Assembly: GCA_019973575.1 (NCBI GenBank)
Contig: BPUI01000001.1
Span: 310,001-374,000 of the forward strand
Direction: 5' to 3'
DNA: 64,000 nt
Source: Gemmatimonadetes bacterium T265
GTDB lineage: Bacteria; Gemmatimonadota; Gemmatimonadetes; Gemmatimonadales; Gemmatimonadaceae
Below, piece after piece: positions 1 through 64,000 of the stretch (position 1 is its first letter; each line of letters begins with the position of its first letter). Position numbers and translations under genes: made by a program. A model generated the notes under the pieces. That model saw only the letters and a list, made by a program, of their open reading frames with translations. It ran no database searches and was not told where the DNA came from.

Positions 1-2343
1 CACCTGGTCGAGCCCCTCGCGCACGTCCTCGATGTGCGTGATGACGATGACCTGCTCGAAGCGGTCGTGCAGCCGGCGGAGCAGCTCGATCACGTTCGCG
101 CGGCGCGACTCGTCGAGCGACCCGAACACCTCGTCGAGCACGAGCAGCGAGAAGCTCTGCCCCGCCCGCTCGGCGATCATCTGCGAGATCGCGAGCCGCA
201 GCACGAGGTTCGCGAGGTCCTCCTCGCCGCCCGAGATCACCGGCTTCGGCACCTTTTCCTCGAGCACGACGACGTTGTACTGCTCGTCGATGTCCAGCGC
301 GTCGTACCGCCCGTCGGTGAGCTCTTCGAGGAAGCGGCTCGCGGCGTCGGAGAGCTCGGGACGGAGCTGCATGTTGAGGTCGGTCCGGAGGTCCGTGTAC
401 GCGCGGTCCAACTCTTCGTGCAGCACGCGCTCCTGCGTGAGCGCCTCCAGCCGCTCGCGCCCGCGCTCCAGCTCGGCGCGCTGCCGCTCCGCCCCCTCCA
501 GCGCCGCGCGCGCCGCGGCGAGTTCGCCGCCGGTCTGCGCGGCGCGCAGCTCCGCCACGCGCGCGGCCGCGACGGCCTCGTCGTGCTCACTCCGCCCCTC
601 GGCGAACCGCGCCTCGTCGAACGGCGTCGCGGCGGCCCTCGCCCGCAGCGCGTCGACGCGCGCGCGGACGCGCGCGAGCGCGTCCGTCGCGTGGTCGAGC
701 GCGGCGCGCGCGACGGCGGCGCGCGCGACGGTCGCTTCCGCCCGCACCCGCTCGCGGTCGAGCTGCGTCAGCCGCTCGGCCTCGGCCTTCATCGCGCGGT
801 GCGCGGCGTGGTCGTAGCCGGCCGGCAGCGCGGCGAGGTCGCCCCGCACGCCGGACAGCCGCCGCTCGCGCGCGGCCACGTCCTGCTCGACGACCCGCAG
901 CTCCTGCACGCCGGCCTGGCACTTGGCGAACCGCCGCTCCAGCGCGGTGACCTCGGCCGCGAGCGCGCGCCGCCGCTCGCCTAACGTCTTGAGCGCGTCG
1001 GGCTCCGCCTCGAGCTGCTTCGCGCGGTCGCGGAAGTACTTCCCGTTCGCCCGCAGCGTGTCGAGCTGGTCCTCGAGCCCGTCGAGCACCTTGCCGAAGT
1101 TGTCGCCGAGCGGCCGGGTGCAGGTCGGACACGGGCTCTCCGGGCCGAGCTGCTCGACGCGCTCGCGCTGCGCCTTCACGTCGTCGAACTGCGCGCGCAG
1201 CGCCTCGAGCTTCGTGTCGACCTCCTGCCGGTCGCGCACGTACGCGGTGCGCTGCGCCTCGTGCTCGCCCTGGGCGGCGTCGAACTCCGCGCGGCGCGCG
1301 GCGAGCTGCGCCTCGGTCTCGCGCTCCAGCGCGGGGGCCGCCGCGAGCTTCGCGCGGCGCTCCGCCAGCCGCGCCGCCTCGTCGACGAGCGCGCGCTCCG
1401 ACTCGAGCAGCGCCTGCCGCCGCCCCTCGGCGGCCGCGAGCTGGTCGAGGCGCGCGAGCTCCGTGCGCAGGATCGGCAGCGGCGCGAGCAGCGACGACAG
1501 ACGCTCGACCTCCGCGCCCGCGGCGGTCGCCGCGTCGAGCTCGCGCGCGAGGCGCTCGCCTTCGCGCGCGAGCGTCGCCCCCTCCGCCTCGGCCACCCGC
1601 AGCTCGCCGGCGAGGGCCAGCGCGCGCTCGCGCGCCTCCTGCACGGCCTGCCAGCGCGGGACGACCCCCGCGAGGCGTTCCTGCGCCGTCACGCGCGCCT
1701 GTTCGGCGCGCTCCGCCTCCGCGCGCGCCGCGGCGACCCGCGCCTCGCCGTCGCGCAGTGCGGCCCTCACCGCGTCGGGGTCCGGGAGCCCGGCGCGCAG
1801 CCCCTGCAGCTCGGCGACGACGAGCTTCCGCCGCTCGCGCACGAGCGTCTGCGCGGCGCGCAGCCGCTCGTAGCCCAACACCCGCGAGAGGAACTGCGCG
1901 CGTTCGGTCGGCCCCATCGCCGCCATCACGCTCAGCTCCTTCTGCCCCGTAAAGTACGTGTTGAAGAACTCGCCCTTCGTCATCCCGAGCCGGCGCTGCA
2001 GCAGCTCGGTCACGCCGGTGATCGAGTTGGCGACGGGCGCGGGGCCGTTGTCGAGGTAGAGCTCCGCGCTCGTCAGCCCGCGCACGACGCGGTAGCGGTG
2101 CCCGGCGAGGTCGAACTCCAGCTCCACGCGCACCGAGGCGCGCGCCGGCGCGCGGCTGTAGCGGAGCGAGTCGCGCGTGCCGCGCGCGGCCTGCTGGCCG
2201 TAGAGCGCCCACGCGATCGCCTCGAGCACGGTCGTCTTCCCGGACCCGTTGGGCCCGATGATCCCCGTCAGCCCGTCGCCGAAGGTGAGCGACGAGTCCG
2301 CGTGCTGGCGGAAGTTGACGAGGCGGAGCGCGCGGAGCTTCAC
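1..2343 (-). CDS. sbcC: SbcC (Rad50-type) ATPase subunit of the SbcCD nuclease, 3' end cut by window edge
   Basis: This is the ATPase and DNA-tethering subunit of the SbcCD complex, which opens hairpins and processes double-strand ends. In 781 visible codons I see a Walker A motif GPNGSGKTT near residue 30, a long charged Arg/Ala/Glu-rich coiled-coil region, a CPTC zinc hook near residue 400 in the middle of the coils, the ABC signature SGGEEDLA near 703 and Walker B LLVLDEVFGSLDE near 735. The frame is still open at base 1 (last residues EDVREGLDQV), so only the C-terminal few residues are missing. The GTG start at 2343 overlaps the sbcD stop by four bases (GTGA), so the pair is translationally coupled. 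It is shorter than the roughly 1000 residues of E. coli SbcC. Confidence 0.93.
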   Translation of the reverse strand, partial: MKLRALRLVNFRQHADSSLTFGDGLTGIIGPNGSGKTTVLEAIAWALYGQQAARGTRDSLRYSRAPARASVRVELEFDLAGHRYRVVRGLTSAELYLDNGPAPVANSITGVTELLQRRLGMTKGEFFNTYFTGQKELSVMAAMGPTERAQFLSRVLGYERLRAAQTLVRERRKLVVAELQGLRAGLPDPDAVRAALRDGEARVAAARAEAERAEQARVTAQERLAGVVPRWQAVQEARERALALAGELRVAEAEGATLAREGERLARELDAATAAGAEVERLSSLLAPLPILRTELARLDQLAAAEGRRQALLESERALVDEAARLAERRAKLAAAPALERETEAQLAARRAEFDAAQGEHEAQRTAYVRDRQEVDTKLEALRAQFDDVKAQRERVEQLGPESPCPTCTRPLGDNFGKVLDGLEDQLDTLRANGKYFRDRAKQLEAEPDALKTLGERRRALAAEVTALERRFAKCQAGVQELRVVEQDVAARERRLSGVRGDLAALPAGYDHAAHRAMKAEAERLTQLDRERVRAEATVARAAVARAALDHATDALARVRARVDALRARAAATPFDEARFAEGRSEHDEAVAAARVAELRAAQTGGELAAARAALEGAERQRAELERGRERLEALTQERVLHEELDRAYTDLRTDLNMQLRPELSDAASRFLEELTDGRYDALDIDEQYNVVVLEEKVPKPVISGGEEDLANLVLRLAISQMIAERAGQSFSLLVLDEVFGSLDESRRANVIELLRRLHDRFEQVIVITHIEDVREGLDQV

Positions 2344-3551
2344 GCGCCGTCCTCCCCGGCCGCCGCCATCGCCCCCGCCGGGACCTCCGCGGCCGCCGCG
2401 TCGGCCTCGGCGAGGTACTTGAGGCCTAACGCGATGAACGCGTCGCGCGGGACCTCGCCCGGCAGCAGCCGCGAGGCGAGCTTCTCGCGCACGACGTCGG
2501 CGAGCGAGGGGCGCCGCCCGGGCGCGCCGCCGGCCGACACGCGCGCGACCTCGGGGCGCACGGTCTCGAACTGGAAGTGCAGCGCGCGGCGCTTGTACTC
2601 GCGGAGCGCCTTGTGGTCCATCTCGCGCGCGACGTGGCGCGGCACGTCGACCGCACGCAGCCGCACGATCTTGTCTTCGATCCCGCCCGGCACGCCGTCC
2701 ACCGCCGCGCGCACCGCCGCGTCCAGCTCGCGCGCGCCGAGTCCCGCGCCCTCCACCGACGGCAGGTCGACGAGCGCGCGCGACGGCTCGAACGGGTGGA
2801 AGGTGTGGCGCCCCGTCGCGAGGTCGCGCTCGACGAGCCCCTTGCCCGGGATCCCGAGCGCGCGCTCGTCGCGCCGCTCGCCCCAGGCGTCGAAGCTCGT
2901 GTAGTCGATCGATCCGGAGTAGAACGCGTTGGGCGCGATCTCGCGGTAGACGTGATAGTGGCCGAGCGCGACGTAATCCCACTCGGGCGCGCGGAGGTCC
3001 TCGGGCGGGATCTCGACGCCGGCGCGCTCGGCCGACGCCGCGCCGGCGGGGAGCACGCCCGCGACCTCGCCGTGCAGGAGGAGCACGTTGTAGCGGACGG
3101 CCGGGTCGGGGGCGAGCACGGGGCGCACGTGCCCCGGCACGTCGGGCACGGCGAGCACGCTCGCGTCGAGCGCGGGGAGCGCGATCCGCTCGGCCGCCCC
3201 GTCGACGACGCGCACGCCGCATTCGTGGAAGAGCTTCAGGATCGACCCGGTCTCCGCCGTGCGCGGCGCGTCGTGGTTGCCGGCGACCATCACGACCGCC
3301 GTGTTCGGCAGCGCGACTTGCAGCCGCATGAACTGGCGGAACGCGTGCAGGATGGCCGGGTTGGGGGGCCGGACGACGTGGAACACGTCGCCCGCGATGA
3401 CGACCAGGTCGGGGCGGAGGTCGATCGTCCGGTCGACCGCGCGCGCGAAGGTGCGCGCGACGTCCGCCTCCCGCTGGTTGACCCCGGCGGGGGTGAGCCG
3501 CTGGTACTGGCGGAAGCCGAGGTGGAGGTCGGCGAGGTGGACGAGGCGCAC
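2340..3551 (-). CDS. sbcD: SbcD (Mre11-type) nuclease subunit
   Basis: This is the metal-dependent phosphoesterase partner of SbcC, acting on DNA ends and hairpins. All calcineurin-like motifs are present: HLADLHLG at residues 5-12, GDVFH, GNHD near 100 and GHYHVYREI near 210, followed by a capping domain. The protein has 403 residues, normal for the family. I chose the GTG at 3551 because the first metal-binding motif begins five residues later. The frame is open further upstream to 3725, but that part is low-complexity Arg/Pro sequence without homology. The stop overlaps the sbcC start. Confidence 0.93.
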   Translation of the reverse strand: MRLVHLADLHLGFRQYQRLTPAGVNQREADVARTFARAVDRTIDLRPDLVVIAGDVFHVVRPPNPAILHAFRQFMRLQVALPNTAVVMVAGNHDAPRTAETGSILKLFHECGVRVVDGAAERIALPALDASVLAVPDVPGHVRPVLAPDPAVRYNVLLLHGEVAGVLPAGAASAERAGVEIPPEDLRAPEWDYVALGHYHVYREIAPNAFYSGSIDYTSFDAWGERRDERALGIPGKGLVERDLATGRHTFHPFEPSRALVDLPSVEGAGLGARELDAAVRAAVDGVPGGIEDKIVRLRAVDVPRHVAREMDHKALREYKRRALHFQFETVRPEVARVSAGGAPGRRPSLADVVREKLASRLLPGEVPRDAFIALGLKYLAEADAAAAEVPAGAMAAAGEDGA

Positions 3552-3630
3552 GGGCGGGAGAGCGGCGGTGGGACGAAAGATACGGCGTTTCCCCGGCCCG
3601 CGGCGCGTCCCGGGCGCGCGGCCGGCGATG

Positions 3631-4197
3631 TTAGGCGTCGCCGCCGGCGCCGGGACGCGCCGCCGCCCGGGCGAGCGCGGCGACGGCGCCCCGCACGAGG
3701 GCCGCGAGTTCCGGGTCGGCCGCAACCCCGGCGCCGTCGAGCGGGCGCCCGAGCAGCGGCACCGTCGCCGACGCGTCGGACACGAGGCGCGCGTTCATCG
3801 TCGTGAGCACCTCGGCGAGTTGGGCGGGGACGTGCACCGACCAGGGCGACGTGTTGAGCAGCGCGACCGGCTTGCCCGGGAACTCCACACTCCCGACGAG
3901 CCAGTCGAGCGCGTTCTTGAGCGCGCCCGGGATGCCGTGCGCGTACTCGGGGCTGGAGATGAGCACCGCGTCGGCGCGGCCCACGCTCGCCCGCAGATCG
4001 GCGGCCTCGGGCGGGAGCGCGTCACCCCCGGGGTCGTCGAGGTCGGGGTCGAACGCCGGGAGCGCGCGGAGCCCCGCGTAACGCACCACCGCCACCCCGT
4101 CCGGCGCGAGGAGCCGCGCGGCGTCGAGGACGGCGTTGTTCGACCCGCCCGCCCGGAGCGAACCCGAGACGGCGAGGACACGGACGGGGCCGGGCAC
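3631..4197 (-). CDS. NADPH-dependent FMN reductase family protein
   Basis: A 188-residue flavodoxin-like oxidoreductase of the NADPH:FMN/azoreductase family. The N-terminal beta-loop VLAVSGSLRAGGSNN binds the FMN phosphate, and SPEYAHGIPGALKNALDW (about residues 80-97) is the family hallmark that contacts the isoalloxazine ring. It probably reduces flavins, quinones or chromate in the cytoplasm; the physiological substrate cannot be read from sequence. The GTG at 4197 is the only reasonable start close to the first strand. The stop is written as GCC-TAA-C and so sits inside a copy of the recurrent GCCTAAC motif. It lies downstream of the M48 protease gene on the same strand. Confidence 0.85.
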   Translation of the reverse strand: MPGPVRVLAVSGSLRAGGSNNAVLDAARLLAPDGVAVVRYAGLRALPAFDPDLDDPGGDALPPEAADLRASVGRADAVLISSPEYAHGIPGALKNALDWLVGSVEFPGKPVALLNTSPWSVHVPAQLAEVLTTMNARLVSDASATVPLLGRPLDGAGVAADPELAALVRGAVAALARAAARPGAGGDA

Positions 4198-4211
4198 GGA
4201 ACCGGACGTGC

Positions 4212-5408
4212 CTAACGCGCCGCCACCGGCGCGCCGGCGGGGTGCGCGGCCTTCCAGTCCATCGCGCGGCGGACGCGGCGGCCGACGCTGGGGTGGTCGT
4301 AGAAGACGAACTCCTCGACCGGACCCGGCGTCGCGGCGCGATAGGCGATCGTCTTCACGAGCGCCTTGGACAGCCCGTCCGGCTCGTTCGCGTGCTCCAG
4401 CGAGAACCGGTCGGCGTCCGACTCGGCGGTGCGGCTGATCGTGTTCGTGAGTGGCGTGGCGAGCAGGCCGAGTGTCGTGAGGATGATCATCACGACCGGC
4501 AGCCCCGCCGGGTCGGCGATCCCGGCGACGTCCCGCGCCCCGGTCCAGCGCTGCACGACCGGGAACAGCCGGTCGATGAGCCAGAACGCGACGACCGCGA
4601 GGACGCTGAAGGCCGCGGCCGTCCAGAGCGCGTGCGCGTGCGCGTAGTGCCCCATCTCGTGCCCGACCACGCCGCGCACCTCGGCCAGGTCGGCGCCCTG
4701 CCGGAACATCACGTCGCTCATCGCGACGCGCGCGGAGCCGAACAGGCCCGACACGTTCGCGGTGTACCGATTGGACTGCTTGGAACCGTCGTACACGAAG
4801 ATCTTGTCCGACGGCACACCGCTGACCTTGGCGAGCGCGACGACCTCGTCGCGCACGGGCCCCGGCGGGGCGGGCGTGTAGCGGTTGAAGATCGGCTCGA
4901 TGAGCACCGGCGCGATCACGAGCATGAGGACCATGAATGCGGCGGTGACCGCCCCGGCCCACGCCCACCACCGGTGCGGCGAGCGCCGCACGACGGCATA
5001 GATCACCGCGAAGAGGATCCCCCCCGCAACGGCCGAAATCACCGTACCGATCGTCTGCTCGCCCAACCACCCGCCGAACGGCTGGCTCGTGAGACCGTAC
5101 CCGCGCTCACGCCACCAGTCGGCATAGACGGACCACGGCAGTTGCACGACCCAGGCGAGCGCCGAGAACACGACGGCGGCGACGAACGCCGCCAGCACGG
5201 GGCGCGGTCGCCGGGCCTGTAGCCGGGCAAGGCCGCTCGAGAGCACGCCGGATTTGAGGATCAGCAGGCTGGCGAGCACCCCGACCACCGAGCCCCAGAG
5301 CAGGAGCCAGTGCCCACCCCGCGTATACGCGACGGCCCTGGCGTGTGCCGCCGGCGGCAACTCCGCCAGGTAGACCGCGGTCGCCGCCGCCGGATCGAAG
5401 CTCTGCAT
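4212..5408 (-). CDS. STE24-like M48 family membrane metalloprotease
   Basis: A 398-residue membrane zinc protease resembling CAAX prenyl protease 1 (Ste24/HtpX superfamily). Hydrophobic segments lie near residues 30-50, 75-95, 125-150 and 150-175, with two more behind the active site. The zinc motif is VVGHEMGHYAH (HExxH), and the third ligand is the Glu in SRTAESDADRF. In bacteria such enzymes act in membrane protein quality control; prenyl processing should not be assumed. I took ATG 5408 (MQSFDPAAATAV) because sequence upstream of it in the same frame looks non-coding. The stop TAG forms part of a GTTAGGC motif. The 5' end faces the divergent phospholipase D gene. Confidence 0.87.
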   Translation of the reverse strand: MQSFDPAAATAVYLAELPPAAHARAVAYTRGGHWLLLWGSVVGVLASLLILKSGVLSSGLARLQARRPRPVLAAFVAAVVFSALAWVVQLPWSVYADWWRERGYGLTSQPFGGWLGEQTIGTVISAVAGGILFAVIYAVVRRSPHRWWAWAGAVTAAFMVLMLVIAPVLIEPIFNRYTPAPPGPVRDEVVALAKVSGVPSDKIFVYDGSKQSNRYTANVSGLFGSARVAMSDVMFRQGADLAEVRGVVGHEMGHYAHAHALWTAAAFSVLAVVAFWLIDRLFPVVQRWTGARDVAGIADPAGLPVVMIILTTLGLLATPLTNTISRTAESDADRFSLEHANEPDGLSKALVKTIAYRAATPGPVEEFVFYDHPSVGRRVRRAMDWKAAHPAGAPVAAR

Positions 5409-5577
5409 ACTCGCGTCGAAGGAAGTCGCCGGCGCCGCCCGGCCGCGATGCGCTGCACAACATAACCGACGTCGTATCGCCGCAGCCGTTGCTGGTCCGC
5501 GCGATGCGTTGAGATGCGCGCCGGCCCGGGGCGACACGCGCCGTGGGAGACCAAACCAGCGGCCACAGGAGATTTCC

Positions 5578-6726
5578 GTGTCCAGCACGACCCGGCCGAC
5601 CGACGCCGAGCGCGCCAACACCTTCGCCCACCGGATGTGGCGCATCGCCGCGGCACACGTCTCGGGCGGTAACACGTCCACGCTCCTGCACGACGGCCCC
5701 GCGACGTTCGACGCAATGCTCGCGCTCATCGCCGGCGCGCGCGAAGACGTCATGCTCGAGAGCTACATCTTCCGTAGCGACTCCGTCGGCCGGCGCTTCG
5801 CCCCCGCGCTCGTCGAGGCCGCGCGGCGCGGCGTGCGGGTGCGCGTCCTCTACGACTGGATCGGCTCGCGCGGCGTCTCGGCCGCGTTCGTCCGCGACCT
5901 GCGGGCGGGCGGCGTCGACGTGCGCGCGTTCAACCCGCCCAAGCTCGGCGCGCGCTGGCTCGGCGTCGTCCCGCGCGACCACCGCAAACTGCTCGTCGTC
6001 GACGAGCGCGCCGGCATCACGGGCGGCGTCGGCCTCGGCCACGAGTGGAGCGAGGGCGAGCACCCCGGCCGCGCGGGTAGCGGGCCGTGGCGCGACACCG
6101 CCGTGCAGATCGAGGGTCCGGCCGCCCGCTCGATGGCCACGGCGTTCGAGCGCATCTGGGCGCTCACGCCCCGCTACGTGCGCCAGCACCCCGACGCGTC
6201 GCGCCCGACGACCGCCCCCGGCGAGGCGCCGGGCGCGCCCGCGGAACCGGAGACGACCGGCGTGATCGGCATCGTCGAGGGCGAGCCCGGACGCTACCGC
6301 GTGAGCCGCGCGCTCGAGTCGGTGGCGGTGAGCGCGCAGCGGTCGATCTGGATCGCCGACGCGTACTTCACCCCGTCGCCCGACCTGATCGAGGCGCTCA
6401 CCGGCGCGGCGCGCGACGGCGTCGACGTGCGATTGCTCGTCCCCGGCCACGGCGACCACGCGTGGGTGCTCCCGGTGACGCGGCGCTACTACCCACGCCT
6501 GCTCCGCAACGGCGTGCGCGTCTGGGAGTGGCAGGGCGAGATGATGCACGCCAAGACGCAGGTCTCCGACGCGCGTTACACCCGGATCGGCTCGACCGAC
6601 TTCAATCCGTTGGGCGTGGCGATCAACTTCGAGCTCGACGCGGTCATCGACGACCCCACGCTCGGTGCCCGGATGATGGAGACGTTCGAGAACGACCTCG
6701 CCCGCTCGCGCGAGGTGCGGGGGTGA
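5578..6726 (+). CDS. Phospholipase D-like / cardiolipin synthase-type enzyme
   Basis: A 382-residue PLD-superfamily protein with two HKD half-sites. The first is DHRKLLVVDERAGITGG (around residue 140). The second is MMHAKTQVSDARYTRIGSTDFN (around 322), where HxK is followed by D and an SxxFN element. This layout is typical of bacterial cardiolipin synthase C or ClsB-like enzymes, which make cardiolipin from phosphatidylglycerol at the membrane. No N-terminal transmembrane segments are visible, which favours ClsB/YbhO over ClsA. The GTG at 5578 is preceded by AGGAG at 5567-5571 with good spacing and is preferred over an upstream in-frame ATG. Confidence 0.87.
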   Translation: MSSTTRPTDAERANTFAHRMWRIAAAHVSGGNTSTLLHDGPATFDAMLALIAGAREDVMLESYIFRSDSVGRRFAPALVEAARRGVRVRVLYDWIGSRGVSAAFVRDLRAGGVDVRAFNPPKLGARWLGVVPRDHRKLLVVDERAGITGGVGLGHEWSEGEHPGRAGSGPWRDTAVQIEGPAARSMATAFERIWALTPRYVRQHPDASRPTTAPGEAPGAPAEPETTGVIGIVEGEPGRYRVSRALESVAVSAQRSIWIADAYFTPSPDLIEALTGAARDGVDVRLLVPGHGDHAWVLPVTRRYYPRLLRNGVRVWEWQGEMMHAKTQVSDARYTRIGSTDFNPLGVAINFELDAVIDDPTLGARMMETFENDLARSREVRG

Positions 6727-6741
6727 GTGGCGGCGTGCGAT

Positions 6742-8484
6742 TCAGGGGGCGGCCTGACGGGCGGCCACGGCCTGCATGTCGGCGGCCACGCCCGCGCGCT
6801 GGAGCGCCGCGCGCGTGAGACTCACCGCGAGCTCCCGCTCGCCGACGAGCGCCTGCGACGCGCCGTGGGCCTCGAGGTACGCGCGCTCGTCGTCCCCGTG
6901 CGTGCGGACGATCACCTCGGCCGCCGCGTTGAGCCGCCGGGCGAGGGCGAGGATCGCGCGCGCCTGGTACGCGTCGGGCGTGGCAACGACCACGAGCCGC
7001 GCCCGCTCCAGGTGCGCGTCGGCCAGCACCTCGGGGCGCGTCGCGTCGCCATAGATCACCGGGAGCCCGCTCGCGCGGAGCGACTCGGCGCGCTCCCGGC
7101 TCTGCTCGACGATGACGTGCGGCACGCCGTGCCGCGCCAGCTCGTCCGCGACGGGCCCGCCGACGCGGCCGTGGCCGACGAGCACGACGTGCCCGCGCAG
7201 GTGCTCCCGGTCCACCCCCGGCGGGAGCGCCGCGACCGCGCCGGCCGGCCGTTCGAGCGTTTCCGTTAGGCCACGGCGCCGGCCGGCCGCGCGCCCGAGC
7301 GCCTCCGCCGCGGTGAAGACGAACGGGTTGAGGGTGATCGAGAGCAGCGCCGCCGCGACGATCAGCGACTGCGCCTCGGGCGGCAGCAGCCCGAGCGACA
7401 GGCCGAGCGCGGCGAGGATGAAGGAGAACTCGCCGATCTGCGCGAGACTCGCCGAGATCGTCAGCGCCGTGTGCAACGGGTAGCGGAAACCGAGCACGAG
7501 GGCGAACGACGCGAGCGACTTGCCGAGCAGGATGATCGCGAGCACGGCGAGCACGTGGAGCGGCTCGCGCACGAGGATCGCCGGGTCGAAGAGCATCCCG
7601 ACCGAGACGAAAAAGAGCACCGCGAACGCGTCCTGCAGCGGGAGTGCGCTCGCCGCCGCCTCGTGGCTGAAGTCCGATTCGCTCACGACGACGCCGGCGA
7701 AGAAGGCGCCGAGCGCGAACGAGACGTCGAACAGCCCGGCCGCGCCGACGGCGATGCCGAGCGCGATCGCGAGCGTGGCGAGCGTGAACAGCTCGCGCGA
7801 CCCGGTGCCGACGACGCGTCCGAGCAGCCACGGAATCGCGCGCCGCCCGACGACGAGCATGACCGCGACGAACGCCGCGACCTTGACGAGCGTGAGCCCG
7901 AGCGTGAGGAGCAGCGCCGCGCTGCCGGCGCCGGCGGCCCCCGCGGGCGCGCGACCGCCTAACGGCCCCGCGAGCGCGGGCAGCAGCACGAGCGCGAGCA
8001 CCGTGACGAGGTCCTCGACGATGAGCCACCCCACGGCGATCCGCCCGTCCGCGGAGTCCGTGATCCCGCGGTCCTCGAGCGCGCGGAGCAGCACGACCGT
8101 ACTCGCGACCGAGAGCGCGAGGCCGAAAACGAGTCCGGTGCCCCACGACCAGCCCCAGAGGTGCGCGACGAGCGCGCCGAGCCCGGTCGCGACGGCGATC
8201 TGGGCGAGCGCGCCGGGGACGGCGATCCGGCGCACCGCGAGCAGGTCGGCGATCGAGAAGTGCAGCCCGACGCCGAACATTAGCAGGATCACGCCGAGCT
8301 CGGCGAGCTGCGAGGCGAGGCCCGCGTCGGCGACGTAGCCCGGCGTGAACGGGCCCACGGCGACCCCGGCCAGCAGGTAGCCCAGGATCGGCGGCAGCCG
8401 GAGCCGCGTGGCGAGCAGGCCGAAGACGAAGGCGAGCCCGAGTCCGGCGGCGATCGTGGCGAGGAGCGCGGTCTCGTGCGGCAT
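6742..8484 (-). CDS. CPA2-type cation:proton antiporter with TrkA-N domain (YbaL/KefB-like)
   Basis: A 580-residue inner-membrane monovalent cation:H+ antiporter. Residues 1-390 form the Na+/H+ exchanger domain with about 12 hydrophobic segments, including the paired helices LPPILGYLLAGVAVGP and FALGAFFAGVVVSESDFSH. Residues about 415-545 form a cytoplasmic Rossmann RCK/TrkA-N domain with GHGRVG as nucleotide-binding loop. It probably exports K+ under nucleotide control. E. coli YbaL has the same architecture and length. ATG 8484. It converges on the phospholipase D gene with 15 bases between stops, and no clear terminator hairpin is visible there. Confidence 0.9.
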   Translation of the reverse strand: MPHETALLATIAAGLGLAFVFGLLATRLRLPPILGYLLAGVAVGPFTPGYVADAGLASQLAELGVILLMFGVGLHFSIADLLAVRRIAVPGALAQIAVATGLGALVAHLWGWSWGTGLVFGLALSVASTVVLLRALEDRGITDSADGRIAVGWLIVEDLVTVLALVLLPALAGPLGGRAPAGAAGAGSAALLLTLGLTLVKVAAFVAVMLVVGRRAIPWLLGRVVGTGSRELFTLATLAIALGIAVGAAGLFDVSFALGAFFAGVVVSESDFSHEAAASALPLQDAFAVLFFVSVGMLFDPAILVREPLHVLAVLAIILLGKSLASFALVLGFRYPLHTALTISASLAQIGEFSFILAALGLSLGLLPPEAQSLIVAAALLSITLNPFVFTAAEALGRAAGRRRGLTETLERPAGAVAALPPGVDREHLRGHVVLVGHGRVGGPVADELARHGVPHVIVEQSRERAESLRASGLPVIYGDATRPEVLADAHLERARLVVVATPDAYQARAILALARRLNAAAEVIVRTHGDDERAYLEAHGASQALVGERELAVSLTRAALQRAGVAADMQAVAARQAAP

Positions 8485-8512
8485 CGCCGGTCGGCCGGGG
8501 GTTAGAAGTGGG

Positions 8513-9415
8513 TCAGTACGCGCGCAGGTGCTGCGTGACGACGACGCGCACCGGCGCGGGCGCCGCGCCCGGCGCGCTCACCATCATGCCGTCGAGCCGG
8601 AACGTCGCCCACGACTCGACAACCCAACCGCGCACGAGGTCGACGACGAGGGCGCCGTCGACCTGCCCCGCGCCCCCGGCGGGAGCGTCCGACGCGACGT
8701 CGTCCGCGCCCGTCGCATCGTCGTGCACGCGCCCGCGGAGCGAGATGTACGCGCGTCCGCCGTCGGCCGCCACCGAGTCGAAGCGGAAGGCGACGTCGAG
8801 GTGCGGCGGCGTCGCCGCCGGTCCCCACGACGGGACGGCCATCGCGCGGTGCCAGGTCGCGCCGGGGGCGACGACAGTGGTGGGCAACGTGCCCGGGAGG
8901 CGGAGGGTCGCCGTCACGCCGAGCGGCCCGCCGGTCGCGGCGAGCGCCCCGTCGGGCGCGACGTGCAGCTGCGCGCGCCGCCCCTGCATCCCGCGGCGCA
9001 TGCGCTCGACCACGGCCGGCGGCGCGCCCGCGGCGCTGAAGGCGACCGAATCGGTGAGCGCGAGCAGCTCCGCGCCGGTCGCGTCGACGCGCTCGACGAT
9101 CGAGCGGGCGATGACGAGCATCGCACTCGCCGGCGTGACGGCTTCCGGGGTGGGCGCGTCGCGCCGCGCGTAGCGCACGGTCTGCTCGAAGCGCGTGCGC
9201 ACGGTATCGCCGGCGCGGGGGCGGAGCCGGAGCGCGACCGCCCGCGTGCGCGCGGTCTGGGGACGGGCGTCCTGCGGACGCGCGAGTCGCGGCACGCGCG
9301 CCGCCCCGAACGCCTGCGCGGACGCGGCCTGCGTCGACGCGGCCGCACTCCCGAACGCGACGCCGGCCGCAACCGTCCGTCGCCACCGACCGCCCATGCT
9401 GCCCCGCCCGGCCAT
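8513..9415 (-). CDS. Putative secreted protein of unknown function
   Basis: A 300-residue protein I do not recognise. The N-terminus has arginines followed by a hydrophobic Ala-rich stretch ending in ASAQA, a likely signal peptide with cleavage near residue 35. The rest is predicted to be beta-rich with repeated short strands and no Cys-rich or catalytic motif, so it is probably exported. The ATG at 9415 directly follows the TGA of the HerA-like gene; an alternative ATG lies six codons in (9397). The adjacency implies translation from the same mRNA as glgP and the ATPase gene. Gly/Ala-rich composition limits any homology inference. Confidence 0.65.
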   Translation of the reverse strand: MAGRGSMGGRWRRTVAAGVAFGSAAASTQAASAQAFGAARVPRLARPQDARPQTARTRAVALRLRPRAGDTVRTRFEQTVRYARRDAPTPEAVTPASAMLVIARSIVERVDATGAELLALTDSVAFSAAGAPPAVVERMRRGMQGRRAQLHVAPDGALAATGGPLGVTATLRLPGTLPTTVVAPGATWHRAMAVPSWGPAATPPHLDVAFRFDSVAADGGRAYISLRGRVHDDATGADDVASDAPAGGAGQVDGALVVDLVRGWVVESWATFRLDGMMVSAPGAAPAPVRVVVTQHLRAY

Positions 9416-11440
9416 TCAGAACCCGTACGGGTCGTCGCTCGGGATCGCGCGCACGGCGGGGACCGGCGAGGCCGCGGGCATGCTGGCCTGCCGGGCCACC
9501 ACCACGGGGCGGAGCTGCGCGCGGAAGTACGCCCGCACGTCGTCCGGCCGCGCCATCAGCGTGCGGTCGCGCGCCGCGAGCACGTCGCGCTCGTCCGCGA
9601 GCGCCGTAACTTCCTGCACCCACGCGAGCGTGACCGTGCCGTCGAGCGTGCGCAGCGCGCGCGTGACCGCCGCGTCGAGCGCGACCTCGGTCATCTGCGG
9701 GTAGCGCTCGACGCCCTCGCGCCCCGTCATCACGGCGGGCCGCGGGAAGCGGACGAACACGGGTTGCGTGAAGTGCGGGTGGCGGACCATCAACTGCCCC
9801 TTGTCGAGCGTGGCGAGCTTCGTCTTCACCGCGGGCGAGAGCACCGCGTAGCCCGGCGTCGCGAGTTCGTCGGAGTCCATGCGGCCGTAGAGCGCGGTGC
9901 CCGAGTTGCCCACCACGCGCCGGTGCACCTGACTCCGGAACTGCTGCGCCGAGAAGAGCACGAGCCCCAGGTACCGCCCGCGCTCCGCGATGTCGAGGAG
10001 CATCTTGCGGACATAGGTCTCCGGCCCGTCGCCCGGCGCGTACTTGTTCAACTCGTCGACGAAGACGACGACGTGTTGGACGCCGAGGTCGCGCTTCTCG
10101 AGGTGCTCGCGCAGCTTGCTGACCACGCGGGCGAAGATCAGGTCCTGCGCGTCCTCCTCGAGGTTCGCGACGTCGACTACGTACACCGTGCGGTCCTCGA
10201 AGCTCCCCCACGGCAGGTCGCTCGCCTCGGCGCCGTCGGTGACGAGCCCCTGGCAGCGGAGCGCGATGTTGACGAGCCGGTTGCGCACCTTGCGGATCGT
10301 CGCGACGTGGTGCGTGCGCCAGGTGTCGCCCCCGCCCTTGGCCTCGATCGCGACGAGCAGGTCGCGGAACCACTCCTCGAGCCCGGCGAACGTCGTCACC
10401 CGGTAGGGCTTGCGGAGCAGCGGGTCGGTGAACTCCCGCTCGACGACGCGCTCCTCGATGAAGTCGATCAGCGCGTCCGCCTTCGCGTCGATGTCGTCCT
10501 TGTTGAGCAGGACCTGCGCGAACTGGAAGACCTCCTTGAGTCCCCAGGTCAGCGGCCGGACGTTGTGCTGCAGCGCCTCGTGCGAGCGGAGCGTGGCGAG
10601 CGCGTACCCCTTCGCCGTGTACGGCGCGTAGTAGCGCACCTGCCCGAACGGCTCGGCCGGCACCCGCAGCTTCTCGTACATCGCCCGGTCGGCGTCGTCG
10701 AGCTTCGACGCGGGCTGATCGAGGAAGAGCAGATCGGGGCCTTTCACGTTGAAGCACACGGCGGCGACTTTCCCCTTCGGCTCGGGGAAGTGCGCGAAAA
10801 TCGAGGCGAGGAGCCACTCGACCGCGCTCGTCTTCGTCGCGAGCCCCGAGACGCCGGTGATGTTCAGGTGCGCCGCCTCTGGGCCTAACAGGAAGTCGGC
10901 GTCGAGGTAGACCGGGCTCTCCGTGCCCCCCGAGCGGTACAGCCCGACCGGGACCGCCGTCCGCGCGCCCTCCGCGAGGTAGGCGTCCATGCGGAGCGCG
11001 GCCGCGACGTCGGCGTCGCCGGCGAGGAAGACTTCGCCCATCGGCACCGGCTGGAGCGGCTCCTCGGGCACCTGGCGCAGCACCGCCGCGGTATAGAGCC
11101 GGACCTCGGCGCGCACCGTCGTCGCAAAGCCCGCCGCGGCCGGCGAGCCGTCGTGCCCCATGACGTCGTGCAGCGGACTCTGGAGGTCGGTGTACGCGAA
11201 CCCCTCGGTCACGACGCCGTAGATCGTCGGCCGCACGCCGCCGACCGCGACGCCGGCGTCGACGCGCACGATGGTCCCGATCCCCACCGGCGCGTCGAGC
11301 GCGGTCCAGAAGTGGAATTCGAACGCGGTGTTCGGCTTCCGCTCCGTCGCGACGACGCGGCCTAACGGGACGGCGGCGGGGGCGGCCGCCGCGTCCGTGA
11401 GGCCGGGCGTCGCGTCGTCCCCCCCCGGGGCGCCGCTCAC
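9416..11440 (-). CDS. HerA-like (DUF87) ATPase with variant P-loop
   Basis: A 674-residue ATPase of the HerA/FtsK superfamily. An N-terminal beta-barrel (LGRVVATERKPNTAFEFHFW, about residues 25-70) resembles the HAS-barrel. The phosphate-binding loop reads ITGVSGLATKTS (about residue 185), lacking the usual Gly before Lys. Walker B is VVVFVDELNKYAP (about 450), with a sensor-like FSAQQFRSQVHRRVVGN after it. Such proteins are hexameric DNA translocases or helicases that often partner a nuclease such as NurA, but no nuclease gene is adjacent. The GTG start overlaps the glgP stop (GTGA), so it is coupled to a glycogen enzyme. The frame is open far upstream through glgP and treY, but those parts are antisense-type shadow sequence. 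Confidence 0.8.
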   Translation of the reverse strand: MSGAPGGDDATPGLTDAAAAPAAVPLGRVVATERKPNTAFEFHFWTALDAPVGIGTIVRVDAGVAVGGVRPTIYGVVTEGFAYTDLQSPLHDVMGHDGSPAAAGFATTVRAEVRLYTAAVLRQVPEEPLQPVPMGEVFLAGDADVAAALRMDAYLAEGARTAVPVGLYRSGGTESPVYLDADFLLGPEAAHLNITGVSGLATKTSAVEWLLASIFAHFPEPKGKVAAVCFNVKGPDLLFLDQPASKLDDADRAMYEKLRVPAEPFGQVRYYAPYTAKGYALATLRSHEALQHNVRPLTWGLKEVFQFAQVLLNKDDIDAKADALIDFIEERVVEREFTDPLLRKPYRVTTFAGLEEWFRDLLVAIEAKGGGDTWRTHHVATIRKVRNRLVNIALRCQGLVTDGAEASDLPWGSFEDRTVYVVDVANLEEDAQDLIFARVVSKLREHLEKRDLGVQHVVVFVDELNKYAPGDGPETYVRKMLLDIAERGRYLGLVLFSAQQFRSQVHRRVVGNSGTALYGRMDSDELATPGYAVLSPAVKTKLATLDKGQLMVRHPHFTQPVFVRFPRPAVMTGREGVERYPQMTEVALDAAVTRALRTLDGTVTLAWVQEVTALADERDVLAARDRTLMARPDDVRAYFRAQLRPVVVARQASMPAASPVPAVRAIPSDDPYGF

Positions 11441-13197
11441 GCCGCCGCCGGCTCCAGCGCGCCGAGCCCGGCGCCCGGCAGGTAGGCGTTCTGCACGTAC
11501 TGGGCGACCATCCGCTGCGTGTTGAAGAACGACCCGTTCACCGCGATCGCCGTCCGCATCACCTCGGCCCACCCGGCCGGCGCGCCGTAGAAGAGCGGCA
11601 CCACGGCGTTCTCCAGCTTGTCGTAGAGCGCGGCCGCGTCGGCGCGCGCGTAGGCGAGCGCCGCGGCGTCGCTGTTCGGGTCGACGAACGGCTGGTCGTC
11701 GGTCCCGATCGCCCACCCGGTCTTCCCCTCCACGCACCCCTCCACCCACCACCCGTCGATCACGGAGAGCGAGGGCACGCCGTTGAGCGCGGCCTTCATC
11801 CCGCTCGTGCCGCTCGCCTCGAGCGGGCGCACGGGGTTGTTGAGCCAGACGTCCGCGCCCGACGTGATGAGCGCGCCCAAGTCCATCTCGTAGTTCGGCA
11901 CGTAGGCCACGCGGAGCGCGTCGCCTAACACCTGCTTGGCGGCGTGGACGCTGCGGATGAGCGCCTGGCCGGGCACGTCGCGCGGGTGCGCCTTGCCGGC
12001 GAAGACGAACTGCACCGGGCCGACCTCCCGCGCGATGCGGCGCAGCCGGTCGAGGTCGGAGAAGACGAGGTCGGCGCGCTTGTACGTGGCCGAGCGGCGC
12101 GCGAAGCCGACGGTGAACACGTCGGGGTCGAGCGCGACGCCTGTGCGGCGCGCGACCTCGTCGAGGAGGGCGCGCTTCGCGGCCCGGTGCGCGGCGCGCA
12201 GCTCGTCGGCCGGGAGCGAGACGGCGTAGCGCAGGTAGTAGTTGTCGCGGCGCCACTCGGGGAAGTGGCGGTCGAAGAGCGCGCGGAACGGCTCCGACGT
12301 CCACGTGACCGCGTGCACGCCGTTGGTCACCGCGGCGATCGGGTACTCGGGGAACATCTCGCGCGAGACCTCGGCGTGCCGCAGCGCGACCCCGTTCACG
12401 TAGCGCGAGCAGCGGAGCGCGAGGCGCGTCATGTTGAGCTCCCCGTGGTCCCACAGCGTGAGCGCGTCGAGCAGCGCGGCCTGCGGGCCGAGCACCGCGC
12501 GGGCGAGGTCGCCGGAGAACTTGTCGTGCCCCGCCGGCACGGGCGTGTGCGTCGTAAAAATGACGCGGCGCGCGACGGCCTCGACGTCCGACACCGCCGC
12601 GGCCGCGGGCGGGCGGCCGCCGAGCTGGCGGTCCAGGAGGTGCAGCGTGAGGAGCGCGGCGTGCCCCTCGTTGATGTGGTACTGCAGGCCGGGCTCCGCG
12701 CCGACGCCGAGCGCGTCGAGCATCGCCGCGCCGCCCATGCCTAACACCACCTCCTGGCAGAGGCGGTAGCGGTTGTCGCCGCCGTAGAGCGTGTCGGTGA
12801 GCGCCTGGTCGTACGGGTCGTTCTCCGGGAGGCGCGTGTCGAGCAGGTAGACCGGGACGACGTGGCCGCCGACGCCGCGCACGTCGTAGCGCCACGCGGT
12901 GACGTGCACGGTGCGCCCCTCGACCTGCACGGCGACCGTGTGCGGCACGCGCGGGAGGCGCGCCTCCGGGTCCCACTTCGCGCTCTCGGTCGTCTGCGCG
13001 CCGTCGGCCGCGAGGTGCTGCGTGAAGTAGCCGCAGCGGTGCACGAGCGTCACGCCGACCATCGGGACTGACAGGTCGGCCGCGGACCGCAACGTGTCCC
13101 CCGCGAGCACCCCGAGCCCGCCGCTGTACGTGGGGAGGCCCTGCTCGAGGCCGACCTCCATGGAGAAGTACGCGACGGAGAGTGGGGCCGTGGCCAT
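11437..13197 (-). CDS. glgP: Alpha-glucan (maltodextrin/glycogen) phosphorylase, short type
   Basis: It releases glucose-1-phosphate from alpha-1,4-glucans. At 586 residues it matches the shorter GT35 subfamily found in archaea and many bacteria, not the ~800-residue E. coli GlgP. Visible landmarks are YFSMEVGLEQGLPTYSGGLGVLAGD at the N-terminus, IFTTHTPVPAGHDKF near the middle, VFAGKAHPRD, and EASGTSGMKAALNGV, where the Lys binds pyridoxal phosphate. ATG 13197 is chosen (MATAPLSVAYFS); a longer frame to 13242 adds only basic residues. It is the first gene of a three-gene unit with the HerA-like ATPase and the secreted protein, separated from treY by 185 bases. Confidence 0.93.
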   Translation of the reverse strand: MATAPLSVAYFSMEVGLEQGLPTYSGGLGVLAGDTLRSAADLSVPMVGVTLVHRCGYFTQHLAADGAQTTESAKWDPEARLPRVPHTVAVQVEGRTVHVTAWRYDVRGVGGHVVPVYLLDTRLPENDPYDQALTDTLYGGDNRYRLCQEVVLGMGGAAMLDALGVGAEPGLQYHINEGHAALLTLHLLDRQLGGRPPAAAAVSDVEAVARRVIFTTHTPVPAGHDKFSGDLARAVLGPQAALLDALTLWDHGELNMTRLALRCSRYVNGVALRHAEVSREMFPEYPIAAVTNGVHAVTWTSEPFRALFDRHFPEWRRDNYYLRYAVSLPADELRAAHRAAKRALLDEVARRTGVALDPDVFTVGFARRSATYKRADLVFSDLDRLRRIAREVGPVQFVFAGKAHPRDVPGQALIRSVHAAKQVLGDALRVAYVPNYEMDLGALITSGADVWLNNPVRPLEASGTSGMKAALNGVPSLSVIDGWWVEGCVEGKTGWAIGTDDQPFVDPNSDAAALAYARADAAALYDKLENAVVPLFYGAPAGWAEVMRTAIAVNGSFFNTQRMVAQYVQNAYLPGAGLGALEPAAA

Positions 13198-13382
13198 AGA
13201 CAGATCTCGGGAGCGAAAGGCGAAAGATGACGAACGGATCACGCGTGCGCGTCAGTCCGCCACGCCCGGGATCCGCCGAAGTTAGCGCAAGTCGTTGTGC
13301 AGCAAACGTATGACGGCACAGCCGTCGAGAGTACCGTGCGGGCATACCGACCAGCCCGCCGGCAGGTTCCCATCCAGACCGG

Positions 13383-16052
13383 TCAGGCGCGGAACAGCGC
13401 GACCGGGGCGTCGGCGAGCAGGGTCGCGACCCGCAACCGCCCGTCCGCGACGACGTGCTCGCGCCCGGTGAGCACGTCGCGCCATCGACGCTCGCCCACG
13501 GACGGCGGCAACTCCAGGCACGTCTCGCCCCACGCGGCCTCGCCCAGGGGCGGCGAGCCGTCGGGGCGGAGCGTGAGCACGAGTCGCGGCACGACCACGA
13601 GGGCGAGCGCGCGGCCATGCGTGCGCAACGTGGCGACGACGTGCGCCGCGAACGGTCCGCGGGCGACGACCGGCGCGTACGCGCCCGCGGCGAACAGCGC
13701 GGGGTCGGCACGCCGGGCGACGAGCGCGGCGTGCAGCACCCGCAGCTTCGGCGCGCCCACGCCGGCGGGCGCGGCCTGCAGCGCCTCGCGCCACCACGCA
13801 GCGGGATCGCGCTCCCGCGTCGCGTCTTCGAGCAACGTTGCCCGCAGCCGCCAGTCGACCGGACGGCGGTTGTCCGGGTCGACGAGGACGAGGTTCCACA
13901 GTTCGTCGCCCTGGTAGACGTCCGGCGTGCCCGGCGCGGTCGCCTGGAGGAGCGTGCGTGCGAGCGCCGTCCACGCGCCGGCCGCCGCGACGCGCCGGAT
14001 GAGGGGTGCGAGTTCGTCGCGGAACGCCCCGCCGGCATCGCCCGCCGTGAGCGAATCGGCGAACGCGAGGAGCGCCGATTCGTACGCCTCGTCCGGATCG
14101 GTCCAGCTCGTACGCGCCTTTGCCTCGCGCGCGGCCTTGCGCAGGTAGTCGCGCACGCGCGTCCGGAGGTCGTCGTTCGGCACCGCCGTCGAACCGTCGT
14201 CGGGCCACACGCCGACGAGGGTCTGGTAGAGCAGCGACTCCATCGCCCCGTCGACGGCCCGCCCGCGCCCGCTCGGCTCCGCGTACCGCCGGAGCGGCGC
14301 GTGGCGCCGCCGCCAACGCGCGACGAGCGCGTTCCACTCCGGCGCGATCTCGCTCAGCGCGTCGAGCCGCGCGCGGACGTCGGCGCCGCGCTTCGTGTCG
14401 TGCGTCGTCACGGGGACGAGCGCCTGCGGGGTGGCCGCGAGGCGCTCCGCGTTAGACGCGTGCCAGCGCGTGACCGCGTCGGCGAGCGGGGCGTCCGGCT
14501 CGCTCCCGACTTCGCAGAGCGAGGCGAGGGGCGTCCAGCGGTAGAGGGCGGTATCCTCGACGCCCTTGGCCGTCGCGGGCCCGCTCGTCTGCTGGAAGCG
14601 CAGCGCCGCCTCCTCGGCCGCGCGCCGCGTGCGGGCGAAGGTCGGCATGCCGCGCGGCGGCAGGTCGCCGGCGAGCACCGCGGCGACGTACCCCAGGTCG
14701 TCGGCGAGGCGCGGCGTGCGGGCCATCGCGCCCGCGAGCGCCGCGTCGAGCGCCTCGCGGTCGGCGGGCGCCGCGAGGAGGGGGCCCGGCACGTCGCCGC
14801 CGTCGCGCTCGGGGACGATGTAGGTGCGGTAGACCGGCAGCGCCGCGGCGAGCCGCAGCACGGCCTCGGCGAGCCGCGACGCGCGGCGCACCTCGCGCGG
14901 CGCGGCGACGAGCAGGGCGCGCATGACGCGCCGGATCTCGGGGCGGAAGCTGCGCCGGAGGACCTCCTCCTTGCCGGCGACCGCGCGGCCGGCGAACCCG
15001 GGCGCGCCCGGCCGGACGCCTAACGTATGCCGGTAGCCCCGCTCGAGCCCGGCCGCGCCGCCGGCGTCGACGAACACGCGCTCGAGCGCGCCTAACGCTT
15101 CGTAGCCCGTGGTGCCGTCGGCCGGCCACTCCGGGCGCAGCCGCTCGCCGCCGACGACGATCTTTTCGACGAACACCGGGACGTGCGCGCCCGGCGCGCG
15201 CGCGTCGAGCGCCGCGCGCAGGCGGCGCAGGTAGCCGAGCGGGTCGCGCAGGCCGTCGACGTGGTCGACGCGGAGCGCGTGGACCTGCCCCGCCTCGACC
15301 CGCGCGAGCGCCCACGCGTGCGTGGCCTCGAACACCGTCGGGTCCTCGGCCCGCAGCGCGACGAGGTCGGAGACGTCGAAGAAGCGGCGGTAGTTCAGCT
15401 CCCGCCAGGCGTTCCGCCAGTGCGCGAGGCGCCAGTGCTGGCGCGCGAGCAGCGCGGCGTCGGCCGGCACCGGGCCGCGCCCCGGGAAGGCGCCCGCGGT
15501 CTCGGGGCTGAGCGGGAAGGAGTGCTCGTAGTAGTGCACGCGCGGCCCCTTCGGCCCGGGCCGCACGACGAGCGCGCCGCGCGCGAGTGCCGCGTCGGCC
15601 GTCTCGCCGAGCACCGGGAGGGCGATCTGCCGCCGCCGCGCGACGCCGAGCAACGTCCAGTCGACGTCGAACCAGCGGGCGTACGGCGACGCCTCGCCGC
15701 GCGCGAGCACGTCGTCCCAATACGGGTTCTCGGGTCCCGTAGCCATGTGGTTGGGCACGACGTCGAGCACGACGCCAAGCCCCGCGCGCCGCGCGGCTTC
15801 GGCGAGGCGGTCGAAGCCGGTGTCGCCGCCGAGGGCGGGGTTGGCGCGGGAAGGGTCGACGACGTCGTAGCCGTGCGTGCTCCCCGCGCGGGACTGGAGG
15901 ACGGGGGAGAGGTAGAGGTGCGAGACGCCGAGGCGGGCGAGGTACGGGACGAGCGCGCGCGCGCCGGCGAAGTCGAGGTGTGGGCCGAGTTGGAGTCGGT
16001 AGGTCGCGACGAGCGGGGGCCCGGCGAGGGGTCGGCGGTGCGGGTCGGTCAT
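13383..16052 (-). CDS. treY: Malto-oligosyltrehalose synthase (GH13_26)
   Basis: This enzyme rearranges the reducing-end alpha-1,4 bond of malto-oligosaccharides to alpha,alpha-1,1, making malto-oligosyltrehalose. It has 889 residues. The TreY-type start VATYRLQLGPHLDFAGARALVPYLARLGVSHLY is clear (residues 15-47). The catalytic residues lie in ALRVDHVDGLRDP (Asp263), PVFVEKIV (Glu296) and TTHDTKRGADVRARL, a TreY-specific version of the third carboxylate region. The usual partner TreZ, which frees trehalose, is not in the window. The neighbouring GlgX is a GH13 debranching enzyme and would not normally replace it. Start ATG 16052. Confidence 0.93.
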   Translation of the reverse strand: MTDPHRRPLAGPPLVATYRLQLGPHLDFAGARALVPYLARLGVSHLYLSPVLQSRAGSTHGYDVVDPSRANPALGGDTGFDRLAEAARRAGLGVVLDVVPNHMATGPENPYWDDVLARGEASPYARWFDVDWTLLGVARRRQIALPVLGETADAALARGALVVRPGPKGPRVHYYEHSFPLSPETAGAFPGRGPVPADAALLARQHWRLAHWRNAWRELNYRRFFDVSDLVALRAEDPTVFEATHAWALARVEAGQVHALRVDHVDGLRDPLGYLRRLRAALDARAPGAHVPVFVEKIVVGGERLRPEWPADGTTGYEALGALERVFVDAGGAAGLERGYRHTLGVRPGAPGFAGRAVAGKEEVLRRSFRPEIRRVMRALLVAAPREVRRASRLAEAVLRLAAALPVYRTYIVPERDGGDVPGPLLAAPADREALDAALAGAMARTPRLADDLGYVAAVLAGDLPPRGMPTFARTRRAAEEAALRFQQTSGPATAKGVEDTALYRWTPLASLCEVGSEPDAPLADAVTRWHASNAERLAATPQALVPVTTHDTKRGADVRARLDALSEIAPEWNALVARWRRRHAPLRRYAEPSGRGRAVDGAMESLLYQTLVGVWPDDGSTAVPNDDLRTRVRDYLRKAAREAKARTSWTDPDEAYESALLAFADSLTAGDAGGAFRDELAPLIRRVAAAGAWTALARTLLQATAPGTPDVYQGDELWNLVLVDPDNRRPVDWRLRATLLEDATRERDPAAWWREALQAAPAGVGAPKLRVLHAALVARRADPALFAAGAYAPVVARGPFAAHVVATLRTHGRALALVVVPRLVLTLRPDGSPPLGEAAWGETCLELPPSVGERRWRDVLTGREHVVADGRLRVATLLADAPVALFRA

Positions 16053-16100
16053 CGCGTGCGCGTTGGGCGAACCGCGTGCCGCGGCGGGCCGGCGCGCGTG

Positions 16101-16895
16101 CTACTTCGGCGTGACGAGCGCGGAATCGTGACGGGCGCCCGGCTCGGCGCCGGCGTGCTGCGCCTCCAGGGCCCGGCGGAGCCGTTGCGTCGCCCGGCGC
16201 AACTCGCGCATCTGGTGCAGCCGGTTCGAGTTGGCGGCCTGGATCGAGAAGAGGGTGGCCATCGCGTCGGCGTCCCCGCGCAGGCGCGCGAACTGGAACC
16301 GGCGCGCCTCGTCGCGCACCCGCGCCTCGTCGCCTGCGAAGACGCCGCGCATGAACGGGAACGCGCGCACGAGGCGTCCCACGTCGCCGAACGCCTGTTG
16401 CGCGTAGAACCGGTTCCCGACGACCACGCCGTCGACCCGCGCCGCGTACGAGACGAGATCGCCGCGCAGCGCCTCGTCGCGGATCAGCCGCAAATCGCCG
16501 GTCGTCAACAGCGCCGTGTACGTCCCGGTCAGCGGCTCGAACGCCGCCGACGAGAACGCGGCGGCGTCCCCGATAAATCACCGCACGATCGTGTCGGCGG
16601 GCGGGATCGCGCCGGAGCCGTACATGAACTCGGCCACGTGCCGCGCGGCGGCGCCGGCCGTGCTGTCGAAGGTGATCGCCTCGCTCAGCCGGTGCTCGTT
16701 CTCGCGCGTGTCGGCGCGCAGATGCCGCAGGTAATCCGCTTCCCGATCGCGGTCCTGCCGGTCCTGCCACCAGGCCTGGGCGGCGAGGGCGGCGAGCGCG
16801 CCCGCGGCGATCACGGCGACCTCGCGGAGCCAGCGGCGCCAGGCAATCGCCGGCCCGGGTCGCGCCGGCGCCGCCGCGTCCGGATCCGCAGACAC
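16101..16895 (-). pseudogene. DUF6090-like single-pass membrane protein gene interrupted by an in-frame TGA
   Basis: The same reading frame runs from GTG 16895 to a TAG at 16101 (265 codons) but carries a TGA at 16578-16580, codon 106. The first part has a basic start, one transmembrane segment (REVAVIAAGALAALAAQAWW, about residues 24-43) and a charged helix (DREADYLRHLRADTRENEHRL). The part after the stop continues as FIGDAAAFSSAAFEPLTGTY and a helical C-terminus. Membrane anchor plus E-x-x-YL-x-x-L-x-x-D resembles DUF6090-type proteins of unknown function. TGA probably replaces a TGG Trp codon (IVRW). It could be a real nonsense mutation or a sequencing error. It lies beside higBA, between treY and malQ. 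Confidence 0.6.
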
Positions 16896-16900
16896 GAGCG

Positions 16901-17302
16901 TTAGGCGCTCGCGCGTAGGGCGCCGCTCCGGTCGTGCGGCAGCGGCTCGATCGCGGCGATCTCGGCCGCGCCGGGTCCGTGCGCGGCGTGCCAGAGGTCC
17001 CAGCTCTCTTGCAAGTTCATCCAGAGCTGGGGCGAGGTACCGAGCGCCCTCGCGAGCCGGAGGGCAGTGTCGGGCGTGACCCCGCGCCGGCCGCGGACGA
17101 GGTCGTTGAGGCGTTGGAGCGGGACGCGCAGCCGGGCCGCGAACGCCGTCTGCGGCATACGGAGCGGGTGCAGAAACTCCGCCAGCAACACCTCGCCAGG
17201 GTGCGGGGGAGTTTCACGCATGTCGCCGACCGCGGGACGAGGGATCCGTACCTTGGTCGCACTCGCTGTTACGCCCGCCGAATTCGCCATCGATTCGTCC
17301 AT
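16901..17302 (-). CDS. higA: HigA-family antitoxin (XRE-type DNA-binding)
   Basis: The antitoxin partner of the HigB-like toxin. The core MRETPPHPGEVLLAEFLHPLRMPQTAFAARLRVPLQRLNDLVRGRRGVTPDTALRLARALGTSPQLWMNLQ is the classic HigA helix-turn-helix layout. I use ATG 17302, which overlaps the toxin stop by one base (TAATG) and gives 133 residues. The internal ATG at 17221 gives the more usual 106 residues and may be the true start. HigA proteins bind their own promoter and neutralise HigB. The stop is written GCC-TAA-C. Confidence 0.85.
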   Translation of the reverse strand: MDESMANSAGVTASATKVRIPRPAVGDMRETPPHPGEVLLAEFLHPLRMPQTAFAARLRVPLQRLNDLVRGRRGVTPDTALRLARALGTSPQLWMNLQESWDLWHAAHGPGAAEIAAIEPLPHDRSGALRASA

Positions 17303-17595
17303 TACTCGTCGTGGTAATCCACGAACTCGACCGCGTCCGGGCCCTCGCCCGTCCAGGCGAAGCACAGGCGGTACTGGTCGTTGACGCGGATGCTGTGCTG
17401 CCCGGCGCGCCGGCCTTTCAGGGCTTCGAGGCGGTTCCCCGGTGGTGCCCGTAGATCGTCGAGCCCGGCGGCGGCATCGAGGTACCCGAGCTTACGTCGC
17501 GCGACCGTCCATACGGCCTCAGCGCGACCGTTGGCCCGGGTGTGCCGACCAGCGAAGAGATCGGCCGTCGCGTGATCCGCGAAGCCCCGAATCAC
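17302..17595 (-). CDS. higB: HigB-like RelE-superfamily toxin
   Basis: A 97-residue ribosome-dependent mRNA interferase of the HigB (RelE/ParE fold) family. Family-typical strings are MIRGFADHATADLFAG at the start, LDDLRAPPGNRLEALKGRRAGQHSIRVNDQYRLCFAW in the middle and VEFVDYHDE at the end. It precedes its antitoxin, as usual for higBA. The local upstream region (17596-17654) is clearly AT-richer (TTTATATAATATCCG near 17605), which suggests a promoter or acquired DNA, and sits between this gene and malQ. Confidence 0.88.
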   Translation of the reverse strand: MIRGFADHATADLFAGRHTRANGRAEAVWTVARRKLGYLDAAAGLDDLRAPPGNRLEALKGRRAGQHSIRVNDQYRLCFAWTGEGPDAVEFVDYHDE

Positions 17596-17599
17596 GACG

Positions 17600-17632
17600 G
17601 TAGTTTATATAATATCCGTTTAACGTGCAACA
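17600..17632 (-). promoter_or_regulatory. AT-rich likely promoter/operator of higBA
   Basis: The short gap between malQ and higB contains an AT-rich run around 17603-17626 (GTTTATATAATATCCGTTTAA on the plus strand), very unusual in this GC-rich window. On the minus strand TTAAAC and TATTATATAA-like elements lie just upstream of higB. HigBA modules autoregulate through palindromes near the start, so a promoter with HigA binding is likely; no exact boxes are claimed. Confidence 0.45.
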
Positions 17633-17654
17633 CGCGCCGAGGGTGGATGGCACG

Positions 17655-19871
17655 TCACAGATCCCTCCACACCCGCTCCGCCCCGAACGCCCGCGTCACC
17701 GCAGGGTCCCCCGCCGCATCGTCCAGCGCGACCCGCAGCCGCCGCGTCCAGCTCGGAAACCGGTCCGGCCCGACCCCGGGCAGGTTCACCGGCTCGACCT
17801 CACCGACCAGATCCTCGAGCGCGAGCCCGACCAGCCAGCTCGGCGCCCGCCGGAGCACCGCGTGCACCGCCGCGCGCAGCGTGAGGTCGTCGAGCGACTC
17901 GGCCGGGACCGCGTCCGGCACGTCGCCGTGCGCGGCGCCCCGCACGGCCGCCGGGTCCAACACGCCTTCCGCGACGAGCAGTCGGACGAGCTGCGCGCGC
18001 TCCCCCGCGCGCTCCGCGTACGCGGCGTCCGCCTCCTCGTCGGTCGCGAGCAGGTCGAGCTCGCGGCGGAGCGCGACGTCCCGCCCCTGCCACCACCCCG
18101 CGAGCGTCGCGAGGTCGTGCGTGTTCACGGTCGCGAGCGCCGTGCGCGCGTACGTGCGCGGCGGTACGAACGACCCGCCGTCGCCGCGCTCGAAGTAGAG
18201 CACCTTGCTCGACAGCACCCCCCAGCGCGCGAGTCCCGGCCCGACCTCCGGCGGCACCGTGCCGAGATCCTCGCCGACGACGAGCGCGCCCGCGCCGCCG
18301 TTCGCGCGCGCGCTCTCGAGCGCGAGGATGCCTAACAGATCGTCGGCGGGCATGCGGACGTAGGCGCCGTCCCGCCCGGTGCTCCCTGCGGGGATCCAGA
18401 ACTGCCGGAAGAGCCCGATCGCGTGGTCGATCCGCAGCGCCCCCGCGTGCCGCATCGCGCTCCGCACGAGCCGCGTCCACGGCGCGTAGCCCGCGGCGGC
18501 GAGCCGGCGCGGGTCCATCGGCGGGAGCCCCCAGTTCTGCCCGTCGGGGCCTAACGCGTCGGGCGGCGCGCCGAGCGAGACGCCGGTGACGAAGAGCGCC
18601 TGGTCGGCCCAGACGTCGCCGCCGGCCGGCGAGGCACCGACCGCGAGGTCCTGGTACAGCCCGACCGGCATCCCGCGCCCGCGCGCCCGCGCCGCGGCGC
18701 CGGCGAGCTGGGCGTCGAGCTCGAACTGCGCCCAGCGGTGGAAGTCGACCGCCTCCGCGTGGTCCGCGGCGAACGCGCGCACCGCGGCGGGGTCGGCGTC
18801 GCGCAGCTCGGCCGGCCACTCGCGCCACCAGCGGACCTCGCCGCCGCGGAAGCGCTCGTCGAGCGCCTGGAACGTCGCGTACCGGTCGAGCGCGTCGCCC
18901 TGGTCGGCCGCGTACGCGTCGTACGCGCGCCGGCGCGCGTGCCCGGCGGGGAGGCGGCGGAACGCGCGGTGCAGGGCCTCGAGCACGGGCCGCTGCGCGG
19001 CGAGCACCGCGGCGTGGCCGACGCGGTCGGCGGCGCGCAGCGCGCCTAACGCCGCGGCAAGCGCCGGCGCGTCGCGGAGCGCGCGCGCCGCCGCGTCGCC
19101 GGCGAGCTCGGGCACCGCGTCGACGTCGAGGTAGAGGAGGTGCCGGTACACGCGGCTCACCGGCCCGTACGGGCTCGGCTCGTCGCCCGACGTGCGCAGC
19201 GCGTGCAGCGGGTTCACGCCGACGAAGGCGCCGCCGTGATCGGCCGCGAGGTCGACGAGCGCGCCGAGGTCGGTGAGGTCGCCCGCGCCCCAGTTGCGCG
19301 CGCTCCGCACGGCGTACAGGCTCGCGGTGACGCCCGCGACGCGTTCGCCGCCCAACACCGCCGCCGGCGACGCACAGCGCCCCGGCACGACGATCAGGCG
19401 CTGCACGTCCTCGCGGTCGACCCCGGGCCCGGCCGCGCGCGCCGTGAGCGTGTGGTAGCCGAGCGGCGGGTCGGCCGGCAGCTCGAGCGCGACGACGCCG
19501 AGCCGCGCGCGGCGCGCCTCGACCGGGGCGCGGCCGTGCGCCTCGTGCGTCGTCCCGTCCTCGAGCGCGAGGGTGAGGTGCCAGTCGACGGTCCGGCACG
19601 GCGCGCCCGCCAGGTGCAGGCGCACGGCGCCCGCTTCCGCGCCCGCCGCGACGACCCGCGTGGGGGCGAGGAGCCGCACGCGCGCCGCCTCCAACAGGCC
19701 GGCGAGCGTCCGGCGGGCGGCGCGCGCGTCGCCGGCGGCGTGGCCTAACGCGTCGAGGATCCGTTCGCGCGCGGCGTCCGTCGCCGCGCGGTACTGCCCG
19801 TCCATCGCCGTGTACCCCGGCAGCACGCCGGCGTACGCGGCCAGCGCGCGCAGCGAGAGCGCCTCAGCCAT
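17655..19871 (-). CDS. malQ: 4-alpha-glucanotransferase (GH77, amylomaltase)
   Basis: It transfers maltodextrin segments between alpha-1,4-glucans and releases glucose. It has 738 residues, with an N-terminal beta-rich domain (about 1-170) as in E. coli MalQ, then the GH77 barrel. The catalytic region shows ALRIDHAIGLFRQFW (nucleophile Asp), VVGEDLGTVPPEV (acid/base Glu) and NTHDLATLAGWW. SLYAVRSARNWGAGDLTDL starts the barrel. ATG 19871 overlaps the glgB stop by eight bases, so it is the last gene of the glgE-treS-mak-glgX-glgB-malQ unit. Confidence 0.92.
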   Translation of the reverse strand: MAEALSLRALAAYAGVLPGYTAMDGQYRAATDAARERILDALGHAAGDARAARRTLAGLLEAARVRLLAPTRVVAAGAEAGAVRLHLAGAPCRTVDWHLTLALEDGTTHEAHGRAPVEARRARLGVVALELPADPPLGYHTLTARAAGPGVDREDVQRLIVVPGRCASPAAVLGGERVAGVTASLYAVRSARNWGAGDLTDLGALVDLAADHGGAFVGVNPLHALRTSGDEPSPYGPVSRVYRHLLYLDVDAVPELAGDAAARALRDAPALAAALGALRAADRVGHAAVLAAQRPVLEALHRAFRRLPAGHARRRAYDAYAADQGDALDRYATFQALDERFRGGEVRWWREWPAELRDADPAAVRAFAADHAEAVDFHRWAQFELDAQLAGAAARARGRGMPVGLYQDLAVGASPAGGDVWADQALFVTGVSLGAPPDALGPDGQNWGLPPMDPRRLAAAGYAPWTRLVRSAMRHAGALRIDHAIGLFRQFWIPAGSTGRDGAYVRMPADDLLGILALESARANGGAGALVVGEDLGTVPPEVGPGLARWGVLSSKVLYFERGDGGSFVPPRTYARTALATVNTHDLATLAGWWQGRDVALRRELDLLATDEEADAAYAERAGERAQLVRLLVAEGVLDPAAVRGAAHGDVPDAVPAESLDDLTLRAAVHAVLRRAPSWLVGLALEDLVGEVEPVNLPGVGPDRFPSWTRRLRVALDDAAGDPAVTRAFGAERVWRDL

Positions 19872-22353
19872 CCGCCGCCGTCGCGGGCGCCGCCGGGTCG
19901 GCCGCAGGGGCGTCCGCCACGGGAGCGTCCACGGCGGCCGTCGTTCCCGCGGCGCGGGAGGCGGCCGGGGCACCGGTGACGGGAGCGTCCGCCGCGGGAG
20001 CGTCCGCCGCGGGAGCGTCCGCCGCCGAAGCTTCCGCTGCTACGGCGTCCGCCGCCGGCGGGTCTTCCGGGGCGGCCGGCGCCAGGTAGACGACCGCGCC
20101 CAGCGGCGGCAGGTCGAGGCGCACGCTCTGCGCGTGCCCGTGGTACGGCGCCGCCTCGGTCGCGACCTCCGCCGCCGCGCCGAACCCGCTCCCGCCGAAC
20201 GCGGCGTCGTCGCTCGTCAGCGCGCGGCGCCAGGTGCCCGCGACCGGCGCGCCGACGCGGTACCCCGGGCGGACCACCGGCGTGAGGTTGAGCACGACGA
20301 GCGCCGTCGCGTCCCCCGCCCCGCCGCGGCGCACGTAGCTCACCACGCTCTGGTCGCGGTCGTTCACGTCGACCCACGTGAACCCCCACGGCTCGTGGTC
20401 GAGCCGCCAGAACGCGCCCTCCGCCCCGTAGAGTGCGCCTAACGCCCGCACGAACCGCCCGAACGCGGCCCGCGGCTCCGCCGCGCCCGACGCCCAGTCC
20501 AGCCCCGCGTCGTGGTTCCACTCGCCCCACGGCGCGAGCTCGGTCCCCATGAAGAGCAGCTTCTTGCCCGGCCGCGTGTACTGGTAGGCGAGCAGCAGCC
20601 GCAGGTTCGCGAGCCGCCGCCACGGGTCGCCCGGCATCTTGTGCAACAGCGAGCCCTTGAGGTGCACGACCTCGTCGTGCGACAGCGGCATGATGAAGTG
20701 CTCGCCGTACTCGTACATCATCGCGAACGTCAGCCGGTCGTGGTGGTACCGGCGGTAGAGCGGGTCCTCGGCGAAGTACTCCAGGGTGTCGTGCATCCAC
20801 CCCATGTTCCACTTGAACGTGAACCCGAGCCCGCCCTCGCGCGCGGGCTTCGTCACCGCCGGCCACGCCGTGCTCTCCTCGGCCACGGTGAAGCACCCCG
20901 GGCACTCCTCCGCGACCGCCGTGTTCACCGCGCGGAGGAAGTCGATCGCCTCGAGGTTCTCCCGCCCGCCGTACCGGTTGGGCAGCCACTGCCCGGCCTG
21001 GCGCGAGTAGTCGAGGTAGAGCATGCTCGCCACCGCGTCGACGCGCAGCCCGTCGACGTGGAACTCCTGCAGCCAGTAGAGCGCGTTGGCGAGCAGGAAG
21101 TTGCGCACCTCGTGCCGCCCGTAGTTGAAGATCAGCGTGCCCCAGTCGGGGTGCTCGCCGAGGCGCGGGTCGGCGTGCTCGTAGAGCGCGGTGCCGTCGA
21201 AGCGGCGGAGCGCGTGGTCGTCCTTGGGGAAGTGCGCCGGCACCCAGTCGACGATCACGCCCACGCCCACCTGGTGCAGCGTGTCGACGAGGAAGCGGAA
21301 GTCGTCGGGCGTGCCGTAGCGCGACGTCGGCGCGTAGAAGCCCGTGACCTGGTAGCCCCACGACCCGTAGAACGGGTGCTCCGCGACCGGCAGCAGCTCG
21401 ACGTGCGTGAAGCCGTACGCGCGGGCGTGCTCGGCCAACCGGGGCGCGAGCTCGCGGTACGTCAGCAGCCGCTCCGGGTCACGCGGGTCGCGCATCCACG
21501 AGCCGAGGTGGACCTCGTAGATCGCCATCGCCTCGCGCAGCGGCTCGCGCGACGGGCGCGCGGCCAGCCACGAGGCGTCGCCCCAGGCGTACGCCTCGCT
21601 GTCGACGACGAGGCTCGCCGTCCCCGGCGCCTGCTCCATCTTGAAGGCGAGCGGGTCCGTCTTCCGCCGGAGCGCGCCCTCGCGCGTGATCAGCTCGTAC
21701 TCGTAGCGCGCGCCGGCCGCGAGGCCGGGGACGAACAGCTCCCACACGCCCGCCGAGCCGAGGCGGCGCATCGGGTAGCGGCGGCCGTCCCAGCGGCAGA
21801 AGTCGCCGACGACGCTCACCCGCTGCGCGTTGGGCGCCCAGACCGCGAACGCGACCCCCGCCGTGCCGTCGACGGCGCGCGGGTGCGCGCCGAGCACGGT
21901 CCAGAGCCGCCGGTGCGTGCCCTCGCCGATGAGGTAGAGGTCGACGTCGCCTAACGTCGGCAGGAAGCGGTACGCGTCGTCGGTCGTCCACGCCGCGCCG
22001 TCCGGGAAGTGGAAGCGGAGCCGGTAGCGGAGCGGCAGCGTCTCGCCCGGCAGGAACGCCGCGAAGAAGCCCGGCGCCTCGCGCCGCAGCTCCAACGTCG
22101 CCGCGACGTCTCCCTGCTGGGGCGGCAGCACGCACTCGGCCCGCACCGCCTCGGGGTGCCACGCGCGCACGACGACGCCCGCCAGCCCGTCGACCTCCGC
22201 CGGGTGCGCCCCGAGCAGCGCGTGCGGTTCGGCCAGCCGCCCCGCCGTGAGGCGCGCGACCTCGTAGGGCGAGGCGTGCGGGGCCGCGACCGCGATCGGG
22301 GTCTGCGCGGCGGCGGGCGTGGCCTCGGAAGTCCGGATCTCGTCTGCGCTCAC
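19864..22353 (-). CDS. glgB: 1,4-alpha-glucan branching enzyme (GH13_9)
   Basis: It makes alpha-1,6 branches in glycogen-like glucan. It has 829 residues: an extra N-terminal CBM48-like module (ALLGAHPAEVDGLAGVVVRAWHP), the main CBM48 (HRRLWTVLGAHP, VWAPNAQRVSVVGDFCRWDGR), then the catalytic barrel. Active-site strings are VDGLRVDAVASMLYLDY (Asp), VAEESTAWPAV (Glu) and LSHDEVVHLKGS (Asp). The last ~65 residues form an Ala/Asp/Pro-rich tail with ADAPA repeats, absent from E. coli GlgB. The GTG start at 22353 overlaps the glgX stop (GTGA). Confidence 0.94.
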   Translation of the reverse strand: MSADEIRTSEATPAAAQTPIAVAAPHASPYEVARLTAGRLAEPHALLGAHPAEVDGLAGVVVRAWHPEAVRAECVLPPQQGDVAATLELRREAPGFFAAFLPGETLPLRYRLRFHFPDGAAWTTDDAYRFLPTLGDVDLYLIGEGTHRRLWTVLGAHPRAVDGTAGVAFAVWAPNAQRVSVVGDFCRWDGRRYPMRRLGSAGVWELFVPGLAAGARYEYELITREGALRRKTDPLAFKMEQAPGTASLVVDSEAYAWGDASWLAARPSREPLREAMAIYEVHLGSWMRDPRDPERLLTYRELAPRLAEHARAYGFTHVELLPVAEHPFYGSWGYQVTGFYAPTSRYGTPDDFRFLVDTLHQVGVGVIVDWVPAHFPKDDHALRRFDGTALYEHADPRLGEHPDWGTLIFNYGRHEVRNFLLANALYWLQEFHVDGLRVDAVASMLYLDYSRQAGQWLPNRYGGRENLEAIDFLRAVNTAVAEECPGCFTVAEESTAWPAVTKPAREGGLGFTFKWNMGWMHDTLEYFAEDPLYRRYHHDRLTFAMMYEYGEHFIMPLSHDEVVHLKGSLLHKMPGDPWRRLANLRLLLAYQYTRPGKKLLFMGTELAPWGEWNHDAGLDWASGAAEPRAAFGRFVRALGALYGAEGAFWRLDHEPWGFTWVDVNDRDQSVVSYVRRGGAGDATALVVLNLTPVVRPGYRVGAPVAGTWRRALTSDDAAFGGSGFGAAAEVATEAAPYHGHAQSVRLDLPPLGAVVYLAPAAPEDPPAADAVAAEASAADAPAADAPAADAPVTGAPAASRAAGTTAAVDAPVADAPAADPAAPATAADG
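19981..20025 (-). repeat. 15-bp tandem repeat encoding the glgB tail
   Basis: Three direct copies of GGGAGCGTCCGCCGC (plus strand), with degenerate copies on both sides, encode a repeated ADAPA pentapeptide in the C-terminal extension of GlgB. Copy number may vary by slippage. The peptide is predicted to be disordered. Confidence 0.8.
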
Positions 22354-24827
22354 GGCTCGTTCTCGGGCTCGGGTTCGGCGCGCGCGTCGGCGCCGTCGCT
22401 CTCGTCGGCCGCGCCGTTCTGGCGCGCCTCCGGCGGGACGTACTCCGACGGCCGCTTCGGCCCGACCGTCGTCGGCTGTGCGGCGAGCGGCACGCCGGGC
22501 GTCGTCCGGGGCACGCCGGCCGACGCGGGCTCGATCGGCTCGTGCGCCTCGGGGTGGGCCTCGTCGACGTCGCGCGCCGGGCCGGAGCCGCCGGTGAACG
22601 CGCCGCGGCCGCTGACGGCGATCGTGTTCACGAACGCGGCCTCCTCCGGGTCCCCGGCCGCGAGCGCGAGCCGCCGCTCCGAGCCGTAGCGGAGCAGCAC
22701 GAGCGAGAAGCCCTGCACGCGGAGCGTCTTCCCCGTGATCTCGCCGCGCGCGTCGTCGTTCGCCGTGTCGAGCAGCGTCGCCCACCCGCTCCCGTGCCCG
22801 TCGTGCGCGCCGCCTAACGGCGGCGCGCCCGCGACCACCGGGAGGGTGAAGCGGACCGGGTCGTAGCCGCCGTTGAGGATCAGCAGCATCGTGTCGCCCT
22901 TCACCGGGCGCCCGCGGTCGTCGGTCTCGTCGGCCGCGTCGCCGTTAATGAGCATGCCGAGCGTGCGGCGCGACCGGTCGTTCCAGTCGTGCTGCGTCAT
23001 CTCGGAGCCATCGGGGCGGAGCCACGCGAGGTCCTTCGCCCCGGCGGCGCCGACGGGCCGCCCGCGGAAGAAGCTGCGGCGGCGGAGTACCGGGTTGGCG
23101 TGCCGGATCGCGATCACGCGCCGCGTGAAGTCGCGCAGCTCCTCCTGCCACGGCGCCAGGTCCCAGTCGACCCACGACGTCGCGTTGTCCTGCGCGTACG
23201 CGTTGTTGTTCCCGCCCTGCGTGCGCCCGATCTCGTCGCCGTGCGCGAGCATCGGGACGCCCTGCGAGAAGGCGAGCGTGGCGATGTAGTTGCGGACCGC
23301 CCGCCGCCGCCGCGCGAGCACGGCCGGCTTGTCGGTCTCGCCCTCGACGCCCCAGTTGCGCGAGAGGTTGTCGTCGTGGCCGTCGCGGTTCCCCTCGCCG
23401 TTCGCCTCGTTGTGCTTCTGCTCGTAGCTGACGAGGTCGCGCAGCGTGTAGCCGTCGTGCGCGGTGACGAAGTTGATGCTCGCGTAGGCCGCGCGGTCGC
23501 TCCACGCGTACACGTCGCTCGACCCCGACAGGCGGCTCGCCAGCTCGGGCACGACGCCCTGGTCGCCGCGCCAGAAGCGACGCACGCAGTCGCGGTACTG
23601 CGCGTTCCACTCCGCCCAGCCCACCGGGAAGTTCCCGGCCTGGTAGCCGCCCGGCCCGACGTCCCACGGCTCGGCGATCAGCTTCACGCGGCTCAGCACC
23701 GGGTCCTGGTGGATGATGCCGAAGAACGCCGCGAACCGGCTCACCTCGAACTTCTCGCGCGCGAGCACCGGCGCGAGGTCGAAGCGGAAGCCGTCGACGT
23801 GCATCTCGGTCACCCAGTAGCGGAGCGAGTCCATGACGAGCTGGATCGTCCGCGGGTGCCTCACGTCGAGCGTGTTGCCCGTGCCGGTGAAGTCGACGTA
23901 GAAGCGCTCGTCGCCCGGCACGAGGCGGTAGTACGCGCGGTTGTCGACGCCGCGCAGCGAGAGCGTCGGCCCGAGGTGGTTCCCCTCCCCCGTGTGGTTG
24001 TACACGACGTCGAGGATCACCTCGATCCCCGCCGCGTGCAGCTTCTTCACCATCGTCTTGAACTCGTAGACCTGCCGCCCGCGGAGCGCCCCCTCGGTCG
24101 CGTAGCGGATGTCGGGCGCGAGGAAGGCGATCGAGCTGTAGCCCCAGTAGTTGGTGAGCCCCTTCTGGGCCAGGTGGCGCTCGTCGACGAACTGGTGGAC
24201 CGGCAGCAGCTCGACCGCGGTCACGCCTAACGACTGCAGGTGGTCGAGGATCGGGTCGGTGACGAGGCCGAGGTAGGTGCCGCGGAGCTTGGGGTCGACG
24301 TCGGGGTGCGCGACCGTCATCCCCCGGACGTGCGCCTCGTAGATCACGGTGCGGTTCCACGGCGTGCGCGGCGGCCGGTCGTCGCCCCAGGTGAACGAGT
24401 CGTCGACGACGACGCACTTCACCGCGCCCGACGTCTCGTCCTCGGGGTCGAGGGTGAGGTCGAGCCGCGGGTCGCCGACCTTGTAGGCGAACAGCGCGTC
24501 GCTCCACCGGATCGCGTTGCTCACCGCCTTCGCGTACGGGTCGATGAGCAGCTTGGCGGGGTTGAAGCGGTCCCCCTGGGCCGGCGCGTAGGGCCCGTGC
24601 ACGCGGTAGCCGTAGAGCTGCCCCGGGCGCACGTCAGGCAGGTAGCAGTGCCACACCTGGTCGCTCCGCTCGCGCATCGGGATGCGCAGCCGCTCGCGCG
24701 CGTCGTCGGGCGCGTCGAAGAGGCAGAGGTCGACGCCGGTGGCGTTCTCGGAGAAGATCGCGAAGTTGACGCCGCCGCCGTCCCAGCTCGCGCCGAGCGG
24801 GAAGGGTTGGCCGGGCCAGACGCGCAT
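22350..24827 (-). CDS. glgX: Glycogen debranching enzyme / isoamylase-type (GH13_11)
   Basis: It hydrolyses alpha-1,6 branches of glycogen or limit dextrin. It has 825 residues, longer than the ~660-710 usual. VWPGQPFPLGASWDGGGVNFAIFSENA is the family start. Catalytic elements are VDGFRFDLAPVLAREKF (Asp), LIAEPWDVGPGGYQAG (Glu) and VTAHDGYTLRDLVSY (Asp). The final ~120 residues form a Pro/Glu/Asp-rich low-complexity tail ending in EPEPENEP. ATG 24827 overlaps the mak stop by one base (TAATG). TreX-like debranching would feed linear chains to TreY, GlgP and MalQ. Confidence 0.93.
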   Translation of the reverse strand: MRVWPGQPFPLGASWDGGGVNFAIFSENATGVDLCLFDAPDDARERLRIPMRERSDQVWHCYLPDVRPGQLYGYRVHGPYAPAQGDRFNPAKLLIDPYAKAVSNAIRWSDALFAYKVGDPRLDLTLDPEDETSGAVKCVVVDDSFTWGDDRPPRTPWNRTVIYEAHVRGMTVAHPDVDPKLRGTYLGLVTDPILDHLQSLGVTAVELLPVHQFVDERHLAQKGLTNYWGYSSIAFLAPDIRYATEGALRGRQVYEFKTMVKKLHAAGIEVILDVVYNHTGEGNHLGPTLSLRGVDNRAYYRLVPGDERFYVDFTGTGNTLDVRHPRTIQLVMDSLRYWVTEMHVDGFRFDLAPVLAREKFEVSRFAAFFGIIHQDPVLSRVKLIAEPWDVGPGGYQAGNFPVGWAEWNAQYRDCVRRFWRGDQGVVPELASRLSGSSDVYAWSDRAAYASINFVTAHDGYTLRDLVSYEQKHNEANGEGNRDGHDDNLSRNWGVEGETDKPAVLARRRRAVRNYIATLAFSQGVPMLAHGDEIGRTQGGNNNAYAQDNATSWVDWDLAPWQEELRDFTRRVIAIRHANPVLRRRSFFRGRPVGAAGAKDLAWLRPDGSEMTQHDWNDRSRRTLGMLINGDAADETDDRGRPVKGDTMLLILNGGYDPVRFTLPVVAGAPPLGGAHDGHGSGWATLLDTANDDARGEITGKTLRVQGFSLVLLRYGSERRLALAAGDPEEAAFVNTIAVSGRGAFTGGSGPARDVDEAHPEAHEPIEPASAGVPRTTPGVPLAAQPTTVGPKRPSEYVPPEARQNGAADESDGADARAEPEPENEP

Positions 24828-26256
24828 TAGAGAGCGGGCGCGGCGAGCCGCGCGAGGCCGGCGAGCGGGATCCCGACCCAGTCGGGGCGGTTCTGGAGTT
24901 CGTAGCGCAATTCGTAGAACAACTTTTCGAGTTCGAAGAGCCGGACCAGCGCGTCCGCGTGCGCCCGGGCCCGAGGAAGGTAGGGTGCGGGACCGGGCCC
25001 GAAGTAGGCCGCGACGAAGGCGTCGCGCGCGGCGCGCTCCCACGCGGCACCATGCGCGGCGTCCGTCGCCCGCTCGCGCGCCGCGAACGCCGCCGCGTAC
25101 GCGAACGATCGCAGCATCCCCGCGACGTCCCGCAGCGGCGAGTGCTTGCGGCGCCGCTCGGCGAGCGGCCGCGCGGGCTCGCCCTCGAAGTCGACGACGA
25201 ACAGCCGGCCGTCGGCGGCGCGGAGCACCTGCCCGAGGTGGTAGTCGCCGTGGTGCCGGATGGCCGTGCCGGCGTCGTCGCCCGCCTCCGCCGCGGCCGC
25301 GTCGACCGGCGCGAGCGCACCCGCCCGGTCGAGCACCGCCCCGGGGAGGCGCGTGCCGGCCGCGTCGGCGGCGACGTGCATCGCGTCGTACGCGGCGTGC
25401 GCGCCGGCCGCCCACCGGCGCACGTCGTCGAGGCGCGCCGGCTCGGGGGCGAAGTCGGCGTGCGCGGCGTCGCCCGCCAGCGCGTCGTGCAGCGCGCGCG
25501 TCACCGCGCCGAGCCGCCCCGCCTCGGCCGCGTACGCCGCCGCGTCCGCCCGCCCGCCTAACGCGTCGCCGGCGGCGCGCACCGCGTACGCCCACGCGTC
25601 CTCCGCGCCCGGCACGAGCGCCTGCGCCATCGCGATCGTCGCCTCCCCACCGGCGCGGCGGAGGGTGACGGTCCCGTACAGCCGCGGCACGTGTGCGAAG
25701 CCGCGCTCGGTGAGGAAGCGGCCGATCTCGACGTCCGGGTTCTCCCCGACTTCGACGCGGCGGAACAGCTTCAGGATGATCGCGCCGTCGTACACGATCG
25801 ACGTGTTGCTCTGCTCGACCGTGCCGACGCGCGACGTCCGGACCGACGGGATCGCATCCGGATCGGGCGCGCGGGCGACGACGGCGTCGCCCGCGAACGC
25901 GGCCGCACCCCGCAGCGCGTCGAGCAGCCGCAGGCGGAACTCCGCGTCGAACGTCGCGTCGAACACCGCCGTCCCGCCGTCGTCGGCGAGGCGGTCGGCC
26001 GCGGGCGGGACATCCGCGTGCGTGACCGGCCGGACGACGAGCGGCATGAGCAACTCGTACGGCGCGCCGCCGTCGACCCGCACGCGTTCCACGAACAGCT
26101 GCACCGACGGCTCGTGGAAGACCACGCCCGCGCTCCCGCCGCCGAGCACGTGCAACTCGCCGCCGCGCGCGCCCGACCAGCGGCGCCCCGCGAGGTACGC
26201 GGCGAGTCGGTCCGCCGGGACGGCGAGTCCGGTGGCGTTAGGCGGGGGCGCGGCGC

Positions 26257-26260
<4 letters not shown>
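24827..26260 (-). CDS. mak: Maltokinase (trehalose synthase-associated, Pep2-type)
   Basis: It phosphorylates maltose with ATP to alpha-maltose-1-phosphate, the donor for GlgE. It has 477 residues. The N-terminal cap reads [17 protein letters not shown]. The aminoglycoside-phosphotransferase-like core has a Lys in [15 protein letters not shown], the catalytic loop [17 protein letters not shown] and the metal-binding [32 protein letters not shown], all typical of Mak/Pep2. In many genomes it is fused to TreS; here the genes are separate but overlap by four bases (GTGA at 26257-26260). The start codon is GTG. Confidence 0.92.
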
Positions 26261-27979
<1,719 letters not shown>

Positions 27980-27984
<5 letters not shown>

Positions 27985-28084
27985 CCTGAGCGCAGCGAAG
28001 GATCGTTGTGCCGGCCGACGAACCGCGGTGCCGTCGCCGGGGAGAGCGATCCTTCCCCTCCGCTGCGCTCCGGGTCAGGATGAC
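27980..28084. repeat. Palindromic intergenic repeat, copy A (glgE-treS gap)
   Basis: One of three copies in the window of an inverted-repeat element whose ends read GTCATCCTGAGCGCAGCG outward-in. The left arm is 27980-28005 and the right arm 28047-28084; the right arm carries small insertions, so the stem is imperfect. The left end contributes the ATG of treS. Similar copies are at 33359-33486 and 47526-47631. Confidence 0.85.
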
Positions 28085-28177
28085 ACGCCGCGGCGCGCAT
28101 CCCCGGTTCTCCACCCCGAAGTGCGAGCCGCGACATCCTACGCTCGGGGCGCGACGTGCGCCGCCCCGGGCCCCCGC

Positions 28178-30313
28178 TCACGCCACCGGCGTCGACCCGA
28201 CGGCTGCCGTCGGCGACGGGTCCGGCACGTGGTGCCCGTGCACGTCCATGTCTACGCCCATCGCGGGCGGCCGGTACCGCGGCGTGCGCGGCGCCACGCG
28301 CAGCACGTGCGCCGGCTCGTAGTGCGGGTCGAGCCGCACGAAGTTCCGCGCGCCGCGCCACGTGTACCGCGCGCCGGTGAGCAGGTCCTCGACCTCGTAC
28401 GGCTCGTCGGGTCCGATGTTCATGGCCCCGATCGGCACGTCCACCCACGCGAAGCGGGTCACGTGCGGGTCGAGGTTCACCGCGACGAGGATGTCCGCGT
28501 CCACGCCCTCGCGCCCCGCCTTGCGCAAGAAGAGCATCCGGTCGTCGCTGATCGGGTGGAACGTGAGGTTGTCCTGCCGCTGCAGCGCGGGCTCGGCGCG
28601 GCGGATGCCGTTCAGCCGCAGGATGTCGAAGTCGAGGTTGCCCGGCCGCGCGTAGTCGCGCACGCGGATCTGGTACTTCTCGCTGTCGAGGTACTCCTCG
28701 CTCCCCGGCCGCACGGGGACGTTCTCGCACAGCTCGAAGCCGCTGTACATCCCCCACACGGGGCTCAACGTCCCCGCCAACACCAGCCGCTGCCGGAACA
28801 TCGGCCGCCCGCCCTCGACGAGCGACTCGTGCAGGATGTCGGGCGTGTTCGGGAAGAGGTTCCCGCGGTGGTACTCCGTCACCTCGGGCGCGAGGAACTC
28901 CGCGAGCCACTGCTCGATCTGCCACTTCTCGGTCTTCCAGGTGAAGTAGCCGTACGACTGCGAGAAGCCGATCTTCGCCAGGTGGAGCAGCTTGTTAGGC
29001 CGGGTGAACGCCTCGCTCAGGAACACGGCGTCCGGATAAGTGCGCCGCACCTCGCCGATCACCCACTCCCAGAAGGCGAACGGCTTGGTGTGCGGGTTGT
29101 CGACGCGGAACGTGCGCACGCCGTGCTCGGCCCAGAAGAGGAGCGCGTCGCGGCAGGCGTTCCACAGCCCCTCGCGGTCCGACGTCCAGAAGTCGAGCGG
29201 GTAGATGTCCTGGTACTTCTTCGGCGGGTTCTCCGCGTAGGCGATCGTGCCGTCGGCCCGCGCGCGGAACCACTCCGGGTGCTCCTTCACCCACGGGTGG
29301 TCGGGCGAGCACTGCAGCGCGTAGTCGAGCGCCACCTCAAGCCCCAGCTCCGCGGCGCGCGCGACGAAGTGGTCGAAGTCCTCGATCGTGCCTAACTGCG
29401 GGTGCACGGCGGTGTGGCCGCCCGCCTCCCCGCCGATCGCCCACGGGCTGCCGACGTCGTCGGGCCCGGCGTCGAGCGTGTTGTTCCTGCCCTTGCGGAA
29501 CGTGACCCCGATCGGGTGGATCGGCGGCAGGTAGACGACGTCGAAGCCGAGCGCGGCGATGCGCGGGAGCATCTCCTCGGCCTGGCGGAAGGTGCCGTGG
29601 ACCGCGGGATCGTTGGTCGCCGAGCGGGGGAAGAACTCGTACCACGCGGCGAAGCCGGCGCGCTCGCGCTCGACGAGCAGCGGCAACTCGCGCGCGTAGG
29701 CGGTGAGGTCCGCGGGCGGCGCGTATTCGGCCATCGCCGCGCGCAGCTCGGGCGCGAGGGCGGCGGCCACGCGTGCCTGCATGTCGGCGGAGGCGTCGCC
29801 GAGCGTGCGGGCGCCGGCTTCGAGCGAGCGGCGGCCCGCGCCGAAGCGGGTGCGGCGGGCGGCCGCGTCGATCATCCGGCTCCCCTCGGTCAGCTCGAGC
29901 CCGACGTCCTGCCCCGCGTCGTACTTCTTCTGCAGCCCCGAGCGCCAGGTCTCGAACGTGTCGGTCCACGCCTCGACGGTGAAGCACCACGTGCCGATCG
30001 CGTCGACGGTGAACGCGCCGGCCCAGCGGTCCGTCGCGTCGTCGTAGCGCATCGGCGCCGTGCGCCACTCGGTGCCGTCGTGCGGGCCGCGGTAGCGGAC
30101 GCGGGCGCGCAGCTTGTCGTGCCCGTCCTTGAACGCATTCGCGGAGACGACGACCGTGTCGCCGACGAGGCGCTTGGCCGCGAAGCGCCCGCCGTCGACG
30201 GCGGGGGTCACGGCATCGACGACGATTGGCGGGAAGGTCGACGCGCCGGGCGCGGGACGGCCGCGGGTGCGAGGGGCGCTCGACGGCGGCGCGCTGGCAG
30301 GGGACTCTGACAT
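28178..30313 (-). CDS. glgE: Alpha-1,4-glucan:maltose-1-phosphate maltosyltransferase (GH13_3)
   Basis: It extends alpha-1,4-glucan by maltose units from maltose-1-phosphate, the key step of the GlgE pathway. It has 711 residues. The N-terminal domain has VVVSANAFKDGHDKLRARVRYR. The barrel has the GlgE-specific PPIHPIGVTFRKGRNNT, the nucleophile region VRTFRVDNPHTKPFAFWEW (Asp), VFLSEAFTRPNKL (Glu) and GNLFPNTPDILHESL. Start ATG 30313. It is the first gene of the minus-strand unit; a 193-base gap with palindromic repeat A separates it from treS. Confidence 0.94.
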   Translation of the reverse strand: MSESPASAPPSSAPRTRGRPAPGASTFPPIVVDAVTPAVDGGRFAAKRLVGDTVVVSANAFKDGHDKLRARVRYRGPHDGTEWRTAPMRYDDATDRWAGAFTVDAIGTWCFTVEAWTDTFETWRSGLQKKYDAGQDVGLELTEGSRMIDAAARRTRFGAGRRSLEAGARTLGDASADMQARVAAALAPELRAAMAEYAPPADLTAYARELPLLVERERAGFAAWYEFFPRSATNDPAVHGTFRQAEEMLPRIAALGFDVVYLPPIHPIGVTFRKGRNNTLDAGPDDVGSPWAIGGEAGGHTAVHPQLGTIEDFDHFVARAAELGLEVALDYALQCSPDHPWVKEHPEWFRARADGTIAYAENPPKKYQDIYPLDFWTSDREGLWNACRDALLFWAEHGVRTFRVDNPHTKPFAFWEWVIGEVRRTYPDAVFLSEAFTRPNKLLHLAKIGFSQSYGYFTWKTEKWQIEQWLAEFLAPEVTEYHRGNLFPNTPDILHESLVEGGRPMFRQRLVLAGTLSPVWGMYSGFELCENVPVRPGSEEYLDSEKYQIRVRDYARPGNLDFDILRLNGIRRAEPALQRQDNLTFHPISDDRMLFLRKAGREGVDADILVAVNLDPHVTRFAWVDVPIGAMNIGPDEPYEVEDLLTGARYTWRGARNFVRLDPHYEPAHVLRVAPRTPRYRPPAMGVDMDVHGHHVPDPSPTAAVGSTPVA

Positions 30314-30369
30314 GGCGGGGGAAAGTAGCGCGTTCGGGTACGCCCTTCCCCCCTCCCTTCAAGTCGCGC

Positions 30370-30398
30370 GCCGAGCCCGCCTGAACGGCGGGCTCGGC
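30370..30398 (-). terminator. Strong GC hairpin downstream of the OmpA-like gene
   Basis: A perfect 12-bp inverted repeat (GCCGAGCCCGCC, loop TGAAC, GGCGGGCTCGGC) lies about 30 bases after the stop of the OmpA-like gene and before glgE. There is no U-tract, so factor-independent termination is not certain, but its position fits a transcript end. Confidence 0.5.
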
Positions 30399-30428
30399 GG
30401 CGACACGAGCGAACGACAGATGACAGGC

Positions 30429-31055
30429 TTACTGCGCCATCGCCGTCACGGTCGACGCGCCCGACGTTTCGACGACGAAGGTGACGCGGCGGTTGAGCTC
30501 CGCGCCCGGCGCGTCGCCGGCGGCGCCCGGCGTGACCTGGCGCGCCTTGCCGTAGCCGACGGTCTTGAGCTGCGCCTGCTGCAGCCCGTGGCCGACGAGG
30601 TAGTCGCGCACCGCGTCGGCGCGTCGCTGCGAGAGGCCGAGGTTGTAGCGCGTCGAGCCTGCGTTGTCGGCGAAGCCCTCGATCGTGACCGCCGACCCGC
30701 CGTAGTACTTCTGCACGACCGACGAGAAGCGCGCGAGCGCGGCCTCGTCCTCGCTGCGAACGGCGGCGTTGTCGTAGGCGAAGTGCACCGGGAGGGCGAA
30801 CTTCACGGAGCCTTCCATCGCGGTGATGCGGGCGCCGAACTCGGTGCGGAGGGTCTGCAGCTCGCCGCGCAGCCCCTGCACGTCGGTGCGCACGGCGGCG
30901 ATGTCGCGCGCGTTCGCGCTGTCGCCGTTCGCGCGCGCCAGACGTTCGGCGCTCACGGCCCCCTCGACCTGACGGTTGACGTAGCCCTTCGTCGCGCAGG
31001 CGCTGGTGGTGGCCGCGCCGAACACGACCGCGGCGGCGAGCAGGGAACGATGCAT
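30429..31055 (-). CDS. OmpA/Pal-family peptidoglycan-binding lipoprotein
   Basis: A 208-residue outer-membrane protein. The signal peptide MHRSLLAAAVVFGAATTSACAT ends in a lipobox (SAC), so the Cys near residue 20 is likely lipidated. Residues about 45-80 form a short coiled coil. The C-terminal OmpA domain has VHFAYDNAAVRSEDEAALARF, VTIEGFADNAGSTRYNLGLSQRRADAVRDYL and NRRVTFVVE, including the Asp and Arg that bind diaminopimelate. It probably anchors the outer membrane to the wall. Monocistronic, with a hairpin at each side. Confidence 0.9.
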   Translation of the reverse strand: MHRSLLAAAVVFGAATTSACATKGYVNRQVEGAVSAERLARANGDSANARDIAAVRTDVQGLRGELQTLRTEFGARITAMEGSVKFALPVHFAYDNAAVRSEDEAALARFSSVVQKYYGGSAVTIEGFADNAGSTRYNLGLSQRRADAVRDYLVGHGLQQAQLKTVGYGKARQVTPGAAGDAPGAELNRRVTFVVETSGASTVTAMAQ

Positions 31056-31370
31056 CGAGTGTCCTCGGTGAGGCGGGTCGGGCGGGCGCGGCCTCGGTGC
31101 CGCGTGCGCCGTACCAGCACTACGCGAACGTACGGCCAGGACCGACCCGGCCGTGTGATGGACGTCACGTGCGGCAGTCGGCGCGACGAAATCCGCCGCG
31201 CGCGACCGCCGCGCGTCACGAAAGCGCGGCGGGAACGCTGCAGCGCCTAACGTTTACGCGGTCGCGCGTAGCACGCCGGCTACGCCGCGCGTCGTCCGCG
31301 CTACACGCACGCGCGCGACGCGCGCGTGGCGTGTACCTGCGACGCGTATGGGCGACGCGCGGCGGGCCGG
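31056..31370. other. 315-base gene-free stretch with hairpins
   Basis: This gap lies between rnhB and the OmpA-like gene, both on the minus strand. It holds one GCCTAAC motif (31246), alternating CG-rich repeats and the hairpin at 31302-31335. The promoter of the OmpA-like gene must lie in its left half, but I see no convincing -35/-10 pair. Confidence 0.6.
31302..31335 (-). terminator. Hairpin downstream of rnhB, candidate end of the ffh-rnhB operon
   Basis: Inverted repeat TACACGCACGCGCGC / GCGCGCGTGGCGTGTA with a three-base loop and one bulge, 36 bases after the rnhB stop. There is no U-run. Confidence 0.45.
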
Positions 31371-32036
31371 CTACGGCGCCGGCCGCGCCGCGAGGAAGCT
31401 CCGCCGGTGGTGCGCCGTCGGGCCGAACGCCGCCACGGCGGCGCGGTGCGCGGGCGTCGGGTAGCCCGCGTTGCGCTCCCACGCGTACGCGCCGTGTCGG
31501 GCGGCGAGCGCGCGCATCAGCCGGTCGCGCGTGACCTTCGCGACGACCGACGCGCACGCGACCGCGTAGCACCGCGCGTCGCCGCCGACGACCGCGGTGT
31601 GCGGCGTGCCTAACGTGCGCAGGGGTTTGCCGTCGACGAGCACGTGGTCGGGCGCGCGCCCGAGCCGGCGCGCGAGGCCGGCGAGCGCGCGGCGCATCGC
31701 GAGCACGGTGGCGTGGTAGACGTTGAGCGCGTCGACCTCGCGTGCGGAGGCCGCGCCGAGGGCGTACGCGACCGCCGCCGCGCGCACCGCGGCCGCCGCG
31801 CCGGCGCGCGCCTCGGGCGCGAGCTTCTTCGAGTCGTCCACGCCCGGCACCTCGGGCGCGTCGGGCGGCATGACGAGGGCGCAGACGACGACGGGGCCCG
31901 CCAGGGGGCCCCGTCCGACCTCATCGACCGCCGCCAGGAGCGGCCCGTAGGTCCGCTGCAGCGTGCGCTCGAGTTCGCTCCAGCGCAGCCCGCCCGGCGT
32001 CCGCGCGGGACCGTGCCGGGCGGCGCGTGCCGCCAT
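31371..32036 (-). CDS. rnhB: Ribonuclease HII
   Basis: It cleaves the RNA strand of RNA:DNA hybrids, mainly at single ribonucleotides in DNA. It has 221 residues. AAVDEVGRGPLAGPVV carries the first carboxylates (Asp38, Glu39). VDDSKKL and YHATVLAMRRAL follow, VLVDGK supplies a third Asp, and ASVVAKVTRDRLM the fourth region. ATG 32036 overlaps the rplS stop by one base (TGATG), placing it last in the ffh-rpsP-rimM-trmD-rplS-rnhB series. Confidence 0.93.
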   Translation of the reverse strand: MAARAARHGPARTPGGLRWSELERTLQRTYGPLLAAVDEVGRGPLAGPVVVCALVMPPDAPEVPGVDDSKKLAPEARAGAAAAVRAAAVAYALGAASAREVDALNVYHATVLAMRRALAGLARRLGRAPDHVLVDGKPLRTLGTPHTAVVGGDARCYAVACASVVAKVTRDRLMRALAARHGAYAWERNAGYPTPAHRAAVAAFGPTAHHRRSFLAARPAP

Positions 32037-32452
32037 CAGGACTGCGACGTCTGCGGCTCCGTGGGCTGGGCCGCGGCGGCACTGGCGACCGAACCGGCGC
32101 GCTGTCCCTTGACGACCTTGCGCTCGCGGATGCGCGCGGCCTTGCCGGTCACGTTCCGCAGGTAGTAGAGCTTGGCGCGGCGCACGAGCCCGCGGCGGAC
32201 GACGGTGACGTCGCCGAGCATCGGGCTGTGCACGGGGAAGATGCGCTCGACGCCGACGCCGTTCGAGATCTTGCGGACGGTGAACGTCGCGCTCACCCCG
32301 CTCCCACGCCGCGCGATGCACACGCCTTCGAAGGCCTGCAGGCGCTCCTTTTCGCCCTCCTTGACGCGGACATTCACGCGCACGGTGTCGCCGGCGCGGA
32401 ACGGGGGGACGTTACGAAGCCATTCCTTCTGGGTCTCGATGAACGGGTGCAT
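32036..32452 (-). CDS. rplS: 50S ribosomal protein L19
   Basis: It is at the 30S-50S interface of the ribosome. It has 138 residues. [52 protein letters not shown] is a typical L19 start, and [10 protein letters not shown] and [11 protein letters not shown] are conserved. I chose ATG 32452; a frame to 32494 adds only basic residues. A short Ala/Gln/Ser-rich tail extends past the usual end. Confidence 0.96.
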
Positions 32453-32615
32453 AGACGATCTCCGGGCTCGGGGCCGCGACGTGAAGCCAGACAACGGCCG
32501 CGCCCGCGCGGGGGTGCGGTGTTTGGGGAACCCGCAACGTAATCGCTTGCGGCGTCAGGGTCTAGCCACGGTCCGTCGCCGGCCGTGCACGCGCGTCGCG
32601 CGTCGTCGAGCGCCG

Positions 32616-33338
32616 TCAGCGCCGCCGCTTCCGGGTTACCGGCTCGGGCACGGGCTCGGGCGCCCCGTCGCGCCGCGCCGTGAGCCGGCGCCCCTCCCAC
32701 TCCCGCCACTCGGCGATCTTCGCGTGGTCGCCCGAGAGCAACACCGGCGGCACCGCGTGCCCCGCGTACTCCGGCGGCCGCGTGTAGCTCGGCGCCGACA
32801 ACCCCCGGCCGTAGAACGAGTCGCCGTAGGCCGAGTCGTGGTCGGACATTGCCCCCGGGAGCAGCCGCACGACCGCGTCGATCACCGCGAGCGCGGCGGG
32901 CTCCCCGCCGCTCAAGACGAAGTCGCCGAGCGAGAGCTCCTCCGTGGCGAGGTGGTCGGCGACCCGCTGGTCGACGTCCTTGTAGTGACCGCAGAGGAGG
33001 GTCAGCTCCTCGCCCGCCGCGTAGCGCAGCGCGTCCTCCTGGGCGAACCGCCTTCCGCGCGGCGAGAGGAGGACGATCGGCGCGCGGGCGCCGAGGTGCG
33101 CGACGGCCTCGAAGAACGGGCCGGGGCGCATGACCATCCCCGGGCCGCCGCCGTACGCGTAGTCGTCGACCGAGCGGTGGCGGTCGTGCGTGAAGTCGCG
33201 CAGGTCGACGAGGCGGTACTCGACGCTCCCGGCCGCCCGCGCGCGGGCCGGGATGCTCATGCCTAACGGCGTCTCGAAGAACTGCGGGAAGATCGTGACG
33301 ACGTTCACCCGCAGCGGCGCGCGCGCGTCCGGTGTCAT
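32616..33338 (-). CDS. trmD: tRNA (guanine-N1)-methyltransferase
   Basis: It methylates G37 of tRNAs that read CUN, CCN and CGG, preventing frameshifting. It has 240 residues. VNVVTIFPQFFETPLGMS and DLRDFTHDRHRSVDDYAYGGGPGMVMRPGPFF are family hallmarks. The SPOUT knot that binds S-adenosylmethionine shows ELTLLCGHYKDVDQRV and LGDFVLSGGEPAAL. Start ATG 33338. It is separated from rplS by 163 bases and from rimM by a gap containing palindromic repeat B. Confidence 0.95.
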   Translation of the reverse strand: MTPDARAPLRVNVVTIFPQFFETPLGMSIPARARAAGSVEYRLVDLRDFTHDRHRSVDDYAYGGGPGMVMRPGPFFEAVAHLGARAPIVLLSPRGRRFAQEDALRYAAGEELTLLCGHYKDVDQRVADHLATEELSLGDFVLSGGEPAALAVIDAVVRLLPGAMSDHDSAYGDSFYGRGLSAPSYTRPPEYAGHAVPPVLLSGDHAKIAEWREWEGRRLTARRDGAPEPVPEPVTRKRRR

Positions 33339-33358
33339 TCCGGCGTCATCCAGAACGC

Positions 33359-33486
33359 GTCATCCTGAGCGCAGCGAAGGATCTTGCGTGCGGCCCGGGG
33401 AGTCGTGAGCCGTCGGGCCGACGCCGGCGCGGCCGGCACGCCCCCCCCGGCGAGGACGCAAGATCCTTCGCTGCGCTCAGGATGAC
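33359..33486. repeat. Palindromic intergenic repeat, copy B (rimM-trmD gap)
   Basis: Two perfect 31-base inverted arms (33359-33389 and 33456-33486), starting GTCATCCTGAGCGCAGCG, enclose 66 bases. It is the best-preserved copy of the element and sits inside an otherwise tight ribosomal operon, where it would fold in the mRNA between rimM and trmD. Confidence 0.92.
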
Positions 33487-33524
33487 GTGCGACGGCGTCA
33501 CGCTCGCCCCCGCACCCGCCCCGC

Positions 33525-34109
33525 TCACTCGAACAGCCCCTCCGGTGGGTCGACCGTGATCGTGCGCGCGGGGACGTCGACCTCGAGCACCATCTCGGGG
33601 CGGTAGGGGAGGTACGCGGTGCGCGGCTTCTCGCCCGCGGGCGTGCCCACGAGGCGCACGTCAAGCGCGAGTCCCTGCGGCAGCTCCATCAGGTCGACGA
33701 CCTCGCCCACCGGCGTGCCGTCGCGGTGCACGACGCGCATGCCGACCAGCTCGTGCAGGTACACTTCGTCCTCGGCCGGCGGCGCCAGCTCGGCGTAGGG
33801 CACGAGGAGCGCGCGGTCGCGCCACGGCTCGGCGGCGGTGCGGTCGGCGATCTCGTCGAAGCTGACGATCAGCCCTTCCTTGAAAGGCGACGCGCGGCGG
33901 ACCGTGAGGGCGAGCGGCGGCCCGCCCGGGCGACGGTCGGCCGTGAGCACGCGCCCGTCGGGCGTCCCGCCGAACACGCGACGGCCGGACGCGAAGACCG
34001 CGTCCGGCGCGTCGGTGAACGTCTCGACCGCGAGCTCGCCGCGGATGCCGTGCGCGCGGCGCACGATCCCGACGAGCGCGAGGTCGTCCCGCGGCGCCGC
34101 CGCGCTCAC
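33525..34109 (-). CDS. rimM: 16S rRNA processing/maturation protein RimM
   Basis: It binds S19 and the 30S head during assembly. It has 194 residues. [29 protein letters not shown] is the N-terminal beta-barrel hallmark, and [24 protein letters not shown] with [13 protein letters not shown] forms the PRC-barrel. The GTG start overlaps the rpsP stop by four bases (GTGA). Confidence 0.93.
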
Positions 34110-34504
34110 GCCTCCACGGAGAGCGACGGGTCCGCGGTCGGCGAATCCGCCGCCGGAGCGGCCGGCGCCTCGGGCGCGGGCGTCGGCGCGGCGGCCGCGA
34201 TTTCCGGGAGCGCGACGGCGCTCGCGGCGCGACCGCGGGCGAGACGCGCCTCGTGCCGCGCCTTGAGCACGCCGGCGCGGCGGAGGATCGAGCGCACCGT
34301 ATCGGACGGCTGCGCGCCGACCGAGAGCCAGTAGTCGGCCCGGGCGGCGTCGAGGTTGATCTTCTGCTCGTCGCTCGAGCGCGGCGCGTACTGGCCGATG
34401 ATCTCGATGAACTTGCCGTCGCGCGGGCTCTTGCTGTCGGCGACGACGATGCGGTAGGCGGGGGCCTTCTTGCGGCCGACGCGGCGGAGGCGGATGCGGA
34501 CCAT
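34106..34504 (-). CDS. rpsP: 30S ribosomal protein S16
   Basis: It has 132 residues. [42 protein letters not shown] is a textbook S16 start, and [23 protein letters not shown] follows. The last ~45 residues are an Ala/Pro-rich extension not present in E. coli S16. Start ATG 34504. It follows ffh by 107 bases, a gap that holds two CCTAAC motifs. Confidence 0.96.
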
Positions 34505-34611
34505 GGGTTGTCTGGGTTGGTGCGGGTCGAGCGACGCGCGGGTTCCTCGCGGCGCCGGCGGTTCCGGCGCGCACCCGGCGGGTGCCTAACGGGTCGGCCT
34601 AGGGAGTTGCC

Positions 34612-35973
34612 CTAACGCCGCCCGTGCGGCAGGCGGGGCGGCAGGCCGCCCCCGCCGGGGAACTTGGGCGGGCGCCCGCCCGGCCCCCCGGTCATCTGCT
34701 TCATCATCTTCTGCATGCCGCGGAACTGCTCGAGCAGGGCGTTGACCTCCTGCACCGGCCGCCCCGAGCCCTTCGCGACGCGCAGCCGCCGCGAGCCGTT
34801 GATGAGGTCCGGCTTCTTGCGCTCCTTCGGCGTCATCGAGAGGATGATCGCCTCGACGTGCTTCATGCGCTTCGGGTCGATCTTGATCTGCTTGAGCATG
34901 GCCGAGTTCACCCCCGGCAGCAGCTTGAGCAGGTTCTCGAGCGGCCCGAGCTTCTGCATCTGCTTCATGGCGGTGAGGAAGTCCTCGAGGTCCATGCCCT
35001 CCTTGCGGACCTTCTTCTCCATCCGCCGCGCCTCGTCCTCGTCGAAGGCCGCCTGCGCCTTCTCGACGAGCGTGAGGACGTCGCCCTGCTGGAGGATCCG
35101 CCCGGCCATGCGGTCGGGGTGGAAGTCCTCCAGCGCGTCGAGCTTCTCGCCGACGCCGACGAACTTGATCGGCTTTTTGATGACGCCGTAGATCGAGAGC
35201 GCCGCGCCGCCGCGCGCGTCGCCGTCCATCTTGGTCAGGATCACGCCGGTGACGCCTAACGCCTCGTCGAAGCCCTGGGCGATGCGCACCGCCTCCTGCC
35301 CCGTCATGCCGTCGGCGACGAAGAGGATCTCGGTCGGCTGCACGGCCGCCTTGACGCGCTTGAGCTCGTCCATCAGCTCGGCGTCGATCTGCAGCCGGCC
35401 CGCGGTGTCGACGATCACGACGCGGTCGCGGTCGCGCTTGGCGCGCTCGATCCCCTCGCGCGCGATGCGCACGACGTCCTTCGTGTCGCGGTTGGCGTAG
35501 ACGGGGACGCCGACCTGCTGGCCGACGGTCTCGAGCTGGTCGATCGCCGCCGGCCGGTAGACGTCGCCGGCGACGAGGCTCGTCTGGCGCCCCTCCATCT
35601 TCAGCTTGCGCGCGAGCTTGCCCGCCGTGGTCGTCTTCCCCGAGCCCTGCAGCCCGACCATCATCACGACCGTGGGCGGGATGGTGCTCAGCTTCAACCC
35701 CTCGCGCTGCTCGCCTAACATCTTGCGCAGCTCGTCGTAGACGATCTTGACGATCTGTTGGGCGGGGTTGACGCCCTTGAGCTGCATGACGCCGATCGCT
35801 TCCTTCTCGACGCGCTCGAGGAACTCGCGCGTGAGTTGGAAGTTGACGTCCGCCTCGAGGAGGACGCGGCGGACTTCGCGCAGCCCCTCCTTGATGTCGG
35901 CCTCGGTGAGCGTCCCCTTGCCGCGGAGCCGGGCGAAGGTCTGCTCGAGTTTGTCGGTCAGCTCGTCGAACAT
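34612..35973 (-). CDS. ffh: Signal recognition particle GTPase Ffh
   Basis: It binds signal peptides and targets ribosomes to the membrane with FtsY. It has 453 residues. The N domain precedes the GTPase domain with VGLQGSGKTTTAGKLA (P-loop, about residue 106), VAGDVYRPAAIDQL, VDTAGRLQID and LTKMDGDARGGAAL. The methionine-rich M domain (LPGVNSAMLKQIKIDPKRMKHVEAIILSMTPKER, then FRGMQKMMKQM) binds SRP RNA and signal peptides. The tail is Gly/Pro-rich. Start ATG 35973. First gene of the operon. Confidence 0.97.
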   Translation of the reverse strand: MFDELTDKLEQTFARLRGKGTLTEADIKEGLREVRRVLLEADVNFQLTREFLERVEKEAIGVMQLKGVNPAQQIVKIVYDELRKMLGEQREGLKLSTIPPTVVMMVGLQGSGKTTTAGKLARKLKMEGRQTSLVAGDVYRPAAIDQLETVGQQVGVPVYANRDTKDVVRIAREGIERAKRDRDRVVIVDTAGRLQIDAELMDELKRVKAAVQPTEILFVADGMTGQEAVRIAQGFDEALGVTGVILTKMDGDARGGAALSIYGVIKKPIKFVGVGEKLDALEDFHPDRMAGRILQQGDVLTLVEKAQAAFDEDEARRMEKKVRKEGMDLEDFLTAMKQMQKLGPLENLLKLLPGVNSAMLKQIKIDPKRMKHVEAIILSMTPKERKKPDLINGSRRLRVAKGSGRPVQEVNALLEQFRGMQKMMKQMTGGPGGRPPKFPGGGGLPPRLPHGRR

Positions 35974-36063
35974 AAGTCGGTCTAAACTACGGAGCCGCTT
36001 ACACTTCTACAACCGGCGCCGGCCCACCGCGCGCGCCGCCGCACGGCGCAGCGGCGCAACGGG

Positions 36064-36459
36064 TCACCAGATCCGGGCGACGTCGAAGGTGTCGAGGGCG
36101 GCGTCGTTCGAGACGACGGGGAGCGTGCGAAGCACGGCCTGCGCGGCGATGAGGCGGTCCCACGGGTCGCGGTGGGCGCTGGCGTGGGCTCCGGCAAGCG
36201 CGGCGTCTGCGAGCGAGACCGCAAGGGGTGTCGCCCCGGCGTGCTCCAGCACCTCCGCCCATCCGGCGGCGACGAGTGGCGCGACGACCGGCAGCTTGCC
36301 GATCCGGTACTTGGTGCCGGCTTCGAGCACGGTCGCGGTGCTGACGAACACCAGCTGCGCCCCGCGGATCGCCGCCGCCGCGTCGGCGCTCAATCGTTCG
36401 GGCGCTTGCAGGAGCCACAGAAACGCGTGCGTGTCGAGCAGGATCGCCGGCCGAGTCAT
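36064..36459 (-). CDS. PIN-domain (VapC-like) toxin
   Basis: A 131-residue PIN-domain ribonuclease. The active-site carboxylates are seen in AILLDTHAFLWLLQ (Asp9), ATVLEAGTKYRIG (Glu) and HRDPWDRLIAAQA (two Asp), typical of type II VapC toxins that cleave tRNA or rRNA. The gene follows a Phd/YefM-like antitoxin gene with a 24-base gap, the normal antitoxin-toxin order. Start ATG 36459. Confidence 0.88.
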   Translation of the reverse strand: MTRPAILLDTHAFLWLLQAPERLSADAAAAIRGAQLVFVSTATVLEAGTKYRIGKLPVVAPLVAAGWAEVLEHAGATPLAVSLADAALAGAHASAHRDPWDRLIAAQAVLRTLPVVSNDAALDTFDVARIW

Positions 36460-36483
36460 GCAGGCTGCGTCATGCGAGCGCGG

Positions 36484-36777
36484 TCACGCGGGCTCCGGGC
36501 CGCACAGGATGAAGTCGTCGTCCCCGCCTTCCCAGAGGCGGAGTTCGTCTTCGGACATCGGCTCGGTCACGGCCGACCAGTCGGCGTCCCGCGGCGTGAG
36601 GTGCGCGAAGGCGCCGAACACGCGCGGCGGTGGCGGCGTGGGTGGCGCGTAGGGCACGATGCGGGCGACGGGCTCGCCGTGGCGGGTCAGGATGATCTCC
36701 TCCCCTGCAAGCGCCTGTTCGACCAGGGCGGAGAGGTGGGTTTTGGCGGCGAACATTCCGACGTGCGGCACGCGCAT
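36484..36777 (-). CDS. Phd/YefM-type antitoxin (VapB role)
   Basis: A 97-residue antitoxin. HVGMFAAKTHLSALVEQALAGEEIILTRHGEPVARIVPY is the Phd/YefM DNA-binding fold. The C-terminal acidic segment (MSEDELRLWEGGDDDF) would wrap the PIN-domain toxin encoded next. It is longer than most because of a Pro-rich linker (PPTPPPPRVFG). The upstream region has a tandem CTAGCTAGAGTTAGCTAG-like palindrome near 36781-36800, a probable autoregulatory operator. Confidence 0.87.
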   Translation of the reverse strand: MRVPHVGMFAAKTHLSALVEQALAGEEIILTRHGEPVARIVPYAPPTPPPPRVFGAFAHLTPRDADWSAVTEPMSEDELRLWEGGDDDFILCGPEPA

Positions 36778-36779
36778 CC

Positions 36780-36800
36780 TCTCTAGCTAGAGTTAGCTAG
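36780..36800 (-). promoter_or_regulatory. TAGCTAG palindromes upstream of the Phd/VapC pair
   Basis: The sequence CTCTAGCTAGAGTTAGCTAGA just before the antitoxin start contains two TAGCTAG half-palindromes, AT-rich against the background. Phd-type antitoxins repress through such short inverted repeats, so this is a likely operator; binding is inferred only. Confidence 0.5.
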
Positions 36801-36975
36801 AACATGCGTCGCCTTGGATGCGCCCGCAAGCGTCGCTGGTCGCATCCTCAACGCAGCAGCCGCGCGAGCGACCGCGAGCGCCGGCGGTGCGTCTGCCGCG
36901 TCACTCGTGCTGTACCCGCTCCGCCCCACGCGCTACGGTACGCACGTCGTTTTCCCCCACTGCTGAGGACGCGCA

Positions 36976-37130
36976 CGGCCGAGTTGACCTGGGACGGCAA
37001 GTACGACGCGCAGGGGCGCCGCGTGGCGCTGCCGCCCATCGCCCTGCCCTTCCAGACCGTGGAAACGGTGAACGAGAGCGCGGCCGACCCGCGCGGAACC
37101 TCGACCTGTTCGGCGGCGGGCCGCGGCCCG
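36976..37130 (+). pseudogene. Remnant of a Mod-like site-specific DNA methyltransferase N-terminus
   Basis: A plus-strand frame encodes AELTWDGKYDAQGRRVALPP followed by IALPFQTVETVNESA. I recognise this as the start of type III/Mod-like DNA methyltransferases, whose family continues with RSLDLF and then NRLIWGDKKYVL. Here RNLDLFGGG appears one base out of frame (about 37094-37120) and nothing recognisable follows. So it is a short, frameshifted leftover of a restriction-modification or methylase gene. There is no start codon with a ribosome binding site and no catalytic domain. Recognition is from memory of the family, without a search. Confidence 0.5.
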
Positions 37131-37185
37131 CACAGCGCCGCGAGCCTTCGTTACTACGAGCCCGAGCGCTTCGACGGAGCTCGGC

Positions 37186-37239
37186 GCGTCCGGGTACGAG
37201 TGGGCACGTTGAGCGACGCGCCCACTCGTACCCGAACGC
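37186..37239 (-). terminator. 19-bp inverted repeat after the Old Yellow Enzyme gene
   Basis: Arms 37191-37205 (CGGGTACGAGTGGGC) and 37220-37234 are perfectly complementary, and the stem extends outward by four further pairs after one mismatch. The loop is 14 bases. It begins six bases beyond the stop codon, a likely transcript end for the minus-strand gene, though it lacks a U-tract. Confidence 0.5.
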
Positions 37240-37244
37240 GCCGC

Positions 37245-38387
37245 TCAGACCAACTCGCCCATCGCCGCCGGACTGAAGTCCAGCAGCCCCGCCCGGTCGC
37301 CCGCGCGCACCTTCGCCACCCACTGCGGGTCGCCGAGTAGCGCGCGGCCGACCGCGATCAGGTCGAAGTCGCCGCGCTCCATGCGCTCGACGAGTGCCTC
37401 GAGCCCGACCGGCGTGGAGCCCTGGCCGCCGAAGGCGCTGAAGAAGTCGCCCGACAGCCCGACCGAGCCGACGCTGATCGTCGCGGCGCCGGTCAGCTTC
37501 TTCGCCCACCCCGCGAAGTTGAGTCCGTCGGCGCCGTCGAGTTCCGGAAACTCCGGCTCCCAGAAGCGGCGCTGCGAGCAGTGCAGCACGTCCGCCCCGG
37601 CCTCGACGAGCGGCGTGAGCCACGCGGCCATCGCGTCGGGCGTGTCGGCCAGCCGCGCCTTGTAGTCCTGCTGCTTCCACTGGCTGAGGCGCAGGATCAC
37701 GGGGAAGTCGGGGCCGACCGCCGCCCGCACGGCCCGGACGACCTCGACCGCGAACCGCGCGCGGTCGGGCAGCGTCGCGCCGCCCCAGCGGTCGGTGCGC
37801 CGGTTGGTGCCGGCCCAGAAGAACTCGTCGATGAGGTAGCCGTGCGCGCCGTGGATCTCGACCACGTCGAAGCCGAGCCGTTGCGCGTCGGCGGCCGCCC
37901 GTCCGAAGGCCGCGATCGTATCAGCCACGTCCTGCTCGCTCATCGCCCGCCCGCGCGGCGTGTCGGGGGCGACGAGGCCGGACGGACTCTCGACCGGGCC
38001 CGGCGGCTCCCAGCCGGACTGGCCGGGCACCGCGCCGACGTGCCAGAGCTGCGGGCCCATACGGCCGCCCGCCGCGTGCACGCCGTCGACCACGCGCTGC
38101 CAGCCGGCAAGCGCCGCGTCGCCGTGGAACACAGGGATCGCGCCCTCGTTGCGCGCGGCCGGCCGGTCGACGACGGTCCCCTCGGACAGGATCAGCCCGA
38201 CGTCGCTCGCCGCGCGTCGGCGGTAGTACGCGGCCACGTTCTCCCCCGGCACGCCGCCGGGCGAGAACACGCGCGTCATCGGCGCCATCACGATGCGGTT
38301 CTCGAGGACGAGCGACTTGAGGCGGAACGGCTGGAAGAGCACGTCCGTGTGCGGGCCGCGCGGCGGGGCAGTCTGCGTGATGGTCAT
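37245..38387 (-). CDS. NADH:flavin oxidoreductase, Old Yellow Enzyme family
   Basis: An FMN-dependent ene-reductase of 380 residues. LFQPFRLKSLVLENRIVMAPMTRVFSPGGVP is the N-terminal OYE signature. QLWHVG and VEIHGAHGYLIDEFFWAGTNRRTDRWGG contain the substrate-binding His and the catalytic-loop sequence. IAVGRALLGDPQWVAKVRAG binds the FMN phosphate. It reduces activated C=C bonds of enones, quinones or nitro-compounds in the cytoplasm. It is transcribed divergently from an HxlR-type regulator, which suggests electrophile-inducible expression. ATG 38387 is chosen. Confidence 0.92.
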   Translation of the reverse strand: MTITQTAPPRGPHTDVLFQPFRLKSLVLENRIVMAPMTRVFSPGGVPGENVAAYYRRRAASDVGLILSEGTVVDRPAARNEGAIPVFHGDAALAGWQRVVDGVHAAGGRMGPQLWHVGAVPGQSGWEPPGPVESPSGLVAPDTPRGRAMSEQDVADTIAAFGRAAADAQRLGFDVVEIHGAHGYLIDEFFWAGTNRRTDRWGGATLPDRARFAVEVVRAVRAAVGPDFPVILRLSQWKQQDYKARLADTPDAMAAWLTPLVEAGADVLHCSQRRFWEPEFPELDGADGLNFAGWAKKLTGAATISVGSVGLSGDFFSAFGGQGSTPVGLEALVERMERGDFDLIAVGRALLGDPQWVAKVRAGDRAGLLDFSPAAMGELV

Positions 38388-38454
38388 GGGCGGAGTCAGT
38401 GCGGAAGTGGTCGGCGCGACGAAGGCGGGGTGCTCGTCCGGACGCTGTCGGACA

Positions 38455-38469
38455 GTATCTTTTCTATAC
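38455..38469. promoter_or_regulatory. Candidate HxlR operator, GTAT-N7-ATAC
   Basis: An AT-rich inverted repeat in the 134-base divergent gap (AGTATCTTTTCTATACC). Spacing of four-base half-sites by seven bases matches the geometry known for HxlR/YodB-type repressors (TACT-N7-AGTA). A likely shared operator for the Old Yellow Enzyme gene and the regulator; binding is inferred. Confidence 0.45.
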
Positions 38470-38470
38470 C

Positions 38471-38490
38471 TGGGTGCAAGAACGCACCCA
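38471..38490. promoter_or_regulatory. Second inverted repeat TGGGTGC-N6-GCACCCA
   Basis: A perfect 7-bp inverted repeat lies directly after the GTAT-N7-ATAC site and 31 bases before the regulator start. It could be a second operator or a hairpin in the regulator leader. Confidence 0.35.
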
Positions 38491-38521
38491 CCGGCCACCA
38501 AGTTGCCCCGGGGATACCGCG

Positions 38522-38908
38522 ATGTCGGCATGTGAGTCGCAGTCGCTCGACCCGAACTGCCCCCACCGGCTCCTGCTCGACCAGATCACGGACCGCTGGT
38601 CGGTGATGGTTCTGACCATCCTCGACGAGCAGCCCGCGCGCTTCAACGCGATCAAGCGCCGACTCGGCGGCGTGACGCAGAAGGCGCTGACCCAGAGCTT
38701 GCGCCGCCTCGAGCGGAACGGGCTCGTCACCCGGCGCGTCGTCCCGGTCTCGCCAGTCGCCGTCGAGTACCAGGTCACGCCGCTCGCGCGCACGCTCCTG
38801 CCGCCGGTCAGAGCGCTGTACCGCTGGACGGTGGACCATCTGCCGGCCGTCGACGCGGCGCGGCGGCAGTTCGACGCCGGGCGCGCCGCGACGACCGGGG
38901 CGGTGTAG
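38522..38908 (+). CDS. HxlR-family transcriptional regulator
   Basis: A 128-residue winged-helix regulator. LLLDQITDRWSVMVLTILDEQPARFNAIKRRLGGVTQKALTQSLRRLERNGLVTRRV is the HxlR DNA-binding domain. The N-terminus has two Cys (Cys4, and Cys13 in DPNCPHRLLLDQI); the latter aligns with the redox-sensing Cys of YodB/HypR/QorR types. Divergent placement from an Old Yellow Enzyme gene fits an electrophile- or quinone-responsive repressor. ATG 38522 is chosen over a longer open frame that would cross the operator. Confidence 0.88.
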   Translation: MSACESQSLDPNCPHRLLLDQITDRWSVMVLTILDEQPARFNAIKRRLGGVTQKALTQSLRRLERNGLVTRRVVPVSPVAVEYQVTPLARTLLPPVRALYRWTVDHLPAVDAARRQFDAGRAATTGAV

Positions 38909-38959
38909 TCGGCGCCTACGGCACGCCGGCGCTCGACCCGCCTGTTTGTCCCCCCGGCT

Positions 38960-38976
38960 CGCACACAGATTGTGCG
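38960..38976. other. Inverted repeat CGCACA-N5-TGTGCG upstream of lon
   Basis: A perfect 6-bp inverted repeat with a five-base loop in the gap between the HxlR gene and lon. It may be a weak terminator or an operator for lon. No CIRCE or HAIR element is seen. Confidence 0.3.
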
Positions 38977-39053
38977 GGTAGCACCCGGAGGTAGCGACCG
39001 CGCTGCCCGGCGCCCGCATCGCCCGACCTTCCCGCCCCTGCCCCGCCGTCCGC

Positions 39054-41609
<2,556 letters not shown>

Positions 41610-41954
41610 GTCGGAAGGCGTTTCGGGGCGGGGAGGGCGACGGGTCGGGCGTGGGTGGGCGGGCGTGCCAGATGGGCGCACGCGGGCAGGTCCTTGGGGC
41701 GGTTCCGGACCGGGTGGGGCAGATAAGCGGAGCGGGGCCACGGAACGGGACGAGTGGCTGACGGCACGGCCCGGGTGGGGCAAGTTCCCTCCCCGGCCGT
41801 GCCCGACCCGGCCGCCGCTGTCGCGCCGCGGTGCGGGCGCCGTGGGTGTCGCCCCGCCCTTACGGCCCCGCCCCAAGGACCTGCCCGCGTGCGCTCATCT
41901 GGCGCGCCTGCCCACCCACGCCCTACCCGCCCCGCCAGCCCTGCACACGCCCCA
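41610..41954. other. 345-base convergent gap made mostly of inverted repeats
   Basis: No gene is visible between lon and the converging DUF445 gene. It holds the long inverted repeat described separately (41641-41931). Inside it is a smaller hairpin at 41762-41803 (GGCACGGCC ... GGCCGTGCC) that could terminate transcription in both directions. Confidence 0.6.
41641..41931. repeat. Long inverted repeat with ~60-bp arms between lon and the DUF445 gene
   Basis: Arm 41641-41702 and arm 41868-41931 are near-perfect reverse complements; about four differences were seen by eye. They share the core GCCCCAAGGACCTGCCCGCG on one side, and the spacer is about 165 bases. No open frame and no obvious target-site duplication are seen. 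It could be a MITE-like element or a bidirectional terminator. Confidence 0.8.
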
Positions 41955-43352
41955 TCACCGAATCCGGTCCAGCACCTGCCCGAGGGCGTACAGCCCCAGC
42001 CCGACCAGCCCCCCGACCAACGTCCCGTTGATCCGGATGAACTGCAGGTCTCTCCCGATCTGCACCTCGATCCGGTGCGACGTCGCCGCCGGGTCCCAGC
42101 CGGCGACGGTACTCTCGATTAGCTGGCTCACCTCGTCGCGGTACTCCTCGATGACGGCGAGCACCGCGTCGACGATCCAGCCGTCCAGCTTGGCCGCGAG
42201 CGCCGGGTCCGCGAGCACCGTCCCCGCGAGCGACGTGAGCCCGCGCTCCACCGCGTTGGGCGCGGCACCCTCGTCCGCGTGGCCTAACGACTCGGCCTGG
42301 CGCGCGAGCGCCCGCTTCACGTCGCCCCACAGGCCGCCCGCGTACTCCCGCACCGCCGGGTGGGTGAGCAGCTCCTCCTTCACGGCCTCCGCCCGCGCGA
42401 TCGTCTCGGGGGACGTGCGCAGCCGCTCGGCGAAGCGGCGCACCGCGTCGTCGAAGCGCGCGCGCAGCGGGTGGTGCGGGTCGGCGCTCACCTGCTGCAG
42501 CGTGCGCTCGAGCCCGTCGACGATCTTCTGGTGCAGCTTGTCCTCGACCGCCCCCGGCACCCACCACGGCGCCTCCGCGGCGATCCGCGCGCGGATCACG
42601 TCCTGGTTGTCCGCCACGCCCCTGGCCGCGATGCGGAGCGCCTCGTCGAGCAGCTCCTGGTGGCGGCCGTCGGCGGTGAGCAGGCCGAGTGCGCGGCCGA
42701 CGAGCGGGCCCGCCTGCACCTTGCGGAGCCGCGTGACGAGCGAGCGCTCGACGAACGTGTTCACGTCGTCGTCGCGGAGCACGTCGGCGGCGCCGGACAG
42801 GCCGGTGGCGACCTGGCGCGCGACGAGCCGCGCGTGCGCGGGGTCGGCGAGCCAGCGCGCCGCGCGCTCGCCCGGGCGCGCGGCGGCGAGCTTCGCCCCG
42901 ACCACCTCGCGCGAGAGGAAGTTCTGCTGCACGAACCGGCCGAGCGAGCGGCCGATCCGGTCCTTGCGCGACGGCACGATGGCCGTGTGCGGGATCGGAA
43001 TGCCTAACGGATGGCGGAAGAGCGCGGTCACCGCGAACCAGTCCGCGAGCCCGCCGACCATCGCCGCCTCCGCGAACGCCCGCAGGTAGCCGACCCACGG
43101 GTGCGCGACCTCGAACGCGCGCGCGGCCACGAACAGCACGGCCGCGGCGACGAGGAGCCCGGTCGCGCGGCGCTGCATCGCGCGCAGCCCCTGGAGCTTC
43201 AGCTCCTCGTCCGGGACCGGCGGGGGGACGCGCGGGTCGTGGGCGGGGAACGCGTCCGGGGTCGACGCGCCGGCCGCGAGGGGCGCGCCGTTCGCCGTCG
43301 CGTCGATCACGGCGACCGCGTCCGGCGTCGGACCGGGGGCGAGGAGCGTCAC
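41955..43352 (-). CDS. DUF445 family membrane protein
   Basis: A 465-residue protein of the YjiN/DUF445 family, function unknown. ATGLLVAAAVLFVAARAFEVAHPWVGYLRAFAEAAMVGGLADWFAVTALFRHPLGIPIPHTAIVPSRKDRIGRSLGRFVQQNFLS is the highly conserved family N-terminus. It is followed by a long helical region and a C-terminal hydrophobic segment (GTLVGGLVGLGLYALGQVL). Family members are inner-membrane proteins with a large helical domain. The GTG at 43352 adds ~60 variable residues before the conserved part. Confidence 0.9.
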   Translation of the reverse strand: MTLLAPGPTPDAVAVIDATANGAPLAAGASTPDAFPAHDPRVPPPVPDEELKLQGLRAMQRRATGLLVAAAVLFVAARAFEVAHPWVGYLRAFAEAAMVGGLADWFAVTALFRHPLGIPIPHTAIVPSRKDRIGRSLGRFVQQNFLSREVVGAKLAAARPGERAARWLADPAHARLVARQVATGLSGAADVLRDDDVNTFVERSLVTRLRKVQAGPLVGRALGLLTADGRHQELLDEALRIAARGVADNQDVIRARIAAEAPWWVPGAVEDKLHQKIVDGLERTLQQVSADPHHPLRARFDDAVRRFAERLRTSPETIARAEAVKEELLTHPAVREYAGGLWGDVKRALARQAESLGHADEGAAPNAVERGLTSLAGTVLADPALAAKLDGWIVDAVLAVIEEYRDEVSQLIESTVAGWDPAATSHRIEVQIGRDLQFIRINGTLVGGLVGLGLYALGQVLDRIR

Positions 43353-43371
43353 GGATCGGCCGCCCGGCGAC

Positions 43372-44685
43372 TCACGGCCGAACCGTCGCGCGGGTCGCGT
43401 CGACCACGTCGAGCTCGCCCGCGGAGGGCGCGTCCGCGTAGAGCACCGCGGGGCGCCCCTGCACGTCGAGCGCGCGCAGGCGGACGACACGCCCGCCATC
43501 GCGCGCGCTGCTCGTGAAGGTCGTCACGTTCCCCGCGCCGGCCGCCCCCGCGCTCGAATCGGCGCGGGCGCCCTCGTACCGTTTCGCGACCGCGTCGCGC
43601 GCCGCCTGATAGAACTCGGCCGCGTCCACGCCCGAGTCCCAGACGGTCAGCCAGACGAACGCCTCGCCGCCGCCCGTGCGTACCGCGCTCCAGCGGTCGC
43701 CCGCGAGCCCGGCCGCCGCGCGTGCGGCGCCGCCGAGGTCGTTGGACTGTTGATAGAGGAACAGGCGCGTATCGAACTCGCCGAGCGTGTTGCTCGTGGT
43801 GGCCGTGCCCGAGCGCGGGGGCGGCAGCGTCACGGTCACGAGACGCGGCGCGGCACCGCCCTGGCCGGCCGGGCGCGCGGCGAGGTAGACCTCCGGATGC
43901 AGGACCTGCCGCGTGCTCGTCGGCAGGCGGACGGCGAGCGTGTCGAGCCGCCCCGCGGCCGCCGCCTGGCGCGCCAACTCGGCGCCGCTCAGGTACGGGA
44001 AGAGCAGCCCTTCGCGCACGACGAGCGGCGCGGTCGAGAGCTGCGGCGAGCGGTCCGCGTTGGCGCGGATCTCCTGCCGTACGCGGTCCCACCCCCCCGG
44101 CAGGCGCGAGGCGATGTCGCGGCCGCCGCCGAGCTGGACCCACATCGCCTGGCCCTCGAGCGCGGCGCGCGCCGCCGCGTCGGCGTCGGCGTTGCCCGGG
44201 TGCGTGAGGATCGAATCGAGGTTCAGGTGCTGGTCCTGCAGCGCGTGGACCATTTCGTGGCGGAGCGTCGCGGCCGTCGCGGCCGAATCGATGCCGTCGA
44301 CGAGGTAGAGCGTCTTGGAGCGCGGGTCGTAGTACCCGGCGACCTGCTCGTCGAGCGTGCGGGCCGTGAGTGCGGCGAGGTCAAGCGTGTCGGGGATGAG
44401 GCCCAGACGACGATACGCGAGCTGCTGAGCGGCGAGTTGGGCGCGGGCTTCCGGGGTGGCGAGCGTCGCGGCCACGACGTCATGCACGGCCGCGCGCGAG
44501 CGGCGCTCGATGCGCGGCGGTGTGCGGAAGCGGAGCCCGACGGCCTGCTCGATCTCGGGGGTGAGCGCGGCCGCCTGTTCGACCGCGGTGCGCGGCGCCG
44601 GGCCGCGCGCGCAGGCGTCGACGGCGAGCGCCACGGCGGCCGAGAACGCGCACGCGGCGACGCGGACGGAGGTGCCGGCGGTCAC
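43372..44685 (-). CDS. Exported HExxH putative metalloprotease, probable lipoprotein
   Basis: A 437-residue protein I cannot assign to a named family. The N-terminal hydrophobic stretch VRVAACAFSAAVALAVDACARG looks like a signal peptide ending in a possible lipobox (VDAC). TLRHEMVHALQDQHLNL is a gluzincin-type HExxH near residue 165. ALEGQAMWVQLGG, about 35 residues later, may supply the third ligand (Glu). The rest is variable with repeated Asp/Gly turns. It is probably a surface or periplasmic metallopeptidase. GTG 44685 is the best start; it lies 19 bases after the prepilin peptidase stop. Confidence 0.7.
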   Translation of the reverse strand: MTAGTSVRVAACAFSAAVALAVDACARGPAPRTAVEQAAALTPEIEQAVGLRFRTPPRIERRSRAAVHDVVAATLATPEARAQLAAQQLAYRRLGLIPDTLDLAALTARTLDEQVAGYYDPRSKTLYLVDGIDSAATAATLRHEMVHALQDQHLNLDSILTHPGNADADAAARAALEGQAMWVQLGGGRDIASRLPGGWDRVRQEIRANADRSPQLSTAPLVVREGLLFPYLSGAELARQAAAAGRLDTLAVRLPTSTRQVLHPEVYLAARPAGQGGAAPRLVTVTLPPPRSGTATTSNTLGEFDTRLFLYQQSNDLGGAARAAAGLAGDRWSAVRTGGGEAFVWLTVWDSGVDAAEFYQAARDAVAKRYEGARADSSAGAAGAGNVTTFTSSARDGGRVVRLRALDVQGRPAVLYADAPSAGELDVVDATRATVRP

Positions 44686-44704
44686 GACCTCGGGTGGCAA
44701 CGGG

Positions 44705-45607
44705 TCACGTGTTGACGAGCACGCGGGTGAAGTACCAGGCGATGATCCGGTCGCCGTAGAACAGCGCGACCACGGCCCCCGGTGCAAGGAAAACGCCGAA
44801 CGGCACGTGGGGGAGATCGCCGAACAGCGAGCCCGTCGACTCGGCGTCGTCCCCCGCCCCGCCCGGCCCCGCGGCCACGGCGGTGCGCTTGCGCAGGAGC
44901 GCCAGCGGCACGAGCACGAGCACCGACGCGATCGCGCCGAAGAAGGCGCCGAGCAGCACCGTCATGAGCGCGCGCTCGGGGCCGAGCGAGGCGCCGACCG
45001 CGGCCATCATCGTGACGTCTCCGAAGCCCATCGCCTCCTTCTTGAACGCGAGCTCCCCGAGCCAGCCGATGATCGCGACGAGCCCCGCGCCCGCACACGC
45101 GCCGAGGAACGCTTCGTACGGCTGGGCGAAGAGCGAGACGGCGCCCGCGGTGCGGCTCACCACCGACCCGACGAGCCCGAACAGCAGCAGGAAGACCGTG
45201 AACCCGTCGGGGATGACCATCGCCCGCGCGTCGGTGACCGCAATCCCGAGCAGGACGGTGAGGAGCACCGCCACACGGACTGCGTCGACCGTCGGCCCGA
45301 ATACCCAGACCGTGCCGAGCCACATCAGCCCGACGGCGAGTTCGACGAGGGGGTAGAGGACGCCAATCGGCAGCCCACACCCCGCGCAGCGCCCGCGCAG
45401 GGCGAGCCAGCTCAGGAAGGGGACGTTCTCGTACCATCGCACCTCGCGCCCGCAGCGCGGGCAGCGCGACGGGGGGCGGACGACCGACTCCTCCGCCGGC
45501 CAGCGGACGATGCAGACGTTGAGGAACGACCCGAGCGCGAGCCCCACGACGAGCGCGAGGAGGAGCAGCGGCCAGGAGGTCTGAGGTGGCAGGTAGCCGG
45601 CGGGCAA
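44705..45607 (-). CDS. pilD: Prepilin peptidase (PilD/A24 family)
   Basis: An inner-membrane aspartic protease that cleaves and N-methylates type IV prepilins and type II secretion pseudopilins. It has 300 residues. GLALGSFLNVCIVRWPAEES starts the methyltransferase loop. CPRCG and CAGCG form the zinc site. The catalytic Asps are in AVTDARAMVIPD and MGFGDVTMM. About eight hydrophobic segments are present. The only start that keeps the first helix is TTG 45607, with no clear ribosome binding site. No pilin genes are in the window. Confidence 0.9.
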   Translation of the reverse strand: MPAGYLPPQTSWPLLLLALVVGLALGSFLNVCIVRWPAEESVVRPPSRCPRCGREVRWYENVPFLSWLALRGRCAGCGLPIGVLYPLVELAVGLMWLGTVWVFGPTVDAVRVAVLLTVLLGIAVTDARAMVIPDGFTVFLLLFGLVGSVVSRTAGAVSLFAQPYEAFLGACAGAGLVAIIGWLGELAFKKEAMGFGDVTMMAAVGASLGPERALMTVLLGAFFGAIASVLVLVPLALLRKRTAVAAGPGGAGDDAESTGSLFGDLPHVPFGVFLAPGAVVALFYGDRIIAWYFTRVLVNT

Positions 45608-45647
45608 CGGACGAAGCTGGGAAGGGTTGCGAGGAGAAGGGGGGACG

Positions 45648-45701
45648 CCCGCTTGCGCGGGGTGACAGCAGAATGACGAACGTCACCCCGGCGCAAGCGG
45701 G
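45648..45701. repeat. Palindrome of the GTCACCCCGG...GCAAGCGGG type
   Basis: Arms CCCGCTTGCGCGGGGTGAC (45648-45666) and its near-perfect complement (45682-45701) flank 15 bases. It is a different repeat class from copies A-C. The right arm supplies the last codons and stop of the adjoining rRNA methyltransferase gene. Confidence 0.75.
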
Positions 45702-46504
45702 GGTCCATCCTGCCCCCGCAAGGCGGCGGGTCGCAACGCGTACAACAGAATCGAGCCGGCGACGGCCGCGTTCAACGACTCGACGCGTCCCGTGCTCGGC
45801 ACCCTGACGAGCGCGACGGCCGCGGCACGGACCGCAGTCCCGAGCCCCGCGCCCTCGTTTCCGACCACGAGCGCAAGGCGCGTCGGGGCGCGTTCGGCGG
45901 CCGTGTCGACTGGCTCCCCCGCCCCGTCGGCGCCCCAGAGCGGCACGTCGGCCGCGACGAGCATCGCGCCGAGCGCGTCGAGCGGCGCGTGAAGGACCGG
46001 GAGGGCGAAGTGCGCACCCATCCCGGCACGCACCACCTTGGCACTCCACAGGTCGGCCGTGCCGGGCAGCGCGACGACCCCAGTGGCGCCGAGCGCGGCG
46101 GCGGCGCGGACGAGCGTGCCGACGTTTCCGGGATCCTGGACCGCGTCGAGGACGAGGAACCGGCATTCGTCCGACGGGCCGCGGGCTGCGGCCGCGAGCG
46201 CGTCGAGCGACGCCGCGGGCCGTTCGGCGATGAGGAGCACGCCCTGAGGGGTGCCGGTGTCGGCCGCGCTCGCGAACGCCGCGTCGTCGACTTCGAGCAC
46301 GTCCACGACATGTGCGTCGAGCGCGGCCCGCACGGTCGCGCCCCGCGGGGTCGCGAGTAGCGCCGGGGCTACAAGCGCGCCACGCACGGCAACGTCGGCG
46401 GCGAGAGCCGCCTCGACCGCGCGGACGCCTTCGACGACGAACAGCCCATGCCGCTCGCGCGCCTTCCGGCGCGTCAGGTCCCGCGCGAGCGTTAGGAGCC
46501 GCAC
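45683..46504 (-). CDS. SpoU/TrmH-family RNA 2'-O-methyltransferase (RlmB-like)
   Basis: A 273-residue enzyme that methylates a ribose 2'-OH of rRNA or tRNA. The N-terminal substrate-binding domain (LTRRKARERHGLFVVEGVRAVEAAL) resembles RlmB/TsnR types. The SPOUT knot shows LVLDAVQDPGNVGTLVRAAAALGATGVV (motif 1), VVGNEGAGLGTAV (motif 2) and VRVPSTGRVESLNAAVAGSILLYAL (motif 3, Asn). The exact target cannot be told. GTG 46504 is the start. The last codons and stop lie in a palindromic repeat. Confidence 0.88.
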   Translation of the reverse strand: MRLLTLARDLTRRKARERHGLFVVEGVRAVEAALAADVAVRGALVAPALLATPRGATVRAALDAHVVDVLEVDDAAFASAADTGTPQGVLLIAERPAASLDALAAAARGPSDECRFLVLDAVQDPGNVGTLVRAAAALGATGVVALPGTADLWSAKVVRAGMGAHFALPVLHAPLDALGAMLVAADVPLWGADGAGEPVDTAAERAPTRLALVVGNEGAGLGTAVRAAAVALVRVPSTGRVESLNAAVAGSILLYALRPAALRGQDGPPLAPG

Positions 46505-46642
46505 GGGGTAGTACAGTACGCCGTACGCGCGGACACGGCCCGTTCGATGTGAGGAACGTGTTTTGCCCGGCGTGACACGTCGCGTCGCCCGAGCGTCGGA
46601 TCGCCGGGCCGCGCCGTCTGACTACGTATTTGGGGAGTGCTC

Positions 46643-47494
46643 ATGAACCGCCTGTTCCGAAATCTCGCCGTCGCCGGGGCGTTGTGTGCCGCGGGTGCTA
46701 CCCTGTCCGCGACCGGCTGCGCGACGGCCGGCAGCGTGTCGCAGCAGCAGGAAGTGCAGATGGGGCAGCAGTACGCCGGCCAGATCAACCGACAGCTTCC
46801 GCTCGTGCAGGACGCCGAGGTCAATCGATACATCAACGTGCTCGGCGACTCGCTCGCGCGCGTGACGCCGCGCTCCGACCTCGACTGGCACTTCTACATC
46901 GTCGACAGCCCCGAGGTCAACGCGTTCGCGGTGCCGGGCGGCTTCATCTACGTGAACCGCGGGCTCATCGAGCGCGCGCAGAACATGAGCGAAGTCGCCG
47001 GCGTGATCGGCCACGAGATCGGGCACGTCGTCGAGCGGCACTCGATCAAGCAGATGGCCCAGCAGCAGAACGCGAACATGGGCGTCACGCTGGCCTGCGT
47101 CCTGACGCGGGTGTGCGAGAACCAGGCGGCGGGGGCGGCGATCCAGCTCGGCGGCGGCGCGCTGTTCTCGAAGTTCAGCCGGCAGGACGAGGCGCAGGCC
47201 GACCAGCAGGGCGTCATCTTTACGACCCGGGCCGGCATCGACCCGCGCGGGATTCCCCAGATGTTCCAGATCCTGCTCGACGAACGGCAGACCCGCCCCG
47301 ACGCGGTGAGCGCCTGGTTCGCGACGCACCCACTCGAGGAGGATCGGATCCGGGCGACGCAGGCGCAGATCCAGCAGAGCGTGCCGGCGGCGACCCTCGC
47401 GACGCTGACGCGCGACACGCGGAACTTTCACACGTTCCAGGACCGGCTGCGGAGCCTGCCGCGCGCGCCGCAGCAGCAGCGGTCGGGGCAGTAG
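46643..47494 (+). CDS. M48 family metalloprotease lipoprotein (LoiP/BepA-like)
   Basis: A periplasmic or outer-membrane zinc protease for envelope quality control. It has 283 residues. The signal peptide ends in LSATGC, a good lipobox, so Cys29 is probably lipidated. VNAFAVPGGFIYVNRGLIERAQNMSEVAGVIGHEIGHVVERHSIKQM contains HExxH. KFSRQDEAQADQQGV supplies the third ligand Glu, and WFATHPLEEDRI follows as in LoiP. ATG 46643 is preceded by GGGGAG at good spacing; an upstream GTG at 46637 is less likely. Divergent from the RNA methyltransferase gene. Confidence 0.93.
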   Translation: MNRLFRNLAVAGALCAAGATLSATGCATAGSVSQQQEVQMGQQYAGQINRQLPLVQDAEVNRYINVLGDSLARVTPRSDLDWHFYIVDSPEVNAFAVPGGFIYVNRGLIERAQNMSEVAGVIGHEIGHVVERHSIKQMAQQQNANMGVTLACVLTRVCENQAAGAAIQLGGGALFSKFSRQDEAQADQQGVIFTTRAGIDPRGIPQMFQILLDERQTRPDAVSAWFATHPLEEDRIRATQAQIQQSVPAATLATLTRDTRNFHTFQDRLRSLPRAPQQQRSGQ

Positions 47495-47525
47495 AGCGGC
47501 GCGCACGCGAGCCTCGCGCCCGGCC

Positions 47526-47631
47526 GTCATCCTGAGCCGGAGCGCAGCGCAGGCGAAGGATCGCTGGCCGCGGCGACCAGATCCACGGCTCGTCGGCCCG
47601 CACCGCGATCCTTCGCTGCGCTCAGGATGAC
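47526..47631. repeat. Palindromic intergenic repeat, copy C
   Basis: The same element as at 27980 and 33359, between the convergent M48 lipoprotein and punA genes. The left arm (47526-47564) carries two 5-base insertions; the right arm (47605-47631) is intact. It may act as a transcription end for both genes. Confidence 0.85.
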
Positions 47632-47661
47632 GGTTTCCGCCGCGCGCTCTCCGCCGCCCTG

Positions 47662-48558
47662 TCATCCCAGCCGCCGCACGAACTCCGCGACGAGCGCCCG
47701 GAACCGCCCCGAGGCCTCGCGCCCCGCGTCGAGCACCTCCGCGTGCGTGAGCGGCTGCCCGGTGTAGCCGGTCCCCGCGTTGGTCACGAGGCTCACGCCC
47801 GCGACGCGCATGCCTAACGCGCGCGCGACGATCGTCTCCGGCACGGTCGACATCCCGACCGCGTCGGCACCGACCCGCTCGAGCAGGCGTACTTCCGCCG
47901 GGGTCTCGAAGCTCGGGCCGAGGAGCGCGGCGTAGACGCCCTCGGCGACGGGCACGCCGGCGGCTCGCGCCGCCTCGCGCAGCAGCGCGCGGAGCCCGGC
48001 GTCGTACGGCTCCGACATGTCGGGGAAGCGCAGGTCGCCGGGCTGCTGCGGGCCGACGAGCGGGTTGCGGCCGGTGAGGTTGAGGTGGTCGGCGATGACC
48101 ATCAGGTCGCCCGGCCCGAGCGTGCGCCGCACGCCGCCGGCGGCGTTGCTCGCGAAGAGCGTGCGCGCGCCTAACGCGTGCACGACGCGCACCGCGTAGG
48201 CGGCGAGCGGCGCGGGGTGCCCCTCGTAGAGGTGGAAGCGCCCGGCGAGCGCGAGCACCGGCCGCCCCGCAAGCGTGCCGCTCACGAGCGTCCCCGCGTG
48301 CCCCTCGACCGTCGTCGCGGGGAAGCCCGGCACCTCGGCGAAGGGCACGCGCCGCGCCTCCGCGACGTCGCCCGCGAGGTCGCCGAGGCCGGAGCCGAGG
48401 ACGATCGCGCAGACGGGCGCGGGCGCGCCGTCGCCAAGCCCGAGCCGGTCGCGCACGGCTTCCGCGGCGCCGCGCGCGGCGGCCGCGCCGTAGCGGTCGG
48501 CCGCGGCGGCGTCCGCGGACACGTCGGCGGGCATGACGCCGGACGGGGGGAGGCCCAT
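47662..48558 (-). CDS. punA: Purine-nucleoside phosphorylase
   Basis: It splits inosine/guanosine with phosphate to base and ribose-1-phosphate. It has 298 residues. AIVLGSGLGDLAGDV is the phosphate-binding start, ATTVEGHAGTLVSGTLAGRPVLALAGRFHLYEGHP is diagnostic, and ALLGPSFETPAEVRLLERVGADAVGMSTVPETIVARALGMRVAGVSLVTNAGTGY contains the Glu and Asn that bind purine. ATG 48558 overlaps the ada stop by one base (TGATG), so salvage of adenosine via inosine is co-expressed. Confidence 0.94.
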   Translation of the reverse strand: MGLPPSGVMPADVSADAAAADRYGAAAARGAAEAVRDRLGLGDGAPAPVCAIVLGSGLGDLAGDVAEARRVPFAEVPGFPATTVEGHAGTLVSGTLAGRPVLALAGRFHLYEGHPAPLAAYAVRVVHALGARTLFASNAAGGVRRTLGPGDLMVIADHLNLTGRNPLVGPQQPGDLRFPDMSEPYDAGLRALLREAARAAGVPVAEGVYAALLGPSFETPAEVRLLERVGADAVGMSTVPETIVARALGMRVAGVSLVTNAGTGYTGQPLTHAEVLDAGREASGRFRALVAEFVRRLG

Positions 48559-49682
48559 CAGGCCGTCACCTGCATGCTCACACCCGCCTCGAGCGCGGCG
48601 GCGCCCGCGCCCTCGCGCACGACCGCGTCGAACTCGGGCGCGAGCCGCGCGAGCAACGCTTCGCGCCCGGCGTAGGGCAGGAACGCGCCCGCGAAGCCGT
48701 TGCGCGCGACGCGCGCGAGCTCGGGGAGTGTGAAGCCGAGCCGCCGCGCCGCGTGCGCGTACTCGTCGACGAGCGTGGTGCCGCTCATCAGCCGGTTGTC
48801 GGTGTTGAGCACGACGTTGAGCCCGCGGTCGAAGTAGGCGCGGAACGGGTGCGCTTCGTAGGACGCGACCGCGTGCGTCTGCACGTTGGACGTGAGGCAG
48901 CACTCGACGCACGTGCGGCGGTCCACGAGGTAGTCGAGCAGCGACGGGTCCTCGATGATGCGCGTGCCGTGCCCGACGCGGTCGCAGGCGCAGCCGTGCA
49001 CCGCGTCGCGTACGCTCTCGGCGCCCGCGCCCTCGCCCGCGTGGCAGGTGCAGGCGAGGTCGTGCCCGCGCGCGTACTCGAACGCCCGCGCGAAGCGCGT
49101 CGCCGGGTGCCCCGCTTCGCCGCCTGCGAGGTCGAAGCCGACCACGCCGCGGGTGCGGTACTCGACCGCCACGCGCGCGGCGTCGAGGGCGAGCTCGGGC
49201 GGCTGGTTGCGGATGGCGCAGACGATCACCCGGGCGACGACGTCGGCGTCCCGTTCGGCGCGCGCGAGTCCGCGCAGCGACGCCTCGACCGCGCCGTGCA
49301 GGTCGAGCCGCCGCGCGTCCCGCACGCCGCGCGTGTTGAGCACCGGCGCGTAGCGCACTTCGAGGTAGCGCACGCCCTCCGCGGCCGCGTCGACGGCGAG
49401 CTCGTAGGCGACGCGCTCGAGCGCGGCCTCGGTCTGGAGGACCGAGAGGGTGACGTCGAAGCGCGCGAGGTAATCGTCGAGGTTGCGCGCGTCGTCGACG
49501 CGCATGTAGGCGCCGAGGGCGGCCGGCGTCGGCGCGGGCATCGCGACGCCCAGCTCCGCGCCGAGGGCCAGCAGGGTGGCCGGGCGGACGGAGCCGTCGA
49601 GGTGGCAGTGCAGCTCGGCCTTCGGGAGCTGCGTGAGCAGGTCGGTGAGCGGCTCCGTGGGCGGCTCGGGTTCGGCGGGCAT
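48558..49682 (-). CDS. ada: Adenosine deaminase
   Basis: It converts adenosine to inosine. It has 374 residues. The zinc and catalytic motifs are KAELHCHLDGSVRP (two His), VVGFDLAGGEAGHP, TCHAGEGAGAESV (His and catalytic Glu), RVGHGTRI and VVLNTDNRLMSGTTL (Asp). The family variant NTDNR in place of NTDDP is seen in many bacterial enzymes. Start ATG 49682. It faces udk across a 199-base divergent gap; promoters for both should lie there, but I see no clear boxes. Confidence 0.94.
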   Translation of the reverse strand: MPAEPEPPTEPLTDLLTQLPKAELHCHLDGSVRPATLLALGAELGVAMPAPTPAALGAYMRVDDARNLDDYLARFDVTLSVLQTEAALERVAYELAVDAAAEGVRYLEVRYAPVLNTRGVRDARRLDLHGAVEASLRGLARAERDADVVARVIVCAIRNQPPELALDAARVAVEYRTRGVVGFDLAGGEAGHPATRFARAFEYARGHDLACTCHAGEGAGAESVRDAVHGCACDRVGHGTRIIEDPSLLDYLVDRRTCVECCLTSNVQTHAVASYEAHPFRAYFDRGLNVVLNTDNRLMSGTTLVDEYAHAARRLGFTLPELARVARNGFAGAFLPYAGREALLARLAPEFDAVVREGAGAAALEAGVSMQVTA

Positions 49683-49881
49683 TGCACAAACCTACGCCGC
49701 GCGCCGGCGTGGTTGACCTGCCCCGCGGCCCGCCGCAACGTTCGCCCATGGTTACCGCCACCTCCCGCCCGCGCACCGTGCGGCGTCCCGCGGCGCCGTC
49801 GATACGCGACCGTGACGCGCGACCCGCTGCCGGCGGGGCGGCCGTGGCGCGATCGTCCGTGCGGTCCGGCCGGGCGTGCGA

Positions 49882-50601
49882 ATGAGTGCGCCGCGCAAGC
49901 CGCTCGTGATCGGGATTGCCGGCGGGTCGGGGTCGGGCAAGTCGACCGTGGCGCGCAGGGTGGCCGAGACGCTGCGGCGCGCGTCCGTCGCCTTCGTCGA
50001 CATGGACGCGTACTACAAGAACTTCGCGCACCTGCCGCCGGCCGAGCGGCGGCGCGTCAACTGGGACCACCCTGACGCCTTCGACTTCGACCTCTTCGTC
50101 GGCCACCTGCTGCGCCTCGCGCGCGGCGAGCCGGTCGAGAAGCCGGTCTACAACTTCGTCGAACACGTGCGCGCGCCGCGCACCGTCGCGGTCGCCCCGG
50201 CCGACGTGGTCGTCGTCGACGGGATCCTGCTCTTCGTGGACGCGCGCGTGCGCGAGCTGTGCGACGTGAAGGTGTACGTGGACGCCGACGCCGACGTGCG
50301 CCTCATCCGGCGCCTGCGCCGCGACATGGGGCAGCGCGGGCGCCCGTTCGAGGAGATCCTCGACCAGTACCTGACGACCGTGCGCCCGATGCACCAGCAG
50401 TTCGTCGAGCCGACGAAGCGCTACGCCGACGTGATCGTGCCGCGGGGCGGGCACAACGCGGTCGCGACCGAGATGATCGTCGCGAAGATCCAGCGCCGCC
50501 TCGACGGGCGCGCGGACGCGACGCCGGACGCCTCGCGGGACGTCGCGCGCGAGGTCCCGCTCGGCGTCGCCGTCCCGGCGGACCTCCCCGCCTCCGCCTA
50601 A
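49882..50601 (+). CDS. udk: Uridine kinase
   Basis: It phosphorylates uridine and cytidine to UMP/CMP. It has 239 residues. GIAGGSGSGKSTVARRVAETL is the P-loop, VAFVDMDAYYKNF and NWDHPDAFDFDL are nucleoside-binding, and KPVYNFVEHVRAP and DGILLFVDARVREL are diagnostic. ATG 49882 is chosen over one two codons upstream. The stop is written GCC-TAA-C. phoB begins 11 bases later, so the genes probably share a transcript. Confidence 0.93.
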   Translation: MSAPRKPLVIGIAGGSGSGKSTVARRVAETLRRASVAFVDMDAYYKNFAHLPPAERRRVNWDHPDAFDFDLFVGHLLRLARGEPVEKPVYNFVEHVRAPRTVAVAPADVVVVDGILLFVDARVRELCDVKVYVDADADVRLIRRLRRDMGQRGRPFEEILDQYLTTVRPMHQQFVEPTKRYADVIVPRGGHNAVATEMIVAKIQRRLDGRADATPDASRDVAREVPLGVAVPADLPASA

Positions 50602-50611
50602 CGCGGCCCCC

Positions 50612-51373
50612 GTGACGACCACCGCCGGCGCCGGGGCGCGCGTGCTCGTCGTCGACGACGAGCCCGACATCGTCGCGCTCGTCGCCTACCACCTCGCGCG
50701 CTCCGGCTACCAGGTCGCGACCGCGGCGACCGGTGCCGAGGCGCTCGCCCAGGCCGGGCGCGAGCGGCCCGCGCTCGTCGTGCTCGACCTCATGCTCCCC
50801 GACCGCTCGGGCTTCGACGTGCTCGAGCAGCTGCGCGCGGCCGAGGACACACGCCGCGTGGCGGTGCTCATGCTCACCGCGCGCGGGGGCGAGGCCGACC
50901 GCATCCGCGGCCTCTCGCTCGGCGCCGACGACTACCTCGCGAAGCCGTTCAGCCCGCAGGAGCTGGTGCTGCGGGTGGGCGCGATCCTCCGGCGCGTGGC
51001 GACCGCGCCGCCCGCGCCGGCCGCCGACGCGCGGGAGGGCGCGACGGAGGAGGGCGACGTACTCGCCATCGGCCCGATCCGCATCGACCGCGCGGCGATG
51101 ACGGTCGACGCCGACGGGCGGCGCGTCGACCTGACCCCGACGGAGTTCCGTCTGCTCGTCATGCTGGCCGAGCGGCGCGGGCGCGTCCAGGCGCGGACGC
51201 ACCTGCTCGAGACGGTGTGGGAGGCCGCGCCCGACATCCAGACGCGCACGGTCGACATGCACGTCCAGCGGCTGCGCGCGAAGCTCGGCGCCGCGGGCGA
51301 GCTGATCGAGACGGTGCGCGGGTTCGGCTACCGGCTGCGCGCCGGCGCCGCCGCCGGGGCGCCGCCGCGCTGA
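50612..51373 (+). CDS. phoB: PhoB-like response regulator (OmpR family)
   Basis: A 253-residue DNA-binding regulator. Receiver domain: VLVVDDEPDIVALV (Asp15, Asp16), phosphoacceptor Asp59 in LVVLDLMLPD, MLTARGG and LAKPFSP. The C-terminal winged helix has VDLTPTEFRLLVMLAERRGRVQARTHLLETVW and TRTVDMHVQRLRAKLG. It is followed by a PhoR-type kinase and lies near ppx, ppk and pit, which supports a phosphate-starvation role; the name PhoB is inferred from this. Start GTG 50612. Confidence 0.88.
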   Translation: MTTTAGAGARVLVVDDEPDIVALVAYHLARSGYQVATAATGAEALAQAGRERPALVVLDLMLPDRSGFDVLEQLRAAEDTRRVAVLMLTARGGEADRIRGLSLGADDYLAKPFSPQELVLRVGAILRRVATAPPAPAADAREGATEEGDVLAIGPIRIDRAAMTVDADGRRVDLTPTEFRLLVMLAERRGRVQARTHLLETVWEAAPDIQTRTVDMHVQRLRAKLGAAGELIETVRGFGYRLRAGAAAGAPPR

Positions 51374-51400
51374 GCGCGCGGCGCTGACGGCGCGGCCCGC

Positions 51401-53227
51401 GTGCGGCTCCCGACCCGCCTGCTGCTCGCGACGACGCTGACGATCGCGGGGTTCGTCGCGTTCGGCGCGGCGGCGGTCGGCACGCGCGCCGACGACGCCG
51501 AGCGAGCCGCGACCTACGCGGGGCTGCGTGCGGAGGCGGCCCTCGCCGCCCGGCTCTGGGCCGCGGCCCCGGCGCGCGGCGACGCCCAACGCGCCGACGT
51601 CCGCTTCGCCGACTCGGTCGCGACGCTGCTCGGGCGGCACGTGACGCTCGTCGACCCGGGCGGGCGCGTGCGCGGCGACTCGGACGCGCGCGACGCCGAC
51701 CTGCGCGACCCGGGCGCCTCGTGGCTGGCCGGCTACCAGCGGCTGCCCGAGGTGGCCGCGGCCGCGCGCGACTCGACGGGCTCGGCGCACACGGCCCTCT
51801 CGAGTGCGACCGGGGAGGACGAGCTCGCCGCGGCGGCGCGCGGGGCGCGCGGCGTCGTGCGCGTGGCCGCGACCGGGTACGTCGCGAGTCCGCTCGCGTC
51901 CGCGCTGCGCCGCGGGGTGCTGCTCGCCGGGCTCGCCGCGCTGTTGTTAGGCGACGGGGCGGCGCTGTTAGTCGCGCGTTCGATCACGCGTCCCCTGGCC
52001 GAGCTGCGCGACGCGGCGCGCTCGCTCGCGGCGGGCGACCTGTCGAACCGCCCCGCACTCGCCGCCCCCGGCGAAGTCGGCGAGGTCGCGGCCGCCGTAC
52101 GCCGGGTGGCCGAGCAGCTCGGCGCGCGCCTCGACGCGCTCGCCGCGGAGCAGGAGCTGCTCGGCACGCTCACCGAGTCGCTCGGCGAGGGCGTCGTCGC
52201 GGTGGACGGGCGCGGCCAGGTCGTGCGCGTCAACGACACCGCGCGGCGCCTGCTGCGACTCCCTGACGCGCCGCCCTTCGCGGCCGAGTACTTGCCCCGC
52301 GACCGCGCGCTGCGCGAGGCGCTCGCCGGCGCGCTCCGCGGCGAGTTGGTCGGCGGCGAGCCGGGCGCCGGCTCCGCGGTCGAGCTGCGCGTGCAGGGGC
52401 GCACGCTCGCCCTCACCGCGCGCCCGCTGCCCGGCGCGCGCGGGGCGGTGCTCGCGTTCCGCGACCTGACGGACGTGCGGCGGCTCGAGACCGTGCGGCG
52501 CGACTTCGTCGCCAACGTTTCGCACGAGCTCAAGACGCCGCTCACCGTCGTCGGCGGGTTCGCGGAAACGCTCGCCGACGACCCCGGGCTCGCGCCCGCG
52601 CCGCGGCGCTTCGCCGAGACGATCCGTGCGAACGCCGCGCGCATGCAGCGCCTGGTCGACGACCTGCTCGACCTCTCGCGGATCGAGAGCGGCGGGTGGC
52701 GTCCCGCGCCGGCCGCGGTCGACGTGCGGGACGCGGCGGCCGACGCGTTAGGCCCGGCGCGCGACGCGGCGGCCGCGCGCGGCGTCGCGCTCGACGTCGT
52801 GCCCGCCCCCGACGCACCCGCCCTCTACGCCGACCCCACCGCGGCGCGCCAGGTGCTCAGCAACCTCGTCGAGAACGCCGTGCGGCACACGCCGGCCGGG
52901 CGCGTGACCGTTTACACGCGCCGCGACGAGGGGGCGGGCGGCGTCTGGCTCGGCGTCCGCGACACGGGCGTCGGCATCGCGGCCGCGCACCTGCCGCGCA
53001 TCTTCGAGCGCTTCTACCGCGCCGACCCCGGGCGCGCCCGCGAGCAGGGCGGCACGGGGCTCGGCCTCTCGATCGTCAAACACCTCGTCGAGGCCCACGG
53101 CGGCGAGGTACGCGCGGCGAGCGTGCCCGGCGAGGGCACGACGATCGAGGCGCGCTTCCCCGCGGGTCCGGCGGCGGGCCTCGCGGCGGCGGGCCTCGCG
53201 CCGCCGGGCGTCCCGCCCGCGACATGA
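51401..53227 (+). CDS. phoR: PhoR-like membrane sensor histidine kinase
   Basis: It has 608 residues. Transmembrane segments are near 6-27 and 170-193, with an extracytoplasmic domain of ~140 residues between them. HAMP (ITRPLAELRDAARSLAAGDLS), a PAS-like domain (about 235-350) and HisKA with VANVSHELKTPLTVVGGFAETL (His375) follow. HATPase_c has LSNLVENAVRHTP (N box), DTGVGIA (G1) and GGTGLGLSIVKH (G2). The order HAMP-PAS-HisKA-HATPase is that of PhoR. The GTG start lies 27 bases after phoB. Confidence 0.9.
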   Translation: MRLPTRLLLATTLTIAGFVAFGAAAVGTRADDAERAATYAGLRAEAALAARLWAAAPARGDAQRADVRFADSVATLLGRHVTLVDPGGRVRGDSDARDADLRDPGASWLAGYQRLPEVAAAARDSTGSAHTALSSATGEDELAAAARGARGVVRVAATGYVASPLASALRRGVLLAGLAALLLGDGAALLVARSITRPLAELRDAARSLAAGDLSNRPALAAPGEVGEVAAAVRRVAEQLGARLDALAAEQELLGTLTESLGEGVVAVDGRGQVVRVNDTARRLLRLPDAPPFAAEYLPRDRALREALAGALRGELVGGEPGAGSAVELRVQGRTLALTARPLPGARGAVLAFRDLTDVRRLETVRRDFVANVSHELKTPLTVVGGFAETLADDPGLAPAPRRFAETIRANAARMQRLVDDLLDLSRIESGGWRPAPAAVDVRDAAADALGPARDAAAARGVALDVVPAPDAPALYADPTAARQVLSNLVENAVRHTPAGRVTVYTRRDEGAGGVWLGVRDTGVGIAAAHLPRIFERFYRADPGRAREQGGTGLGLSIVKHLVEAHGGEVRAASVPGEGTTIEARFPAGPAAGLAAAGLAPPGVPPAT

Positions 53228-53291
53228 CCGGCGCGCCGCCGCCCCGACCGGTGCAGCTTACGGACCGCCGTCCCGCTTCCTTCGCCCGCCG

Positions 53292-54896
53292 ATGACCGCC
53301 GACCCCAGCGCCCCCCCGCCCGCCGCCACCCGGATCGCCGCCGTCGATATCGGCTCCAACTCGATCCGGAGCATCGTCGCCGACGTCTCGCCCGACGGGG
53401 CGATCCGCGTCGTCGACGAGATGAAGGCGATGCCCCGCCTCGGGCTCGGCGTCGACCGGACGGGTCTGTTAGGCGAGGGGCCGATGCTGGCCGCGCTCGA
53501 CGCGCTGCAGCGCATGGCCGCCCTCGCCGCGCAGTTCAAGGCCGAGCGCGTCGAGGCGGTCGCGACGAGCGCCGTGCGCGACGCGGCGAACGGCGGCGCG
53601 TTCCTCGAGCGGGTGCGCGAGGCGACGGGGCTGCGCGTGCGCCTGCTGACCGGCGACGAGGAGGCGCGCCTCTCCTTCCGGTCGGCCAGGGCGCACTTCG
53701 AACTCGGCGCCGGGCGCACCGTGGTCGCCGACATCGGCGGCGGCTCGCTCGAGCTCGCGCTCGCGGCCGAGGGATTGCTGGACCGGCTCGTCTCGCTGCC
53801 CTTCGGCGCGATCCGCGCGACCGAGCAGTTCCTCGCCGACGTCGACCCGAAGCACCCGGCGCGCGGGCGCGAGGCGCTGCGCGAGCTGCGGCGCGCGGTG
53901 CGCTGGGCCATCCGCGACGAGCTGTCGGTCAAGGACTGGCGCGGGGCGCGGGTGATCGGTTCGGGCGGGACGTACACGAACCTCGCGGCCGTGCTCAACG
54001 CGCGGGCCGGCGTGCAGGGCGCCGGCATGAAGTCGCGCCACGGCACGGTCGTCCCGCGCGCGGAGGCCGAGCACGTGCTCGACCAGCTCGCCGCGCTCGG
54101 CCCCGCGGAGCGCCGCGCCGTGCCGGGCCTCAACCCGGAGCGCGCCGACATCATCGTCGCGGGGCTCGCGGTCGCGGCCGAGGTGCTCGCGGTGTTCGAG
54201 GCGCGGGAGCTGCTGGTGTCGGGCTACGGGATCCGCGAGGGGCTGCTGCTCGAGGCCGCGGCCGTCGCGCCTAACGCACCGGCCGACCCCGCCGCGGCGC
54301 GCGAGCGCTCGGTGCGCGCGTTCGCGGAGCGGTGTCACTACGAGCAGCCGCACGCGGACCAGGTGCGCCGGCTCGCGCTCCGCCTCTACGACCAGCTCGC
54401 GGCGCGCTTGGGCTGCGAGCCCGGCGACCGCGAGGTGCTGGCCGACGCGGCGTTGCTGCACGACGTCGGCTACCAGATCAACTACGAGAAGCACCACAAG
54501 CACTCGTACCACCTCGTGCGCCACGCCGACCTGCAGGGCGTCTCGCCGACCGAGCAGGTCGCGATCGCGAACGTGGCGCGCTACCACCGCGGCGCGGCGC
54601 CGAAGCGGACGCACGCGAACTTCGGCGCGCTCGACCGCGCGCTGCGGCGGCGCGTGCGGCGGCTGTCGGCGCTGCTGCGCGTCGCGGACGGGCTCGACCG
54701 CGGGCACGCGGGCGCGGTCGGGGACGTCGAGGTAGCGGTGGGCGGCGGGCGGGTGCGGGTGGGGGTGACGCCCGCGTCGTCGGAGGCGCCCCTCCAGCTC
54801 GAACTGTGGGGGGCGGAGCGAAAGGCGGGGCTGCTGGAGCGCCTGCTCGGCAAGCCCGTCGTGTTCGCCGCGCCGGCCGCGGACGCGGACGCCTAA
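53292..54896 (+). CDS. ppx: Exopolyphosphatase/pppGpp phosphohydrolase (Ppx/GppA) with C-terminal HD domain
   Basis: It hydrolyses inorganic polyphosphate and possibly pppGpp. It has 534 residues. The actin-like fold starts with IAAVDIGSNSIRSIVADV, followed by ATSAVRDAANGGAF, DIGGGSLELALA (phosphate loop) and VIGSGGTYTNLA. The C-terminal half has HD-type HDVGYQINYEKHHKHSYHLV and a second segment (LLRVADGLDRGH), as in long Ppx enzymes. It follows phoR by 64 bases. The stop is in a GCC-TAA-C motif. It faces the accessory island. Confidence 0.92.
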   Translation: MTADPSAPPPAATRIAAVDIGSNSIRSIVADVSPDGAIRVVDEMKAMPRLGLGVDRTGLLGEGPMLAALDALQRMAALAAQFKAERVEAVATSAVRDAANGGAFLERVREATGLRVRLLTGDEEARLSFRSARAHFELGAGRTVVADIGGGSLELALAAEGLLDRLVSLPFGAIRATEQFLADVDPKHPARGREALRELRRAVRWAIRDELSVKDWRGARVIGSGGTYTNLAAVLNARAGVQGAGMKSRHGTVVPRAEAEHVLDQLAALGPAERRAVPGLNPERADIIVAGLAVAAEVLAVFEARELLVSGYGIREGLLLEAAAVAPNAPADPAAARERSVRAFAERCHYEQPHADQVRRLALRLYDQLAARLGCEPGDREVLADAALLHDVGYQINYEKHHKHSYHLVRHADLQGVSPTEQVAIANVARYHRGAAPKRTHANFGALDRALRRRVRRLSALLRVADGLDRGHAGAVGDVEVAVGGGRVRVGVTPASSEAPLQLELWGAERKAGLLERLLGKPVVFAAPAADADA

Positions 54897-55238
54897 CGCG
54901 CGGGCGCTGAGAGTGCGCCGGCCGCGGCCGGGTCGTCGGGACAGCTCAGCCGCCCCCGAGCCACGGTTGCCTGCGAGACAGCCGAGGGGTGTCGCGATAC
55001 GTCCCGGCGGACCCGACAGCTGGTATGCTGGGTGGCACGGGCGGGCGCCGCGTCGATAGTGTACAGGACGGGTCGGGGCTTCGCTGCTGACAGCCGAGGG
55101 CCTCCCCTCTTGTTGAAGCGTGCGATCCCGGCTCCCCTGTGCTTTTGGCTCGAGACGGCCGCGACACCGTCCGTTGATCTGGCGACCAGCAGGCGCGTGG
55201 AGCCGACGCCCCGCCCCTCACCCCCGGAGGAATCACCC
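54897..55238. other. 342-base stretch between ppx and the IS110 remnant
   Basis: No intact gene is seen. The sequence ACAGCCGAGGG occurs twice (54977-54987 and 55089-55099, same strand) and may mark an old insertion boundary. The right part is probably the 5' leader and left end of the IS110 element. Confidence 0.5.
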
Positions 55239-55925
55239 ATGCTGTACCCGGGGATCGACATCGGCAAGCGCTGGCACGAAGCGGCGCTCCTGGACGGCGC
55301 GGGCGCAACGGTCTGGCGGCACCGGTTCGCCGGGTCGCGTGCCGGCTTCGACGCACTCGCGCAGCAGCTGACGAGCGTCGACGTCGGCGCGCTTACCGTC
55401 GCGCTCGAGGCGACGGGCGTGTACTGGCTCGCGCTGCACGCCTGGCTGACGGAGCGCGGCGTCGCCCGCATTGTGGTGCTCAATCCGCTGCAAACGAAGG
55501 CGTTCCGCAACGCGACCCTGCGAGGCAGCAAGACCGATCGGATCGATGCGGTGGCGATCGCGCAGCTCGTCCGCTGGATGGGAGCCGCCGCCGCCGGGCA
55601 CGTGCGCCCCGACGAGCGCCAGGCCGCGGCGCGCGACGTCAGCCGCCTGCGGACCGAGATGATCGAGCTCCGCGCGCGGCAGCTCGTCAAGCTCGGCGGC
55701 GTCCTCGACCGGCTCTTCCCCGAGTTCCGCCCGGCCTTCGGCAAGCTCGGGAGCAGCAGCGCGCTCGCGGTGCTCACCCGGTGGACGACGCCGGCGGCGT
55801 TAGGCGCGGCCGCCGAGGGCGAGGTCACCTCCGTCCTCGCGCAGGCCAGCCGCGGCATGCTCGGCGCGGCCAAGGCGGCCGAGCTCCAGGCGCTCGCGGC
55901 CACGTCGGCCGGCCTCCCCGACCCG
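55239..55925 (+). mobile_element. Remnant of an IS110-family transposase gene (3' half missing)
   Basis: ATG 55239 with GGAGG at 55226-55230 starts an IS110-type DEDD transposase: LYPGIDIGKRWHEAALLDG (first Asp), ALEATGVYWLALHAWL (Glu), SKTDRIDAVAIAQLV (Asp, Asp) and the following helical segment to about AATSAGLPDP. The normal C-terminal transposase domain (Transposase_20, with its conserved Ser) is absent. The frame runs on into unrelated sequence that is antisense to a DUF5615-like remnant. The right junction is near 55900-55960. The gene is therefore dead. It carries a TTA-GGC motif at 55799. Confidence 0.8.
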
Positions 55926-55934
55926 CTCGACGTC

Positions 55935-56054
55935 GAACGCGGCCGGCTCGCCGGCCAGCAGGCGCATGAGCGGGCGCGGCACGCAGTGGTCGATCAGCAC
56001 GCGCCGGCGCGGCGCCCCCGGCCCCGCCGGCGCCTCGGGCCCGGGCTCGTCCAC
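55935..56054 (-). pseudogene. N-terminal fragment of a DUF5615 (PIN-like) toxin gene
   Basis: The minus strand reads RRRVLIDHCVPRPLMRLLAGEP, which matches the start of DUF5615 PIN-like proteins (LIDENVPRPL). It breaks into IS110-derived sequence after about 30 residues. It sits directly behind a DUF433 gene (TAG at 56073), the usual antitoxin-toxin order. The rest of the toxin, with its second acidic motif, is absent. The start is uncertain (GTG 56054 or 56000). Confidence 0.55.
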
Positions 56055-56072
56055 GGCGCGCGACGCCCGTGC

Positions 56073-56309
56073 CTACGCCGCGGGGGCGTGTGCGTCCAGG
56101 GCGGCCCGGGCGAGCTCGAGGACGGCCACGGCGTGCTCGCGGCTCACGTCCGGGAAGTCGTCCAGGAACGCGGCCAGCGGCGGGCCCTCCTCGACGTAGT
56201 CGATCAGGGTCTGGACCGGCACCCGGGTGCCGGCGAACACGGCCGCGCCGCTGAGGCGCTCGGGCGAGCGGGTGATGAGGGGCGACGGCAGGGTCGTCGG
56301 GAGCGGCAT
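56073..56309 (-). CDS. DUF433 domain antitoxin-like protein
   Basis: A 78-residue protein. SPERLSGAAVFAGTRVPVQTLIDYVEEGPPLAAFLDDFPDVSREHAVAVLELA is the DUF433 helical domain, which acts as antitoxin with DUF5615 toxins. ATG 56309 is supported by GGAGG seven bases upstream. Its partner toxin gene is broken by the IS110 remnant, so the antitoxin is now an orphan. Confidence 0.83.
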   Translation of the reverse strand: MPLPTTLPSPLITRSPERLSGAAVFAGTRVPVQTLIDYVEEGPPLAAFLDDFPDVSREHAVAVLELARAALDAHAPAA

Positions 56310-56589
56310 CGGGCCTCCGGGCGGGGACGCGCCCAATCTAGGCCGGCGCCCGCCCGGCCGCGCGCCCGCCCTGGGCCGGCGCTGGCCCCGGCGCGCCGAC
56401 CCAGCCCCAGCCGAGCGACCCCGCGCGATCGCCGCCTAACGCCTATCGGATCGCCTGCTAGCCCGTCCCGAGCGACCCCGCAAGCAGCCCCCCCGGTCCG
56501 CAGCGTCCCGACGCCCAAGCGCCGCGCGCGACGCGATTTACCACGTAATCTCGCCCGCCCCCACCCCTGCGCCAGCCCGCCACGCCGCG

Positions 56590-57708
56590 TCACGCACCCC
56601 GCGTCACATTGCGCCCCGCGCCGAACGCTGCGTCGGGGGCCCGCGTCCCTACCAAGCGCGCCGACGCGCCCGGACGAGGACGGTCCGCGGGGCTCCGCAC
56701 CCCCAGCCCGCCGGCGTTCAACACGTGCGTGTACAGCATCGTCGTGCGCACGTCCCGGTGCCCCAGCAACGCTTGAACCGTCCGCAGATCGTACCCGTCC
56801 TCGAGCAGGTGCGTCGCGAAACTGTGCCGAAAGGTGTGGCAGCTCGCTCGCTTCCCGACCCCCGCGGCACGGACGGCCGCCGTCACCGCCCGCTGCACCG
56901 CAGACGCGTGCAACGGGAGCCGAAGTCGCCCCCCGTCCGGCGCACGGTACTCGCGCCGCGCCGGGAACACCCGGTACCACGGCCACTCCCCCGCCGCCCG
57001 CGGGTACTTGCGCGCGAGCGCGTGCGGAAGCGGGACCCTCACCCCGCCCGCCACGTCGCGCGCCTGGAGCGCTCGAACCCGGACCAGATGCGCCGCGAGC
57101 CCGGCCGACGCCGCGGCCGGCAGCACCGTCCGACGATCCTTCCCGCCCTTCCCGCCGCGCACCGTGAGCTCGCCGCGCGCGAGATCGACGTCCTGCACGC
57201 GGAGCGACAACGCTTCGGTGAGCCGCAACCCCGCCCCGTACAGCACCGTCCCGACGAGCGCGGACACGCCCGACAGCGCGTCGAGGACGCGCCACACCTC
57301 GGCGCGGCTCAGCACCACCGGCACGTGCGGCCGCGCCTTGGCCCGGACCGCCTGTTCCGCGAGGCCGAGCGGAACGCCCAGCACGTCCCGGTACACGAAC
57401 AGCAGCGCCGCCAGCGCGTGATTCTGCGTACTCGGCGCGACCCGGCCGTCGACCGCGAGGTGCGACAGGAACCGCTCGACGTCGCGTGCGCCGAGCGCGC
57501 GCGGGTGCCGGCCGCGGTGGAAGCGCACGAACCGGCGCACCCACGCGACGTACGACGCCTCGGTCCGCCGGCTGTAGTGCCGGGGCCGGAGCACGCGGCG
57601 CATCTCGTCGACCAGCCACACGGGCGTCGGCGGCCCGCTCGCGTCCGGCGCGGCGCGCGGCGTGTGCCCGACAGGCGGGGCGGGCGGGCACGGGACGGGG
57701 TCGGACAT
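56590..57708 (-). CDS. intI: Integron-type tyrosine recombinase (IntI family)
   Basis: A 372-residue integrase. Catalytic residues: Arg162 ([14 protein letters not shown]), Lys187/Lys190 (GGKGGKDRR), His291-x-x-Arg294 ([13 protein letters not shown]), His317 (LLGHRDV) and Tyr326 (TTMLYTHVL). The segment [25 protein letters not shown] (about 226-250) matches the extra I2-helix insert found only in integron integrases (IntI1 reads LERKYPRAGHSWPWFWVF). [16 protein letters not shown] ends the fold as in IntI1. No cassette array with clear attC sites is seen on either side. ATG 57708 is chosen; a GTG at 57729 is in frame. GTTAGGC lies three bases before the ATG on the coding strand. Confidence 0.88.
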
Positions 57709-57745
57709 GCGCCTAACGTACGGCGGCACCCCGACGCCGCCGCAC

Positions 57746-57772
57746 CAAAACGTCGCCGACTGCGTCGTTTTG
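57746..57772 (-). terminator. A-/T-flanked hairpin between ppk and intI
   Basis: CAAAACG-N-CGC, loop of five, GCG-N-CGTTTTG: an 11-bp stem with one mismatch and A/T-tracts at its ends, unusual in this GC-rich region. It lies about 67 bases after the ppk stop and 38 bases before the intI ATG. It fits a terminator for ppk, but part of an attI region cannot be excluded. Confidence 0.45.
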
Positions 57773-57838
57773 TCGCACGGGCGGCGGGCGGGCCGCCGGG
57801 CTAACGCCGCCCGGCGAGCGCGGGCCGCCCGGCGCCCG

Positions 57839-60058
57839 TCAGCCGCCCGCCGGCTGCCCCGCAGCCGACGACGCCGGGAGCGGGGCGGCGGGCGGCGCCT
57901 CCGCGGCCTCGTGCGCCTGCCCCCACGGGTCGCGCAACAGGATCGCGTGCGTCGCCCGCTCCGCCTCGCCGGGCGCGGGGTGCCGCTGCACCCACGACCC
58001 GTCCGGCCGCAGCTCCCACGCCTGCCGGTTGTCGGCGAGGCACGTGTCGAGCAACGCCCGCAGCGGCTCGTGCAGCCCCGGGTCCTGCACCGGCGTGATC
58101 ACCTCCACGCGCCGGTCGAAGTTGCGCGGCATCCAGTCGGCGGAGCCGAGGTAGTACTCGGGGCGCCCGTCGTTCTGGAAGAACCAGACGCGCGAGTGCT
58201 CGAGAAAACGCCCGATGATCGAGAGCACCCGGATCCGGTCGCTCACCCCCGGCACGCCCGGCCGGATGCAGCACGTCCCGCGCACGATGAGGTCGACGTC
58301 GACCCCGGCCTGCGAGGCGCGGTAGAGCGCGTCGATCGTCTCCGGGTCGACGAGCGCGTTCATCTTCGCGATGATGCGCGCCGGGCGCCCCGCCCGCGCG
58401 TGCGCCGCCTCGCGCTCCAGCATCGCGATCACGCGCGGGCGCAAGTTCGCGGGCGCGACGAGGAGCTTCCGGTACAGCCGCTGCCGCGAGTACCCGGTGA
58501 GCGTGTTGAACAGGTCCGACACGTCCGCCCCGATCGACGGGGTCGCGGTGAACAGCCCGAGGTCGGTGTAGAGGCGCGCCGTCTTCGTGTTGTAATTCCC
58601 CGTGCCGATGTGCACGTACCGGCGGATCGCGCCGTCCGGGTCGCGGCGGATCACGAGCGCCGTCTTGCAGTGCGTCTTGAGCCCCGGCACGCCGTACGCC
58701 ACGTGCACGCCGTCGCGCTCCAGCGTGCGCGCCCAGTTGATGTTGTTCGCCTCGTCGAACCGCGCCTGCAACTCGACGAGCACGGCGACCTGCTTCCCCG
58801 CCTCCGCCGCCTCGGCGAGCGCCTCGACGATCGCCGTGTCGCCAGACGTCCGGTACAACGTGCACTTAATGGCGAGCACGTTCGGGTCGGCCGCCGCGTC
58901 CTCCAGGAACCGCTCCACCGTCGCGTCGAACGAGTGGAAGGGGTGGTGCACGAGGAGGTCGCGCTCGCGAATGACGTCGAAGAACGTGCGCGGCGGCCCG
59001 GCCGCGATGCCCGGCGCGGCCGGCGCCGCGCGACGCCCGATCTCGCGCAACGCGCCCGGCACGAGCGGCTGGAACGGCGCGTCCTTCAGCCCGGGCAGGT
59101 CGAGACCGGCCAGCGCCATCAGGTCGCCTAACTCCAGCAGCCGCCCGCTCTCGTCGACGTCGGCGTCGGTGAGCGCGCTCACGTTCTGCGTCTCGACGTC
59201 GTTGAGCTCCTCGAGGATGAGCGTGCGCAACGCGGCCGGCATCCCCGCCTGCACCTCCACCCGCACGACCTCGCCGAAGCGCCGCCGGGCGACCTGCCGC
59301 TCGACGATGTCGAGCAAGTCCTCCACCTGGTCGATCTGACCGAGGTCGAGGTCGCTGTAACGCGTGATCCGGAACGCGAACCAGCGCAACACCTCCATCC
59401 CCGGAAAGAGCGCCGTCAGGTTCGCGCCGATCACCTCCTCGAGCGGTACGAAGCGGTACGGTCGTTCCACGTCCCCCGTCGGCACCCAGCGCGGCAGCGA
59501 GCGCGGCACCTTCACGCGCGCGAACCGCTCCGCCCCCGTATCCGGGTCCCGCAGCTCGACCGCGAGCGACAGCGACAGGTTCGAGATGTACGGAAAGCGG
59601 TGCCCCGGGTCGAGCGCGAGCGGCGTGAGCACCGGGAACGCCTGCGCCTCGAAGAACTCGTCGACGCGCATCCACTCGTTCGGCGTCAGGTCCGCCATCC
59701 GCACGAGCTCCACCCCGTGCTCGGCCAGCGCGGGCAGCAGCGCCTCGTTCAGACACCGCTCCCGCGCGGCGAGCAGCGTGCGCACCCGCGCCCGAATCGC
59801 CGCCAACTGCTCGGCCGGCGTGAGGCCGTCGGGCCGGTACTGCTGCGCGCCCACCGCGACCTTGCGGCGGACCCCGGCCACCCGGACCATGTAGAACTCG
59901 TCCAGGTTGGTGCTGAAGATCGCGAGGAACTTGACGCGCTCGAGCAGCGGCACCCGCGCGTCCTCGGCCTCGTGCAGGACGCGGGCGTTGAACTCGAGCC
60001 AGCTGAGCTCGCGGTTGATGAAGAGGGCCGTGGGCGGCAGCCGCGGTGGGGCGGTCAT
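57839..60058 (-). CDS. ppk1: Polyphosphate kinase 1
   Basis: It makes polyphosphate from ATP. It has 739 residues. [50 protein letters not shown] is the N-terminal hallmark. [19 protein letters not shown] and the PLD-like C-terminal halves follow, with the phosphorylated His483 in [22 protein letters not shown], the second conserved His-rich region [10 protein letters not shown] and [14 protein letters not shown]. An Ala/Pro-rich ~25-residue tail ends the protein. Start ATG 60058. Together with ppx it sets polyphosphate levels. Confidence 0.95.
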
Positions 60059-60148
60059 GCCGAAATCATAATGCGCGCCCCCGGCGGCCCCTACCGCGGC
60101 CGCACAGTGTTACAAAGGACCCGCCCTACGGAGGCCCCCCCAACGCCG

Positions 60149-61204
60149 TCAGCCGTTCGCGGCCGGCACGAGCGCGCGCAGCACGAGGTAGCTGAGCCCG
60201 GCCATGAGCCCCGCGGCGGGGATCGTCAGGACCCACGCCCAGACGATCCGCCCCGCAATCCCCCAGCGCACCGCGCTCAGCCGGTTGGTCGCGCCGACGC
60301 CGACGATCGACCCGGTGATCGTGTGCGTCGTGCTGACGGGGATCCCAAAGTGTGAGGCGAGCAGGATCACGAGCCCGCCGCCCGTCTCGGCGCAAAAGCC
60401 GCCCACGGGCCGCAGCCGCGTGATCCGCGAACCCATCGTGTGCACGATGCGCCAGCCGCCGAACAGGGTACCCAGCGCGATCATCGAGATCGCCGCGACC
60501 TCGACCCAGAGCGGCGGGACGACGTCGGCGCGCGTGAGGTACAGGTGACGCAGCACCCCCGTCTCGCCCGCGAACGCCGCCTGCGCCTGACGCGAGGCGA
60601 GCAGCCCGACGATCACCCCCATCGTCTTCTGCGCGTCGTTGCCGCCGTGCGCGAGCGAGAGGAGCCCCGACGAGAGCAGCTGCCCGCGCCGGAACACGCG
60701 GTCCACCTTCCGCGGCGTCGCGCGGCGGAAGAGGTTGAGGACCAACACCATGAGCGCGAAGCCCATGAAGGCGCCGAGCATCGGCGAGAGGGCGATCGCG
60801 GAGAGCGTCTCGACCCACTTGCGGCCGAAGGTGATCCCGGACGCGCCGGCCTTGGCGAGCGCGGCGCCGGCGAGGCCGCCGATGAGCGCGTGCGAGGAGC
60901 TCGACGGGATCCCGTAGTACCAGGTGACCAGGTTCCAGACGATCGCGCCTAACAGGGCGGCGAAGATCAGGTTCGGGTCGACGATGTCGCCGCGCACGAA
61001 GCCGGTCGCGACGGCCTTCGCGACCGCCGCCCCGCCGACGAACAGCGCGGCGAAGTTGAACAGCGCGGCCCACAGCACGGCCCGGAACGGCGTGAGCACG
61101 CGCGTCCCGACGATCGTGGCGATCGAGTTCGCCGAGTCGTGGAAGCCGTTGATGAAGTCGAACGCGAACGCGATCAGGACGATCGCCAGGATGTACGTGA
61201 CCAC
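60149..61204 (-). CDS. pit: PiT-family inorganic phosphate transporter
   Basis: A low-affinity phosphate:H+ (metal phosphate) symporter of the inner membrane. It has 351 residues with about 10 hydrophobic segments. Both PiT signatures are clear: FDFINGFHDSANSIATIV near the start and SLAHGGNDAQKTMGVI near the middle. Two internal repeats (SSSHALIGG and VSTTHTITGSIVGVG) are typical. GTG 61204 is taken as start because the first helix begins immediately. It lies 71 bases after its DUF47 partner, the usual order. Confidence 0.93.
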   Translation of the reverse strand: MVTYILAIVLIAFAFDFINGFHDSANSIATIVGTRVLTPFRAVLWAALFNFAALFVGGAAVAKAVATGFVRGDIVDPNLIFAALLGAIVWNLVTWYYGIPSSSSHALIGGLAGAALAKAGASGITFGRKWVETLSAIALSPMLGAFMGFALMVLVLNLFRRATPRKVDRVFRRGQLLSSGLLSLAHGGNDAQKTMGVIVGLLASRQAQAAFAGETGVLRHLYLTRADVVPPLWVEVAAISMIALGTLFGGWRIVHTMGSRITRLRPVGGFCAETGGGLVILLASHFGIPVSTTHTITGSIVGVGATNRLSAVRWGIAGRIVWAWVLTIPAAGLMAGLSYLVLRALVPAANG

Positions 61205-61275
61205 GTCGGGAGTGCGAGAGGACCGGACCCTGCGGCGGACGGGATCTGCGGCGGCGGGACGGCCCGACGGGTCGG

Positions 61276-61896
61276 CTAGGAGTTCTTCAGCGCGATGCTC
61301 TCGAGCACGTTCGAGACGTCCTCGCACTCGTCAATCGCGTCCTCGAGCTTGTCGTAGAGCTCCTTCCACTTGATGACTTCGAGCGGGTCGGGGTGGCCGG
61401 CCTCGGCGTCGAAGAGGTCGCCGACGGCGCGCTGGTAGATCGCGTCGCCCTCCTCCTCGAGCTTCTTGATCTGCTGGCCGCGCGCGGTCACCTCGGAGGG
61501 GCGGCGCATGCTCGCCACCTGCTCCTCGATCACCGCGCCCGCGCGCACGAGCACGTCGGCGAGCGCGAGCGCCGGCGGGCGCGCCTCGGTGATGCGGAAC
61601 ATGACCGCGCGCCGCGCCGTGCCGTCCATGAGGTCGACGACGTTGTCGAGCCGGTTGGCGAGCAGGTGGATGTCCTCGCGGTCGATCGGCGTCACGAAGC
61701 TCGCGTCGATGCGCTTGTTGACCTGCAGGACGAGCCCGTCCGCCTCGTGCTCGACACTCTTCATCTGCCCCTCCAACTCGCGGAGGCGCGCGGGCTCGCT
61801 AAACAGCTGATGCAGCAGCCGGCCCGACGTCGTGATGCGGCGGGCCAACTCGGCGAACAGCTCGAAGAAGTGCTCGTCCCGCGGGATCAGGCGCAC
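61276..61896 (-). CDS. DUF47 (PhoU-like) phosphate transport accessory protein
   Basis: A 206-residue all-helical protein of the DUF47/TIGR00153 family, which is regularly encoded just upstream of PiT transporters. LIPRDEHFFELFAELA, QMKSVEHEADGLVLQVNKRIDASFVTPIDREDIHLLANRLDNVVDLMD and KWKELYDKLEDAIDECEDVSNVLESIALKNS are family hallmarks; acidic E/D clusters bind metal as in PhoU. It probably gates or regulates the transporter. Start GTG 61896. Confidence 0.92.
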   Translation of the reverse strand: MRLIPRDEHFFELFAELARRITTSGRLLHQLFSEPARLRELEGQMKSVEHEADGLVLQVNKRIDASFVTPIDREDIHLLANRLDNVVDLMDGTARRAVMFRITEARPPALALADVLVRAGAVIEEQVASMRRPSEVTARGQQIKKLEEEGDAIYQRAVGDLFDAEAGHPDPLEVIKWKELYDKLEDAIDECEDVSNVLESIALKNS

Positions 61897-61975
61897 GATG
61901 AAGGGGGCGACGTGGAGGCGGGGCGGTGACGGTGGCGCGCCCCCGCGCGGTCGGCAAATTACACGCCTCGGCCCG

Positions 61976-62761
61976 TCAGGCCGTGGGGTCCCACACGGCG
62001 CGCGCGTCCCCGGCCGTCACGCGGCGCGCCACGCGCCCGCGGTCCTCGAACACCCGGACGAGCAGGAATCCGGCGACGAACCCGCCGATGTGCGCCCACA
62101 CGGCGACCCCCGCCGACGCGTCGGGGCGCAGCGTGTTGAGCGAGGCGAGCCCGGTCAGCGCCTGCCCGCCGAACCAGAAGATCAGGTACGCCCACGCGGG
62201 CACGTGGAAGAGGAAGAAGGGCGGGAAGAACGTGCGCACCCGCACGCGCGGGTAGAGCACGAGGTAGCCGCCGAGGATCCCGGAGATCGCGCCCGACGCG
62301 CCGACCGTGGGCACCGGACTCGCACTCTCGACGAGCACGTGCGTGGCCGCGGCCGCGAGCCCGCACAGCAGATAGAAGGCGAGGAACCGCCCGCGCCCCA
62401 TCGAGTCCTCGACGTTGTTCCCGAACACCCAGAGGTAGAGGCAGTTGCCGAGCAGGTGCGTCCACCCGCCGTGGAGGAACATCGAGGTCAGCGGGGTGAG
62501 GACGTTCCGCGCGTCGTTGTCGACCTGGCAGACCAGGCCGGGCGCCATCGGCACTTGGAGGCCGAGCGGCGCGCGGTGCGTGAGCTCGCCGGGCACCATC
62601 CCCCAGTCGCACACGCTCGCGATCAGCTTGTACGGGCCGTTGGGTCCGACGTACCCGCCCCCGCCCTGCACGAAGACGAAAACGACGAGCAGGGTGATGA
62701 GCAGGGCGTAGGTGACGACCGGCGTGCGGAGCGTCGGGTTGTCGTCGCTGATCGGGAACAT
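61976..62761 (-). CDS. Rhomboid family intramembrane serine protease
   Basis: A 261-residue membrane protease. TMs are visible at 17-33, 97-115, 125-145, 154-172, 183-205 and 217-238. The dyad is Ser156 in [12 protein letters not shown] and His224 in [10 protein letters not shown]; Asn106 ([13 protein letters not shown]) forms the oxyanion hole. A large loop with three Cys sits between TM1 and TM2. The substrate is unknown. Start ATG 62761. Divergent from dnaK across 229 bases. Confidence 0.93.
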
Positions 62762-62990
62762 GGGCGGGAAGAAGAACCGGGCGCGCGGGCGGCGCCTTCG
62801 CCGCCCTCTGCCAGAACGGGGCCGGGCGTGTCACGGTGTCAGCCGAACCCGCCGCGGACGACCGTCGATCCTGCCGCCGCGGCAGCGAATCCGGGTCCCG
62901 TGCTTGCCACACCGAGGGCTGTCAGCGCGCGAGCAGGACGGCGCGCCGCGCACGATCCCGCACCACCTCACCTCACCACCACACAACCTC

Positions 62991-64000
62991 ATGGCAGACA
63001 AGGTCATCGGCATCGACCTCGGCACGACCAACTCGGTCGTTGCGGTCCTCGAGGGAGGCGACCCGGTCGTCATCCCGAACGCCGAGGGAGGCCGTACGAC
63101 GCCGTCGGTCGTCGCCTTCACCAAGGACGGCGAGCGCCTGGTCGGGCAGATCGCCAAGCGTCAGGCCGTCACCAACCCGCAGAACACGATCTTCTCCATC
63201 AAGCGCTTCATGGGGCGCAAGGTGGGCGAAGTGCAGGAAGAGGCGAAGCGCGTCCCCTACAAGATCGTCCCGGGGACCAACGACCTCGCCGCCGTCGAGA
63301 TCCAGGGCAAGCGCTACACGCCGCCCGAGATCTCCGCGATGATTCTCCAGAAGATGAAGCAGACCGCGGAAGACTACCTCGGCCACTCGGTGTCCAAGGC
63401 GGTCGTGACCGTGCCGGCCTACTTCAACGACTCGCAGCGCCAGGCCACCAAGGACGCGGGCAAGATCGCGGGCCTCGACGTGCTCCGCATCGTCAACGAG
63501 CCCACGGCGGCCGCGCTCGCCTACGGCCTCGACAAGAAGAAGGAAGAGACGATCGCCGTCTTCGACCTCGGCGGCGGCACGTACGACATCTCGGTGCTCG
63601 AGCTCTCCGAGGGCGTCTTCGAGGTCAAGTCGACCAACGGTGATACGCACCTGGGCGGCGACGACTTCGACCAGCGCGTCATCGACTGGCTCGTGGCGGA
63701 GTTCAAGCGCGACCAGGGCATCGACCTCTCGAAGGACCCGATGGCGCTCCAGCGCCTGAAGGAGGCCGGCGAGAAGGCCAAGATGGAGCTGTCGAGCACG
63801 CAGTCGACCGACATCAACCTGCCGTTCATCACGGCGGACGCGTCGGGCCCGAAGCACCTCAACTACCAGCTCTCGCGCGCCAAGTTCGAGCAGCTCGTCG
63901 ACGACCTCGTGCAGCGCACGATCCCGCCGATGGAGCAGGCGCTCAAGGACGCGGGCCTCGGCCCCGACAAGATCGACGAGGTCATCCTCGTCGGGGGCTC
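62991..64000 (+). CDS. dnaK: Chaperone DnaK (Hsp70), C-terminal part beyond window
   Basis: [43 protein letters not shown] begins a standard bacterial Hsp70. [29 protein letters not shown] and the last residues VILVGGS are ATPase-domain motifs. About 336 codons are visible and the gene is open at the end. ATG 62991. I saw no CIRCE element in the 229-base upstream gap. Heat-shock regulation is likely by family knowledge only. Confidence 0.98.

What the first reader, a model, noticed from the sequence alone, without database searches (positions are those of the whole stretch)
1..64000. GTTAGGC/GCCTAAC occurs about 50 times and imposes the rare TTA codon
Read by eye, the hexamer GTTAGG/CCTAAC appears roughly 50 times, nearly always as the heptamer GTTAGGC/GCCTAAC (for example at 980, 7968, 19743, 24226, 35255, 40088, 51946, 52747, 53468, 60948). 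A rough hand estimate at about 73% GC gives about five for the heptamer. In genes it is mostly TTA-GGC (Leu-Gly) on the coding strand, in a genome where TTA should be almost unused. It also uses every other phase: Pro-Asn (26237, 28994, 54270), Leu-Thr (7265, 46490), stop codons (stops of the FMN reductase, higA, udk and ppx are GCC-TAA-C) and intergenic sites. Selection therefore acts on the DNA word, not the protein. Possible roles: DNA-uptake word, chromosome-organising or methylation site, or recombinase core site.
Basis: partly seen in the sequence, partly recalled or inferred. Interest (0 to 1): 0.75.

Follow-up and report, generated by a model that had tools for sequence, protein, structure and literature searches.

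The report
A seven-letter DNA word, genome-wide
In some soil bacteria of the phylum Gemmatimonadota the DNA word GTTAGGC is written thousands of times across the genome, overriding normal codon choice, most likely because a DNA-handling system of the cell recognises it as 'self' DNA.

Summary
The window has 49 GTTAGGC (2-4 expected); the genome has 3304 (backward control 253). Synonymous-codon shuffles give 6 where 154 are seen. In the G000 sample the word takes 115 of 148 TTA codons and 20 of 48 TAA stops, so the pressure is on DNA. The host is a Gemmatimonadaceae bacterium; its nearest named relative found, Roseisolibacter, is word-poor. In 13 of 109 family genomes examined the word is hugely abundant (785-5785 copies); sister lineages differ, and 17 genomes titled as other phyla show no such abundance. 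Small lineage 'dialects' exist (GTTRGGC; CGTTAGGY). Close neighbours are too few; no strand polarity was found in the chromosome tested. Chi is unlikely: 7 of 13 word-rich genomes show neither RecC nor AddB/AdnA-type domains. m6A methylation is unlikely: the published methylome of word-rich Gemmatirosa kalamazoonensis lists three other motifs. An integron link is tempting, since GTTAGGC is also a common attC core in this phylum, but integrase presence does not track the word. Best reading: a self-DNA recognition word working like the uptake sequences of Neisseriaceae and Pasteurellaceae. No receptor was found and uptake was not tested.

The parts
979..985 (-). word; TAA stop of the ORF ending at 984
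2424..2430 (-). word; TTA-GGC in phosphoesterase gene
3630..3636 (+). word; antisense in phosphoesterase gene
4210..4216 (-). word; TAG stop of M48 peptidase ORF 4212-5753 (minus)
   Evidence: frame read from the coordinates
7265..7271 (+). word; antisense in Na/H exchanger gene
7957..7963 (-). word; TTA-GGC in Na/H exchanger gene
10883..10889 (-). word; outside genes called by my caller
11360..11366 (-). word; outside genes called by my caller
11923..11929 (-). word; TTA-GGC in carbohydrate phosphorylase gene
12739..12745 (-). word; TTA-GGC in carbohydrate phosphorylase gene
15018..15024 (-). word; TTA-GGC in alpha-amylase family gene
15090..15096 (-). word; TTA-GGC in alpha-amylase family gene
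16900..16906 (+). word; TAA stop of higA (16901-17365, minus)
18330..18336 (-). word; TTA-GGC in malQ-type gene
18549..18555 (-). word; TTA-GGC in malQ-type gene
19044..19050 (-). word; TTA-GGC in malQ-type gene
19743..19749 (-). word; TTA-GGC in malQ-type gene
20437..20443 (-). word; inside glgB-like ORF 19864-22785 that my caller missed
21949..21955 (-). word; inside glgB-like ORF 19864-22785 that my caller missed
22812..22818 (-). word; TTA-GGC in CBM48/amylase gene
24225..24231 (-). word; TTA-GGC in CBM48/amylase gene
25556..25562 (-). word; sense, other frame (GTT-AGG, Val-Arg)
26237..26243 (+). word; outside genes called by my caller
27772..27778 (-). word; TTA-GGC in amylase gene
28994..29000 (+). 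word; antisense in glgE-type gene
29390..29396 (-). word; TTA-GGC in glgE-type gene
31245..31251 (-). word; outside genes called by my caller
31608..31614 (-). word; outside called genes; most of the 10 relatives printed read CTG/CTC-GGN here
33261..33267 (-). word; TTA-GGC in ORF 32616-33338
34584..34590 (-). word; outside called genes, beside ffh
35254..35260 (-). word; TTA-GGC in ffh; word-rich L209 has it too, Roseisolibacter (L184) has CTC-GGC
35713..35719 (-). word; TTA-GGC in ffh; of 10 relatives printed 9 read CTN-GGC and 1 is gapped
40088..40094 (+). word; TTA-GGC in lon
40871..40877 (+). word; TTA-GGC in lon
42282..42288 (-). word; TTA-GGC in DUF445 gene
43002..43008 (-). word; TTA-GGC in DUF445 gene; shared with word-rich L198
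47812..47818 (-). word; in phosphorylase-superfamily ORF 47662-50670; none of 7 aligned relatives has Leu here (5 Ile-Gly, 1 Met-Gly, 1 Arg-Gly)
48169..48175 (-). word; same ORF; 7 of 7 aligned relatives CTC/CTG-GGN
50596..50602 (-). word; TAA stop of udk
51946..51952 (+). word; TTA-GGC in histidine kinase gene
52747..52753 (+). word; TTA-GGC in histidine kinase gene
53468..53474 (+). word; TTA-GGC in ppx
54269..54275 (-). word; antisense in ppx
54891..54897 (-). word; TAA stop of ppx
55799..55805 (+). word; overlaps the 3' end of ORF 55800-56054 (minus)
56434..56440 (-). word; outside genes called by my caller
57711..57717 (-). word; sense, other frame, near the 5' end of the intI ORF 56590-57729
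59126..59132 (-). word; TTA-GGC in ppk1
60947..60953 (-). word; TTA-GGC in phosphate transporter gene

Best explanation
GTTAGGC, preferably preceded by C or T and mostly followed by a purine, is a genome-wide self-DNA recognition word kept at about 0.17-1.35 copies per kb in certain Gemmatimonadaceae. SHOWN: the enrichment, its independence of codons, its near-equal use of both strands, its patchy distribution (found here in one phylum only), its dialects, and the shortage of close neighbours. INFERRED: a DNA-binding receptor, most likely at the type IV pilus / ComEC uptake step, prefers DNA with the word. DNA that carries the word is taken up and recombined more often, so the word spreads to places where it costs little: Leu-Gly pairs, stop codons and gaps. 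When a lineage loses the receptor, the word decays to CTC/CTG-GGC. That makes it work like the uptake words of Neisseriaceae and Pasteurellaceae. I do not claim that it is a member of those systems.
For: 785-5785 copies in 13 word-rich family genomes. Codon shuffle 154 vs 6.1 in G000, 232 vs 9.4 in G016, 69 vs 2.6 in G021. Near-equal strands and no replication polarity in the 22 chromosomal stretches of G016 tested, as said of uptake words (PMC1939737, passages). One orientation favoured in reading frame (sense TTA-GGC 115 of 154 complete words in genes of G000), as said of uptake words (PMC2346458, abstract). Neighbours under 200 bp are rarer than random placement: 6.5% vs 12.8 (sd 1.9) in G000, 8.6 vs 13.7 (1.8) in G016, 14.9 vs 24.6 (3.9) in G021. 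Dialects, as in Neisseriaceae (PMC3630211, abstract): GTTGGGC raised in G021 (113 vs 24), G016 (82 vs 34), weakly in G000 (76 vs 45) and G020 (48 vs 33); GTTAGGT raised in G020 (23 vs 3.2), G173 (21 vs 3.3), weakly in G131 (10 vs 4.3). ComEC in 12 of 13 word-rich family genomes; a PilQ-like secretin in 33 of 33 genomes tried, none over the curated cut-off. Related lineages differ in state.
Against: No uptake experiment, and no evidence that any of these bacteria is competent. ComEC and the PilQ-like secretin are as common in word-poor relatives, so they do not explain the pattern; word-rich G267 showed no ComEC. A partial pilin comparison (30 loci of 5 genomes) found no word-rich-specific pilin. 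Terminator-like inverted pairs, said to be frequent in uptake-word genomes (PMC12616744, passages), are absent from the window. The core is 7-8 bp, shorter than the ca. 9-12 nt given there. No gene-end bias, unlike Pasteurellaceae (PMC2346458). The overall variation of spacing does not differ clearly from random (CV 0.90 vs 0.99, sd 0.055; 0.985 vs 1.006, sd 0.054; 0.997 vs 1.126, sd 0.121). A 15-kb mobile element in G016 carries 14 words, denser than the sampled chromosome. That the word equals the attC core is not explained by uptake.
Confidence: 0.42

Rival explanations
1. Integron-linked word: GTTAGGC is the core at which integron integrase (IntI) recombines attC sites, and the genome sites are IntI targets, decoys or products.
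For: Of 31 attC-like sites that my home-made rule found on the + strand of four arrays in word-poor genomes, 20 read GCCTAAC...GTTAGGC (L070 1 of 1, L071 2 of 11, L072 4 of 6, L073 13 of 13), mostly with C or T before the core, as in the genomic word. 12 of 13 word-rich family genomes have an IntI over the cut-off (G028 partial), one inside this window at 56680-57612. In the IntI tree word-rich and word-poor labels are somewhat clustered (8 changes, shuffled mean 12.0, as low in 9 of 500), though related genomes and near-copies would do that too.
Against: 16 of 22 word-poor family genomes also pass the IntI cut-off, and 0 of 6 moderately enriched f2 genomes do. No single word-rich IntI clade; the window IntI pairs with that of word-poor G015. 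No paired attC form in the window. G016's own attC cores include GTTAGAC and GTTAGGT, yet its sampled chromosome is not enriched in those (2 vs 1.6 and 2 vs 1.4).
Confidence: 0.12
2. Chi-type word: it switches a helicase-nuclease from destruction to recombination, marking DNA as self.
For: Genome-wide, short, non-palindromic, strict core, shortage of close neighbours.
Against: RecC (PF04257) is in 2 of 13 word-rich family genomes and PF12705 (AddB/AdnA-type nuclease domain) in 6 of 13; G000, G020, G021, G029, G033, G173 and G267 show neither. A diverged machine could be missed. No leading-strand polarity in G016: arc 13.7 (permutation p 0.07) against 28.9 or more under a 75:25 bias.
Confidence: 0.14
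3. HIP1-like word made by biased repair or mutation rather than by selection for recognition.
For: HIP1 in cyanobacteria is a comparable high-copy, lineage-patchy word tied to methyltransferases (PMC4390886, abstract). Words are about as frequent outside called genes as expected by length (84 vs 75 in G000, 70 vs 64 in G016; the gene caller misses genes).
Against: HIPs are palindromic; this is not. The methylome of Gemmatirosa kalamazoonensis reports only RGATCY, ATGCAC and CCAGN7TCA as m6A motifs (PMC3974934). Mutation bias does not predict a shortage of neighbours under 200 bp. It would have to write A and T into a 74% GC genome, and at window 47812 a residue differs from all 7 aligned relatives.
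Confidence: 0.17
4. Another cellular role (replication, nucleoid or partition marker) with an unknown binding protein.
For: Even coverage: index of dispersion per 20-kb stretch 0.60 (G173), 0.65 (G020), 1.18 (G016).
Against: No polarity where tested. Close relatives live without the word.
Confidence: 0.15

Closest known systems
DNA uptake sequence (DUS) of Neisseriaceae and uptake signal sequence (USS) of Pasteurellaceae
   Same: Hundreds to thousands of copies, no polarity where tested, one orientation favoured in reading frame, lineage dialects, ComEC in 12 of 13 word-rich family genomes.
   Different: Phylum Gemmatimonadota; core 7-8 bp; no terminator-like inverted pair in the window; no gene-end bias; uptake and receptor untested. 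PMC12616744 (passages) calls those two families the only ones known to discriminate at the DNA-binding step by such motifs.
Chi sites of RecBCD / AddAB
   Same: Short, non-palindromic, over-represented word.
   Different: Domains of the reading machines not found in 7 of 13 word-rich genomes; no polarity in the one chromosome tested.
HIP1 of cyanobacteria
   Same: Extremely iterated word, patchy among relatives.
   Different: Not palindromic; no matching m6A motif in the one published methylome.
Integron attC core site (GTTRRRY / RYYYAAC, consensus recalled)
   Same: Exact heptamer and mostly the C/T before it.
   Different: Window sites are single, without the inverted partner and hairpin; the word does not track IntI.

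Membership tests
DUS/USS uptake word | hundreds to thousands of copies per genome | tested here: met
   3304 in G000; 785-5785 in the 13 word-rich family genomes
DUS/USS uptake word | preferential uptake or transformation of word-bearing DNA | not testable with these tools
   needs a bench assay
DUS/USS uptake word | type IV pilus and ComEC uptake machinery | tested here: inconclusive
   ComEC in 12 of 13 word-rich family genomes; PilQ-like secretin in 33 of 33 genomes, none over the cut-off; both also in word-poor genomes
DUS/USS uptake word | word-specific minor pilin receptor (known for DUS, ComP; for USS only predicted) | tested here: inconclusive
   no word-rich-specific pilin among 30 loci of 5 genomes; comparison incomplete
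DUS/USS uptake word | motif of about 9-12 nt | tested here: inconclusive
   7 fixed positions plus Y at -1, mostly R at +7, weak Y at +8 in G016; relaxed at -1 in G021
Chi site | RecBCD or AddAB/AdnAB present to read it | tested here: not met
   neither domain in 7 of 13 word-rich family genomes
Chi site | co-orientation with replication | tested here: not met
   G016 chromosome, 22 stretches
KOPS | strong strand skew by replichore | tested here: not met
   no consistent skew in sampled stretches of G000 and G016
HIP | palindromic word | tested here: not met
   the sequence itself
HIP / restriction-modification site | cognate methyltransferase activity | tested here: not met
   m6A motifs of Gemmatirosa kalamazoonensis do not include it (PMC3974934); one species, m6A motifs only
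Integron attC | paired inverted cores with a foldable stem | tested here: not met
   0 attC-like pairs in the window
Integron attC | core fits GTTRRRY (consensus recalled) | tested here: met
   sequence; arrays in L070-L073

The most novel reading that the evidence does not exclude
A third, independently evolved DNA-uptake (self-recognition) word system, outside Proteobacteria, whose word is identical to a common integron attC core, so that integron gene cassettes carry ready-made uptake words and are drawn preferentially into these cells.
Probability: 0.15. Interest if true: 0.92.

Novelty: new variant of a known kind. Interest (0 to 1): 0.7.

Why it matters
Uptake words have been described as confined to two proteobacterial families (PMC12616744, passages). 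A word of this kind in Gemmatimonadota, gained or lost between close relatives, would give a natural experiment on how such words arise and decay, and would imply targeted DNA exchange in a rarely cultured phylum that is common in soil. At least one cultured word-rich strain exists (Gemmatirosa kalamazoonensis), so it can be tested.

Tried and rejected
Degenerate GTTRRRY tolerance: an early count suggested that the variants enriched in G016 were those of GTTRRRY. Leaving out the integron-array locus L059 removed this; of the GTTRRRY one-base variants only GTTGGGC stayed clearly raised. Note 2 was corrected in note 3.

A single word-rich IntI clade: not found, though labels are somewhat clustered. 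RecC, PF12705, ComEC and the PilQ-like secretin as gene correlates: none tracks the word. Word-rich-specific pilin: none found; the pilin first thought shared only by G016 and G000 has a close relative in word-poor G015. Site sharing between word-rich genomes in rpoB looked above chance (p 0.007) but not once a C or T before the word was required (p 0.10). Prophages as a test of young DNA: one portal gene in 13 genomes, so no test. Relatives of the G016 element's primase in viral contigs: none. The first rpoB tree used some loci in the wrong orientation and was replaced, a quick tree. Two of the 30 genomes searched (G028, G003) gave no rpoB and are not in it. The gene caller is home-made and misses real genes (for example 4212-5753 and 19864-22785), so 'intergenic' counts are upper bounds.

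Literature: searches showed no report of GTTAGGC as an over-represented word in Gemmatimonadota. In one search the letters occur in 1,522 papers, of which I saw 20 listings; the library is open-access only. So this is not proof of absence.
Full report
WHAT IS THERE. The heptamer GTTAGGC (GCCTAAC on the other strand) occurs 49 times in the 64-kb window; 49 of the 51 GTTAGG hexamers are the full heptamer. Markov expectation is 1.9-3.9 and the median permutation of the same letters occurs 3 times. The genome (G000, 5.63 Mb, 6 contigs, window at C1:310001-374000) has 3304 copies, 1612 on + and 1692 on -, against 253 for the word read backwards.

IT IS A DNA WORD, NOT A PROTEIN OR CODON EFFECT. In 424 kb sampled from G000 (window included) my simple gene caller found 274 genes with 154 complete words. 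100 synonymous-codon shuffles gave 6.1 (sd 2.5, maximum 13). The same test gave 232 against 9.4 in G016 and 69 against 2.6 in G021. TTA codons lie in the word in 115 of 148 cases (G000), 137 of 153 (G016) and 43 of 55 (G021). Words also supply 20 of 48 TAA and 8 of 64 TAG stops in G000, and 19 of 36 and 12 of 74 in G016. All four frames that avoid an internal stop are used. Most single-base variants are near or below expectation, so the core is strict. The base before it is C or T in 224 of 235 (G000) and 303 of 313 (G016), less strictly in G021 (175 of 234). T directly after it is rare in G000 (4 of 235), G016 (11 of 313) and G021 (10 of 234), not in G020 (33 of 168).

HOW THE SITES AROSE. 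I aligned the window to the 33 loci L184-L216 of the Ffh search; 11 of 49 word sites were covered, giving 162 aligned cells, some gapped. The commonest counterparts are GCTCGGC (28) and GCTGGGC (15), that is CTC/CTG-GGC, the usual Leu-Gly codons; GTTAGGC itself occurs 5 times. At window 47812 none of 7 relatives has Leu (5 Ile-Gly, 1 Met-Gly, 1 Arg-Gly), so there a residue differs too. In an rpoB codon alignment of 28 genomes words sit mainly at Leu-Gly pairs (12 of 15 columns); the densest genome, G021, fills 8 of 12 such places.

WHO HAS IT. The nearest named relative by Ffh is Roseisolibacter sp. H3M3-2 (86% identity), itself word-poor (42 copies in 5.4 Mb). Of 103 family genomes (own included) 12 are word-rich; one search adds six further family genomes, of which G028 is word-rich: 13 of 109, with 785-5785 copies. 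Six genomes of a second family (G054, G131, G154, G184, G143, G172; 380-960 copies) are moderately enriched against their relatives, but 4 of the 6 stay below their own backward control; in G131 the sampled count is 62 against 7.4 expected. They form one clade among the 7 genomes of that family in the rpoB tree, and none has a word in rpoB. The other members of the phylum have 3 to about 200 copies, except G057 (277) and G040 (268), and nearly all lie below the backward control. Of 24 genomes reached through named loci three had about 1000 or more: G307 (L198) and G310 (L209), whose counts equal G011 and G005, and G309 (L208, 1320); all three are titled Gemmatimonadaceae. Eighteen of the 24 are not titled as Gemmatimonadota (17 name another group, one names none); the highest has 222 in 4.6 Mb, and all 18 lie below their backward controls. 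In the quick rpoB tree word-rich genomes are not one clade (at least 3 changes forced by well-supported branches); relatives that differ are G021 with G241 (support 90, labelled the same genus; G241 is 88% complete), G016 and G000 with G015 (100), and G020 with G014 (96). G016 is Gemmatirosa kalamazoonensis KBS708: its C3 stretch is 99.9% identical to NZ_CP007129.1 and its contig lengths fit PMC3974934 (whole text).

SMALL DIALECTS. In larger samples without most integron-array loci, GTTAGGC is the top heptamer by z-score in G000, G016 and G021; in G020, G173 and G131 its shift CGTTAGG is just ahead of it. GTTGGGC is raised in G021 (113 vs 24), G016 (82 vs 34), weakly in G000 (76 vs 45) and G020 (48 vs 33), and not in G173 (33 vs 51). 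GTTAGGT is raised in G020 (23 vs 3.2), G173 (21 vs 3.3) and weakly in G131 (10 vs 4.3). Other variants are raised too (G021 GTTAGGA 13 vs 1.4, GTTAGCC 15 vs 3.5; G020 GTTATGC 24 vs 7.5). This looks like a recogniser whose preference drifts between lineages.

DISTRIBUTION ALONG DNA. Words are too seldom close together: spacing under 200 bp is 6.5% against 12.8 (sd 1.9) for random placement in G000, 8.6 against 13.7 (1.8) in G016, 14.9 against 24.6 (3.9) in G021; the overall coefficient of variation of spacing does not differ clearly from random. Counts per 20-kb stretch are even in G020 (dispersion 0.65), G173 (0.60) and G016 (1.18), less so in G021 (3.16, unequal stretches); the figure printed for G000 is inflated because the 64-kb window was counted as one stretch. 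There is no gene-end bias. In 22 stretches of the G016 chromosome, after allowing for gene strand, the largest arc of strand excess is 13.7 (permutation p 0.07) where a 75:25 bias would give 28.9 or more. Terminator-like inverted pairs are absent from the window, whose only near pair is in direct orientation; L054 has one 47-base inverted pair.

WHAT IT IS NOT, AS FAR AS TESTED. Chi: RecC is found in 7 of 50 genomes, two of them word-rich, and PF12705 in 14 of 33, six of them word-rich family genomes; seven word-rich family genomes show neither, though a diverged machine could be missed. Methylation: PMC3974934 reports three m6A motifs for G. kalamazoonensis (RGATCY, ATGCAC, CCAGN7TCA), none of which matches; m4C and other species remain open. 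KOPS: no consistent skew in the stretches sampled.

THE INTEGRON COINCIDENCE. GTTAGGC/GCCTAAC is also a common core of integron attC sites here: by a home-made rule, 20 of 31 attC-like sites on the + strand of L070-L073 have it on both sides (2 of 11 in L071, 13 of 13 in L073), mostly with C or T before the core. The window holds an integron integrase gene, 56680-57612 on the minus strand, and no attC-like pair. But IntI over the cut-off is present in 12 of 13 word-rich and 16 of 22 word-poor family genomes and in 0 of 6 moderately enriched f2 genomes, and the IntI tree has no single word-rich clade, although the labels are somewhat clustered (8 changes, as low in 9 of 500 shuffles). I cannot say whether the identity is chance (about 1 in 500 for a GTTRRRY match on either strand, my own estimate, before allowing for the other known words I would have noticed) or means something.

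BEST READING. A protein that handles DNA recognises the word. Uptake for natural transformation fits best: density, lack of polarity, favoured reading frame, spacing, dialects, and ComEC in 12 of 13 word-rich family genomes. I found no receptor: the competence genes tested do not separate word-rich from word-poor genomes, and an incomplete pilin comparison gave no candidate. A 15.0-kb mobile element of G016, present as a circle and in the chromosome, with integrase and primase genes, carries 14 words (0.93 per kb against 0.68 in the G016 sample, which includes it), so the word is not confined to long-resident core genes. I put 0.42 on the uptake reading and about 0.9 on the weaker claim that the word is maintained as DNA rather than by protein or codon needs.

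Noticed in passing
window 56590-57729 (minus): Integron integrase (TIGR02249, 382 bits) next to ppk1, with no attC-like pair in the window; it pairs with the IntI of word-poor G015 in the tree.
   Followed up: partly
L024 (G016 C1) and L074: The published 21-kb 'possible phage' of Gemmatirosa kalamazoonensis reads as a 14,997-bp period found also in the chromosome, with integrase and primase but no structural PHROGs hit among the 10 ORFs scanned.
   Followed up: partly
L054, L055 (G000 C3:107001-127000 and 184001-204000): Two very similar integron integrases in one genome, one with an internal TGA in the family search; attC-like sites lie nearby.
   Followed up: no
window 17655-30313: A run of glycogen/starch metabolism genes (malQ-type, glgB-like, amylases, glgE-type) on the minus strand.
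   Followed up: no
L072, L073 (word-poor genomes G035, G158): Dense attC arrays with many very similar 90-bp sites.
   Followed up: no
whole genomes: 19 of the 33 Gemmatimonadota genomes searched for both RecC (PF04257) and PF12705 showed neither, which raises the question of how they process double-strand breaks.
   Followed up: no
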